Source of the DNA: Xestospongia muta
Taxonomy: Eukaryota > Porifera > Demospongiae > Haplosclerida > Petrosiidae
Length of the DNA: 64,000 nt
Assembly (NCBI GenBank): GCA_963693285.1
Contig: OY848918.1
Span: 3,043,876 to 3,107,875, forward strand
Direction: 5' to 3'
Of this stretch, positions 1 through 64,000 are shown piece after piece. The translations under genes were made by a program, and so were the position numbers. The notes under the pieces are model-generated. The model made no database searches. It worked only from the letters and a program-made list of their open reading frames with translations, and had not been told where the DNA came from. Position 1 is the stretch's first letter. The number at the start of each line of letters is the position of its first letter.

Positions 1-11
1 TATAAACTAAC

Positions 12-429
12 CTAATACTGTTAAAGTAGCTCCTCTCTTCTCATAACCATGTGAAATAAAACTGATCACAGTACATGAAATACTCATTCCATCATTAATA
101 GGTAGTGCTCTTATAGTTAGTACTGATGACCACACATCAACTGATATATTGTTAGTTGTTACTGATATCTCTCTGTCTTGATTACTGGGATCATTGGTTG
201 AAATACCATGTACTGTCCACTTCAATTTGTCTCCTATAGCTTCACAAGTAAACTTAGCCAGTGTATTAATTAGAGTGTTAACTGGTGAGGGAGCTACTGT
301 GATATTAGCTGCATTAAGAAAGAAGAAAAACAATTTGGAAACATTAATTTATCTATTACCATCAGTGTCTCTAATAGTATATAAAAGTCCCACAACAATC
401 AGAAAGATGGCTTTTTGATTTGTTGCCAT
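12..429 (-). CDS. 5' end of an Ig-superfamily receptor gene (signal and Ig exons), continues off the left edge
   Basis: Two exons on the minus strand. Exon 1 (360-429) encodes a start Met followed by a hydrophobic signal peptide of about 23 residues (MATNQKAIFLIVVGLLY...) and ends in phase 1 before GTAATA. Exon 2 (12-308) follows a CAG acceptor and encodes one Ig-like domain: first Cys in KFTC, core Trp in LKWTV, second Cys in SISCTV, and the family core DREISVTTNN. It ends in phase 1 before GTTAGT, as in every paralog of the window. The FN3 exons must lie to the left. The start is chosen because the same MATxxxAIFLI signal begins other paralogs. No defect is visible, but intactness of the whole gene cannot be judged. 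Confidence 0.75.
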
Positions 430-545
430 AGTTTGCAGATCTTGCAAACATTTGTACCCAAAATGGAAAGTAAATAAGTATATTTATAACATTATAATAA
501 TAGTCATAGCAAGTTGTCAAAAATAGTGCTACCCTTTAGCTTCAA
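430..545 (-). promoter_or_regulatory. conserved upstream block of the leftmost receptor gene
   Basis: Read on the minus strand, this stretch carries the elements found just before the ATG of the plus-strand paralogs: CTATGACTATTATTATAATG, a short run of T/A, then CTTTCCATTTTG and a GCAAGA-CTGCA segment. Conservation immediately before the start codon in six loci suggests core promoter plus 5' UTR. No TATA box or Inr was assigned with certainty. Confidence 0.45.
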
Positions 546-1720
546 TTAACAAACAATGAAGATCTGCATGGCTTAAAATATTACATTGCCCAATTGCAAG
601 GTATGTTTAATTATCTGATTTACTTTAATTAAACCATTTAATTGTAAATGTCATTTAGATAATGCATGCATATGTACTGACTTTTGGAACAAGGCTATGT
701 CAGCTTGTCAAAGGGGCTGGTTAGCTTTATGACTAGACTAATGTTCTATATAATTGTTGAATGTTTTTAATGCAATTGTTTTGCAGGCAATTGTAAACTA
801 CTGTCACCATCACCTTACGAGGTAGGTAAGCTGAACTAAAAACATTAATTTGGGTTACTCAGCAAGTTAGCAGCATAGACATTTGTATGTGTATGTGTAA
901 GTGTGTGTGTGATGTGTATGTACCATAGCTGTGAGTCAGATGATAATTTGAGCACCTGACATCTTGATAATGTTTTACCTATATGAGGATAGTCTTATGA
1001 AGCCAGCCATTTTCTTAGAGAGGATAAACATTAAGCAAAGTAGTACTGGGTTGAGTCAGAAAAAATGGCCACTCCATTCAATCTATCATTAAGCATGGTG
1101 ATGCTTAATATGTAGGGATGGGCCAGCAAAAATGTTGCATGAGATGTCTATATTACAAGGACATTAGTTAACATGAAATAATTAACAGTCTAGAGAGATA
1201 AAAAGTTACAAGCAAAAGAAAATTAAACAGCCATTATAGATCTATATGCTTTCTAGCAGTTCAAGTATAGCGGAAGCAAGAAATCCTATTTTCTTTGGGA
1301 ACTTTAACAAAATTTGTTATTGAGCTTTTAATTTTGCTATATAGTATAATTGCACTGAGTATGGACATCATTAAAAAGACATCATGATATATACATGGGA
1401 TGTGAAGTAAGGTATTTATAATCTAACCAATGTTGAAAAATGATAAAAATTATGACTTCTAAGAAATATAAAGACATAAAAGAATAAAGAGTGCTAAACT
1501 ATATTTATCTAGTACCAGTAAAGACCAAATACTACCTTTATGTTCTATAACCAAATTTAAGTAATATTGTATTATATATTAGATACACTGATTATTTTAA
1601 TATTGTCTGTATAAATGCAAAGTTTTAAGGAAAAAAAAAACATATACTGTGACAGCTAGCTCACGATATATAGTAGATGGTATTATTCTAACAAAGCATG
1701 CATCTGAAATTTACTAACAG
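546..1720. other. intergenic, no gene recognised
   Basis: AT-rich sequence with no spliceable open frame seen. At about 1560-1690 it holds a worn copy of a block that recurs at 58.56-58.70 kb. That block contains a short piece of the Cys-domain exon (CTGTGACAGCTAG, TAGTAGATGGT), showing that the exon relic and its flank were duplicated together. Confidence 0.5.
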
Positions 1721-4104
1721 ATCATAGTAATCAAGACAGAGAGATATCAGTAACTACTAACAATATATCAGTTGATGTGTGGTCATCAGTACTAACTATA
1801 AGAGCACTACCTATTAATGATGGGATAAGTATCAGATGTACTGTGATCAGTTTTAGTTCATGTGATTTTGAGAAGAAAGATGCTACTTTAATAATTAGAG
1901 GTTAGCTATTGTGCAGTGAAGCTACTTGCAGCGTGCTGCGTACACAATCTGTTTATAGACCATATAACACAGTATATTTGAAATCAATTGACAAGAAAAC
2001 CTTAAATTGATAGCATATACTTAATTCCTGTTAGCTGTACTTTCTGAACAACTAAAACAACTGTGACTTAGTACCACACATATATCATTACATATGTGAT
2101 GAAGATATTATAACAGATGCTTGCCTGTATATATAATTATTTCAAAAACTGCATTAACATCAATATTTAATTTATTGCAATATTTTCAGCTTAGAATAAC
2201 GTAGGACTTCTCGATTGGCCCAACAACTGCAGTGTTCCAAATGGTGGATTTGACAACGTATCATGTTTAATACAATAATTATGTCATTCACTTCCGTTTT
2301 TCTGTATGCGATAATAATTATCACCTTAACAACCAAAGATTTCATTAATTAAGTTTGTAGGCTACAAATTATGAATACAATATAATAGCCTGATATAGCT
2401 ATACACCTTTAGCATTCATGCATACATGTCGCACTTTCAATATTCTGTAATAGATGCCAAATGCAATATGGCGACAGAGTCTGATGAAAGCTCAGTGCTG
2501 TGGACAGTAAGTTCTTTATTTCATATTGACCTGACTCAGGCTATATAAGATATTTTATGCTCACAGCTACTTAAAACATTTATGTGAAGTCAGGCATATG
2601 AGTATCCTCTATCATTTTACTCTAATGATATTCCACAAGGGAGTATTACAACATATCATGTTATTGTTCAGGATATGAATGGTATTGTACTGATAAATAC
2701 TTATACAACTGATACTATTTATAATAATGGATTTTCTAACAACATCACAATATGTGATATTTATACTGTTATTATAACAGCTTTTACTTAACAATACACA
2801 TCAATTGATATTATTAGCTCAACAAGAGAATACTCAGGAAGTAAGTTGGTAAAACATTATCAAATATAGTGACTGATATTCTATTACAGATTATATAATT
2901 GAAAAAAACTATACTGTGGTATTTGATGACCTAAAAAACAATTTCACTGTACAGTTTAAATTAAAGGTATAATATTATATTTATTGTATAATGGATATAA
3001 ATGTTATTATTTCAAGGTCACTGGTACACCTAGACTGTGTAATAGTCTGTTATATGGTACAACTGAATATGACAATATTGTGACAACTTATCATCTTCAA
3101 TATATTGGAAACACTACTAATAATGATGATGTCATTATCAGTTATAATATTACTGGTCTGGATCCATTTAATAACTACAATTTTACTGTATATATCACAG
3201 ACTATTTTAACAACACAAAAGACCAAGATCATATTGTGTTTAGTGAGTTAACAAATTTATTATTTATTATGAATCAAAATTTCTTATAGCAACCTATTAT
3301 GTCCAAGGACTCACTCTACAGTACTACTCTGATAATGGATCAGTTATTGTAGAGTGTAGGTTTGCTGAGAGATCTACTGCTGATGGATGCCATGTGATAT
3401 TTAGAGAGTCTTCTGAAGAAACTGTAAAGTCTATTAATATAACTAAATCCAGTCTAGAGGAGAGTAGAGTATACCAGTATATAACTCTACCAGTTAGTGG
3501 TAACTATACTGTGACAATTCACGTGTAGTAAATGGTACTATCATAACTAACCCATCTTTTGTGTACCCTCAAGTACTGGAGTATATCTTACTACTACCAT
3601 ATCCTACTGAGACTGTTGTTCCTACCAGTAAGTAATAACTATTGTGTATTGTTCTACATATAAATTTCGAGGTACAACATTAAGTGATGAGACCACAGTC
3701 TCTGTGTTGATCAGCGACATCACTATTACAGCTGGTATAACTTTGATAATGATATCAGTATACTCAAAAGAACCTACTATTTTGTTAAGTAAATAAGATA
3801 AGTAATTATTAATATTTTATATGCTAATTAGGTACCAATCACTTTGTGTTCATCCTCATTACTATTACTAGTAGTACAGTCAGTATTGTAGTAATAATTG
3901 TTATTGCTATAATAGTGATAGCTACTAGTATTACTGTATATTGGAGGAAGAAGAAGAGAGAGCAATATGAAGTTGGATATGAGTAAGGTTGTATTTACAA
4001 ACTAATATTTTGATGTTATTTGATATAGTTAATCAGCAAGAAATTACTACTAATCCTGCATATGAAGAAGGTAAACTATATAGTTATTAGCTAATGTAAT
4101 CATG

Positions 4105-4144
<40 letters not shown>

Positions 4145-4272
4145 ACAGATTGGAGATGAAAAGTAGAAGAGTGGAGTTAGAGACTAATCCATCATATATA
4201 ATAGTGCAGCCTAGTAGGACATGTACTGCTGAGTATGAAAATGTAATAGTCAGTACATCGCATCAATTTTGA
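1721..4272 (+). pseudogene. one-Ig NPxY-tail receptor pseudogene, 5' truncated
   Basis: Exons recognisable by homology to the gene at 12594-14934: 3' half of the Ig exon (about 1727-1900), truncated FN3 exon (about 2600-2840), exons 4 (2890-2966), 5 (3017-3242), 6 (3290-3627), stalk (3672-3788), TM (3832-about 3984) and two tail exons (4029-4070, 4142-4272). Signal peptide and first Ig Cys are missing. Further lesions: an in-frame TAA in the FN3 exon where paralogs read GAA of the FTEQY motif (near 2790), a frameshift in exon 6 near 3522, and loss of the normal donor after the TM exon (GTTGGATATGAGTAAGG instead of GTTGGAGGTATG). The tail nevertheless still encodes NPAY, NPSY and YENV. Orientation is opposite to the intact copies of this type. 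Confidence 0.8.
4107..4141. repeat. (TA)n microsatellite
   Basis: Uninterrupted TA dinucleotides in the last intron of the receptor pseudogene, ending right at its acceptor TATATAG. Paralogs have a shorter TATATATA tract at the same place (12726-12735, 48258-48270), so this is expansion of a pre-existing polypyrimidine-free acceptor context. Confidence 0.85.
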
Positions 4273-4809
4273 CTTCATAATGTTTTCTTAAATACCTCTA
4301 TTATACAAGTTGAATACATTATTGTTATTCTCTACATAGTAAATTTTCTTTTCTTTTAATAATGCTGATATTACGATAAGTATTAACTGTTTTTTGAATT
4401 GACAACAGAAATTTATGATATCGATACTATTCAACTGTATAGGTAGTATCATAATAGAGATATTACTCTCAAATCACTTAACTTTCATTCTTACCATTAT
4501 CTACTTTTTGAATGGAATATATTTACTCATAGCATACATAATTCAGATAATACATGTTCACTAACAACTCTAACATTTTGTATACTTTTTAAAAAACACA
4601 AATAGCAACAGCTAGTGTTAAGAGTATGAAACAGAAACATACATTGATAATATTTGATACAACCAAAATAAAAATGATTGATGATTGATGGTAAGTATAT
4701 TGCTCTACCCACTGATAATACTCCAGTACTGTGTACTGTCATTAGTAAACCCTTTAACACAATGGTAATAACAATTTATTAGTCATCATTATTAGTGATA
4801 TTATTACAG

Positions 4810-4953
4810 ATATCAGATAACAGGGCTGGACTAGAAGTCAAAGCTAACGTGTCAGAACCAAGCACAGATGCTGGAGCTCTGGTTGTGATGAATGGCATTC
4901 TTATGTTACATCAAGGAGTAGACTGTGTACAACAACAAGAAATAAACACTTGA
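4810..4953 (+). pseudogene. orphan last cytoplasmic exon of a type (iii) receptor
   Basis: After a TTACAG acceptor, 144 bp are open in phase 0 and end in TGA; the protein begins ISDNRAGLEVK and includes ALVVMNG. The same exon, ILDNRAGLGVK...LVVMNG, is the last exon of the receptor at 54558-57674 (57522-57674). No TM or earlier tail exon of that type precedes it here; the neighbour upstream is an NPxY-type pseudogene. It is therefore an orphan exon or a hybrid end of that pseudogene. The downstream 4990-5060 resembles 57.72-57.78 kb but lacks the acceptor and has a stop. Confidence 0.6.
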
Positions 4954-5924
4954 CTTTCTAACCTATTTTATTTATTAATTGGAATTGTAATTGGTTATGA
5001 ACATCCTAGTCCTGATATTTCCTTTGATAATGGAATTAATTCTTGAATTGTGCTAGTCCTAAATAATATTACTTTATTTTTCTAATCATTCAAGAATCAA
5101 TCTTTTGTCTTGGATGAAGTAAATTAATTGGTACCTGGCTATGTAACACAGCATATTATTGATCTTTGATTAAAATGAAAAGCATTAATGTGTAATTGCC
5201 ATGTTGTCGCCATATATGAGAACTTACTAATAAACACTTAAAGTAAAATAGGCAACAGGATTGTATGTGAAGATTTATTACTTTATGCAGGTGATGTAAA
5301 TCTATAGTGACAGTTCATGTAAGGCTCTGTTTCTTTGCTAACTTGTATATTTTGTAGACTTAGTGTAACTCTTGCAACACTTACCATATCGGTAGTCTCA
5401 TGACAGCAACAGCTCCTTCTAGTGTTAAGGTAAGTAAAATTTGCCATAACTTCAACACGAAACATTATTATAATAATTCATTTGTTGAAATTGTAGATAA
5501 TTGTATTTTGTGCTAATAATAGTTTTATTGGAACACTTGTTCTGTCTTGCCTGTGCTTTTTTGAAAGGTCTTTCTGACTTTCCAAACTTTGTCTCTGTTG
5601 ACAGTCTTTTATCCAGAACAACTTACTAGTACTTAACTTTTACCATTACTCTGTGAAGTTTTGTAGCTGTAGACACTGTCGTTGCCGAGTTAGAGCAAAT
5701 CAAAGTGCACTGCCAGCTAACAGACAGACATACAGACATAAACCAAGTACTGTAACTCTCACCCACTCAGTGAGTGACGAAGGTTAATAAGACGTTTCCC
5801 TCAAAATATTTATCATTCCTCCATTCCTCAACCTCCTTTCTTTGTTCTATAATATTTTCTGTACTAATATTTACTCACTCTGGGGACAAATCTTTGAATT
5901 GCTAACTCTATATATGTTCAAGCA
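4954..5924. other. intergenic, degraded duplicated sequence
   Basis: Up to about 5200 it matches the flank of the receptor at 57.7-58.47 kb, but about 600 bp containing two open exons there are absent here. A minus-strand stretch at 5283-5465 is open and ends in TAA, but no partner exons or start could be assigned, so it is not called a gene. Confidence 0.4.
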
Positions 5925-6091
5925 AATGTGCATGTGCTTTATTTTAGTGCTGTAAAGGGTGGCGCACCTTTTGGTTGCATAGCAATTTCCTATCACTATG
6001 ACTATTATTATAATGCTGTAAATATAGTTATGACTTTCCATTTTGAGAAATGATTTTTGCAAGAGCTGCAGTTCATTACAATACCTAAAGT
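5925..6091 (+). promoter_or_regulatory. conserved proximal upstream block
   Basis: Ends at the ATG of the receptor locus at 6092. It shares with 21545-21714, 40600-40763 and 54398-54557 the ordered pieces GTGCTTTAT, TTGGTTGCATAGCA, CTATGACTATTATTATAATG, TAAATATA, GACTTTCCATTTTGAG, TTTTTGCAAGAGCTGCAG and ACCTAAAG. Intergenic DNA farther out is not shared to this degree, so promoter or 5' UTR function is inferred. Confidence 0.5.
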
Positions 6092-9000
6092 ATGGCAACA
6101 AGTTACTGGATAATCTTTCTGATTTTTGCGAGACTTCTATTCAACAAGACTGATGCTGCTGGTAAAAATCATTAAATTAACACATTTTATCAGATCTTTC
6201 TCCTAGATATCATTACATCAGCTCCTTTATCAGTGTCTGCACAACTTAACACATTGGTAGATTTTCCCTGTCGCGGTATAGGAGATGAATTAGAGTGGAC
6301 AGTACAGGGCAATTTACTCACTGATCCCAGTAATCAAGACAGAGAGATATCAGTCATTACTAACAATGCATCTCGTGGTACACTGTCATCAGTACTAACT
6401 ATAAGAGCATTACCTATTAATGATGGGATAAGTGTTGGATGTGCTGTGATCAGTTTTAGTTTACGTGATTACGAGAAGAAAGGAGGTACTTTAACACTTA
6501 AAGGTTAGTACATGTGTGAAGATTTTCCACTATATTTTCATATTAACCTAGAAAACGTTTTTAAAAACATTGTATGCATAAATTAAATTACTTACAAGTA
6601 CTTCACATGCTTACAAGGACTTTGCCCTATATAATGTATTGTAATTATTATATATTATATAGAGCAAAGTCCTTTTACATTGAAGCCACTTGCTGTGTGT
6701 ACTAATAGTGTACACAATCTGTTTTATAGCATAGCACACTACTTGAAATATTAATTGACATGAAGGTGGCCTTAATTTTGAGCATTTTTAGACAACTAAA
6801 TAAATATGGCTACCAAACGTATAGCTATTGTTGATCATATGTAACCAAGATGTAAGTGACCATTGCCTGTATATATAATACCACATCAGCTCAAAAGAAC
6901 ATATATAATTTTTCAGCTGGCCTAGCACTTGCAGATAGAGTAATGCTGAAGCAAAAACTTAAGACAGTTATATTATTGTTATTCTATAGGTGTTTCATCT
7001 GTTGAAAATCTTGAATTAAATTTTAATAACAACCCTTTCTTAACCTGGTCTCCTCCATCATTTTACTCTGATGACATTCCACAAGAAATTATTACAACAT
7101 ATCATGTTCATGTTGAGAGTCAAGATCACTCTGTAATAGCAGATGTTATTACAACTAATAACTTCTATCAGTTACCTAATAACCTCACAGAATGTGGCAT
7201 TTATACTGCTAGTGTTAAGGCTATTATTGAGCAATACAGTTCACCAACTACAACTACTACTGAACAATATACTGGAAGTAAGATCATATCAATCATTGAT
7301 TAATGTCTTATTGTTATATCAGATTGTACTACTCATTTAATAAAATTTGATTATATCAATGATTCAAAAGACATTTCTGCAACACGAATACAGTTTACCA
7401 CCAATGTAAGAACTAATGCAAAAAGTACAACTGGTAAATCATAAAATATTAATGCTTCAGTATTAATTCAGTTTCTCCTTTTAAATAGCTCATGTCATAG
7501 AAGCTCCCTCATCAGTTACTGTACCAATTAATACATGGGTGAACTTTACCTGTAAGGGTACAGGAGATATACTGGAGTGGTATGTACAGGGTAATTCACT
7601 CATTGATCCCAGTAATGAAGACAGAGAGTTATATGTTACTACTAAAAACATATCAAGTAATACGTGGTCATCAGTACTAACTATAAGAGCACTACCTATA
7701 AATGATGGGATAAGTGTTGCATGTGTTGTGATCAGTTTTAATCCACATGGCTTTGTAGAAAAAGGAGCTACTTTAACAATTCAAGGTTAGCTTCTACTGT
7801 AATTTGTTATACTGAGAATGCACTTGGCTGATAAATGTTGTTAAAAATGAAATGAATCCAAAATGTGTGTATATCACGACAAAAAATAGCCAATTTTATC
7901 CAAATGACCAAACTATTCCCACTATATGGTATGTATACTATCACACTAGGATTTTTTCTGACCTGGCTCAGGCTATATAAGACCTTTTATGATCACAGAT
8001 ATTTATAACACATTTAATGACAAGTCAGGCATATAAGTGTCTTTGAGAATTGTCATAATGATACTATTAAAAGTGACAGTATATAATGAGAGTTAAAAAT
8101 TTATTTTGGGCCCTATCTATTATTACTGAAATACACGGTTTAAATACTACCAAAACAGTACAGATACTAAATTGAATTAATAGTAGTCCACATGCTTTTG
8201 TAAAAGAGGTAAGAAAGGTCTCATTCCATGAATGGAACATAAGATGTTGTTCAATAAAGACTCTTATTTAAGTTGATTAATTTACTTCTAGTAAAAAGAA
8301 TTTATCAGGCCTATATATCTAAAAATTTCATTACTAAAACAGTTTTACTTGGTCAGTTCCCAATAAGTTGACTGCAAATTATACTTAAATTATTATACTG
8401 AATTTCTATAGGTATTTCTTCTGTCGAGCATTTTTTTTCTCTTTAAACAACAACCTTTCCTTAACCTGGTCTCCTCCATCATTTTACTCTGATGACATTC
8501 CACAAGGAAGTATTACAACATATCATGTTTATGTTAAGAGTCAAGATGGCTCTATAATAATGAATGTAAATACAACTGATAGTTTTCATCAGTTACCTAA
8601 TAAGTTAAAAGTGTGTCACATTTATACTGCTAATATCACAGCTTTTATTGAACAATACACATCAATTAATGTTAGTGCTACAAAAGAATACTCTGGAAGT
8701 AAGTTGACAATATATTATTAAATATAGTGATTGATACTCTATTACAGATTATATAGTTGAAATACAAAATTATACTGTACAATTTACTCAGACTAGTAAT
8801 ACTGTCACTACAAAGTTCAAGTTAAAGGTATAGCATCTTATATACAACAAATTTTAAATGGAACATTTCATTATTATTTAAGGTCAATTCTACATTAAAA
8901 CTTTGTGATAGTCTGGTATTTGGTACAACTAGTACTGAAAATAACAAAAATGTAACAATTTATCATCTTCAAAAAAATGGAAAAAAAAATAAACATGAAA

Positions 9001-9700
9001 CAACTACCCATTATGAAATTACTGGTCTACATCCTTTGACTAACTACACTTTTACTGCATATATCACAGACTCTTTAAACAACACTAAAGACCAAGATCA
9101 TATCAACTTTAGTGAGTTTACACTTTTATATAATAGAACAACAATAATTTTGTCTTAATAATATAGCAACTTACAATGTCCAAGATCTCACTCTGCAATG
9201 CTTCTCTGATAATGGATCAATTTTTGTAGAGTGTTGGTTTGCTGAGAAATCTACTGCTGATGGATGTCATGTGATATTTAGAAAGTCTTCTAAAGGAACT
9301 TTAAAGTCTATTAATATGACTAAATCCAGTAAAAAGGAGAGTACAGTATACCAGTATATAACTCTACCAGTTAGTGGTAATTATACCGTGACAGTTCATG
9401 ATATAGTAGATGGTACTATCATAACTAACCCATCTTTTGTGTACCCTCGAGTACTGGAGTATAAGTTACCACTACCATCTCCTACTAAGACGGTTATTCC
9501 TGCCAGTAAGTAGTATATACTAACTCTGTGAACTATTCTATGATGTCTTATTAGGTACAACATCAATTGATATGACAGTTGACATAACCAGTACTACTAA
9601 TGTAGCTGTCACATCAACACCAAGTTCTTCTACTGTTCCTAAAGTGTCTATCGTATTAGTTGTGTATATAGTTGTTTTAGCACTAATAGTAGAGGTATAG
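6092..9700 (+). pseudogene. two-Ig receptor with one single-base frameshift
   Basis: Ten exons: signal 6092-6161, Ig1 6207-6503, FN3a 6990-7277, linker 7323-7433, Ig2 7489-7785, FN3b 8412-8698, 8748-8827, 8883-9111, Cys domain 9167-9505, stalk/TM 9555-9700. Splice sites and phases match the intact paralog at 21715-25275 throughout. FN3b is 287 bp instead of 288: one base is missing at a run of eight T near 8430, which brings TAA into frame a few codons later. All other exons are open. The last exon ends in a hydrophobic segment (VSIVLVVYIVVLALIVEV) and TAG with no cytoplasmic tail. Because the only defect is in a homopolymer, an assembly error is possible and the gene may be functional. Confidence 0.75.
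6615..6674. repeat. 21-bp inverted repeat in an intron
   Basis: Arms 6615-6635 and 6654-6674 (AAGGACTTTG...CAAAGTCCTT) are complementary with one mismatch around an AT-rich loop. It lies in the long intron after the Ig1 exon. The right arm recurs as GCAAAGTCCTT in the same intron of the paralogs near 41281 and 55062, where no left arm was seen. Confidence 0.65.
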
Positions 9701-11112
9701 TTAAGTTTGTATTGTTGTTACATAATAACTCAATAAGAGTACTTTGGTATAGTGAGTGCCATAAAAGCTAAAATGTAAACATATAGATATATACTGTAAT
9801 ATATATTGACATTTATTCCTATATATATTTATATATTATGAGTTGTTTTACTTACTTTTTATGTACTTTTATTTTATAGTTTGCTACTTGTTCCTATATA
9901 TGAGTTGTCTTATGTACAGGTTTAACAGATTTATCAGTCTAAGAGATGTTATGCTTGATGATGAGAGTATATGTCTAATTTATTCAGTAAATGGATAGCT
10001 TTCAATTAAATATGACGTTTTATATTATTGAACAGATTGCTTTAATTAGTATTAAAATGGTAAATGGAAAATAAGTTAATTATATATATCATTATATTAA
10101 CTTAGCACTCCTAGGATTTAGTTCTTCACATATGCATAGCTTTTATGTAGTTTTTAAAGAGATTCTAATCATCAAAGAATGTATTCATTCAACAGAATCA
10201 TATGTAATAACTAAGAAGAACATTAGTTAAAAACATTCATTGCTTTATCTTTTCAATTACTACTCACTTCAGCAAATTAATCAACAATTGTATAATATAG
10301 ATAAAGAACTATTACTGAGTTATACAAGGAGGCTCTCCAGAATACAATAAGAAAGCTGTAATGATACTTAATTCATTAAATCATAACTAGGATTACAAGT
10401 GTTGGCTTATCAGTAATACAATAACTATACTGATCTTCAAGCTGAACATCAAAGCAGGAAGTAATCTATATTTATTACCAGAAGTAGAAGACTAATATTG
10501 TTCGTTTGCATCCGTTTCTTTCCGTTAATATTAATTATTCATTTAAAAATGGAGAAGTAGTAAACTACTGAAATTACTTGATTTGAAATTCGTTTCAAAA
10601 GCGCTCAATTTGTGACACATGAAAGCTGATAGTGCGTTTGTAATTGTGCTACATCTGTGAAAATGGTGAAAATGGTGTTTTTTGATGTAACAATATTGTA
10701 AAAGTAAATGGTTTACACGTGACCAACATGAATCACTTGAATTGACAATTAAATGTATTGTAAATTGTACGAGGTCTTTATACCATTGTATTAACGTTAT
10801 AAATTTATGATTGCAATATCACTGTATAAATTTTTAAGCAAATGTATTGTAAATTATGCAATGTCTTCATACTATTGAACTAACATTGTAAATTTGTAAA
10901 TTATTTTTTCTAAAAGTTTTATAGATAATGTAATATTGTAATTAAAAAAGAACATTAAATAATAACAAAATAATACATTCAGATTGCAAAACGTAACATT
11001 TGCAGTGAATGTATTGAAAAAATTCCAACATTGTAAACTTAGTTAAATAATGTGTGGTCAATGAATGGAGAAAATGTGGTGATGTCATCTTCTGTCGACA
11101 GGGAGAGAGGAT

Positions 11113-11115
<3 letters not shown>
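9701..11115. other. duplicated 3' flank of the two-Ig receptor
   Basis: No gene. Almost the whole stretch is repeated at 25276-27005, starting with TTAAGTTTGTATTGTTG directly after the stop codon in both. The copy here lacks about 360 bp (26258-26618 in the other copy) holding a relic of a longer TM exon, so this copy has probably suffered a deletion. Confidence 0.7.

Positions 11116-11167
<52 letters not shown>
11116..11167. repeat. (GA)n microsatellite
   Basis: About 50 bp of GA dinucleotides. A minus-strand frame through it would encode only Leu/Ser repeats and is an artefact. A shorter, interrupted GA tract sits in the homologous flank near 46746-46767. Confidence 0.9.
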
Positions 11168-11171
<4 letters not shown>

Positions 11172-11599
11172 AATGATAAATAACCGAGACTGACGTATGA
11201 CATATAGGTGATATGATACCTTCAGTTTTCCAGGGCTAGCAATTGCATGGAATATTACTCAATATCTTGTCAGTATATATGGTCATCAGCACGTATCAAA
11301 AACCAAGGTATAACAACTGTAAAAGCACAAAAGTAATAGAGAAAACACGAAGCAACCAATTATAATGTATTATAGATGTAGTACTAGTGAATGTAATTAA
11401 TGTAGTAGAAAAGTATTACTTCAATGGAGGGTAATAACAATGGGACATCATGAGAGCCTCCATATAGCTGAAGTTTTTTTGTAACATCAGTTTAACTGAA
11501 CTGTCAGTTGATGTTGTGGATCATTTTACTGTACCACAATCACTAATGAAATTTGAAGATGTTTTTTGTTCCTTTTATAGTGATTATACATACAAAATA

Positions 11600-11750
11600 G
11601 TAGTGATATATAGCAATTGTATCCTCCCTACACAGGTGACACAAACAATTAATGATATTCACCAACTATCATGTTCAAATCAAACAATTAATAACAATCA
11701 GTATATTGTTGCATTTTATACCTGTGCTATTATGTAGGGATGACACAATT
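11600..11750. mobile_element. short MITE-like element, copy 1
   Basis: Bounded by CCTCCCTACACAGGTGACAC and TGTGCTATTATGTAGGGATG, whose ends are imperfect inverted repeats of a CATCCCTAC motif. Related copies lie near 15098-15250, 31643-31790, 47145-47285 and 50633-50830. No coding sequence, so non-autonomous if a transposon. Three copies lie in homologous receptor flanks and may have been duplicated with them. Confidence 0.45.
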
Positions 11751-11999
11751 AATTATCATCCTTACTATCTTGTTTCCATTATTTGTATTGAACTGACATT
11801 AGCTATTCCTTATTTACTTCATGTTTTTTATTTACTTGTTAGAATATCTAGTGTGTTGAAACTAAATAATAATTCAATGCTATTAATAGAGGATGTACTA
11901 TATCAAATTAAGTCATTATAAAAATCTTTATCACTATATTCTGGTAATTTGGTACCATAATATATATATAAATAATATATATATGTATGTATCTATGTG

Positions 12000-12290
12000 T
12001 ACATATTGACACTTCTCCACCCATTCACAAAACTCATTTGTTCCCTCTGGTCTCTCTCTCTGGAACTCTTTTCCCTACTCCAGTACTTCCCTCAATTCTT
12101 TAAGATGTAATGTAAAGAACTTTATATACTAACCTCATATCACTTATATCACTTAATCATTAGTTATCATTTTTATTTTAGTTGTATTTAATATTATCAT
12201 ATTATATTGTATGTTTCTGTTTGATACCCTTAACACTAGCTAATTGCTATTGGGTAGACTTTTGTCTTTGATTTAAAAAGCATAAAAAAT
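12000..12290 (+). mobile_element. LINE 3' fragment (end of reverse-transcriptase ORF), module copy 1
   Basis: One plus-strand frame reads SLWNSFPYSSTSLNSLRCN (about 12051-12110), the LWNSLP motif near the C-terminus of many CR1/L2/jockey-type LINE ORF2 proteins, followed by stops. Related copies lie at 27.12-27.38, 31.99-32.26 and 47.53-47.80 kb, each just downstream (in minus-strand terms) of a minus-strand receptor. The insertion therefore predates duplication of the module. Confidence 0.6.
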
Positions 12291-12593
12291 ATTAAAATTA
12301 TTAGTGGTCATGTATTATCAGACTCCAAAGACATATACTCTGGTCTACTCAAAAAGTGGATAATAGTAAGAATGAAAGTTTAGTAATACGAGAACATTGT
12401 CTCTATTTTGAAACTACCTAAACAGTTGAATAGTTAAGATATCATAATTTCTGTTGTCAATTCAAAAAGAAGTTAATACTTATCACAACAGAAGAATAAT
12501 TACAAGAAGAAAAATTTACCTACCGTACAGAGCAAAACAATAAATAGTGTATTCAACTTGTATAACAGAATTATGTAATAAAAAGCTGTGAAG

Positions 12594-14934
12594 TCAAAAT
12601 TGATGTGATGTACTGATTGTTACATTTTCATAGTCAGCAGTACATGTCCTATTAGGTTGTACTGTTATATATGATGGATTACTCTCTAACTCCACTCTTC
12701 TACTTCTCATCTCTAATCTGTTAACTATATATATAATCATGATGATGTTAGCTAATAAACTATATAGTTTACCTTCTTCATATGCAGGATTAGTAGTAAT
12801 ATTTTGCTGTTTAACTATATAAAATATATAAAAATATTAGTTCGTACTCATGACATACCTCCAACCTCATGGTCTTGACTCTTCTTCCTCCTCCAATATA
12901 CAGTAATACTAGTAGCTATCACTATTATAGCAATAGTAATTATTACTACAATACTGACTGTACTACTAGTAATAGTAATGAGGATGAACACAGACTCATT
13001 GGTAGCTAATTAACAGATAAAATATTAATATTTATTAAGGATATAATTACTTAAAAAAATAGTAGGTTCTACTGAGTGTACTGATGTCATCATCAAGGAT
13101 GTATTGGTGATGTCATTGATCAACCAAGAGACTGTGGTCTCATCATTCAATATTGTACCTAGTAATATATTAAGTAGAACAATATACAAGAGTTTTTTTT
13201 TTATTTACTTGATGCAGAGTGTACTGATGTAATTATCAAAGTTATTCCAGCTATACTAGTGATATCACTGTTCAGAGAAACTATCACATGACTTACTGTT
13301 GTACCTCAAAATTTATATGTAGAACAGTACACAATAGTCAGTATATACTACTTACTGGTAGGAACAACAGTCTCAGTAGGAGATGGTAGTAGTAATATAT
13401 ACTCCAGTACTTGAGGGTACACAGATGGGTTAGTTATAATAGTACCATCTACTATATCATAAGGTGTCACAGTATAGTTACCACTAACTGGTAGAGTTAT
13501 ATACTGGTATACTGTACTCTCCTCTATACTGGATTTAGTTATATTAATAGACTTCACAGTTCCTTTAGAAGACTTTCTAAATATCACATGACATCCATCA
13601 GCAGTGGATCTCTTAACAAATCTACACTCTACAAAAACTGATCCATTATCAGAGTAGTACTGTAGAGTGAGTCCTTCAACATGGTAAGTTGCTATAAGAA
13701 GTATTGGTTCATAATAAAATGATAATGTTGTTAACTCACAAAATATGATATGATCTTGGTCTTTAGTGTTGTTAAAATAGTCTTTGATATATACAGTAAA
13801 AGTGTAGTTATTGAATGGATCCAGACCAGTAATATTATAACTGATAATGACATCATCATTATTAGTAGTGTTTCCAATATATTGAAGATGATAAGTTGTC
13901 ACAATATTGTTATATTCAGTTGTACCAAATAACAGACTATTACACACTATAGGTGTACCATTGACCTTGTAATAATAACATTTATATCGACTTTACTATA
14001 AATATATGTTATACCTTCAATTTAAAATGTACAGTGAATTTTTGGGGGGAGTCATCAAATACTACAGTATAATTTTGTATTTCAATTGTATAATCTATAA
14101 TAGAATATCAATCACTATATTTGGAAATAAGTTATGTCAACTTACTTCCTGAATATTCTTTTGTAGAGCTAACATCAATTGATGTGTATTGTTCAGTAAA
14201 AGCTGTTACAATAACAGTATAAATGCCACAGACTGTGAAGTCATTAGAAAATCCATTATTATAAAATGTATCAGTTGTATTAATATTTACTAGTACAATA
14301 CCATTCTTATTCTGAACAATAACATGATATGTTGTAATACTCCCTTGTGGAATATCATTAGAGTAAAATGATGGAGGAGACCAGGTTAAAGCAAGGTTTT
14401 TTAACATCAAAATCAGTAGACCCTCAACAGAGGAAATACCTAAAGGTGGACAAGTATATAATGCTTGTTATAGCAATTGACCTAATAACACAACAATACT
14501 AGATACTAAGATCACATACCTTTAATAGTTAAAGTAGCTCCTTTCTTCTTGAAACCATGTGGATTAGAACTGATCACAGTACATGCAATACTTATCCCAT
14601 CATTAATAGGTAGTGCTCTTATAGTAAGTACTGATGACCACACACCAACTGATATATTGTTAGTAGTTACTGATATATCTCTGTCTTGATTACTGGAATC
14701 AGTGAGTATATTACCCCCTACTGTCCATGATAGTGTATCTCCTATACCCACACAAGTAAAGTTAGCAAGTGTGTAAATTAGAGCAGACACTGATGAAGGA
14801 GCTACTGTGATATCTACAATATATTATATGTTTATATACACACTACAAGTGATCTTTAAAAACTTACTGGCTCCTCTTACTGAACAATTAATCAGGAGCA
14901 AGATAAAAGTAGTCCTTATGATTATCTCATCCAT
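12594..14934 (-). CDS. one-Ig / FN3 type I receptor with double NPxY tail, complete
   Basis: Eleven exons read without interruption (1821 bp, 606 residues): 14868-14934 signal (MDEIIIRTTFILLLINCSVRGA), 14520-14813 Ig domain (FTC, LSWTV, IACTV), 14146-14439 FN3 (LTWSPPSFY...CGIYTVIVTAF), 14015-14094 and 13740-13965 second FN3-like unit (ITGLDPFNNYTFTVYI), 13356-13691 a domain with FVECRF and DGCHVIF cysteines ending GNYTVT, 13209-13304 and 13051-13158 Ser/Thr-rich stalk, 12859-13005 TM helix followed by YWRRKK, 12773-12814 and 12594-12724 tail. The tail carries NPAY, NPSY and YENV. NPxY is known as a PTB-domain and endocytosis signal and YxN as an SH2-type site; use here is inferred. All introns are GT-AG, mostly 50-80 bp. 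It faces the plus-strand gene at 6092. A cell-surface recognition receptor is likely; the ligand is unknown. Confidence 0.88.
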
Positions 14935-15035
14935 TCGATTCGCGAATAAATTTGTGATAAAATTAACGAAGGTGGTGACTGATGTCAACTGTGGGCGTGG
15001 ACCAATATATATACAAGTAAATAAAAATATTTTCT
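14935..15035 (-). promoter_or_regulatory. conserved upstream block of minus-strand receptors
   Basis: Sequence immediately 5' of the ATG contains TTCGCGAATAAATTTGTGA and GGTGACTGATG...GTGGGCGTGGACC. A near-identical block precedes the ATG at 50467, and a weaker one the start near 39873. It differs from the block shared by plus-strand receptors, so the two groups may be regulated separately. Confidence 0.4.
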
Positions 15036-16117
15036 GAAAATGAAGTGAATGTAGGGATAGCTAGTATTAGTCCATTACAAAGAATGTGAACAAGATTGTA
15101 GGGATGGTAATTGCATCGTCCCTACATAATAGCAAAGGTAACACAAATAATTAGGGATACTCAAAAACTATAACCTAAATCGCTTAAATTATAACATTAA
15201 TGATATATATATAGTTGCATTCTACACCTGTGCTATTATATAGAGATGATGCAATCATCGTTCTTACAGTCTTGTTGATATTCTTTATATTGGACTGATA
15301 TTAGTTATATATCTCTATATTCACTCATTTTTTAGAAAATGTTTTTATTTTTTAGTTTGCCTATTTTTTTAAAATGCAAGTTTTTTGATAGCTCACACAA
15401 AGTGTTATTATAATGATGAAGCAATAATAATTAATATAACTATAGTGATAATAGGAAATTAGCTGGGAAACTTGCAATAGTTTCATCAACTATAAAGGAG
15501 GTTTTCCAGAATACAATAAGAAAGTTGCAATGATACTTAATTCATTACATCATAGCTAGGCTTCCAGTCGTTAGTTTATCAGTTATACATGAACTATCCT
15601 GGATCTTCTTTTAAGTTGAACATCAAAGCAGGAAGTAGTCTATACTTATTGCCAGAAGTAAGACACTAATATTGTCCATTTGCTCTCCATTTTCTTTAAT
15701 ATTCATTTCCGTTAATATTAATTAATCATAAAAATGGCTTCTCCGGGGACATCACTACATATATAGGTGTTATTGTATTCCTAATATAATTATGTTCTCC
15801 AATTTTATCTACTATACTAGTCAACTCGTGTTAGTTTATAAATAGTTAGTTCAGGAATGAAGTTTCAGTGTTTATTTCTGATTTTATAACAGAACAAGTG
15901 ATTTGCATGATGATGGTTAAACTTGTGATGTAAGCTCATTGAAGATATTCAGTACAGAAATCAGCCAATAGTGTGTAGTACCAATTGTTTTGGCTTGTCA
16001 GATGTCATCATAGGTGCTTAAAACCACTGAATGGTGTCCTAATTTGAATGTTTCTGTGTATATGTGAAGAGTTTATATTCACTTTTTTCTCTCCGATCAG
16101 CTTAGTTATAGTTCAGT
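15036..16117. other. duplicated intergenic sequence
   Basis: Homologous to 50580-52330, the corresponding head-to-head side of the minus-strand receptor at 48126-50467. It includes one MITE-like copy (about 15098-15250). No gene is seen. The 293-bp element at 51393 is absent here. Confidence 0.55.
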
Positions 16118-17445
16118 ATATCAACAGGTAAATATAGGCATCAGTTGTCTTGAAAATTATTAATGGATAGCCAATTGTAATAAGACATAAGACACTAGTG
16201 AAAACTTTTAACTAGTTAGAATCTTTACGTACTGTGTTATGTAATATTCTCAAAGGACCATTGGATAGCAAACCTCCCAACGTTTTCACCTCATAAAATG
16301 TCTCCTTAGAGAGAACTCTGTGTACAATGCTTGTAATATCAACAGGTAAATATAGGCATCAGTTGTCTTGAAAATTATTAAGGAATAACCATGAGCTAAG
16401 TCTAGAGAGATAAAAGTATATGATCATTTAAAGTTACTAGCTTCACTTATGTTTAAATAGCAAGATTAAAAGGCCCTGACCAATTTGATAAGGTTCCCAA
16501 ACAAATAGTTCACTATATACTTGAATTGCTATATAATTAAATTGTTTGCATGATGTTTGTATCTGTGTTTGTCATAGTGCAATATAACAATAATTGTAAC
16601 TATAACTGCTACATATACATGAGTTGAATGTGAATGAAATTGTTAAAATTGCTAACAATAATACAACCCATGTAGATGCATAGAGTAAACTATTGATTTT
16701 TGGACAAATGTATATATGGATATCTTCTTTCTCATGTAGCAAATAGAATCAGTTAAACTAATTTATACAAATATAATGTCAAATGATTATATAAAAAATT
16801 TTGAACACATACATTCATAGAAATTTTCTATTGTTGCACATCTTGCCTTCTTATCAAATTAAGGTCAAATGAAATTGTCAGCAACTTCTACTAAACTATA
16901 GTCCAACTATGCCTTTATAGATTCTGTGTCAGAAATTTCAAAAAATACTTTAGTAAGAATGTGGTATAATGTATTATGTATGTGTCATATATATTTGTAT
17001 ATTATTTTATCAAGTTGACAACTGATTTAAACAAAATGAGAATATACAATCATCAAACAATACTATAGTTACTACTCATAATAGTTTAAATTATGAAATT
17101 AAATCAATTTTATGATAGCTAAACACAAAATTAGCCATCGTACACTTTTGAGGATAGTAAAGAAACCAAGATTATACATTAGTCATGACATTTTCATATA
17201 TAAGACCTTCTAATTAATCACAGAAGCATGTTGGTATTCCTGTTATGCATACATATAGGTATGCTTGTTACACTAATAATAATATTGGGCTTACTCATTT
17301 TGACATTGTCATAAATCATACTTCAAATCGAAAAAATATTTATTACATGAGGTCGAATATAATTATAACCATATTATTTCAGGTAGTTTCACTGATCATG
17401 TCTGGTATGAATTACTACAGAGAGGTATATCGAAATATCTAATGT
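16118..17445. repeat. dispersed noncoding repeat, copy 1, with a 48-bp direct duplication
   Basis: From about 16337 the sequence (ATAGGCATCAGTTGTCTTGA ... TTATTTCAGGTAGTTTCACT) recurs at 52310-53450 and in part at 59870-60690. A 48-bp piece starting TATCAACAGGTAAATATAGG occurs at about 16118 and again at 16337, flanking about 170 bp not present in the other copies; that layout suggests an insertion with a long duplication. No open frame of interest. Confidence 0.6.
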
Positions 17446-18998
17446 AAAGAATTATTATACTTCTTTTTTTAATATACTAAATGAAAAAAATGTGAATGGG
17501 GCTGTAAATCATGCAACAATGTTTCTACAACAATGAAATTGATACAATGTGCCTTATGTGAAGAGTGGTATCACTGGTACATTTATCAAACCAAAGAATG
17601 TATAAATTAAACATGTTTTGTCTTTCAATAATCTTTGATCCAAATATACAATCACAATAATTTCACTTAATCCAATAGGACCTGTGTTAACATCAAAAAT
17701 ATCCTCCCACTTCAAAATTTTACTGTAATATATATGTGCTTAACATCTAATCCTCCTAACAACTGATCATGAATTAATTAATAGTAAGAGTGGAATTATT
17801 CATTTTAAGATGTACCAATAATAATTGATATGATCAGTATTAAGTGTATGATAATTTTTCTCATATATATAAAGATACCTTTGAAAATCTAACTATGTTA
17901 GAAGTCACTACTACTGGTTTAGTACATCATTAACAAAAGCCATAAATACCAATTGACTATTGGCACTGGTCAAAGTTCTTCTCTCATATTGTTTTAACTG
18001 TATTATATTGCTACTAAAAGCAGTACATACAAAGAGATATGGGATGCCGTTTGTGTCAAAATTGATTTACGTTTAATGGAGCCCTATACTAAATAGGCCA
18101 ACCATATGCCCAATTATTGCTCATCTTTGGAGTACTTCTTTATCATTATTAAATGCTCATTTGATGAGATAAAGTTGTGCTTACCAGATTCTCTTTTAAA
18201 TGTGTAATTGTACCTTATACAAAAGCCTTCTTCTATTTCTCTTAGTATATATCTCCATATGGTTGCTCTGGGTGTGTACCAAGATGTTTTGACTGTTCAT
18301 CCAACTTCGAGAGCAATGGAGAGCTGTTCCCAGTAAACTCTGATGGTACATGTACTGCAATTTTTCTTGTACTGGCTTCCATTTTTAGAAAGTCCTCTAT
18401 GTAAATGTATTACCCGTTGTAGACATTTCCAGCATCCTGTCATCTATGCTTGTTCCCTGCATAGATCCATAGAAGACAACTATTACCTTTGATTATGTTA
18501 TTTTTGAATTACATTCATTAACTGTTAATACAAGAAAACAAAAAATCAATAACAGAGATAAGATGCACCAGATGAATACAAACACTACAAAACCAAGCAA
18601 TTCAGGTAACTAATTATAATTCAACTCAACTTTGCATGTTCTCTGGTTATTGCTTGTATTTACACATAACTTGTTAGTCACCAGTCTTTCTTGGGCAAGA
18701 CAGCTGAGGGTGTCCTTCCCCACAATTGTAACACAAGTAAAGGAATTCACACTTTTCTCTTAAGCACAAGCAACAGGAGCTGTATGTGTAGTATATATGG
18801 GCTCTTTATGGTTTATCTTTGTGCACTGCCCTCTTTTGCTACCACCAAAGCACTATCATTACTTTCTCTTTTGGCATCATTGATCATTATCTTCCATTCA
18901 TTATTATTGACTTTCATGCATTAAGGTTTTAAGAAGGTCTTATTCTACAGTGAAACAACCTTTCTTCCCCAACCTGTGATGATGTTTTTGCTGCTGCC
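17446..18998. other. intergenic; possible degraded coding remnant on the minus strand at 18100-18480
   Basis: Up to about 17760 it still parallels 53400-53680. On the minus strand between about 18100 and 18400 one frame stays open with a single stop for some 70 codons (WEQLSIALEVG, stop, then ATIWRYILREIEEG). The composition is more protein-like than its surroundings. No family was recognised, so it is only a candidate remnant. Confidence 0.25.
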
Positions 18999-20819
18999 AT
19001 TCGAAATGGCTCTGTAATAGCAGACAATAATACAACTTATACATTCTATCAATTACCTAGTAACCTCACAGTCTGTGATATTTATACTGCTAGTGTTAGA
19101 GCTATTATTGAACAATACATTTCACCTACTACAACTACTACTAAACAAAATACTGGAAGTAAGATCATATCAATCATTGATTTAATGTCTCATTGTAAAA
19201 TTAGATTATACTACTAGTGTCATGAAATTTACTCATTTCAATGGCTCAGAAAACATTACTATAATACCAATACAGTTTACTACCAATGTAAGTACTAAAT
19301 GTTTGTATACAAATGTTGATATATTTGACTATTTATAGATCAGTCATCTTCATCACTTGTGTGATAGTATCATATCCTATATATCAAGTATAACTCATGA
19401 TCCAGTTCCTTTTTCCATTTTGAATGTAACAACTGGCAATAAAAGAGTGTCAATTACATATAATACTATATTTGGTCTACATCCCTATATCAATGATACA
19501 TTTATTAAATACATTATGGCTTTAGTTAATAGCACAGAGACTGAAGATCAGGTCATATCCAGTGAGTTGATTATAATACTAATCTATGTCCAATTGACTC
19601 CTTCATTAACATTATCGCATACATTATGGCTTTAGTTAATAACACGGTGACTGAGGGTAAGAGTACAATTTGTGAGTTAATTGTATTAATCTATGTCCAA
19701 TTGACTCCTTCATTAACATTATAGCAACCTGCCATGTCCATTTGCTAGAAAAGCCCTATTGGATATCTGGCGTAGTAGTAGCTGGAGTTATATTAATTAT
19801 TATCATTGTAATGACATTGGTTGTTGTTGCCTTTCGTATTGTTCAGACAAGGAAAATGAAACCATCAAAAACTGTCAGTAAAGGTATCACTAATTATAAT
19901 AATAATAATAATGATTATATTACATTTCTACTAACTGCAGAAGTATATTATCCACAAGCTGACAATAACAAGTAAGTTAATAATAATGTGTCAAAACATT
20001 ATATATTGTTTATATGATCAGTCATGAAAATAAAGCTCAGTTAATCAATATTACTACAACACCCAAAAAACTTGAAGTCCTATATTCTCATAGTGAATAT
20101 CATGATGAGGTATGTTAGTTTGATACTCTATGATAGCAGTGTTATATAATGAATCATATCATTTGAAGTATACTACTGTGTACTGACTGATATGTATACA
20201 GTCTCAGATTTGTTTCAGTACAATATGAAGAAAAATATAAATATCCAACCAGATACACCTTTAGGACTTAGGACAAGACTAATATGAAGTAACAGATGCT
20301 TAGCATTAATAGTATAATGGATGTTTTAACCTGTTAAATGTCAAATGACCATTCATAAATGCAGTTAGCTTAGATTAGTGAAAAGATAATGAAATAGTTT
20401 GTGTTATGGCTGATAAAATATGCTAATCTATCAGTTTGCTATATAGCAACATGATCAATCTGTCATTCTCTACTAAATATCCATTAAACATAACAATATT
20501 TACTGTTAGTGTCCTGGGAACTGAGTAATCATCATGAATATAATTAACATATTTATTATCACAGGGTGGGGCTGTTTACTCTGGAACCACTTCACTCACT
20601 GTTGAAAATGAGTTATCTTTAACATATGATGTTCAACAAACATATTTTAATGAGACTGATACAGAGAAAGGTATCTCACAAATAGTTGGAAAGGTAAGTA
20701 ATTATAATATGATATATATTAGTCAATGTTTTATCTCATAGGATCACTGCTATCAGACTTCTTCTGTTAATAAGCCAATAACAACTACACATACTGACCA
20801 TTTCAAAATCATATATTAG
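18999..20819 (+). pseudogene. type (iii) receptor, 5' truncated, 3' half intact
   Basis: Homology to the gene at 54558-57674 begins abruptly inside the FN3 exon (about 18999-19158); signal peptide, Ig exon and FN3 start are absent. Then 19205-19287, 19339-19561, TM exon 19725-19971 (WISGVVVAGVILIIIIVMTL then basic RKMKPSK), tail exons 20022-20109, 20565-20693 and a last exon 20742-20819 ending TAG. All remaining exons are open with matching phases. The tail is Tyr-rich: DYITF, EVYYP, LYSHSEY, AVYSG, LTYDV, TYFNE. The last exon differs from the DNRAG exon of its relatives. A 115-bp exon/intron segment is tandemly duplicated at about 19505-19735. Confidence 0.7.
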
Positions 20820-21544
20820 TTAGACTGATTATATTAATAATATCCATTGTTTTTTTGTTATAAATATAGATTCTTTTAGAAAAATCTATACTGTGGCAGC
20901 TTATAATATAGTAGGTAGTTCTATTATAACTAGCCATCTGTTGTGTACTCTCAAGTACTGATATATATGTCAGTTGTATGTATTGTCAACTATTTTAGCA
21001 ATATTATTAATTGATGATATTATAGTAACATGAGGTGGATTTTCATACCTGATATATGCACATGTGCAGTAGTACATATATACATGAACATATATCATGT
21101 ATGAAAATCCACCTCATGTTACTATAGTATCATAAATTACATAGCTGCAACAGCTGACAATATATACTGCTGACATATATATATCATGCAGGTACTAGTT
21201 ATGATGAGGTATGTCTCTGTCAATTCAGAAGTCTGGGGACAAGACTATGTATACTTGAATTGCTAACTCCATGTTCAAACAAATGTGTGCTATATCTTAT
21301 TGTTGTAAAGTTACATGATGTCTGAAAGTAAATAGTTTACATAGTTTGGATAGTTTTTGTAGCTTAATATGGAGCCACTTAGCCTCATACAAGATCCACC
21401 GATATGGGACTCAGCCTGTTCTGGATGATTTAATACTAAAAGAGAAGGAAGTTATCTGTCGTTGAATATCCATTGTCTGAAAATCAATATTTTCTCTAGC
21501 TATACAACAGTATTACTCATTTACTCTGCTAGATAACTTCATGA
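20820..21544. other. intergenic with a Cys-domain exon scrap
   Basis: At about 20865-20965 a short degraded piece of the Cys-domain exon is recognisable (CTATACTGTG, ATATAGTAGGTAG, TGTGTACTCTCAAGTACTG). It is followed by the inverted-repeat element at 21016. Nothing else is seen. Confidence 0.5.
21016..21131. repeat. foldback element with 43-bp arms
   Basis: Left arm 21016-21058 and right arm 21089-21131 are inverted copies with two mismatches (GATATTATAGTAACATGAGG ... GTTACTATAGTATC) around a 30-bp loop. It can form a long hairpin and may be a small MITE. No clear target-site duplication was found. Confidence 0.75.
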
Positions 21545-21714
21545 TTAAGCAAATGTATGCTTTTTCTATCTTTTTTGTAAAGGATAGCACCCCTTTTGGT
21601 TGCATAATATCATCCTATGACAATGAATATTGTTATAACGTTATAAATATAATTATAACTTTCCATTTTGAGAAATAATTTTTGCTAGAGCTGCAGTACA
21701 AAACCTAAAGGAGT
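21545..21714 (+). promoter_or_regulatory. conserved proximal upstream block
   Basis: Contains TTTTGGTTGCATAATATC, GACAATGAATATTGTTATAA, TATAAATATAATTATAAC, CTTTCCATTTTGAGAAA, TTTTTGCTAGAGCTGCAG and ACCTAAAG before the ATG at 21715, in the same order as at the three other plus-strand loci. Function is inferred from conservation and position. Confidence 0.5.
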
Positions 21715-24700
21715 ATGGTAACAACTACCTGGGCAATATTTCTGATTTTTGTGAGACTTCTATTCAATGACACTGGCGCTGCAATTGCTGGTAAAATCAT
21801 TAAATTAATACTTTGTATTATAAATTTTCCTAGATCTCATTACATCAGCTCCGATATCAGTGACTGCACGACTTTATACATCACTGGATTTTTCCTGTCA
21901 AGGTATAGGAGATGTATTAAAGTGGACAGTACAGGGTAATTTACCCACTGATCCAAGTACTCAAGACAGAGAGATATCAATAGCTACTAACAATATATCA
22001 GTTGGTGTGTGGTCATCAGTACTAACTATAAGAGCACTACCTATTAATGATGGGATAAGTATTGCATGTACTGTGATCAGTTTTAGTTCATATGATTTTG
22101 ACAAGAAAGGAGCTACTTTAACAATTAAAGGTTAGCATATATATGTATTAAATACCTTTATTTACTATATGTTTTCTAAAAAACTAAAACAAATGTGACT
22201 AGCAAACATATATTGGTCATTCTTATATGTCAGCAATATGGTTGAAAATAAACTATTTTTTGGAAAAAAAGTGCAATGTTTGCTAAATTTAATTTATTTC
22301 AATAAATGATACAAGAATGGCATGACCAAGCCAGTAAAACAAATTAAGTCTTTTCTCACATACACTGTGTAGGTAGGACAGGTTCTGCAACTCACCAGAT
22401 TTCACTACTGTTGTTTACTACAACAGGTTTCTCTCAAATAATCTTAGGATGATTTTACAACTATAATATCACAATCTTGTTTATTGTATATTATAATCAT
22501 ATCAATGTTGCAATATATGATAATTAATATTGACATTGCAGAGTAACACTGACAATCAAAAATTAAAAACAGCTATATTATTATTATATAGGTATTTCAA
22601 TTGTTGAGAATCTTGAATTTAATTTTAATAACAATCCTTCCTTGTTAACTTGGTCTTCTCCATCATTTTACTCTGATGATATTCCACAAGGGAGTATTAC
22701 AATATATCATGTTTATGTTAAGAGTCGAGGTGACTCTGTAATAACAGATGATAATACAGCTGATACATTCTATCAGTTACCTAGTAACCTCACAGTCTGT
22801 GGTATTTATACTGCTAGTGTTAGAGCTATTATCGAGCAATACAGTTCACCTACTACAAAAACTATTGCACAAAATGCTAGAAGTAAGATCATATCAATCA
22901 TTGATTTAATAACTTATTGTTATATCAGATTGTACTACTTCTATAACGAAATTCAATCATTTCAATGACTCAAGAAACACTTCAATAACACGAATACAGT
23001 CTAGTGCAGAGACTGGTGCTGGTAAATCATAAATTTATGCTCCACTATCAATATAGTCTTTTCTTTTAAATAGCTAACATCATAAAAGGTCCCTCATCAG
23101 TGATTGTAGCACTTGATACACTGGCTAACTTTACCTGTAAGGGTATAGGAGATATACTGGAGTGGACAGTGCAGGGTAATTTAACCACTGATCCCAGTAA
23201 TGAAGACAGAGAGATATCAGTAACTACTAACAATATATCAGTTGATATGTGGTCATCAGTACTAACTATAAGAGCACTACCTATTAATAATGGGATTATT
23301 GTTGCATGTACTGTGATCAGTTATAATCCATTTGGCTTTGATGAAAAAGGAGCTATTTTAACAATTACAGGTTAGCTTATAGTATTTTTAATGGTACATT
23401 ATAGTGGAAAAGTTGGTGAGAATATAATTAATTTATAATAAATGGTGTTGAAATGTAATGAACTGTACATGTGGGTATATATATATATATATATATATTG
23501 TGCAAAAAGTTATAGTCAATTTTCACTAGTAATAAAATTGTCAAAGAGTTAAGTGGAAGATGACATACATACTTTTCAGTGACATACAGAATAAGCCTGT
23601 AATTAGTTCATAAAAAGTGTTAAAATGAAATGAATTGTACCTGTGGGTATGCTGTAGTAAATGGTAACTTATTTTCACCAAATCACCAAATTAGTCCCAC
23701 TATATGGTATGTATATTATCACACGAAGATACCAGGATCTTTATTTGGTTTTGACCTGACTCAGGCTATGTAATACTTTTTATGATCACAGCTGCTTAAA
23801 ATGTAATTAATGTTAAGTCAGGTATATGAGTGTCTACAAAAATTGCTATATATTCTGGTGTTCTCATATGATAAAACATAATAAATTACAACTAATACAG
23901 GTTACTAATAAATTTCCAATAAATTGACAGCAAACTATATTCCTGTCATCTTAGACATTCTTTACATCAAGTTCTCTTTTACTAAACTATAGGTATTTCA
24001 TCTGTTGAGCAACTTGATTTCCAATTAAACAACCACCCTTACCTAAACTGGTCAACTCCATCATTTCACTCTGATGCTGTTCAACAAGAAAGTATTATAA
24101 CATATCATGTTTTTGTAAAGAGTCAAAATGGTTCTGTAATAGTAGATGTTAATACAACTGATACATTCTATGAACTACCAAATAAGTTCACAATCTGTGA
24201 TATTTACACTGCTATTGTCACAGCTTTTATTGAACAACACAAATCAAACAATGTTAACACTACAAAAGAATTTTCAGGAAGTAGGTTGATATAACATATC
24301 AAATGAAGTGATTGTTGCATTACAGATTACACAATTGAAATACAAAATTATACTGTAAAATTTGCTGACACTAAAAATACTGTCACTACTAAGTTCAAGT
24401 TGAAGGTATAGTATCTTATTTGTCACAAGTTTTAGATGAAAGTTTATTATTTTAAAGGTCAATTCAATGCTGAAACTTTGTGACATTCTAATATTTGGTA
24501 CAACTATATCTGAAAATAACAAAAATGTGACAAATTATCCTCTTCAAAATATTGGAATTACTAACAAACATGAAGCAACTTTTCATTATAAAATTGCTGG
24601 TCTGGAACCAATGACTAAATTTACCTTCACTGTAAATATCACAGACACTTTAAACAACACTAAAGACCAAGATCAAATCAACTTTAGTGAGTTTACACTT

Positions 24701-25275
24701 TTATATAATAGAGCAACAATAATTTTGTCTTAATAATATAGCAACTTACAATGTCCAAGATCTCACTCTGCAATGCTTCTCTGATAATGGATCAATTTTT
24801 GTAGAGTGTTGGTTTGCTGAGAAATCTACTGCTGATGGATGTCATGTCATTTTTAGAGAGTCTTCTAAAGGAACTTTAAAGTCTATTGATATGACTAAAT
24901 CCAGTAAAAAGGAGAGTACAGTATACCAGTATATAACTCTACCAGTTAGTGGTAACTATGCTGTGACAGTTCATGATATAGTAGATGGTACTATCATAAC
25001 TAACCCATCTGTTGTGTACCCTCGAGTACTGGAGTATAAGTTACTGCTACCATCTCCTACTGCGATGGTTATTCCTGCCAGTAAGTAGTATATACTAACT
25101 CTGTGGACTATTCTATGATGTCTTATTAGGTACAACATCAATTGATATGACAGTTGACATAACCAGTACTACTCATGTAGCTGTCACATCAACACCAAGT
25201 TCTTCTACTGTTTCTAAAGTGTCTACCATATTAGTTGTGTATATAGTTGTGTTAGCACTAATAGTAGAGGTATAG
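21715..25275 (+). CDS. two-Ig / FN3 receptor with hydrophobic C-terminus and no tail, complete
   Basis: Ten exons stay in frame (2136 bp, 711 residues): 21715-21790 signal (MVTTTWAIFLIFVRLLFN), 21834-22130 Ig1, 22592-22882 FN3a (LLTWSSPSFY), 22929-23021 linker, 23074-23370 Ig2 (NFTCKGIGD...ILEWTV...VACTV), 23993-24280 FN3b, 24326-24405 and 24458-24686 second FN3-like unit, 24742-25080 Cys domain (FVECWF, DGCHVIF), 25130-25275 Ser/Thr stalk then hydrophobic VSTILVVYIVVLALIVEV and TAG. The hydrophobic stretch is the very C-terminus, which fits a GPI-anchor signal or a tail-less TM; Ser residues upstream could serve as omega site. A donor-like GAG/GTATAG at the stop leaves room for an unseen tail exon. 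Ig-FN3-linker-Ig-FN3 suggests an internal duplication. It faces the broken minus-strand receptor at 27710. Confidence 0.85.
23480..23500. repeat. short (TA)n tract
   Basis: TA dinucleotides in the intron after Ig2 of the two-Ig receptor. A similar TATA tract lies at the matching place near 43029-43040. Confidence 0.7.
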
Positions 25276-27709
25276 TTAAGTTTGTATTGTTGTTACATAA
25301 TAACTCAATAAGAGTGCTTTGGTATAGTGAGTGCCATAAAGACTAAAATATAAACATACATATATATACTGTAATATATATTGCCATTTATTCCTATATA
25401 TGTGTATATATATTATGAGTTGTTTTACTTATTTTTTATGTACTTTTATTTTATAGTTTGCTATTTATTCCTGTATATGAGTTGTCTTGTGTACATGTTT
25501 TGACATTTAACAGATTTATCAGTCTAAGAGATGTTACGCTTGATGATGAGAGTATATGTCTAATTTATTCAGTGAATGGATAGCTTTCACTTAAATACGA
25601 CGTTTTATATTATTGAAGAGATTGCTTAAATTAGTATTAAAATGGTAAATTTAAAATAAGTTAATTATATATATCATTATATTAACTTAGCACTCCTAGG
25701 ATTTAGTTCTTCACATATGCATAGCTTGTGTGTAGTTTTTTAAGAGATTCTAATCATCAAAGAATGTCTTCATTCAACAGAATCATATGTAATAACTAAG
25801 AAGAACATTAGTTAAAAACATTCATTGCTTTATCTTTTCAATTACTACTCACTTAAGCAAATTAATCAACAATACTATAATATAGATAAAGAACTATTAC
25901 TGAGTTATACAAGGAGGCTCTCCAGAATACAATAAGAAAGCTGTAATGATACTTAATTTATTAAATCATAACTAGGATTACAAGTGTTGGCTTATCAGTA
26001 ATACAATAACTATGTTGATCTTCTTTAAGCTGAACATAAAACAGGAAGTAATCTATATTTATTACCAGAAGTATAAGACTAATATTGTTCGTTTGCATCC
26101 GTTTCTTTCCGTTAATATTAATTATTCATTTAAAAAATGGAGAAGTAGTAAACTACTGAAAATTACTTGATTTGAAATTCATTTCAAAAGCGCTCAATTT
26201 GTGACAAATAAAAGCTGATAGTGCGTTTCTAATCGTGCTGCATCTGTGAAAATGGTGACTGTCACATCAAAGCCAAATCTTTCACATGTTTCTAAATAGA
26301 TTATCATATTACCTGCGAGTATAGGTGTTTTGTTAGTGCTAATAATAGTAGTACTAATACTAGTCATATTGGTTTGTATTATTGCTAGAAATCGTAAATG
26401 TGATAATACTATTTCATTCATTGTTAATTTTTAACAAGTGGAATTACTACAACCAATGTAAATCATCCATTTTCCAGATCTCTTAAAGTAACTTTCATTT
26501 CATGATGTAAATGAAATAGTTTTTATTATAATTACTATAGTAAAATATTCCTCTCATTTTTACCATGGATTTTTTGGTAATGTATATATGATGGATTTGT
26601 TACAATTCTAGCCTTATGTGTTTTTTGATGTAACAATATTGTAAAAGTAAATGGTTTACACATGACCAACATGAATCACTTGAATTGACAATTAAATGTA
26701 TTGTAAATTGTACAAGGTCTTTATACCATTGTATTAACGTTATAAATTTATGATTGCAATATCACTGTATAAATTTTTAAGCAAATGTATTGTAAATTAT
26801 GCAATGTCTTCATACCATTGAACTAACATTGTAAGTTTGTAAATTATTTTTTCCAAACGTTTTATAGATAATGTAAAATTGCAATTAAAAAAGAACATTA
26901 AATAATAACAAAATAACAAATTCAGATTGCAAAACATAACATTTGCAGTGAATGTATTGAAAAAAATTCCAACATTGTAAACTTAGTGAAATAATGTGTG
27001 GTCAATGAATGTACTATATCAAATTAAGGCATTATAAAAATCTTTATCACTATATTCTGGTAATTTGGTACCATGATATATATATAAATAATATATATAT
27101 GTATGTATCTATGTGTACATATTGACACTTCTCCACCCATTCACAAAACTTGTTTGTTCCCTCTGCTCTCTCACTCTGGAACTCTCTTCCCTACTCCAGT
27201 ACTTCCCTCAATTCTTTAAGATGTAATGTAAACAACTTTGTATACTAACCTCATATCACTTATATCACTCAATCATTAGTCATCATTTTTATTTTAGTTG
27301 TATTTAATATTATCATATAGCAATGTATGTTTCTGTTTGATACCCTTAACACTAGCTAATTGCTATTGGGTAGACTTTTGTCTTTGATTTAAAAAGCATA
27401 AAAAATATTAAAATTATTAGTGGTCATATATTATCAGACTCCAAAGACATATACTCTGGTCCACTCAAAAAGTGGATAATGGTAAGAATGAAAGTTTAGT
27501 AATACGAGAACATTGTCTCTATTATGAAACTACCTATCCAGTTGAATAGTTAAGATATCATAATTTCTGTTGTCAATTCAAAAAGAAGTTAATACTTATC
27601 ACAACAGAAGAATTATTACAAGAAGAAAAATTTACCTACCATACAGAGCAAAACAACAAATAGTGTATTCAACTTGTATAACAGAATTATGTAATAAAAT
27701 GTTGTGAAG
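25276..27709. other. duplicated convergent intergenic region with a TM-exon relic
   Basis: Repeats 9701-11060 and, after a deletion of about 830 bp near 27005, 11893-12593. At about 26258-26433 it contains a relic of a longer stalk/TM exon (PASIGVLLVLIIVVLILVIL then CIIARNRKC) with one in-frame TAG (in VSK, stop, IIILPA). The same exon is live in the locus ending at 44693. A plus-strand LINE 3' fragment lies at 27120-27380. Confidence 0.6.
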
Positions 27710-29767
27710 TCAAAATTGATGTGATGTACTGATTGTTACATTTCATAGTCAGCAGTACATGTCCTATTAGGTTGTACTGTTATATATGATGGATTACTCT
27801 CTAACTCCACTCTTCTACTTCTCATCTTCAGTCTGTTAACTATATATATAATCATGATGATGTTAGCTAATAAACTATATAGTTTACCTTCTTCATATGC
27901 AGGATTAGTAGTAATATTTTGCTGTTTAACTATATAAAATATATAAAAATATTAGTTCATACTCTTGACATACCTCCAACCTCATGGTCTTGACTCTTCT
28001 TCCTCCTCCAATATACAGTAATACTAGTAGCTATCACTATTATAGCAATAACAATTATTACACCAATACTGACTGTACTACTAGTAATAGTAATGAGGAT
28101 GAACACAGACTGATTGGTAGCTAATTAACAGATAAAATATTAATATTTATTAAGGATATAATTACTTTAAAAAATAGTAGGTTCTACTGAGTGTACTGAT
28201 GTCATCATCAAGGATGTACTGGTAATGTCATTGATCAACCAAGAGACTGTGGTCTCATCATTCAATATTGTACCTAGTAATATATTACGTAGAACAAGAC
28301 AAATAGTTTTATTTTTTATTTACTTGATGTAGAGTGTACTGATGTAATTATCAAAGTTATTCCAGCTATACTAGCGATATCACATCACTTAAATATTGTA
28401 CCTCAAAATTTATATGTAGAACAGTACACAATAGTTATTACTTACTGGTAGGAACAACAGTCTCAGTAGGAGATGGTAGTAGTAATATATACTCCAGTAC
28501 TTGAGGGTACATAACAGATGCATTGTTTATAATAGCACCATCCACTATATCATGAGCTGTCACAGTATAGTTACCACTAACTGGTAGAGTTATATACTGG
28601 TATACTGTACTCTCCTCTATACTAGATTTAGTTCCTTTAGAAGACTCTCTAAATATCACATGACATCCATCAGCAGTGGATCTCTTAACAAATCTACACT
28701 CTACAAAAACTGATCCATTATCAGAGTAGTACTGTAGAGTGAGCCCTTCAACATGGTAAGTTGCTATAAGAACTATTGGTTCATAATAAAATGATCAATT
28801 TGTTAACTCACTTAATATGATATGATTTAGTCTTTTGTGTTGTTAAATAAGTCTGTGATATATACGGTAAAAGTGTAGTCATTAAATGGATCCAGACCAG
28901 TAATATTATAACAGATAATGACATCATCATTATTAGTAGTGTTTCCAATATATTGAAGATGATAAGTTGTCACAATATTGTTATATTCAGTTGTACCAAA
29001 TAACAGACTATTACACAGTCTAGGTGTACCATTCACCTTGTAATAATAGCATTTATATCGACTTTACTATAAATATATGTTATACCTTCAATTTAAAATG
29101 TACAGTGAATTTCTGGGGGGAGTCATCAAATACTACAATATAATTTTGTATTTCAATTGTATAATCTATAATAGAATATCATTCACTATATTTGGAAATA
29201 AGTTATGTCAACTTACTTCCTGAATATTCTTTTGTAGAGCTAACATCAATTGATGTGTATTGTTCAGTAAAAGCTGTTATAATAACAGTATAAATATCAC
29301 AAACTTTGAAGTCATTAGAAAATCCATTATTATAAAATGTATCAGTTGTATTAATATTTACTAGTACAACACCATTCTTATTCTGAACAATAACATGATA
29401 TGTTACTCCCTTGTGGAATATCATTAGAGTAAAATGATGGAGGAGACCAGGTTAAAGCAAGGTTTTTAACATCAAAATCAGTAGACCCTCAACAGAGGAA
29501 ATACCTAAAGATGGACAAGTATATAATGCTTGTTATAGCAATTGACCTAATAACACAACAATACTAGATACTAAGTTCACATACCTTTAATAATTAAAGT
29601 AGCTCCTTTCTTCTTGAAACCATATGGATTAGAACTGATCACAGTACATGCAATACTTATCCCATCATTAATAGGTAGTGCTCTTATAGTAAGTACTGAT
29701 GACCACACATCAACTGATATATTGTTAGTAGTTACTGATATCTCTCTGTCTTGATTACTGGGATCAT
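27710..29767 (-). pseudogene. one-Ig NPxY-tail receptor, truncated at a rearrangement
   Basis: Close copy of the gene at 12594-14934. The signal exon and 5' half of the Ig exon are gone: homology stops at 29767 within GATCCCAGTAATC and abuts a plus-strand receptor fragment. Other lesions: one A missing in the A-run at the FN3 exon start (near 29465) and five bases missing near 29405, which together restore frame but leave a TAA between; a frameshift with TAA in exon 5 after NNTKD (near 28827); a 21-bp in-frame deletion in the Cys domain; a shortened first stalk exon. TM and tail exons with NPAY and NPSY remain open. Confidence 0.8.
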
Positions 29768-30439
29768 GAGTATAATTTTGTCTTAATAATATAGTAACTT
29801 ATCATGTCCGAGGACTCTCACTGCAGTACTACTCTGATAATGAATCAGTTGTTGTAGAGTGTAGGTTTGCTGAGATATCTACTGCTGATGGATGTCATGT
29901 GATATTTAGAGAGTCTTCTAAAGAAACTGTAAAGTCTATAAATGACTAAATTCAGTATAGAGGAGAGTACAGTATACCAGTATATAACTCTACCAGTTAG
30001 TGGTAACTATACTGTGACAGTTCATGATATAATAGATGGTACCATTATAACTAACCCATCTGTCAATCCTCAAGTACTAAAGTATGTTAAGCTGCCATTT
30101 CCCACTCAGACTGTTATTCCTACCAGTAAGTAGTACTTAATAAATTATGTACTGCTCTAAGATATCTTATTAGGTAGAACATCAAGTGGTATAACAACAT
30201 CAAGTTGTATGACTGTTGACATAACTGATACTACTTATGTAACTGTCACATCAACACTAAGCTCTTCTACTGTTTCTAAAACAATCTCTATATTAGCTGC
30301 ATGTAGTGGTTTGTTGGTGCTAATAGTAGTAGTACTAGTGGTATTGATTTGTATAATTGTTATTGTTAGAAATAGAAGACATAAGTGTGCTAATGTTACA
30401 ATAATTGAACCATTAAAAAAGAGAGCCTCAGCAATATGA
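29768..30439 (+). pseudogene. 3' fragment of a two-Ig-type receptor with TM and short tail
   Basis: Starts at a rearrangement joint, then the Cys-domain exon (about 29794-30126) and the stalk/TM exon (30175-30439). A 2-bp deletion near 29941 (TCTATAAATGAC where paralogs have TCTATTAATATGAC) puts TAA in frame, so the fragment cannot encode its upstream part. The TM exon is open: ISILAACSGLLVLIVVVLVV, then CIIVIVRNRRHKCANVTI and LKKRASAI. This shows the longer, basic-tail version of the last exon. Confidence 0.7.
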
Positions 30440-32594
30440 AGTGCTGCCATAAGATCCAAAATTGAAATGTATAATATTTATTATTATATTTTGCTCTATT
30501 TCTGTATATATATATATATGAACAGTGTTCTTTACTTTTTACGTCTTCTTATTTTTTATATTTGCCACTTATTCCTATATAATTTTTTAAAAAATTTATG
30601 TTAAAATTAATTTTAATTGTTACATTTGATATCTTGAATGTACAAAACCATTCTAAATATGATTCTTTTATCACATTTTTAAAATAATAATTGAGTTTAT
30701 AAATAAGACAAGATGAGTAGCATATAATGTTCAAAGACTCATGCACCCTACAGTACTTTGATAATGGATTATTTGTCGTAGAGTGTAAATTTGCTAGTAC
30801 TGGAGTATATGTTACTACTATCATCTTCTAATGAGACTGTTAAGTCTGCAAGTAAGTAGTATAATAACTATTGCATGGTTCATAATTATAATAGCATTTA
30901 CTAAGAATGGAGACAAATTCTATTTCTAGTATGAAGGCATTTATAGTAGTACCTACCATTAGGATATATATTGTATTACTTATTATTATTATGACTAACT
31001 TGGTACACAGCTACAAATTAGCCTGCTTGTATAATTACTATAAATCGTGATAGTTATAAGACCTTATTGATAACATCCAAATATATGTTGCTTGTGTGGC
31101 ATTCAAGAAAAGTAAATATTATATAATGTCATGGGTTACTTCATCCACTAACTTTTACACCATAACTTATTGATTATTGATGTTTATATAACATCACTAA
31201 AATCTCTCGTAGCAGCATGTACATGTCTTGTATATATATGCAAGCCATATCAACCTTTCTGAAATTATAATTATAATACTAAATAATGACAACAAATGAT
31301 TCACAGTACTTTATCCAAAGGTTAAATGGGTGTAAGATAAAGACTTATAATGTTGCTATTAAGGTGTAACAACAGTAAAAGAAAAAAAATAGAGAAAACA
31401 CTCCCGATTAAAATGTATTGTAGATGTAGTACTAGTTAATGCAATTAATGTACTAGAAAAGTACTGCTTCAATGGAGGGTTAATAACAGAAGGATATCAT
31501 GGGAGTCTCTAGCTGAAGTTCTTCGTAACATAAATTTAACTGAACTGTCAGTTGATGTTGTGAATCATTTTACTGTACCACAATCACTAATGGAGTTTGA
31601 AGGTGTTTATTGTTCCTTTTATAGTGATTATGCAAACAAAATAGTAGGGATGGCAAATGTATCATCCCTACACAGGTGACACAAACAATTAATGATATTC
31701 ACCAACTATCATGTTCAAATTAAACAATTAATAACAACCAATATATTGCTGCATTATATACCTGTGCTGTTAATTATGCAGGGAAGATGCAATTAATTAT
31801 CATTCTTACTATCTTGTTTCCATTCTTTGTATTAAACTTACATTAGCTATATTTACTTCATTTTTTAGCAAATGCTTTTTAGTTACTGTTAGAATATCTA
31901 GTGTATTGATACTAAATAATTCCATGCTATTAATAGAAATGTACTAAGTCATTATAAAAATCTTTAGCACTATATTCTGGTAATTTGGTACCATGATATA
32001 AAGACACTTCTCCACCAATTCACAAAACTAATTTGTTCCCTCTGCCCTCTCTCTCTGGAACTCTCTTCCCTACTACGTAAATCCAGTACTTCCCTCAATT
32101 CTTTAAAATATAATGTAAAGAATTTTGTATACTAACCTCATATCACTTACATCAATCATCAGTCATCATTTTTATTTTAATTGTATTTAATATTATCATA
32201 TTATATTGTATGTTTCTGTTTGATATTCTTAACATTAGCTAATAGCTATTAGGTAGACTTTTGTCTTTGATTTAAAAAGTATCGTAAATCTTAAAGTTAT
32301 TAGTGGTCATGAATTATCTGAATTATGTAGACTACAAAGACATATACTTTGGTCCACTCAAAAGTGGTTAATGGTAACAATGAAAGTTAAGTGATATGAG
32401 AACAATGTCTTAAATTTGATACTATTTATACAGTTGAATAGTAAGGATATTGTAATTTCTGTGTTCAATTCAAAAGAAATTAATACTTGTCATAACAGAA
32501 GCATTATAAAAAGAAAGGAAAATTTACCATACAGAGAAAAACAAGTAATGTATTTAATTTGTATAACAGAATTATGTAATAAAATGTTGTAAAG
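30440..32594. other. intergenic: exon relic, MITE-like copy and LINE 3' fragment
   Basis: At 30720-30856 a Cys-domain exon relic has lost its middle (YFDNGLFVVECKFA joined to VLEYMLLLSSS). From there to 32594 the sequence parallels 44970-48125. It contains the MITE-like copy at 31643-31790 and the LINE fragment with LWNSLP at about 31990-32260, plus strand. No intact gene. Confidence 0.55.
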
Positions 32595-34940
32595 TCAAAA
32601 TTGATGTGATGCACTGACTATTACATTTTCATAGTCAGCAGTACATGTCCTACTAGGTTGTACTATCATATATAATGGATTAGTTTATAACTCCACTCTT
32701 CTCCTTCTCATCTCCAATATGATCACTATATATATAATCGTTATGACATAGCTAATAAACTATTCAGTTTACTTTCTTCATATGCAGGATTATTAGTAAT
32801 ATCTTGCTGATTAACTATAAAGAATTATATAAAGACATTAGTTTACTCTTTACATACTTTCAACTTTGTGGTCTTGTTTCTTCTTCTTTCTCACATATAT
32901 GGTAATACTAGTAGCTATCACTATTATAGCAATAACAATATTATTACAGTACTGACTGTACTACTAGTAATAGTAATGAGGAATAACACAGACTGTTTGG
33001 TAGCTAATTTACAGATAAAATATTAATATTTATTAAGGATATAATTACTTAAAAAATAGTAGGTTCTACTGAGTGTACTGATGTCATCATCAAAGTTATA
33101 CCAGCTGTACTAGTGACATCATTGATCAACCCAGAAACTGTGGTCTTGTCATTTAATATTGTACCTAGTAATATATTATGTAGAATAATACACAAAAGTT
33201 TTTAGATTTATTTACTTGATACAGAATGTACTGATGTAATTATCAAAGTTATTCCTACTAAACTAGCAATATCACTGTTCAGAGAAACTGTCACATCATT
33301 TAATGTAGTACCTAGTAATATGCTATAAGAACAGTAAACAATAGTTATTACTTACTGGTATGAACAACTAGAAGTTGGTAGTAATAAGATATATTCCAGT
33401 ACTTGAGGATACACAACAGATGGGTTAGTTATAATAGTATCATCTACTATATTGTGAGCTGTTACAGTATAGTTACCACTAACTGGTAGAGTTATATACT
33501 GGTATACTGTACTCTCCTCTATACTGGATTTAGTCATGTTAATGGACTTGACAGTTCCTTTAGAAAACTCTCTGAATATCACATGACATCCATCAGCAGT
33601 AGATCTCTCAGCAAACCTACACTCTACAACAACTGATCCATTATCAAAGTAGTACTGTAGAGTGACTCATTGAACATGATAGATTGCTATAAGAAATATT
33701 GTTCATAATAAAATGATAAATTTGTTAACTCACTAAACATGATATGATCTTGGTCTTTTGTATTGTTAAAACATTCTGTGATATATACAGTAAAAGTGTA
33801 GTTATTAAATGGATCCAGTAATATTATAACAGATAATGACATCATCATTATTAGTAGTGTTTCCAATATATTGAAGATGATAAGTTGTCACAATATTGTT
33901 ATATTCAGTTGTACCAAATAACAGACTATTACACAGTCTAGGTGTACCATTGACCTTGTAATAATAAAACTTTTTCATCTATATTTACAATAAATACAAC
34001 AATATACCTTTAATTGAAACTGTGCAGTGGCATAATTTTCAGTGTCATCAAAATATTACAGTAAAATTTTGTATTTCAACTGTATAATCTTTGATGGAGC
34101 ATAGTTGGTTTGTTTGGTAATGTTATGTCAACTTATGTCCTGTGTATTCTCTTGTTGACCTAACATCCATTGAAGTAAATTGTTTAATAAATGCAGTTAC
34201 CGTAACAGTAAAAATCCCATACATTGTGAAGTTATTACAAAATCCAATATAATATGTATCTGTTGTATTAGTATTTACCAACATGGGTCCATCTTTACTA
34301 TTACCATAAACGTGATGTGTTGTAATGCTTCCTTGTAAAATATCATTAGAATAAAATGATGGAAGAGACCAGGTTATTGATAGACTAATCTCTATCAAAA
34401 TTACTAGAGCCTCAACAGATGAAATACCTAAAGAAGTGTATATTTAATACTAATACTATAAGCTTGCTTAATAATAGTACTAGCTTGATGAAACAAACAT
34501 TAAAAATGACAACATTGCTCATACCTTTGATGATCAATGTAGCGTAGCTCCTTTTTGCTTTTAACCATCAAATTGAAACTAATCAATTTATACTCAACAC
34601 TTATCCCATCATTAATAGGTAGTGCTCTTAAAGTTAGTACTGATGACCACACATCAACTGAAATATTGTTAGTAGTTACTGATATCTCTCTGTCTTGATT
34701 ACCGGGATCAGTAAGTAGATTATTACCTACTGTCCATGAGAATATATTCCTAATGCCCACACAGGTAAAATTAACCAGTGTATAAAGTGGAGCAGACACT
34801 GATGAAGGAGCCACTATGATATCTACAATCTATAGGAATAATCCCATGGAAATCGATCATTTTAATTTACTAGTTCCATTTACAGACATAACAAAAAGAA
34901 AGAAGCTAAGTTAAATTTCTTTTAAGATAACTTCATCCAT
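32595..34940 (-). pseudogene. one-Ig NPxY-tail receptor with several lesions
   Basis: All eleven exon positions of the family are present. Lesions: TAA a few codons into the signal exon (near 34910); the second Ig Cys is lost (SVEYKL instead of SIACTV); a TAGC duplication shifts frame at the Ig exon end (near 34545); one base is missing in the TM exon (near 32940); and TAA replaces the Glu codon before the second tail motif (near 32687), removing NPSY. The first tail exon still encodes NPAY. The multiplicity of lesions points to old inactivation. Confidence 0.75.
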
Positions 34941-35269
34941 ATTTGGCAGTGACAGGCTAATACTAACGAATACTATTACAATTATAACACACAGGAAGTG
35001 TGTGGTGCAATTTGATTTAATTAGAGTAGATAATAACTTAACTTTGTCTTAGTAATACAGAAAGAAGGACAAAGTATAAATTGAAAAGTCACTTATAAAT
35101 ACTTGGGTATATGTATAGTTGTTACAGATTTCAGTCTACATGTAAAAGTTATGCAGCCATAGACAAAGAAAACAAAGGGTACAAATATATGTGAAATATG
35201 CTTATATAAACAAATTAATATTATGATAACTTAATGTTCATATGAAGGTATGCCTTCATTATTTGTTGA

Positions 35270-35791
35270 ATGAAGCAAAGGATGGATCTGTTTTTGGTTG
35301 CATAACAATTTCACATGACAATAGCTATTATTATAATGTTGTCATATAATTATGACCTTCCATTTTGAGAATAAAGTTTTCAAGAGTAACAAACTAGAAA
35401 GTAATCTTTCTAACTGTTGTGGGACTTTTATTTACTTTTACAGATAATGATGTAAATGATAAATTATTACTTGTACAATGTTTTTCTTCTTTTTCAATAT
35501 AGCTAACATCACAGTATCACTTTTATCAGTATCTGCTATAATTTATACATTAGCTAACTTTACATGTGAGGGTATAGGAGATATTTTAAGTGGGATCTGT
35601 GCAGGGTAATTCATTCACTGATCCTAGCAATCAAGACAGAGAGATATCAGTAAATACAAAAAAATTTAGTTGATGTATGGGGTATCAGCACTAACTAAAA
35701 GAGCAGTACCTATTAATAATGTTGAATGTACTGTGATTGCTTTTAATCGATAAGATTTTCTGATGAAAGATGCTACTTTAACAGTGAAAGG
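35270..35791 (+). pseudogene. receptor 5' end relic: promoter block, signal and Ig exon
   Basis: The conserved upstream block (TGGTTGCATAACAATTTCAC ... CTTTCCATTTTGAG) is present at 35290-35375. The initiator ATG of the signal exon is missing, but TTTCTAACTGTTGTGGGACT remains. The Ig exon (about 35504-35791) has a frameshift at the core Trp (TTTTAAGTGGGATCT), a deletion in the core and lost bases around ACTAACTAAAAGAG. It sits head to head with the pseudogene at 32595-34940. No later exons follow. Confidence 0.65.
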
Positions 35792-36066
35792 TTAGTTTCA
35801 TAATGAGACTTTATTATTTTTTATTAATTAGCATGTATAACATCACAACATAATTATATTAACAAAATTATAAAATCATCAAGATTAACATAATTAAAAT
35901 CACATTTAGCACATAATTTGGATACATTGTCAGCTTGATGATGCTGTATGTGATCTGAGAAAGATAGATGAGAAAGATCAGATAAAGAACCTTTTTAATT
36001 GATTATAAAATTATAAATGGTGTTATGAATCATTTGATAAAAAGTTGTATTACTTATTTGATTTAT
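35792..36066. other. short intergenic stretch between opposed pseudogene ends
   Basis: AT-rich, no frame or repeat recognised. Confidence 0.4.
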
Positions 36067-39000
36067 TTAATCCTTCTCATTTCTAACAGCTGGATTTGAA
36101 AAGGTGCTGTCATTAACTATATAATATAATATTAACAGGTATGTTATAAATAACAAACTTACCAAAATTAAAAGAAATTACATCATTCTCAAAGGAGTGG
36201 ATAGAACTGGAATTATCAAGTTCAATTTCCACTACAACAAGGAGTACAAACACAAATTCTTTTATTATAGCTACTTACCAAGTCTCTGAGGGCTAACATT
36301 CATCACAACTTGAGATCTACTTTCATTATCTTGAATTGCAATAGGTTCTGATACATTAGATGTATTATTATCAAGTGTACTCGATTCTTTATTTGTTGGG
36401 AATTGACCCTAAATTATAATACTTATATTAGCCATATGTTTCATTTAAAATTGTATAATTTATATAAATATGTTTTACTTAATGATCTAACAAACAAAGT
36501 AATATAATTTTTCATGGAACATGAATCACTATGATCAATAATAAGATGTTATTAGTTTACAAATCTCATAGTCAACTAGTAGAAAAACATGGCTATGTTT
36601 TGTACATGATTTAGTCAGTTGCACTTAATAATTAATAGTATTTAGTTTAGACAAAAATGAGGTACCAATATCAGATAGATTACTCTTAGAAATTTTTGTT
36701 GATATTCAATCTGAGTGCTCTATCTTTTACATAAGAAAGAAAAGGACATATTTATAACTATGGATTATTGCTATACAGAGGCTCTACTAAATGTACACTG
36801 TGCTGTTGAGATAATTACTGTGTATATACATAACTAGTACAATATATTACCATTGTATTAAGGTGTTCACAAATGACACAATACTGCACTAGTATATCAT
36901 TAGTGGGTGGAGCTATGGGATGAGATGAAGGAAATTCCACTTCAGCATATTGAGATGAGGTATTATTCAATTTTTGATCACTACTCTCTGAAATAATTAA
37001 TGTAATTGTACTCTCCTTAGATGAATTATTGCTACTATTAGTTGTGGTAGTATATCTTGATATACAACTATTGTTGTCATTAGAATAAGACGTTATTGGT
37101 TCTTGAGTGGATTGGATGTTATCATATACAGGGGTATGCATAGGACCACCCTATAGTAACAGATAATATAATCATATTAATGATTATTAATAATATACGC
37201 TGTTCTCAGAATACAATAGTAAATATATGTTCAATGGACATTTAATAATTATTATAGTTTTCAGAATATGGCCATTTTAAGTCAATTTTTATCATAATGT
37301 CTTTATTTGTGTAATATATAGATACTTGGAGTGTATTTTGAACTAATAGCTATTTTCTCTTGACAATAACAGTAACAACAAATTGCAAACACTATGATTA
37401 TATAATATTTCTATATAATACCAACCAATCTGCAATTTGGGGTACTTACTGGTAGCCACCACAATTATATAATTAATTATATACCAAGGACAAATTACAC
37501 ATTCATTAACTTGCATTATCCAGTAATGTTGACTTTATCATTGACTCTTTAAACTTAGCATTACAATAAGTAGTAGGAAATGTACTATTTAGTGATATTA
37601 ATAGGTCATGTTCACTAACACAACTTATTTCAGATGTTATAGAAGGTTTCTGTATTGTAGTAGTAATGTTACTACTGTTAAGAGAGAACTCTGGCAAAGT
37701 GAGTGGAACTTGATGATGAGGTGATATAGGTTGTGAGGGTTGAGTTGAGTTAACTGAACTGGGTCTTCATAACTAATAGAAACTGTAATATAGTAATGAT
37801 AGTAATATATAGTAGTGACTTACATGTTGTTATTATAATGTACTCCTCCTCTCACTATTAGTAGAATTATAAAGTGAATGCATTATTTTGTAATTCCACA
37901 TACCTTCACTGAGTGTCATTGATTGTTTCCTCATCCTCTGAACAATAACACAAATATATACTATCATAGATATCATAATTATCAATATAACCACAGCCAC
38001 CAGACATTAAATAAAGTTTTCCTGGAACTACAAATAATCATCACTATAACCTAACTGATATATATATAAATTACAATTAGATATTCCAGTTGTAAGTTCT
38101 ACAGATGTCATTAATCTAACAGTACTAGGAATATCACTGATCAGTGAGACTGTATTAACAGTTGAAGTAGTACCTAATAAAATATAAATAATGTACATAA
38201 TATTCTAAATGTTCCTTACTAATAGCACTGGTAATGTTAATCATCAAAGACACAATTTCTTCACATGAGGTAGTAACTAATAAGGATAAAACAGTATCAT
38301 AGTAGGCATATATTACTTACTGATAGTAATATCTGTAGGAGATGGTAATAGTAAGATATACTCCAGTACTTGAGGGTACACAACAAATGGATTAGTTATA
38401 ATAGTACCATCTACTATATCATAAGCTGTCACAGTATAGTTACCACTAACTGGTAGAGTTATATACTGGTATACTGTACTCTCCTCTATACTGGATTTAG
38501 TCATATTAATAAACTTCACAGTTCTTTTAGAAGACTCTGTAAATATCACATGACATCCATCAGCAGTAGATTTCTCAGCAAATCTATACTCTACAACAAC
38601 TGATCCATTATCAGAGTAGTACTGTAGAGTGAGTCCTTGGACATAATAGGTTGCTATCAGAAATTTGGTTCATAATAAAACAATAAATTTGTTAACTCAC
38701 TAAACATGATATGATCTTGGTCTTTTGTATTATTAAAATAGTCTGTGATATATACAATAAAAGTGTAGTTATTAAATGGATCCAGACCAGTAATATTATA
38801 ACAGATAATGACATCATCATTATTAGTAGTGTTTCCAATATATTGAAGATGATAAGTTGTCATAATATTGTCATATTCAGTTGTACCAAATAACAGACTA
38901 TTACACAGTCTAGGTGTACCATTGACCTTGTAATAATAAAATGTTTTCATTTATATTTAAAATAAATACAACACTGTACCTTTAATTGAAACTGTGCAGT

Positions 39001-39873
39001 GGCATAATTTTCAGTGTCATCAAATATCACAGTATAATTTTGTATTTCAACTGTATAATCTGTGATGGAATATCAATCACTATATTTGGTAATATTATGT
39101 CAACTTACTTCCAGAGTATTCGCTTGTTGAACTAACATCAATTGATATGTATTGTTCAGTAAAAGCTATTACAATAACAGTATATATATCACAGATTGTG
39201 AAGTTATAAGAAAATCCATTAGTATAAAATGTATCAGTTGTATTATCATCTACTATTACAGAACCATCTTTACTCTAAACGTAAACACGATATGTTGTAA
39301 AACTCCCTTGTGCAATATCATTAGAATAAAATGATGGACGAGACCAGGTTAAAAAAAAGGTTATTTGACATCAAAATAAGTAGATCCTCAACAGAAGAAA
39401 TACCTAAATAGTACAAGTATATTTGTATACAACATTAGATGCTAAACTTGCATACCTTCAATAGTTAAAGTAGCTCCTTTTTTTTCATATCATATGGATT
39501 AGAAAAATTGAACACAGTACATCCAACACCTATTCCATTATTAATAGGTAGTGCTCTTAGAGTTAGTACTGATGACCACACATCAACTGATGTATTGTTA
39601 GTAGTTACTGATATCTCTCTGTCTTGATTACCAGGATCAGTGAGTAAATTACCATGTATTGTCAATGACAGTATATCTCCTGTACCCACACAGGTAAAGT
39701 TAGCCAGTGTATAAATTAGAGCAGACACTGATGAAGGAGCTACTGTAATATCTGTAATATATTGTACATTTACATCATTACACATTACAAGTGATTACTT
39801 AGACTTACTAGCTCCATTTACCGATATCAGTCAAAAGCAAGATAAAAATAGTCCTTAAGATGATCTCATCCAT
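36067..39873 (-). pseudogene. hybrid receptor: broken one-Ig ectodomain joined to an ITIM-like, Tyr-rich tail
   Basis: Ectodomain exons (about 38315-39873) match the one-Ig family but are damaged: a 2-bp deletion at the signal exon end, core Trp changed to Leu (LSLTI), a base lost in an A-run at the Ig end (near 39485), +1 in a T-run and an in-frame TAG in the FN3 exon (near 39277), and Cys to Tyr in VVEYRF. The TM exon (about 37920-38030) resembles the type (iii) TM (VAVVILIIMISMIVYICVIVQRMRK) but needs a frameshift. The tail is different from other minus-strand genes and open: 37511-37753, 36851-37150, 36279-36408, 36163-36231, 36067-36116 (TAA). The 300-bp exon contains TPVYDNI and SQYAEV; the latter fits the S/I/V/L-x-Y-x-x-I/V/L ITIM consensus. 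A short NPAV end closes it. Splicing of the tail is predicted only. Confidence 0.65.
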
Positions 39874-40599
39874 TCGAGTAAATTTGCGATGAAATTAATA
39901 TTAAAATCACTCCAAGTTAGTATGGTGATTGATGTTCGGTCTATCTATTGTTTCTATGGGGGCTTTAGAAAGATTTGGGGTGGGGTCTATATGAATAATG
40001 GGTGTGTCTGCTGAACTGAAAGATACCAGTATTTAGGATAAAAAATTGGCGAGACAAATTAATAGTCAATGGTTTGGTTCGCCAAAGAGCATTATGAATG
40101 GTTTAAATCACTGAGTAGTGTCTATAATGTCTCAATATAAAGAGTTTACATTCACACTCTCTATTTCTCCGATCAGTTATGATAGTTCAATATTTGTATT
40201 GAGATATTGCATATGATGTTTATATATCATCAACTGTATTGAAACTTTTAACAATGTAGGGATGAAGGTGTGATCATTTACTAACTTCTACATGCTTACT
40301 GTTCAGTAAACTGGAGCAAAATCAAAAGATCCTTAATGAATTTTGGTAAGGTTCCCAAACTAAATAGAGTTTCTTACTATCACTTGAACTGCTAGAAAGT
40401 GTATATAATGTCTACCTACTTTCAATAAGACATGTTGCCTTAACTATGATGTGGACTATACTTTGAATGTGAACGAATTGGAGTTTTTTGCCAAAAGATC
40501 ATATTTAAATTGTATAGATTATGTAGATGTACATCACATCTTAGTCAAGATTTACAAGATTATACTGAATTTACACTTCTTACTCCATGTTAAAGCAAA
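39874..40599. other. head-to-head intergenic region
   Basis: Near 39874-39900 a weak copy of the minus-strand upstream block. The middle (40080-40330) resembles the flank at 16020-16440 (GGTTTAAATCACTGAGTAGTG, GAGTTTACATTCAC). No gene. Confidence 0.4.
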
Positions 40600-40763
40600 T
40601 GTGTGCTTTATTTGTTTGCTGTATAATGGTGATATCCTATCTTGTTGCACAGTAACTTAATAGGACTATGACTATCATTATAATGCTGTAAATATAATTA
40701 CGACTTTCCATTTAGAGAATAGATTTTTGCAAGAGCTGCAGTTGAACGAAAACCTAAAAAACT
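40600..40763 (+). promoter_or_regulatory. conserved proximal upstream block
   Basis: Carries GTGTGCTTTATTTG, GGACTATGACTATCATTATA, CGACTTTCCATTTAGAGAA, TTTTTGCAAGAGCTGCAG and ACCTAAAAA ahead of the ATG at 40764. It is preserved although the gene is broken. Confidence 0.45.
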
Positions 40764-43700
40764 ATGATAACAAACTACTGGATAATCTTTCTGGTTTTAA
40801 TGAGACTTCTAATCAATTATACTAGTGCTACTGGTAAAAATCATTAAATTAATAATTTCTATTATAAATTTCTCCTAGATATCATTACATCAGCTCCTTT
40901 ATCAGTGCCTGTAAAACATTACGCATGGGTAGATTTTCCTTGTTGAGATATAGGAGATGTATTAGAGTTGACAATACAAGGTCATTCACTCACTGATCCC
41001 AGTAATCAAGATAGAGAGATATCAGTAACTAGTAACAATATATCAGTTGGTGTGTGGTCATCAGTACTAACTATAAGAGCACTACCTATTAATGATGGGA
41101 TAAATATTGGATGTATTATGATCAGTTTTAGTTCACATAATTTTTAAAAGAAAAACACTTCTTCAGCAATTAAAGATTATAATATGTCTGACTGTCTTAT
41201 TTGCATACCTATGACATCACACTAATAGACTCTGAAAAACGTATTGAATAAGTGAAAGTATTTATTTATTATATATATTGCAAAGTCCTTGCAAATAGAA
41301 GCCACTAAAGCCACACTGTAAAAATTGTTTTGTTGATTTAACTAATATATTGTTATACAGGTTGCATGTAGCAAACTTAGTATGATGTAAAAGTAAACAT
41401 AACACTGTTTTTATTACTAATGCACTACAGCTACATAAACAGTAGTACATTAGTAATGAAAACAGTATTATGTTTACTTTTACATCATATTAAGTTTATT
41501 ACATGTAACCTGTATAACAACATATTAGTTAAATCAACAAATCAATTTTTACAGTGCACTAGTACTTACAGTATACACAGTTTGTGATCATAACACACTA
41601 CTTGAAAAGGACATAACGAACTTCTTAAAAGTGTTGTTACCAATGTATAGTAGTATTTCATCTATATATAGTGAGGATACTGTAACTAACCCTAACCAGC
41701 AAATAGAAAGCCACATATTCTTTGAAAACAATAGTTTTTTATTTCAACATTATCAAGTATAAATACCATAGCGTTTTTTGTATGGCCCTGTAACTTGCAG
41801 CTTGCTAGGCAGTTATATATATGATTTTATATATGGGAAGCTATTTGAATTGAACTGTGAACAATAACCAATGAATTAAATTATGACTCCACAACAGCAC
41901 AATGAATTCCTTATTGATAAACATTCTGAAGAAGAAGAGTACAGCTAGCGCAGCTTCTACCAACTCACCAGGTCTTATTACCACTGTCATTTTACTGCAA
42001 CATATTTCCCCGAAATAATCTGAGAATGATTTTTACAATTATAATATCATATATACATACATGTTGAGATTGCAATTAACTCATAGCGGTTGATATTATT
42101 GCAAAGTAATAAAGTATAATTATTTTATAGGTGTTTCATCTGTTGAGAATCTTCATTGTGATATTACTAACAATCCTTATTTCATAACTTTGTCTCCTCC
42201 ATTATTTTACTCTGATAATATTCCACAAAGATGTATTACAACATATCATGTTTATGTTAAAAGTCAAAGTGGGTCTGTAATAGCAGATGTTAATGCAACA
42301 GACATATTCTATCAGTTAGCTAGTAATGCAACAGTCTGTAGTATTTATACTGCTAGTGTTTGAGCTATTATTGCACAATACAATTCACCTGCTACAAAAA
42401 CTACTGAACAAAATACTGGAAGTAAGATCATATCAATCATTGCTTTAATATTTTATTGTGAAATTAGATTGTATTACTCATGTAATAAAATTCAACAGCT
42501 TGGACATTTCTGTTCTTCAAATACAGTTTACCACCAATGTAAAGACTAGTGTAGAGACTGATGTTGGTAAATCATGTAACTAATGCTTCAGAATTAATTC
42601 AGTTTCTCCTTTTAAACAGCTAACATCATAGAACCTCCCTCATCAGCGATCATATTAATTTATACATTGGTGAACTTTACCTGTAAGGGTATAGGAAATA
42701 TATTGGAGTGGTCAGTACAGGGTAGTTCAGTCACTGATCCCAGTAATCAAAACAGAGAGATATCAGTAACTACTAACAATGTATCAGTTGATGTGTGGTC
42801 ATCAGTACTAACTATAAGAGCACTACTTATTAATGATGGGATAGGTGTTGGATGTGCTGTGATCAGCTTAAATCCATCCAGTGGTTTTGTATTTACAGAA
42901 AAAGGAGCTACTTTAACAATCAGAGGTTAGTTTCTACTATATTTAAACATATATTACAGTGAAAAATTGGTGAAAATGGAATTGGTTCATAAGTGTTGTT
43001 GAAAATGAAATTAATTGCACATGTGGGTATATATATATATGGTGGAAATATTAGCCCATTTTCAATAAATCGCCAAATTAGTCACATTATCTGGTATATG
43101 TACTAGGACACCATGCAGGATCTTTATTTCATATTGACCTGACTCAAGCTATATAAACCTTTTTATGTTCATAGCAATTAAAAACATATATAAGACAAGT
43201 CAGGTATTCAAGTGTCTATGAAAATTGATATGCATGTTGGTATTCTCAAATGGTAAGTCTTAGAAAAGTTACTTAAGGTGCTACATTTTATTACTGAAAT
43301 ACACATTTTAGTACTTACCAAAACATTATAGATGAATTGTGTGTTAATAGTAGTCTGTGGACTTTTGTGAAGATAGGTAAAAAAGTTACATGCCGTGGAT
43401 GGAACACTAGATATTGCTCAATAAATACTCGCTTCAAGTCAATGAAATCACTTCTAGACCTATCTTAGTATGTCACTTAAACAAATGCATCATCTTCAAA
43501 TTAACTCTTAAAATCTTATTACTAAAAAACTTCCACCAAATTTTGCTTAACTAAATTTCTATAGGTATTTCACCTGTTGAGCAACTTGATTTTTATTTAA
43601 ACAACAACCCTTCCTTAACCTGGTCTCCCCCATCATTTTACTCTGATGATATCCCACAAGAAAGTATTACAACATATCATGTTATTGTTAAGAGTCAAAA

Positions 43701-44693
43701 TGGTTCTGTAAATTATAGTACAACTGATACTTTCTATGAACTGCCTAATAACTTTACAGTGTGTGATGTTTACATTGTTAGTGTCACAGCTTTTATTGAA
43801 CAATATGCACATCAAATGATGTTAGCTCTACAAAAGAATATTCAGGAAGTAAGTTGTACAACATATTAAATACAGTGATTGTACTCTATTACAGATTATA
43901 CAGTTGAAATACAAAATTATACTGTACGATTTAGTGACACTAAAGATAATGTCACTACAAAGTTTGTTTTAAAGGTATAGTATTCTATTTAAATCAATTT
44001 TTAGATGTAGCAATATATATAATTTTAAGGTCAATTCAACACTAAAACTTTGTGATAGTCTGGTATTTGGTACAACAAGTCCTAAAAATAACAAAAATGT
44101 GACAACTCATCATCCTCAAATTATTGAGCATAATAATAAACATAATGTAACTGTCCATTATGATATTACTGGACTACATCCTTTGACTAATTTTACTTTT
44201 ATTGTATATATCAATGACACTTTAAACAACACTAAAGACCAAGATCAAACCACCTTTAGTGAGTTCACACTTTTAGATAATAGAACAACAATAATTTCTT
44301 CTTGATAATATAGCAACTTACAATGTTCAAAATCTCACTCTGCAGTATCCCTCTGGTAATGGGTCAATTGTTGTAGAGTGTAGGTTTGCTAAGAGATCTG
44401 CTGATGGATGTCATGTGATATTTAAAGAGTTGTCTAATGATATCTTATTAGGTACAACATCAAATGATATGACAGTCATTGACATAACTAGTACTACTCA
44501 TGTAACTGTCACATCAATGCCAAACCCTTCACATGTTTCTATATTGATAATCACATTACCTGCAAGTATTAGTGGTTTGTTAGTGCTAGTAATAGTGGTA
44601 GTAGTATTAGTGGTATTGGTTTGTATTATTGTTAGAAGATGTAAACGTGGTAATGCTTCAATAACTGACAACACAACAGAGACTCAGCAATAA
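40764..44693 (+). pseudogene. two-Ig receptor pseudogene with fused last exons
   Basis: Same plan as the intact gene at 21715: signal 40764-40833, Ig1 from 40879, FN3a about 42131-42421, linker 42470-42569, Ig2 about 42621-42926, FN3b 43565-43850, 43895-43975, 44030-44246, then Cys domain and TM. Lesions: TGA directly after the first Ig1 Cys (40944-40946), core Trp to Leu in Ig1, no donor at the Ig1 end, TGA in FN3a (42361-42363), +2 frameshift at the end of FN3b (near 43806). Ig2 is fully open. In the last part a deletion removes the rest of the Cys-domain exon and most of the next intron, joining them in frame (44415-44693); the end encodes LLVLVIVVVVLVVLVCIIV, RRCKRG and a short tail. Confidence 0.78.
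41314..41556. mobile_element. 243-bp foldback MITE inside a receptor intron
   Basis: Arms 41314-41426 and 41444-41556 (113 bp each) are inverted copies with few mismatches around a 17-bp loop; ends are CACTGTAAAAATTG / CAATTTTTACAGTG. The paralogous introns at about 6680-6715 and 1915-1945 continue without it (GAAGCCACTTGC then a TAGTGTACAC segment), so it is an insertion. The target duplication is unclear, at most 2-3 bp. No coding capacity. Confidence 0.85.
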
Positions 44694-47501
44694 GGAGTGC
44701 TATAAGATTCAAACTTCAGCTATATAACATCTATTATAATATTTTGCTACTTATATATGAAATGTCTTTGCTTTGTAATGCCTCCTAAATTTTTAGTTTG
44801 CTAAATATTCCAATATTAATGGTGAAATTTAAATAATAAAGTTTATACTAAAATTTATAATAAAAATTTAAAATACTTTCAATAAATTTGAAAAAAAAAA
44901 CACTCTAAATATAAATCTATGATGATAATTTTTAACCATTGATTGAATTATAGAATAAGATGAGATTAGCAATCTACCATGTTCAAGGACTCACTCTACA
45001 TGCAGTACTACTCTGATAATTGATCAATTGTTTTAAAGTGTAGATTTGCTGAGATATTTACTACTAATGGATGTCATGTAATATTTATAGAGTCTTCTAA
45101 AGGAACTGCAAAGTCTACACTCTACCAGTTAGTGGTAACTATACTGTGACAGCTCATGATATAGTAGATGGTACTATTATAACTAACCCATCTGTTGTGT
45201 ACCCTCAGATACTGGAGTATATCTTATTACTACCATCTTCTACTGAGACTGTTAAGTTTGCTAGTAAGTAGTATAATAATAACTATTGCTTGATTCATAA
45301 TTATAATAGTATTTACTAAGAATAATAGAGACAAACTCTAGCACAATGACATCAATAGTAGCACCTACTATTTGGATTTGTGTATTTTATGGTGTATTAC
45401 TTGTTAATATTATGACTAACTTAACTTGGTGCACAGCTACAAATTAGCCTGCTTGTGCAATTGCTATAAATTGTGATAGTTATAAGACCTTATTGATATC
45501 ATCCAAGTATATAAGTTGTCGCATTCAGGAAAATAATTTTTAATGATTTTGTGTAATGTCAAAGGTTGCCTCATCCATAACATTAACATCAACACCATAA
45601 TTTATTGATAATTGTATAACATCACTGTAACTTCTTGTAGCAGCATGTATAGCTCTCAAGACATATCAACCTTCCTGAAATTATAATTATGATACTAATT
45701 AATGACATCAAATTGTATACAGTACTTTATCCAAGGGTTAAATGGGATGTAAGATAAAGACTATTTATAATGATTAATGTTACTATTTATAATTGGTGAT
45801 AATAACTTTTTAATTTCCTTTTATTAGGTCATTCTTCATATAATGAATGTGTAACATGCCAGTATGTCAGTTCATGCAGCTAGTGAGTGCTTCAAAATTG
45901 CTTTCCCAGAAAATTAATCTGGCAAAGAATATACTGGATTAATATTTTAAACCCCTGATCAAAAACCATTTTTAAAAGGGAAAAATATTTCATTTGTATA
46001 ATAATAAAACATACAATATGTATCCTGCTCCACTAAGAATACTTTTGAGTTTGAAATCATGAATATTATCAATAATGCATCCAATATATATAACTTATAT
46101 AACTCATGTACAGATGGGACAAATGTGTATATATATATATATATATCATAACATGTTCACACTGGTACCTTGATTCATATGTAACTCAGAATTCAAAGGC
46201 TAGGGTACAAATGGAGGTTTGGTTAGTAAGGTAGTGTTCTTCAACATTTCATTTTTTGATTCCCAACGTGTACATGTCACTTCTTTGAACTAGTTTTCTT
46301 AACAAATGAACTAGTAATTGATTACAATTAATGATATGAACAGGAACTATAATTTATAGTTCCTGTTTTTTTTATAATAATAATAATACAGTCATTGGAT
46401 TAGTGTAAGTTAATAACCATTACGAATACGGAAAATAGTGAATAATTTCAATTGATGCTACATCATTTTACTATTAATATTACAATCATTGAATGAGTAC
46501 TAGTGTAAGTTAATAACCAGCATTAAAAACAAATAAAACCAATTGTGTGAAAATAAATGATTTTGTACATTGATTCTAATGAAGAATGGCAAGTACCACC
46601 AAAGAAACAATACTGTTACATTCATTGTTAATTTTTAACAAGTGGAAATACGACAACCAATGTAAATTCCAACACTGTAAACTTAATTAATGTTTGGTCA
46701 ATGAGTGGAGCAAATGATGGTGATAGTTAGGATAGCATCTTCTGTTAGAGAGAGAGAAAGAGAGAGAGTACCGATGATAAATAGCTGAGACTGACATATG
46801 ACGTATAGGTGATATTCCAGGGCTAGCAATTGCAGAACATAACTCAATAACTTGTTGACTATATATGGTCATCAGCAGGTATCAAAAACTGTAAAAGAAC
46901 AAAAGTAATATTAATAGTGAAAGCACTAGGCTACCAATTATAATGTATTGAAGGTGTAGTGCTAGTGAATATAATTAATGCACTAGAAAAGTACTGCTTC
47001 AAATGAGGATTAATAACAAAAGGACAACAGACTCTAGCTGATGTTCTTCATAGCATCAGTTTAACTGAACTGTCAGACACTGATGGAGTTTAAAGGTGTT
47101 TATTGCTTCCTTTATAATGATTATGCAACCAAAACAGTATATAGTGATGGCAATTTTATCATCCTTACACAAGTGACACAAACAATTAACGATATTCACC
47201 AACCATCATGTTCAAATCAAACAATAAATAACAATCAGTATATTGTTGCATTTTATACCTGTGCTATTATGTAGGGATGATGTAATTAATTGTCATCCCT
47301 ACTGTCTTGTTTTCATTCTTTGTATTGAACTGACATTAGCTATTCCTATATTTACTTCGTTTTTTAGAAAATGTTTTCTATTTACCTGTTAGTATATCTA
47401 GTGTATATTGAAACGAAATACTAGTTCCATGCTATTAATAGAAGATGTACTATATCAAATTATAAAAATTATAAAAATCTTTATTCTGGTAATGTGGTAC
47501 C

Positions 47502-47534
<33 letters not shown>

Positions 47535-48125
47535 ACACTTCTCCACCCATTAACCAAACGCATTTGTTCCCTCTGCCCTCTCTCTCTGGAACTCTCTTCC
47601 TTACTATGTAAAATCCAGTACTTCCCTCAATTCTTTAAAATATAATGTAAACAACTTTGTCTGCTAACCTTATATCACATCAATCATCAGTCATCATTTT
47701 TATTTTAGTTGTATTTAATATTATCATATTATATTGTATGTTTCTGTTTGTTACTCTTAACATTAGCTAATAGCTATTAGGTAGACTTTTGTCCTTAATT
47801 TAAAAAGTATAATAAATCTTAAAGTTATTAGTGGTCATGAATTATCTGAATTATGTAGACTACAAAGACATATACTTTGGTCCACTCAAAAGTGGTTAAT
47901 GGCAACAATGAAAGTTAAGTAATATGAGAACAATGTCTCTATTATGATACTGCTTATAAAGTTGAATAGTAAGGATATCATAATTTCCGTTTTCAATTAA
48001 AAACCAGTTAACATTTATCATAACAACAGCATTATTAAAAGAAAAGAAAATTTACCATACAGAGAAAAACAATAAATAATGTATTTAACTTGTATAATAG
48101 AATTATGTAATAAAATGTTGTAAAG
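44694..48125. other. duplicated intergenic region
   Basis: Contains a Cys-domain exon relic (about 44970-45268, with an internal deletion joining SSKGTAKS to LYQLVVTI, wrong frame), flank shared with 30860-31370, a (TA)n tract at about 46127-46147, a MITE-like copy (47145-47285) and a plus-strand LINE 3' fragment (47530-47800, ALSLWNSLPYYVKSSTSLNS). No intact gene. The 45.84-46.56 kb part has no match that I noticed elsewhere in the window. Confidence 0.5.
47530..47800 (+). mobile_element. LINE 3' fragment, best-preserved copy
   Basis: The frame FVPSALSLWNSLPYYVK followed by STSLNSLKYNV matches the typical C-terminal end (LWNSLP ... S..FK) of CR1/L2-like LINE ORF2. It ends in a stop. Homologous fragments flank three other minus-strand receptors at the same position. 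Confidence 0.65.
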
Positions 48126-50467
48126 TCAAAATTGATGTGATGCGCTGACTATTACATTTTCATAGTCAGCAGTACATGTCCTACTAGGTTGTACTGTTAT
48201 ATATGATGGATTAGTCTCTAACTCCACTCTTCTCCTTCTCATCTCCAATATGATTACTATATATATATATAATCATGATGATGTTAGCTAATAAACTATT
48301 CAGTTTACCTTCTTCATATGCAGGGTTATTAGTAATATCTTGCTGATTAACTATAAAGAATTATATAAAGACATTAGTTTATACTCTTTACATACCTCCA
48401 ACTTTGTGGTCTTGTCTCTTCTTCTTTCTCACATATATGGTAATACTAGTAGCTATCACTATTATAGCAATAACAATTATTATTACAATATTGACTGTAC
48501 TACTAGTAATAGTAATGAGAAATAACACAGACTGTTTGGTAGCTAATTAACAGATAAAATATTAATATTTATTAAGGAAATATTTACTTGAAAAAATAGT
48601 AGGTTCTACTGAGTGTACTGATGTCATCATCAAAGTTATACCAGCCGTACTAGTAATATGATTGATCAACTCAGAGACTGTGGTCTCATCAATTAATGTT
48701 GTACCTAGTAATATATCATGTAGAACAGTACACAATTTCTTATTTATTCGATACTGAATTTACTGACGTCATTATCAAAGCTATTCCTGCTGTACTAGTG
48801 ATATCATTATTCAGAGAAACTGTCACAACAGTTAATGTAGTACCTAGTAATATGTTATAAGTACACAAGAATTATTACTTACTGTTGTGAACAACAGTCT
48901 CAGTAAGAGATGCTAATAGTAAGATATACTCCAGTACTTGAGTGTACACAACAGATGGGTTAGTTATAATAGTACCATCTACTATATCATGACCAGTCAC
49001 AGTATAGTTACCACTAACTGGTAGACTTATATACTGGTGTACTGTAATCTCCTCCATACTGGATTTACTCATATTAATAGACTTCACAGTTCCTTTAGAA
49101 GGCTCTCTAAATATAACATGACATCCATCAGCAGTAGATCTCTCAGCAAACCTACACTCTATAACAACTGATCCATTATCAGAGTAGTACTGTAGAGTGA
49201 GTCCTTGGACATGATAGGTTGCTATAAGAAATATTGGTACATAATAAAATGATCAATTTGTTAACTCACTAAACATGATATGATCTTGGTCTTTAGTGTT
49301 GTTAAAATAGTCTGTGATATATACAATAAAAGTGTAGTTATTTAATTGATCCAGACCGGTAATATTATAACAGATAATGACATCATCGTTATTAGTAGTG
49401 TTTCCAATATATTGAAGATGATAAGTTGTCACAATATTGTTATATTCAGTTGTACCAAATAACAGACTATTACACAGTCTAGGTGTACCATTGACCTTGA
49501 AATAATAAAAGTTTATATCTACTTAACTGTAAATATGATACTATACCTTTAAATTAAAATGTGCAGTGACATTTTTTGGGATATCATCAAATATTACTGT
49601 ATAGTTTTGTATTTCAACTGTATCTGAATAATCTATAATAGAATATCATTCACTATATTTGGAAATAAGTTATGTCAACTTACTTCCTGAATATTCTTTT
49701 GTAGAGCTAACATCAATTGATGTGTATTGTTCAGTAAAAGCTGTTACAATAACAGTATAAATGCCACAGATTATGAAGTTATTAGAAAATCCATTATTAT
49801 AAAATGTGTCAGTTGTATTAACATTTACTAATACAACACTATCCTTATTCTGAACAATAACATGATAAGTTGTAATACTCCCTTGTGGAATATCATTAGA
49901 GTAATATGATGGAGGAGACCAGGTTAAGGAAAGGTTTTTAAACATCAAAATCTGTAGACCCTCAACAGGTGAAATACCTAAAGAAGGACAAGTAATGCTT
50001 GTTATAGCAACTGACCTAACAACAAACAATACTAGATACTAAGATCACATACCTTCAATAGTTAAAGTAGCTCCTTTCTTCTTGAAACCATATGGATTAG
50101 AACTGATCACAGTACATGCAATACTTATCCAATCATTAATAGGTAGTGCTCTTATAGTTAGTACTGATGACCACACATCAACTGATATACTGTTAGTAGT
50201 TACTGATATCTCTCTGTCTTGATTACTGGGATCAGTAAGTATATTACCCCCTACTGTCCATAATAGTATATCTCCTGTACCCACACAAGTAAAATTAGCC
50301 AGTGTGTAAAGTGGAGCAGACATTGATGAGGGAGCTACTGTGATATCTACAATATATTATATGTTTATATACACACTACAAGTAATCATTAAAAACTTAC
50401 TAGCTCCTCTTACTGAACAGTTAATCAGGAGCAAGATAAAAGTAGTCTTTATGATAATCTCATCCAT
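48126..50467 (-). CDS. one-Ig / FN3 type I receptor with double NPxY tail, near complete
   Basis: Eleven exons (1839 bp, 612 residues if all are used): 50401-50467 signal (MDEIIIKTTFILLLINC), 50053-50346 Ig (FTC, LLWTV, IACTV), 49684-49977 FN3 (LTWSPPSYY), 49547-49632 and 49270-49495 FN3-like, 48883-49221 Cys domain, 48748-48843 and 48588-48704 stalk, 48396-48542 TM then YVRKKKRQD, 48309-48350 and 48126-48256 tail. The tail repeats NPAY, NPSY and YENV. Every frame is open. The only defect is the donor of the first stalk exon, where GT has become AT (48747); reading on meets TAA at once, but the exon is phase 1-1, so skipping it keeps frame and loses 32 stalk residues. Close paralog of the gene at 12594-14934; the same surface-receptor role is inferred. 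Confidence 0.82.
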
Positions 50468-50555
50468 TCGAATCGCGAGTAAATTTGTGATGAAATTAAC
50501 GAAGGTGGTGACTGATTCAACTGTGGGCGTGGACCAGCAGATATACAAGTAAATA
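50468..50555 (-). promoter_or_regulatory. conserved upstream block of minus-strand receptors
   Basis: Matches 14935-15035 closely, including CGCGAGTAAATTTGTGATGA and CTGTGGGCGTGGACC. Position directly 5' of the ATG suggests promoter or 5' UTR. Confidence 0.4.
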
Positions 50556-50700
50556 AAAATATTTTATAAAAATGAAGTAAATGTACTAAGATAGTTAATA
50601 TCAGCCAAATACAAAGACTATGAACAAGACTGTAGGAATGGTAATTGCATCATCCCTACATAATAGCACGTACAGGTGGCACAAATAATAAGGGATATCC

Positions 50701-50801
50701 AATAATAACTATAATCTAAATCAATTAAATTCTAACATTGTTGCATCGGTGTAGAATGCAACAATGTTAGAATTTAATTGATTTAGATTATAATTATTAT
50801 T
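50701..50801. repeat. 46-bp-arm palindrome, absent from the paralogous flank
   Basis: Arms 50701-50746 and 50756-50801 are inverted copies with one mismatch and a 9-bp loop. The homologous flank at about 15170-15220 has only one arm, followed by GTTGCATTCTACACC in direct orientation; here the loop side reads the reverse complement (GGTGTAGAATGCAAC). The palindrome therefore arose after the flanks were duplicated. Confidence 0.8.
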
Positions 50802-51387
50802 ATGTAAAGATGATGCAATTGCCATCCCTCCTATCTTGTTTGGATTTTCTTATGAAATGATATTAGGTATATATTACTACATTTACTTCATTTTTTTATT
50901 TATTTTTATTTTTTAGTTTGCTTATTTTTTTAAAATGCAAGTTCTTTGATAGCTCACAAAAAAGTGTTCTTATAGTGATAAACCAATAATAATTATTGTG
51001 ACTAAAGTGATAATAGGAAATTAGCTGGAAACTTGCAATAGTTCCATCAAGAAGGAGGTTCTCTAAAATACAATAAGAAAGTTGCAATGATACTTAATTC
51101 ATTACATCATAACTGGGATTACAGTCATTAGTTTATCAGTTATACATGAACTATCCTGGATCTTCTTTTAAGTTGAACATCAAAGCAGGAAGTAGTCTAT
51201 ACTTATTGCCAGAAGTAAGACACTATAATATTGTCCATTTACATCCGTTTGATATTTAATATTCATCCCATTAATAATAATCAATCATAAAAATGGCTTC
51301 TCTAATTAAAGGTCTCTCTTGATAGTAAACTACTGAAATTGCATGATTTTGTTTCAAAAGCGCTCAAAATGTGAGATATAAAAGCAG
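50802..51387. other. intergenic flank
   Basis: Continues the homology to 15230-15740; from about 51310 it resembles 10550-10640 and 26140-26230 instead (GTAAACTACTGAAA, TTTCAAAAGCGCTC), so two duplicated flanks are joined here. No gene. Confidence 0.45.
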
Positions 51388-51690
51388 ATAGTCAGGCCTG
51401 CACACAGGGGAGGGGTGATAGGGGGTGGCAAGTCACCCCCCTTTTGAGCTTAATTAATTATTCACGTACGTTTTTCTTTGATCAGAGGATGACAAAGCAA
51501 AGCTTTCAATGGTGTTAAATTGCTATGAGTCAATGAAGCATGTCAGATACATGAGTCATGTAAACTCCAAAATGCACTAGAATTGCTCTCTGAGCACCTA
51601 TTTTAAAACATTTTTTCTGGGGAAGGACCCCAGACCCTGTTAGAGATTTGTCACCCCCCTTTTCAGAACCCTGTGTACAGGCCTGATAGT
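51388..51690. mobile_element. 293-bp non-autonomous DNA transposon with 5-bp target duplication
   Basis: The element 51393-51685 has terminal inverted repeats CAGGCCTGCACACAGGG / CCCTGTGTACAGGCCTG and is flanked by ATAGT on both sides (51388-51392, 51686-51690). It is GC-richer than its surroundings and has subterminal CACCCCCCTTTT repeated near both ends in the same orientation. Related unoccupied sites exist at about 10625-10640 and 26212-26226 (AAAGCTGATAGTGCG). It has no transposase, and the family is not assigned. Confidence 0.85.
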
Positions 51691-52309
51691 TGGTTTCAAA
51701 ATGGTGGCAAATTTTTTTACACATTTTGAGTTATTGTTATGGACAAAAGAAGAAACATGAACAATTTAGTATAATGACTCTACCACTACTGTAATGCTTA
51801 AAAACATTACTTTAGCTTATAAGTCAATCAGAACATGGACATAATCCATGGAAGACTGACGAGTATTGAGATATTTGAGTTCTGATGTGTTTTGGATGAA
51901 ATACTCTGCGTTTTCTGACAATACATTTCAATAGACAAACTGGGCCATCACTACATAAGTATTATTGTATTCCTAATATAATTGTGTTCTCCAATTTTAT
52001 CTACTATGCTATAGTCTACTTGTGTTAGTTTATAAATAATTAGTTCAGGAATGAAGGTTCAGGACTCATTTCTGATTTTATAACAGAACAAGTGATTTGC
52101 ATGATGATAGTTAAACTCACTAGGTAAGGTCATTGAAGATATTCAGTATAGAAATCAGTCAATAGTGTGTAGTGTCAATTGTTTTGGCTTGTCATGTGGA
52201 ATCATGGGTGTTTGAAACCACTGAGTAGTGTCCTAATTTGAATGTTTCTGTGTATATGTGAAGAGTTTACATTCACTTTTTCTCTCCAATCAGCTTAGAT
52301 AGTTCAGTA
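51691..52309. other. intergenic flank
   Basis: From about 51945 it matches 15745-16110. No gene. Confidence 0.45.
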
Positions 52310-53450
52310 TATATCAACAGGTAAAAGTAGGCATCAGTTGTTTTGAAAAATATTAAGGGATAGCCATGAGTTAAGTCTAGAGAGATAAAAGTATATGATC
52401 AAAGTTACTAGCTTCACTTATATTTAAATAGCAAGAATAAAAGGCCCTGACCAATTTGATAAGGTTCCCAAACAAATAGTTCACTATATACTTGAATTGC
52501 TATATACTTAAATTGTTTGTATGATGTGTGTATCTGTGCATGTTTGTCATAGCAAACTATAACAATAGTTGTAACTATAAATTGCTACATATATATGAGT
52601 TTAATGTGAATGAAATTATTAAAATTGCTAACAATACTACAAACCACATAGATGCATAGAGTAAACTGTTGATTTTTGGACAAAATGTGCGTGGATGTCT
52701 TCTTTCTCATGTAGCAAATAGAATCAGTTAAACTAATTTATGCAAAATTAATATAATGTACAGATGGGTTAAAACAGTTATAAAAAATTTTTGAACACAT
52801 ACATTCATGGAAATTTTCTATTGCTGCACATCTCGGCCTTCTCATCGAATTAAGGTAAAATGAAATTGCCAGCAACTTCTACTAAACTATAGTCCAACTA
52901 TGCCTTATACATTCTGTGACGAAACTTTCAAAAAATAGTTCAGTAGGAATACTGTATAATCATAGTATGTATGTCATATATATTTGTATATTATTTTATC
53001 AAATATACAATCATCAAACAATACTATAGTTACTAGTCATAATGGTTTAAATTATGAAATTAAATCAATTTCATGATAGATAAACACAAAATTACTCATC
53101 ATACTCTTTTGAGGATAGTAAAGAAAACAAGATCATATTTTAGTCATTCCATTTTGATATATAAGACCTTCTAATTAATCACAGAGGTATGTTAGCATTC
53201 CTGTAAATATAGGCATAATGCTAATATTGAGCTTATTCACTTTGACACAGATCACATCCCATAGATATAGGCATTGTCTTAAGTCAGACGTCAAAACAAA
53301 AAATCTTTTTATTACATGAGATTGAATATATGACTATTATTTCAGGTATTATTTCACTGATCATGTCTAGTATGAATTACTACAGAGAAGTATATCAAAA
53401 TATGCAATGTAAAGAATTATTATACTTCTTTTTTAATATAGTAAATGAAA
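52310..53450. repeat. dispersed noncoding repeat, copy 2
   Basis: Collinear with 16337-17445 and partly with 59870-60690 (AAAGGCCCTGACCAATTTGA, TAAGACCTTCTAATTAATCA). No coding potential seen. Confidence 0.6.
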
Positions 53451-54397
53451 AGAAATGTGAATGGGCTGTGAATTATGCAATAATGTTTGTACAACAATGA
53501 ATATGATACAATGTGACGTATGTGAAGAGTGGTATCACTGATATGTTTATCAAGTTTTGTATTTCAATAATCTTTGATTCAACATACAATTACAATAATT
53601 TCACTTACATTCTATAGGACCTGTTTTAACATCAAACATCCTCCCACTTCTGAATCATATCGTAATACATAGTTAACATCTAAGAAGACAAGACAAAACA
53701 CATCATAAGTCTAACACAATTCATGCATACTCAATACAACAACAGCTTCATTAACAGACTACTTTATCTTGAATATTATTTCATTACTCCATTATTATAA
53801 TACGAAGCAATACACAGTAGATGATTCATGAACGTTCATGTGATAACTGTAGGGTTCACGTGATCGACCAAAATAATCAAATGAATATTGTTCGTTCTAT
53901 CGCCATATATAGTATAGACTACGTTACGTAGTCTATACTATCTATGCTATCGCTTTGCGAATATACGTGACACAGCCACTACAATTGTATGGCAACATGA
54001 CACACCCATTACGGAATTGAAAAAGCATTTTGAAAATTCTGTCACTGAATGTGTATCAGTTTAGTTGGAGTCCGACTATAGTTTAATATAAGTTGCTAGT
54101 AATTTTGTTTCATCTAAGATGATAAGGGCCAGCCGTACGACAATAGAAAATTAACCCGGAACATAGATGTGTTTAAAATTCCTGCCTTTTTGATTCTCGT
54201 GGCTAACAACAACGGCGACACACATAACTGATTGTTTCATCTACCTATCAACTACACTTTTATACGTTAGTTTATCTGATTTTATTTCCTATAAGAGAAG
54301 GAAGATATCCGAGTATACGTGGTCTCTGGAAATCAATAGTTTATATACTCTAGCTATACAACAATCATACTCAGTGACTCTTGCTACCTCCATAATC
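53451..54397. other. intergenic with a 15-bp hairpin
   Basis: Up to about 53690 it parallels 17446-17760. At 53909-53941 two 15-bp arms (ATAGTATAGACTACG / CGTAGTCTATACTAT) with a 3-bp loop form a perfect hairpin. No gene. Confidence 0.45.
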
Positions 54398-54557
54398 AAG
54401 CAAATGTGTGCTTTATCTTTTTTAGTAAAGGATGGTTCCATTATTGGTTACATGGCAGCTTACTAAGACCATGACTATCATTATGATGTTATAAATATAA
54501 TTATGACTTTCCATTTTAAGAACAAATTTTTGCAACAACTACAAAACCTAAAGAAGT
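54398..54557 (+). promoter_or_regulatory. conserved proximal upstream block
   Basis: Carries AAATGTGTGCTTTATC, ACCATGACTATCATTATGAT, TGACTTTCCATTTTAAG, TTTTTGCAAC and ACCTAAAG ahead of the ATG at 54558, in the order seen at 5925, 21545 and 40600. It is shared between type (ii) and type (iii) receptors, so both could be co-expressed. Confidence 0.5.
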
Positions 54558-55015
54558 ATGGCAACTACCTATTGGATAATCTTTCTGATTTTTGTGAGAC
54601 TTCTATTCAATGAGACTGATGCTGCTGGTAAAATCGTTAAACTAATACTTAGTGTTATAAATTTTTCTTAGATCTCATTACATTAGCTCCTTTATCTGTG
54701 ACTGCACGACTTCACACATCAGTGGATTTTCCCTGTCAAGGTATAGGAGATGTATTAAAGTGGACAGTACAGGGCAATTTACTCACTGATCCCAGTAATC
54801 AAGACAGAGAGATATCAGTAACTACTAACAATATATCAGTTGATGTGTGGTCATCAGTACTAACTATAAGAGCACTACCTATTAATGATGGGATAAGTAT
54901 TGCATGTACTGTGATCAGTTTTAGTTCATATGGTTTTGAAAAGAGAGTAGCTACTTTAACCATTAAAGGTTAGCATATGTGAATGAAACTTCTAATTAAA
55001 GTGTATGTATGTGTG

Positions 55016-55051
<36 letters not shown>

Positions 55052-57674
55052 GAATGCAAAGTCCTTTTACTACCACATATTCATTAACAACAGCAATATA
55101 ACATATTATATTTGTTTAAAACAACATAGATTTTTTCTCTCTGCACTGGCAAAGCACAGCATGCCTTTCTTTGTAACAAAAATATTTTGTTGTACAGTGC
55201 TTAAATTAAATTACATGGTACATAAATAACTATTGTTATTACAAGCCCTATAACCACAAAGTATAGGATAGGATATTTTTGTTATTACTCACATACAAAT
55301 GACATTCTTTATGGTCAGTCACACCATTATCTTGGACTACATGTTATACTTAAGCTTGTATACAGCTATCATCTTTTATTCTATTGTAAGTGTGTGCAAT
55401 GTTTTTGAGCTGACCATTCAAATTAAAACACAAACTGTAATCAATGATTCAATTTGACTCTCAAAATAGTGGTGCAACAAATTGTGTGACTGGTAAAGAT
55501 TATGAAAAAGAAAATTCTTCTCTTAAATGTTCTCTGCATGTTGATGTATCCAGCACACATTTATACCAACTCATCACGTTGTAGCATTATTGTTTTACTG
55601 CAACACATATCATCCCTCAAATATTATTAGAATGATCTATACTATCACAATCTTGTTTATTGTATATATGTATGCATCAAAGTTGCGGCATAGCTAATTT
55701 ATATTGACATTGCAGAATAATCCTGACAACAAAACTTTGAAACAGTTACATTATTATTATTATATAGGTGTTTCATCTGTTGAGAATCTTGAATTTGATT
55801 TTAATAACAATCCTTCCTTAGCCTGGTCTCCTCCATCTTTTTACTCTAATGATATTCCACAAGGACGTATTACAACATATCATGTTCATGTTAAGAGTCG
55901 AAATGGCTCTGTAATAGCAGATGATAATACAATTGATACATTCTATCATCTACCTAACAATCTCACAATCTGTGATATTTATACTGCTAGTGTTAAAGCT
56001 TTTATTGAGCAATACAGTTCACTTACTACAAAAACCACTGAACAAAATACTGGAAGTAAAATCATATCAACCATTGATTTAATATCTTTTTGTAAAATTA
56101 GATTATACTACTAATGTCATGAAATTCAATTATATAAATGACTCAGAAAACATTACTATAATACCAATACAATTTACTACCAATGTAATAACTAAATGTT
56201 TGTACACAAATGTTGATTTTTTGAATTATTTATAGATCAGTCATCTTCATGACTTGTGTGATAATATCATATCTTTTGTATCAAGTATAACTCATGATCC
56301 AGTTCCTTTTTCCATTTTGAATCTAACTAATGACAATGAAACAATGACAATTACATATAGTACTATTATTGGTCTACATCCCTATATCAATGATACATTT
56401 ATTGAATACATTATGGCTTTAGTTAATAACACAGAAGGTCAGTCACAATCTGTGAGTTAATTATATTACAAATATATGTCTTATTAACTCCTTCATTAAC
56501 ACTATAGCAACCTACTATGTCCATGTACTAGAAAAACCCTATTGGATATCTGGTGTAGTAATTGCTGGAGTTATATTGATCATGATTACAGCAATGATAG
56601 TGGTAGTTTGTTTTCTTATTGTTCAGAGAAGTAAGAAGAAGCCATCAATAACTGTCAGTAAAGGTATCACTGACTATAATAGTAATAATAATGATTATAT
56701 TACATTTCCACTAACAGGGAGAGCAGGAGTACATTATCCACAAGATAACAATAATAAGTATATTAATGATATATGTGGTAAAACATTATTATTGTTTATA
56801 TCAGTTATGAAAATATAGTTCAGTTAGTGGGCATTACTACAATAACAAAAACTATTGAAGTTTCTTCTTCTCATAATCAATGTCATGCATGATGAGGTAT
56901 GTTAGTTTAGTACTATATGATAGCACTGTTATAGTTAATAATAATGAATCATATCATTTAAAGTATACCACTATACTGATATATATGCAGTCTCAGGCTT
57001 GTCTCAGTACAATATGAAAACAAAATGTAGAGATCCAACCAGACACACCATTTCTGAGGTGTGAATAGAATTTGGGACAACAATATAAAATGGAGTAACA
57101 AACGTTTAGCATAGTATGGTATAATATAGTTAGTTCAGATTTAGAAAAGATGATGAATAGTAGTTTGTGTTGTGGGTGATGAAATATGCTGATCTACCAG
57201 TTTAACAACATGATCAATCTATCTTTCTCTACTAAATGTCCATTAAACATAACAATATTTACTGTTAGTGTCATGAGAACTGAGTAATCATCATGAATAT
57301 AATTAACTTATTTATTACTACAGGGTGGGGCTATTTACTCTGGAACTAACTCACTCACTTTTAGAAATGATTTATCTTTAAAACATGATGTTCAACAAAC
57401 ATGTTTTAATGAGAATGATACAGAGCAAGGTATCTCACAAACAGTTGGAAAGGTAATTAATCCCTTAATATGATGGTAGTAATAGTTATATTAGTCATCA
57501 TTATTAGTGATATTATTATAGATATTAGATAACAGGGCTGGACTAGGAGTCAAAGGTAATGTACCAGAAGCAAACATAGATGCTAGCACTCTGGTTGTGA
57601 TGAATGGCAGGTTCTCATCACTTCAGGGAAAAGACTGTGCTCATAATACAATTGGTGATATAGACAAGAAATAA
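54558..57674 (+). CDS. type (iii) one-Ig / FN3 receptor with Tyr-rich tail, probably truncated tail
   Basis: Exons: 54558-54627 signal (MATTYWIIFLIFVRLLFN), 54672-54968 Ig (DFPC, LKWTV, IACTV), 55768-56055 FN3 (LAWSPPSFY), 56102-56184 and 56236-56437 membrane-proximal unit, 56508-56757 TM (WISGVVIAGVILIMITAMIV then RSKKKPS) and first tail part, 56805-56896, 57324-57452, 57522-57674 (TAA). Tail motifs: DYITF, HYPQ, NYENI. Two points are doubtful. The fifth exon needs donor GAAG/GTCAGT to keep frame, because the usual GTGAGT site is out of phase after a local deletion. Exon 56805-56896 is 4 bp longer than in the paralog at 20022-20109 (CATGCATGATGAG), giving TGA at 56890, so the protein may stop there and leave the last two exons untranslated. 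Ectodomain and TM are open. Confidence 0.72.
55003..55049. repeat. TATG / TA microsatellite in an intron
   Basis: GTATGTATGTGTGTATG then a TA run, in the long intron after the Ig exon. Frames across it are artefacts. Confidence 0.85.
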
Positions 57675-57723
57675 AAACTTGACTTTCTAACCTATTTTAT
57701 TTATATAATTGAAATTGTAATAG

Positions 57724-58374
57724 GTTATGAACATCCCAACCCTGACATTTCCTCTGATATTGGAATGAATTCCTGTGTTGGTAAGTGATGTATTGTATGA
57801 TATTTCATTTTATATTTGTTTATTAGTTATTAACAACTTCCTAAGCATTGTTACTAATAAAGAGAATAACGAGACTCGTGAAGTCATCTTTGTCGCTTCA
57901 TATAAAGTCGTTGCCACACTGCCTCATTTTAATGCAAAATCAGAGTTTGAACTTTGTCGATATTCTTACCAGTTTGCAATTGAAGATAAATCAGATAATG
58001 TTGATAAACCTAAAGAAGAAAACCCCAAATTTCAGTTAGTTTGTGTTGTTTCAAAGTTAGTTAAGAGAAATGACATAGTCGTGGGTTCTAATATACCTTT
58101 GTTGGATCCAAATAAGTATTGCAATGTTATGACTGAGAATTATGATCACAGCATTACTTGTGAACATACTTCTAATGAGTAAGTTATAGTTATATCTGAT
58201 CACATTATATGTAACTCCTCAATATGTTGTATTTTTAGATCTGGTGTCAGTCTCATTCCCAATCCTGGTTTTGGTGTCAAAACTTTTATAACTACCACTC
58301 TTGTATCCATGTCATCAGAATGTCAAATGCTCACTTGTTTATCAAATGATTTTTCTAAGGGCACAGCCTCATTG
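57724..58374 (+). CDS. three spliceable exons of an unrecognised, probably extracellular protein (partial)
   Basis: Exons 57724-57780 (phase 1-1), 57827-58178 (phase 1-2) and 58239-58374 (phase 2-0) each have AG acceptors and GTAAG-type donors and join in one open frame of about 180 residues. The sequence has five to six spaced Cys (NSCV, ELCRY, LVCVV, YCNV, ITCEH, SECQMLTC) and N-x-S/T sites, consistent with a secreted or ectodomain segment. No start, stop or known domain was identified. It begins only 50 bp after the stop of the receptor at 54558, and a decayed piece of the first exon occurs at about 4990-5040. It could be alternative exons of the receptor cluster or a separate gene fragment. 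Confidence 0.5.
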
Positions 58375-59765
58375 GTAAGATTCTAAATAATAATAATAAT
58401 TATTATCTAATCATTCAGGGGTCATTTCGTTGTGTGGGATGAAATAAGTGTATTGCTAATTGCTGTTATGACATAAAGCTATAATTGTTCATAAGAAAAT
58501 AAGACCTTGTTCATCACTCCTCTAACCCTCAACTTATTTTCTTTGTTTTTCTATAACAAGTATTGTATATAGGATATTAATATTGTCTGTGTAAAGTTGC
58601 TATAAAGGCAGAACTCTTATGGAAAAAACCTATGCCGTGACAGCTAGTTCATGATATATAGTAGATGGTGTTATTTTAATACATGCAAGTACTATATATA
58701 GCTATAGTAACATGAGCTTGATTCCTATAACAGATTCATATATAATTCACTCACTGATCCCAGTAATCAAGACAGAGAGATATCAGTAACTACTAACAAT
58801 ATATCAGTTGATGTGTGGTCATCAGTACTAACTATAAGAGCACCACTACCTATTAATAATGGGATAATATGATCAATTTTATTTCACATGATTTTGATAA
58901 GAGAGGAGATACATTAACACTTATATTAAGTCTCACTTTTTCTGACTCCACTTCTCAAGCTATCATTAAGAAAATACTTGAAAACAATCTTCCAGCTTTA
59001 GTAACTTTCATTTAGTCGATGTTCATGATGTGGCACTTGGCCACAGTTCTGCAATGGAGAAGCAGGAAGCTGGCCAGTAATTGCAAATTATTGTCAGTAG
59101 TAATATATGGTTGAAAGAGATTGCAGAAGTTGTATCTCATGAGTTCCAACCACAGGGATACAAAATTAAATTATGGTAATACCAAAGGTTGGTGTATGGT
59201 TTACAAAATTTGCTTTAGCAGTGGTTAAGGTTGTCCTATCCTGTACTTGTTGTAGTTTCTACATATTCCAATGCTAGAATGAAGAATGAGTTGGGAGTTG
59301 AGCCTCGAGATATTGAAAGTAGCATTTTAGACACATGCTATGTGTTTGATCAAGAGTGGTTCTGTTCCAAAATAACAAGTGTGACTTAGTATCAAACGTA
59401 TGTCCTTATGTGATGAAAGTATTGTAACTGATGCTTCCCCGTAAATATACCTATATTTCAAATGCTGCATTAACAACAATGCATAATGTTTTATTACAGC
59501 ATTTTCAGCTTAAAATAACGTAGGATTTCTCCTAACTCAATAACCGCAGTGTTCCAGGTGATTGTTTCTACACACATATTATGTATAATAAGAATTATTA
59601 TAATTATGTCATTCACTTCCGTTTTATTGTATGCGATTATAATTGCCACGGTAGCAATCATGATTTTATTAATTAAGCAAAAAGTATAGTCTATGATCAG
59701 TTTTAGTTCATACGTTTTTGAGAAGAAAGGAGCTACTTTAACAATTAAAGGTTAACATAAGTATG
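58375..59765. pseudogene. receptor exon relics in a duplicated block with an insertion
   Basis: 58560-58920 and 59380-59760 repeat 1560-2360: a Cys-domain scrap (near 58620-58670), the 3' half of an Ig exon (about 58743-58900, with AGAGCACCACTACC and further damage) and a separate Ig 3' end (59696-59752). Between them about 58920-59350 is unrelated DNA with a possible worn coding remnant on the plus strand (VDVHDVALGHSSAMEK-like frame with stops). No family was recognised. Confidence 0.5.
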
Positions 59766-59869
59766 AAACTTCTAATGGAAGTACTTATACATATATCTAT
59801 ATATATATATTATATTGCAGAGTTATTGTACTGCCAAATATTAATTAACAACAATAATATAGTTCAGTA

Positions 59870-60690
59870 TAACAACAGATGAATATAGACATCAGTTTTC
59901 TTGAAATTAAGAAATAGCCATGAGCTCAGTCTAGAGAGATAAAAGTATATGATAATTTAAAGTTACTAGTTTCACTTATATCTAAATAACAAGATTAAAT
60001 GGTCCTGAACAATTTGATAAGGTTTCCAAAGAAATAGTTCACTATATAGTTGAATTATTATATAATTAAATTGTTTGTATGGTCTATGCACTATAACAAT
60101 AGTTGTAACTATAAATATATGTATAGAGTAGACTATTGATTTTTGGATGTGTTCTTTCTCATGTAGTGAATAGAATCAGTTAAATTATTGTATAGAAATG
60201 TAACTTACAGTAACAGTAGAAAAAATTAATTTTCGACACACAAGTCACACATATATTCGGGAATTGAATTTTTTTATTGTTGTACACCTGGCAATTTTCC
60301 TCAAAATTCAGGTAAAATGAAATTTCAGCAACTTCTACTAAATAATAGTCCAAATAAGCCTTTATACATTCTGTGACAGAACTTTCAAAAAACACTTTAG
60401 TAGGAATGCTGTATAATCATACTATGTACATGTATGTCATATGTCATATATATTTATATATTATTTTATCAAGTTGACAACTGATTTAAGCAAAATGACA
60501 ATATACAATCATCAAACAATACTAGTTACTAGTCATCATAGTTTAAATTATGAAATAAATCAGTTTCATGATAGCTTAACACAAAATTAGTCATCATACT
60601 TTTTTAAGGATAGTAAAGAAAACAAGATCATATTTTAGTCATGCCATTTTGATATATAAGACCTTCTAATTAATCACAGAGGTATTTTTT
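59870..60690. repeat. dispersed noncoding repeat, copy 3 (shortened)
   Basis: Matches 16337-17220 and 52310-53185 with several internal deletions. It ends at TAATCACAGAGGTA, next to the LINE remnant. Confidence 0.6.
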
Positions 60691-60784
60691 AAAATAAACA
60701 ATGATGCTGCCCAAATACCACAGCTAATAGATTGGCAAAGTAATGCATGTGAATATATAATTGTAGAGACTTATCTATGAAGGG

Positions 60785-61600
60785 TCGAATATAAATTATT
60801 TTTCAGTTGATGGATGGAGTTGGAATTTTTGATGAAAGTGGGAAGTGAGTTCCATAGTTTGATTGCTGTGGGAAGAGTTTGAATAGGCGATTGTGACTGT
60901 GATGGAGATTAAGTTGGGAGAATGAAAAGAACGAAGAGTATGTGATGGTGATTAAAGAAAAGAGACTAAAGACATAGATGTTAAAACATTTGTAGTAGAT
61001 CATTTTGTAAGGGAGGGTTATTTTCAAGATAGAATGTCTCAAGGAGAGAGATGGCATTTGAAAATGGTCAAGAAGAGTAGAGTAGTTCAAGGACCATTTT
61101 TTGGCACAGATTTTCAGTGCAAAAAACTGGAACTTTTCAATTGCAGTTTGATGAACAATAAGTTAGGATTGGGAGAACCTGGGATTTGTAGAGTCTAATA
61201 ACGACAGAGGATGAAGACAGACAAGTGACGAAAAATATAACCAATAATTTTCATTGCATTTGAGCAGATGGGCTCTATGTGTGGTGACCATGTAAGTTTT
61301 GAAGTTAGTATGATTCTGAGGTGTTTTTAAGATGAGACTTGTTCAATGCTACAGCCATTGAGGTATAAGGATGGCAGGGATGCAATGAAGAAGTTAGCAC
61401 CACATTCATGCAGCAGCACATATTTGTAGGCGGATCTTAAAACCGTGTATGTGTTTCTGCACTTCATTCCTCATTTAAACGTGCTGCTGAAGAAGCCTAA
61501 TTAATGTCCCATCACCATATGACACTGCTACAAGGAATTTGTGTTATTTTGAATATGAGTCTGCACTGAAAAGATGTCTGAAGGTCAGTGTTTTTGTTAG
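60785..61600 (-). mobile_element. LINE (CR1/L2-like) reverse-transcriptase C-terminal remnant
   Basis: On the minus strand, frames with a few stops and shifts give successive pieces of a LINE ORF2 C-terminus: YLNGCSIEQVSS, then LTSKLTWSPHIEPICSNAMK, IIGYIFRHLS, LKICAKKWS, LLDHFQMPSLSLRHSILK, and finally KLWNSLPTFIKNSNSIHQLK. The order (thumb region to LWNSLP end) is as known for non-LTR elements. 60803-61090 is the longest open piece. The catalytic FADD box is not seen; it would lie further 5', beyond the degraded part at 61400-61600. Inactive. Confidence 0.8.
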
Positions 61601-61901
61601 AACATGTAGGAAGAAGCATATAATTTACAAATGAACTATTTTTCAATAAGTTGCTTAATCTAAAAACAAGAAGTTGTGTTTAGATACAGAGAAGTTGTCT
61701 TTGTAGAAGGCACGTAACTGCTATTTCGTATGAAAAGTGAAATTTCTCCATTATTAACAAAGTGAGAACCTATAAGTATAATTCAACATAGAATTTATAG
61801 AGCAATATGCTTATGATCCATTATATAATTAACTTCATTGTCTTCATTGCAGCCTAAAGTTAATAAAGATTAAGATTACAATCATTCAGTAATTATGTAG
61901 T
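61601..61901. other. intergenic, nothing recognised
   Basis: AT-rich, no frame or repeat recognised between the LINE remnant and the next gene. Confidence 0.4.
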
Positions 61902-63291
61902 TTATAATGTTCTTGAGTTGACATAAGTTTTAATGGTTTCTACGTAATCTGGTGGAACATTTTCCATATGCATTTCTGCTACTGAACAGCTAGGAATTAA
62001 CAGACAATGTATTAATATACATTATTTCATGGACAACATACCTTATTTTAAGGATCCATTTCTTGTAAGTTTTTAGCTATTTTTATAGATAATGTCAACA
62101 TGTAATAAACAGTCTCTACCTCAAAATCATCCTCATCATATGGTATTCTAAGATAACTTACTACATACTGTTAAATTTAATTATCTGATGTAAATGTTGA
62201 ATCTTAGCTATGCTTTTCACATACCTTACATATATATACATTTCTGTACATGTCTGGGCATTTCCCCTTATGATTAAATATGTCAGGGTACTCATTTTTA
62301 ATTTAAACCGTTTACCAACCTTCACCACATTAATTTTCCAATTGTTATATCTTCTTGCTTCCTTCATTACTGTTGCCCTCCACATAGCAACTGCTTTCCT
62401 GTAAGTTTGTGCAGTATCTCATGTAAACATACCTGAAAGTTTCAATGAGTTCATTTGGTTTATCACTTATTTTGTCATCAATAGTATATACCAATACATC
62501 CTTATTCTCATGTTGGCTGAACTAATAGATAAAGTGATGATAGTGCATGTGTTTTATTAGTTTTCACTCACTAGTACCATGTCCTCTTCCAAAATAGGAC
62601 AGATTATCAGGAATATCTCTCCATATCGTTGGTCTCCTCTAGACCTCTGTTGTATCTATGGTATATACTCAAGACTTCTTCATTATAACTTACTTTCATG
62701 TAAAAACATGGATTCACTCTATCAAATTCTGACATGAATTTTCTTGTCATGCAAATTTGTAAGTTGGCACTGTTTATGACTTCAACATAACCCAAATCCT
62801 TTATAATAGAGTATTGTTCAAACATGACTTATTTGATTATTTCAATTACTGACTGTATAAAAGGTTTCAAACTTGTTGTTACTAATTGTCTTCAAAACAT
62901 TTATAAAAAGTATACTGTCTACATTTATTTGAGTATATTATTAATGATTAGACATTTGAGATGAACTGTACCTTAGATGAAATAAAATGTTCACTGTTTG
63001 TCAATTCTTTTATATCTTTTAAATTAAGGTTTTCGTTGTCCAATCACAACACAGTCAAACTATCATCAATGGATAATATTGTTTTAAGTACCAAACCATT
63101 GCTTTTATTCAATGGGATTTTGTAATTAATAACTGACATTTCTGATTGCATTGTTTCACTTGTCACTGTTTTGGTGTTAACTACTAAATAGAACAAACTG
63201 AAATGGAATGTTTTGTGTTTAACAACTCACAATTAGAATTAAAGTGTACTGGTGGACCTTCATTATCATCATCGCTGTTGCTTTCAGACAT
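61902..63291 (-). pseudogene. nine-exon gene of unknown family with two in-frame stops
   Basis: Exons 63231-63291 (start MSESNSDDDNEGPP), 62972-63183, 62694-62852, 62572-62655, 62433-62521, 62225-62398, 62120-62147, 62042-62076 and 61902-61989 (TAA) join with GT-AG introns and add to 930 bp, a multiple of three. Within this frame TGA occurs at 63044-63046 (exon 2) and TAA at 62829-62831 (exon 3); both could derive from CGA and CAA by C-to-T change. The protein has an acidic N-terminus, no signal peptide or TM, and a basic middle (WRATVMKEARRYNNWK, VKVGKRFKLK). The ATG lies 135 bp downstream of the protease gene on the same strand. No family recognised. It could be a recent pseudogene; alternatively exon 3 may be wrongly bounded. 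Confidence 0.6.
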
Positions 63292-63425
63292 AGTGGACAA
63301 GACTGGTTATCAATAAGAAAAGACTTATCTAAGCATTTTGTTTGATTCACTAGCTTTCTTGCTTATGAAGAGTATTTAGCTCCAACAAGATCGTTGTTTG
63401 AGCTATTCGAGCTTCACTCTATGAT

Positions 63426-64000
63426 TTACGTAACCTTCCTATGCAAGTAGACATTTTTTACACTCACTTCTTTAAAATTTAATTTTTTTTTCTCAATGAA
63501 ACACTTTGCTGCCTGTAAACGTAAATGAACAGTATGGAAGTGAATGAAATCTTACCATGCAGACAAATACCCCACAATCACAGACATTACCCTGTGTTGG
63601 ACTGTTGCACATCTGTGGATGTACAAGTACCATAAAAGTGAATTTGCACATGTATAACATACTTTGGAATCACAGTATCTCAACTCATGAATGGATAGTT
63701 TAAACTTTGACAATCTACACAAATATAGCCTGTTTTTTTCAAATGTTATCTTATGCAATAATTCCTTACCATATACTATTTATTAAATGAGGCCGACTAT
63801 TATGATATGAAACGGCTTCATATATGATCTTATCATTTACATCAACAACCTGTATAATTAATGTATCCCAAAACATATATTATGTTGATTAAGGCACTGA
63901 CTATGAGAATGCAATGTTGTGGATGATGAACTGGAAATATGATCATGTCTTTCTCTAACAGATTTTTCCCCTAGAATTTTTTTACTTTTTGTACTTTGTT
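63426..64000 (-). CDS. Ulp1/SENP-type cysteine protease (peptidase C48), C-terminal part
   Basis: Five exons with GT-AG introns of 38-56 bp join in frame: 63902-63970, 63770-63849, 63663-63729, 63556-63612, 63426-63512 (TAA). They encode the end of a C48 catalytic domain in the usual order: FPVHHPQHCILI with the catalytic His, VVDVNDKIIYEA with the catalytic Asp, a helical stretch (LINSIWLYLCRL), then SPTQGNVCDCGVFVCM with the oxyanion Gln and catalytic Cys. The residue after the His is Cys where Trp is usual. Family members remove SUMO or related modifiers; many eukaryotes also carry transposon-borne copies, so a cellular role is not certain. The last exon has an internal GTGAGT, so an alternative end is possible. 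The N-terminal part lies beyond the right edge. Confidence 0.82.

What the first reader, a model, noticed from the sequence alone, without database searches (positions are those of the whole stretch)
1..58900. Clustered Ig/FN3 receptor family with birth-and-death signature: candidate recognition locus
Seen: about a dozen loci of one receptor family in under 60 kb, in both orientations, of which only three or four are open and the others carry distinct lesions. Known: clusters of variable Ig-type receptors with many pseudogenes underlie allorecognition and immune receptor systems (for example Hydractinia Alr, vertebrate KIR/LILR). Inference: this may be an undescribed self/non-self or immune recognition locus in an early-branching animal.
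Basis: partly seen in the sequence, partly recalled or inferred. Interest (0 to 1): 0.88.

Follow-up and report, generated by a model that had tools for sequence, protein, structure and literature searches.

The report
Giant sponge Ig/FN3 receptor gene cluster
In what appears to be the giant barrel sponge, this stretch is a small part of a chromosome region packed with more than a hundred copies of a little-studied cell-surface receptor gene, many of them broken, whose changeable outer parts and signalling tails resemble immune recognition receptors, although what they recognise is unknown.

Summary
The window (C2:3043876-3107875 of a genome matching the giant barrel sponge Xestospongia muta) holds 15 units of one receptor family on both strands: two intact end to end (12594-14934 and 48126-50467, minus), three possibly open, ten damaged or fragmentary. 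The membrane-proximal exon (D4) occurs at about 130 loci on this chromosome, at 1.1-1.9 and 2.9-3.2 Mb. The protein is signal peptide, Ig, FN3, FN3, FN3-like D4, TM, tail. One ectodomain class occurs with two tail types: a short one with NPxY/YxxV tyrosines and a long one with an ITIM/ITSM-like pair. Both recur in Amphimedon queenslandica. SH2-SH2-phosphatase genes are present. D4 is 91-95% identical in DNA across up to 1.65 Mb, while the exon and intron before it are 51-60% between blocks, which indicates exon-scale gene conversion or module exchange. dN/dS is about 0.5, so gene-wide positive selection is not shown. A recognition role is the best reading; allorecognition specifically cannot be tested here, for want of polymorphism, expression or binding data.

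The parts
12594..14934 (-). G3, intact class A receptor gene, 11 exons, 606 aa: signal peptide, Ig, FN3, FN3 (two exons), FN3-like D4, two stalk exons, TM, two tail exons with NPAYEEV, NPSYITV and ADYENV
   Evidence: spliced in frame, all introns GT-AG; audit
48126..50467 (-). G12, intact class A receptor gene (10 exons; the first stalk exon has no donor and is left out in frame), tail NPAYEEV, NPSYITV, ADYENV
   Evidence: spliced open frame with one terminal stop
10..429 (-). G0, signal peptide and Ig exon of a class B unit that runs off the left end; further exons outside the window, second FN3 only partly matched
1708..4269 (+). G1, class A pseudogene: Ig cut at 5' end, stop in FN3, frameshift in D4; TM and short tail present
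6092..9697 (+). G2, class B unit (Ig-FN3-Ig-FN3-FN3-D4): second FN3 exon damaged at 5' end; after D4 it reads into a hydrophobic end and stop; the stretch that holds the TM exon in G5 is missing
19002..19936 (+). G4, class C unit, 5' truncated (part FN3, FN3c, TM)
21715..26431 (+). G5, class B unit (signal peptide, Ig-FN3-Ig-FN3-FN3-D4), possibly open to a hydrophobic C-terminus; about 1 kb separates this from the TM exon at 26300
27742..29777 (-). G6, class A pseudogene: Ig truncated, stop in FN3, tail cut
29797..30127 (+). G7, isolated D4 exon with frameshift, directly adjoining the truncated Ig of G6
32598..34823 (-). G8, class A pseudogene: frameshifts in FN3 and TM, stops in D4 and tail
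35386..35792 (+). G9, signal peptide and Ig fragment with stops
36818..39873 (-). G10, class A ectodomain followed by a long tail (SQYAEV and VQYCVI); Ig exon lacks its donor and FN3 exon has a stop
40764..45253 (+). G11, class B pseudogene: stops in first Ig and FN3, D4 split
54558..56716 (+). G13, class C unit: signal peptide, Ig, FN3, FN3c, TM, tail; first three exons in frame, 3' end not modelled
58744..58866 (+). G14, Ig fragment
13356..13691 (-). D4 exon of G3, the homogenised membrane-proximal FN3-like domain (STADGCHV core)
   Evidence: AlphaFold2 pLDDT 86.5; FN3-like in PDB comparison; exon identity pattern

Best explanation
This is a segment of a very large, haplosclerid-sponge family of germline-encoded type I membrane receptors used for recognition at the cell surface. 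Shown: the anatomy (signal peptide, Ig, two FN3, FN3-like D4, stalk, TM, tail), about 130 D4 loci in two blocks of one chromosome, frequent pseudogenes, two conserved tyrosine-rich tail types found behind the same ectodomain class, and exon-by-exon mosaic evolution. Inferred: the Ig/FN3/FN3 part binds ligand; on engagement a Src-type kinase phosphorylates the tail; the long tail's ITIM/ITSM-like pair recruits SH2-SH2 phosphatases (SHP type) as a brake, while the short tail's NPxY/YxxV tyrosines recruit PTB or SH2 adaptors or a Syk-type kinase as an accelerator. Gene conversion keeps D4 nearly identical in the copies, so D4 can act as a homology joint at which different outer modules and tails are exchanged. 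Whether the ligand is microbial, symbiont or another sponge's tissue is open.
For: Intact genes. Genome rows: D4 140, Ig 138, first FN3 118, short tail 56, long tail 10. D4 fold FN3-like. Long-tail tyrosine pair kept in nine of the ten long-tail rows, the tenth having lost both, and recurring in Amphimedon P0005, P0017 and in P0008/P0009, which share one tail. Among 21 short-tail exon matches in the 264 kb read, the two tail tyrosines are kept in 20 of 21 and 18 of 20 readable; Amphimedon P0001, P0004, P0010 and P0012 carry NPAY tails. One ectodomain class lies in front of both tails, judged by position: short (G3, G12, spliced) and long (2906, 2989, 3024 kb and window G10). SH2-SH2-phosphatase in one frame at four places plus one copy inferred from adjacent exons; exon orders consistent with SH2-SH2-kinase at two. 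dS between classes A and B: second FN3 1.16, D4 0.15; block 1 to block 2 class A: 1.81 (near saturation) and 0.11. In Amphimedon D4 is 57% identical within species against 43% to G3, second FN3 25% against 22%, Ig 51/45, first FN3 46/39.
Against: dN/dS of 0.45-0.62 within classes shows no gene-wide positive selection; the TM exon is near 1 (0.98). No expression, polymorphism or ligand data. Tail motifs are short consensus matches; phosphorylation and partner binding are untested; long tails were not spliced. Two other long-tailed Amphimedon proteins (P0002, P0013) lack the pair. The short tail's spacing varies in Amphimedon, so it is not a conserved ITAM. An Amphimedon graft time course reported no enrichment for cell adhesion or aggregation-factor terms (PMC5450542, passages and section 15); its gene list was not seen.
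Confidence: 0.6

Rival explanations
1. Allorecognition locus proper: the family (or part of it) decides self/non-self at tissue contact, as Hydractinia Alr or the Botryllus fuhc receptors do.
For: Clustered Ig-type receptors, many pseudogenes, ITIM-like tails, two tail types behind one ectodomain class, and strand alternation in block 2 (34 runs against 24.6 in 10,000 shuffles, p=0.0024, fragments included) recall the FF/FcoR pairs described for Botryllus (PMC12065747, passages).
Against: No polymorphism, linkage or graft data. Block 1 shows no alternation (76 of 80 loci minus). Amphimedon graft RNA-seq reported no adhesion enrichment (PMC5450542).
Confidence: 0.25
2. Microbe or symbiont sensing family: innate receptors diversified against bacteria in a sponge with a rich microbiome.
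For: Lineage-specific expansion with turnover is usual for innate receptors (recalled); Ryu et al. report immune-domain expansions in sponges (PMC4772301, passages).
Against: No known microbe-binding domain was recognised in G3; no challenge data.
Confidence: 0.35
3. Ordinary cell-adhesion or cytokine-type receptors amplified by neutral tandem duplication, with no diversity-driven role.
For: dN/dS about 0.5 in the ectodomain exons; FN3 exons are abundant elsewhere in this genome (150 of 2606 candidates scored).
Against: Tail tyrosines are conserved in both tail types across two genera, D4 is homogenised while the second FN3 diverges, and the copy number is extreme.
Confidence: 0.25
4. Assembly artefact: haplotypic duplicates or misjoins inflate the cluster.
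For: Repetitive region; the genome note says contig order is unknown in part of chromosome 2 (16.1-18.9 Mb) and that 28 haplotypic duplications were removed (PMC12398682, passages).
Against: The window and both blocks lie outside that stretch; no N in 264 kb; many copies differ strongly and have different lesions; the family is multi-copy in Amphimedon too, four protein records sharing one contig length. Read coverage could not be checked.
Confidence: 0.05

Closest known systems
Amphimedon queenslandica uncharacterised Ig-like/FN3 proteins (LOC109581525, LOC109585251, LOC109585247, LOC109585260, LOC109586865, LOC109585793 and others)
   Same: Same domain order, STADGCHV core in D4, both tail types, more variable second FN3; true homologues
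   Different: 31-37% identity to G3; 18 protein records found (P0001-P0005, P0007-P0019), some overlapping; uncharacterised; one (P0004) has a sub-threshold Calx-beta domain in front
Botryllus schlosseri fester family and fester co-receptors (FF/FcoR)
   Same: Clustered polygenic Ig receptors; tails with ITIM, hemITAM or core YxxI/L/V motifs; pairing of loci (PMC12065747, passages)
   Different: Ig/sushi ectodomains; no Botryllus protein among the hits; genetic and functional evidence exists there and none here
Hydractinia Alr family (allorecognition complex)
   Same: Cluster of 41 Ig-type receptor genes (PMC11999971, passage); ITAM and ITIM domains reported (PMC12065747, passage)
   Different: V-set/I-set Ig domains rather than Ig-FN3-FN3-FN3; fusion phenotype shown there, untested here
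Vertebrate KIR/LILR clusters
   Same: Rapid turnover, pseudogenes, shared ectodomains with alternative tails (recalled)
   Different: Ig-only ectodomains (recalled); G3 by sequence has no PDB relative, its Ig profile only weak antibody V-domain matches
Sponge aggregation factor and Geodia Ig receptor kinases
   Same: Earlier sponge recognition candidates (recalled; Grice 2017 not held)
   Different: G3 and G12 end in short tails without a kinase; no Calx-beta match in G3

Membership tests
Ig/FN3 cell-surface receptor | signal peptide, Ig and FN3 domains, one TM helix | tested here: met
   G3 and G12. Ig by C-W-C pattern; Ig_3 in 4 of 12 copies, best E 1.7e-4, E 0.1 limit; antibody V domains in PDB profile search, E 6e-4. 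FN3 by Pfam below cut-off, above it in P0005. D4 by predicted fold. TM and signal peptide judged by eye, no predictor run.
Hydractinia Alr-type allorecognition gene | high allelic polymorphism that predicts fusion or rejection | not testable with these tools
   only one haplotype of one individual
Hydractinia Alr-type allorecognition gene | V-set/I-set Ig ectodomain | tested here: not met
   one Ig followed by FN3-type domains in class A; Ig-FN3 doubled in G2, G5, G11
ITIM-bearing inhibitory receptor | [SIVL]xYxx[IVL] in the cytoplasmic tail, conserved among copies | tested here: met
   at least one such match in 10 of the 11 tails aligned (ten long-tail rows plus one class B tail); the exception, 2908k, lost both tyrosines. 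Several second motifs are TxYxx[VI]. Consensus recalled; no chance expectation was computed.
ITIM-bearing inhibitory receptor | phosphorylated tail recruits SHP phosphatase | not testable with these tools
   SH2-SH2-phosphatase genes exist; binding untested
ITAM-bearing activating receptor | YxxL/I-x6-12-YxxL/I | tested here: not met
   short tail mostly V at +3 of the first tyrosine and V or I at the second, spacing 9 in X. muta, but spacing 14 and 5 in Amphimedon P0001 and P0004
Sponge receptor tyrosine kinase with Ig domains | cytoplasmic kinase domain | tested here: not met
   spliced G3 and G12 stop after tails of about 70 aa; no kinase row listed in C2:1.0-3.3 Mb, in a capped list (128 of 1237 candidates scored)
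Sponge aggregation factor | Calx-beta domains | tested here: not met
   no Calx-beta match at E <= 1 in G3; a sub-threshold one in Amphimedon P0004
Sponge aggregation factor | Wreath domain, secreted proteoglycan core | not tested
   no model for it was searched

The most novel reading that the evidence does not exclude
A sponge variable/constant receptor system: outer Ig-FN3-FN3 modules diversify, the D4 exon is held constant by exon-sized gene conversion, and recombination through D4 places the same outer module on either an accelerating (NPxY/YxxV) or a braking (ITIM/ITSM-like) tail. The locus would then be a paired-receptor recognition complex of the kind known from vertebrates and tunicates, present in a sponge.
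Probability: 0.3. Interest if true: 0.92.

Novelty: new variant of a known kind. Interest (0 to 1): 0.74.

Why it matters
Sponges discriminate self from non-self grafts (PMC5450542, abstract), and a 2025 review states that candidate allorecognition proteins of sponges, cnidarians and ascidians share no conservation and that the mechanisms are unknown (PMC12065747, passage). This is a physically mapped, very large receptor family that Pfam cut-offs mostly miss, with tails that carry vertebrate-type inhibitory motifs and an unusual variable/constant mosaic. If it is confirmed as a recognition system, it puts paired-receptor logic in sponges and gives a concrete locus for haplotype, expression and graft tests. 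If it is not, it is still a clear natural case of exon-restricted homogenisation beside strong divergence.

Tried and rejected
Receptor kinases or Geodia-type Ig kinases: rejected, since G3 and G12 end without a kinase and no kinase row is listed in the cluster (capped list). Aggregation factor: no Calx-beta in G3. Bacterial or viral origin: rejected by introns, sponge relatives and genome size. D4 as an unknown fold: AlphaFold2 and PDB comparison place it as FN3-like; other beta-sandwiches, such as glycoside hydrolase accessory domains, score equally, so the assignment is by fold only. Positive selection: pairwise dN/dS was Ig 0.40, first FN3 0.54, second FN3 0.57, tail exon 0.47, but TM exon 0.98; one search failed for D4 because the seed lacked one residue, redone (0.45-0.62 within classes, 0.32-0.58 between); 7 of 34 loci without an assignable class were dropped. 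No site model was run. Full-length structure of P0001: poor (pLDDT 42.9), used only loosely. PDB by sequence with G3: two hits at E about 0.3, unrelated. Sub-threshold Pfam hits to Stevor (G3, P0012) and other TM-rich families were taken as composition matches. Relatives outside Haplosclerida: none among 4, 6 and 15 hits (overlapping lists), but that search needs shared words and and 38 scored only the top 7,995-7,996 candidates. A spliced model of a block-2 gene failed for lack of a start exon and is not used. Ten paper searches (one search was for the assembly) returned no description of this family; the library holds only openly licensed PMC papers, so this does not prove absence from print.
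Full report
What the window is. The window is C2:3043876-3107875 of an assembly of 158,027,690 bases in 28 contigs. C2 has 22,145,118 bases and C1 35,349,711, C3 13,573,638 and C10 6,491,800. These match chromosomes 1, 2, 3 and 10 of Xestospongia muta odXesMuta1.1 (35.36, 22.15, 13.58, 6.49 Mb; total 158.52 Mb; PMC12398682, outline and passages). The organism is therefore inferred, from assembly sizes only, to be the giant barrel sponge, a haplosclerid demosponge.

Observation. One search lists 251 self-matches of at least 120 bases and clusters the open frames into exon families. An exon-level audit with splice-site checks gives 15 units. G3 (12594-14934, minus) splices into one open frame of 606 aa over 11 exons, every intron GT-AG and 44-80 bases long. 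G12 (48126-50467, minus) splices into one open frame over 10 exons, one stalk exon without a donor being left out. G0, G5 and G13 may be open but could not be followed to their ends. The other ten are damaged or fragments.

Scale. One D4 exon from G3, searched against the whole genome, gives 140 rows (150 of 225 candidates scored): 83 lie at C2:1.115-1.865 Mb, 53 at 2.865-3.224 Mb, two elsewhere on C2, one on C3 and one weak row on C10. Merging same-strand rows within 500 bases leaves 80 and 50 loci, fragments included. Block 1 is nearly all minus (76 of 80 loci); block 2 alternates strands more than shuffled order (34 runs against 24.6, p=0.0024), giving many head-to-head neighbours. Ig, first FN3 and short-tail queries give 138, 118 and 56 rows, mostly in the same places; exceptions are one C3 copy, a C10 copy, four short-tail rows at C2:1.02-1.04 Mb and eight weak Ig rows (31-35% identity) at C2:0.69-1.0 Mb.

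Tails. Short tail: NPAYEEV, NPSYITV, ADYENV/I. Among 21 matches to the last exon in the 264 kb read (two may be pieces of one copy), its first tyrosine is kept in 20 of 21 and its second in 18 of 20 readable. Long tail: ten genome rows. Nine of the ten share [SC][HQ]Y[AV]E[VI] and, about 20 residues on, [VTS][QE]Yxx[VI] followed by GHLN or EHLN; the tenth has lost both tyrosines. Amphimedon P0005, P0017 and P0008/P0009 (one shared tail) have the matching YAxI ... VEYxxV pair, while P0002 and P0013 lack it; P0001, P0004, P0010 and P0012 have NPAY tails. Class A ectodomains carry the short tail in G3, G12 and others, and lie directly in front of the long tail at 2906, 2989 and 3024 kb and in window G10 (by position, not spliced). 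Conversely, eight short-tail genes of block 1 that I checked (tails at 1388, 1403, 1413, 1440, 1496, 1500, 1645 and 1649 kb) have a first FN3 only 35-42% identical to G3's; others in block 1 reach 50-63%. That the motifs are ITIM/ITSM-like, and that NPxY binds PTB domains, is recalled knowledge, and no chance expectation was computed. Machinery: SH2-SH2-phosphatase in one frame at C5:8741067-8742560 and at three adjacent places within C3:11956215-11961741, plus a copy inferred from adjacent exons at C8:8076976-8078868; exon orders consistent with SH2-SH2-kinase at C11:1007423-1011940 and C7:7842503-7845389 (lists for kinase and phosphatase are capped).

Mosaic evolution. Among 34 D4 loci (15 class A, 12 class B, 7 unassigned and dropped), dS of the second FN3 is 0.078 within A, 0.60 within B and 1.16 between, while D4 is 0.14, 0.16 and 0.15: D4 carries no class signal. 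Ig is intermediate (0.26, 0.34, 0.36). Four block-1 genes against class A of block 2: second FN3 1.81 (near saturation), first FN3 0.93, Ig 0.37, D4 0.11; among the four, 1.13, 0.30, 0.30 and 0.08. In DNA, D4 is 91-95% identical in the ten comparisons made, while the intron before it and the second FN3's main exon are 51-60% identical between G3 and the block-1 genes; the intron after D4 is 77-88% over the 26-36 alignable bases, so the tract may run past the exon on that side. G3 and G12 are 94-95% identical in Ig, first FN3 and the second FN3's main exon, 82% in its small exon, 91% in D4 and 56% in the next intron. Ongoing conversion of D4, or exchange of modules around it, is the simplest cause. 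In Amphimedon, 13 units give 57% D4 identity within species against 43% to G3; the same figures are 25 and 22 for the second FN3, 46 and 39 for the first, 51 and 45 for Ig, so the within-species excess is largest in D4.

Selection. dN/dS within classes is 0.45-0.62 in the four ectodomain exons; one search gave 0.47 for the tail exon and 0.98 for the TM exon. This is purifying or relaxed on average; it neither shows nor excludes positively selected sites.

Interpretation. A large, fast-turning receptor family with conserved signalling tails and variable outer domains is best read as a recognition system. The steps from ligand to tail phosphorylation to SHP, adaptor or Syk-type partners are inferred. 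Allorecognition is one possibility among at least two and cannot be tested without population data.

Literature. Passages were seen in PMC12398682 (also outline), PMC4772301, PMC8242945, PMC5450542 (also section 15), PMC12065747 and PMC11999971; none of these passages describes this family. Ryu et al. (PMC4772301) report immune-domain expansions in sponges with a focus on SRCR domains. The aggregation-factor paper of Grice et al. 2017 is not held and is recalled only. The searches listed no report of it in this library.

Noticed in passing
G000 C2:9.41-9.70 Mb, C11:3.76-3.99 Mb, C12:0.98-1.34 Mb, C7:0.31-0.72 Mb: Dense clusters of protein tyrosine phosphatase exons; the C7, C11 and C12 intervals also hold top FN3 rows: probably large receptor-phosphatase families in this sponge.
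   Followed up: no
G000 C3:11956215-11961741: Three adjacent single-frame SH2-SH2-phosphatase (SHP-type) genes, with one more on C5 and one inferred on C8.
   Followed up: partly
window 9524-9697 and 25099-25272; C2:3001440: Three class B copies end after D4 in a short hydrophobic stretch and stop, which could be a GPI-anchor signal rather than a lost TM.
   Followed up: no
window 29772-29797: Truncated Ig of a minus unit abuts a truncated D4 of a plus unit, as if one deletion removed the shared upstream region of a head-to-head pair.
   Followed up: no
window 16336-17750, 52311-53683, 59869-60688: A dispersed repeat (about 75-82% identical copies) outside the receptor exons.
   Followed up: no
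G000 C2:0.69-1.0 Mb: Eight weak Ig rows (31-35% identity): perhaps an older branch of the family beside block 1.
   Followed up: no
Amphimedon P0008 and P0009: Two database proteins share an identical long tail on ectodomains of about half identity; either module exchange, alternative splicing or a fused gene prediction.
   Followed up: no
Amphimedon P0010: Tail made of many NPAYDRP repeats.
   Followed up: no
Amphimedon P0004: Sub-threshold Calx-beta domain (E 4e-4) in front of the Ig-FN3 ectodomain, a domain also recalled from sponge aggregation factors.
   Followed up: no
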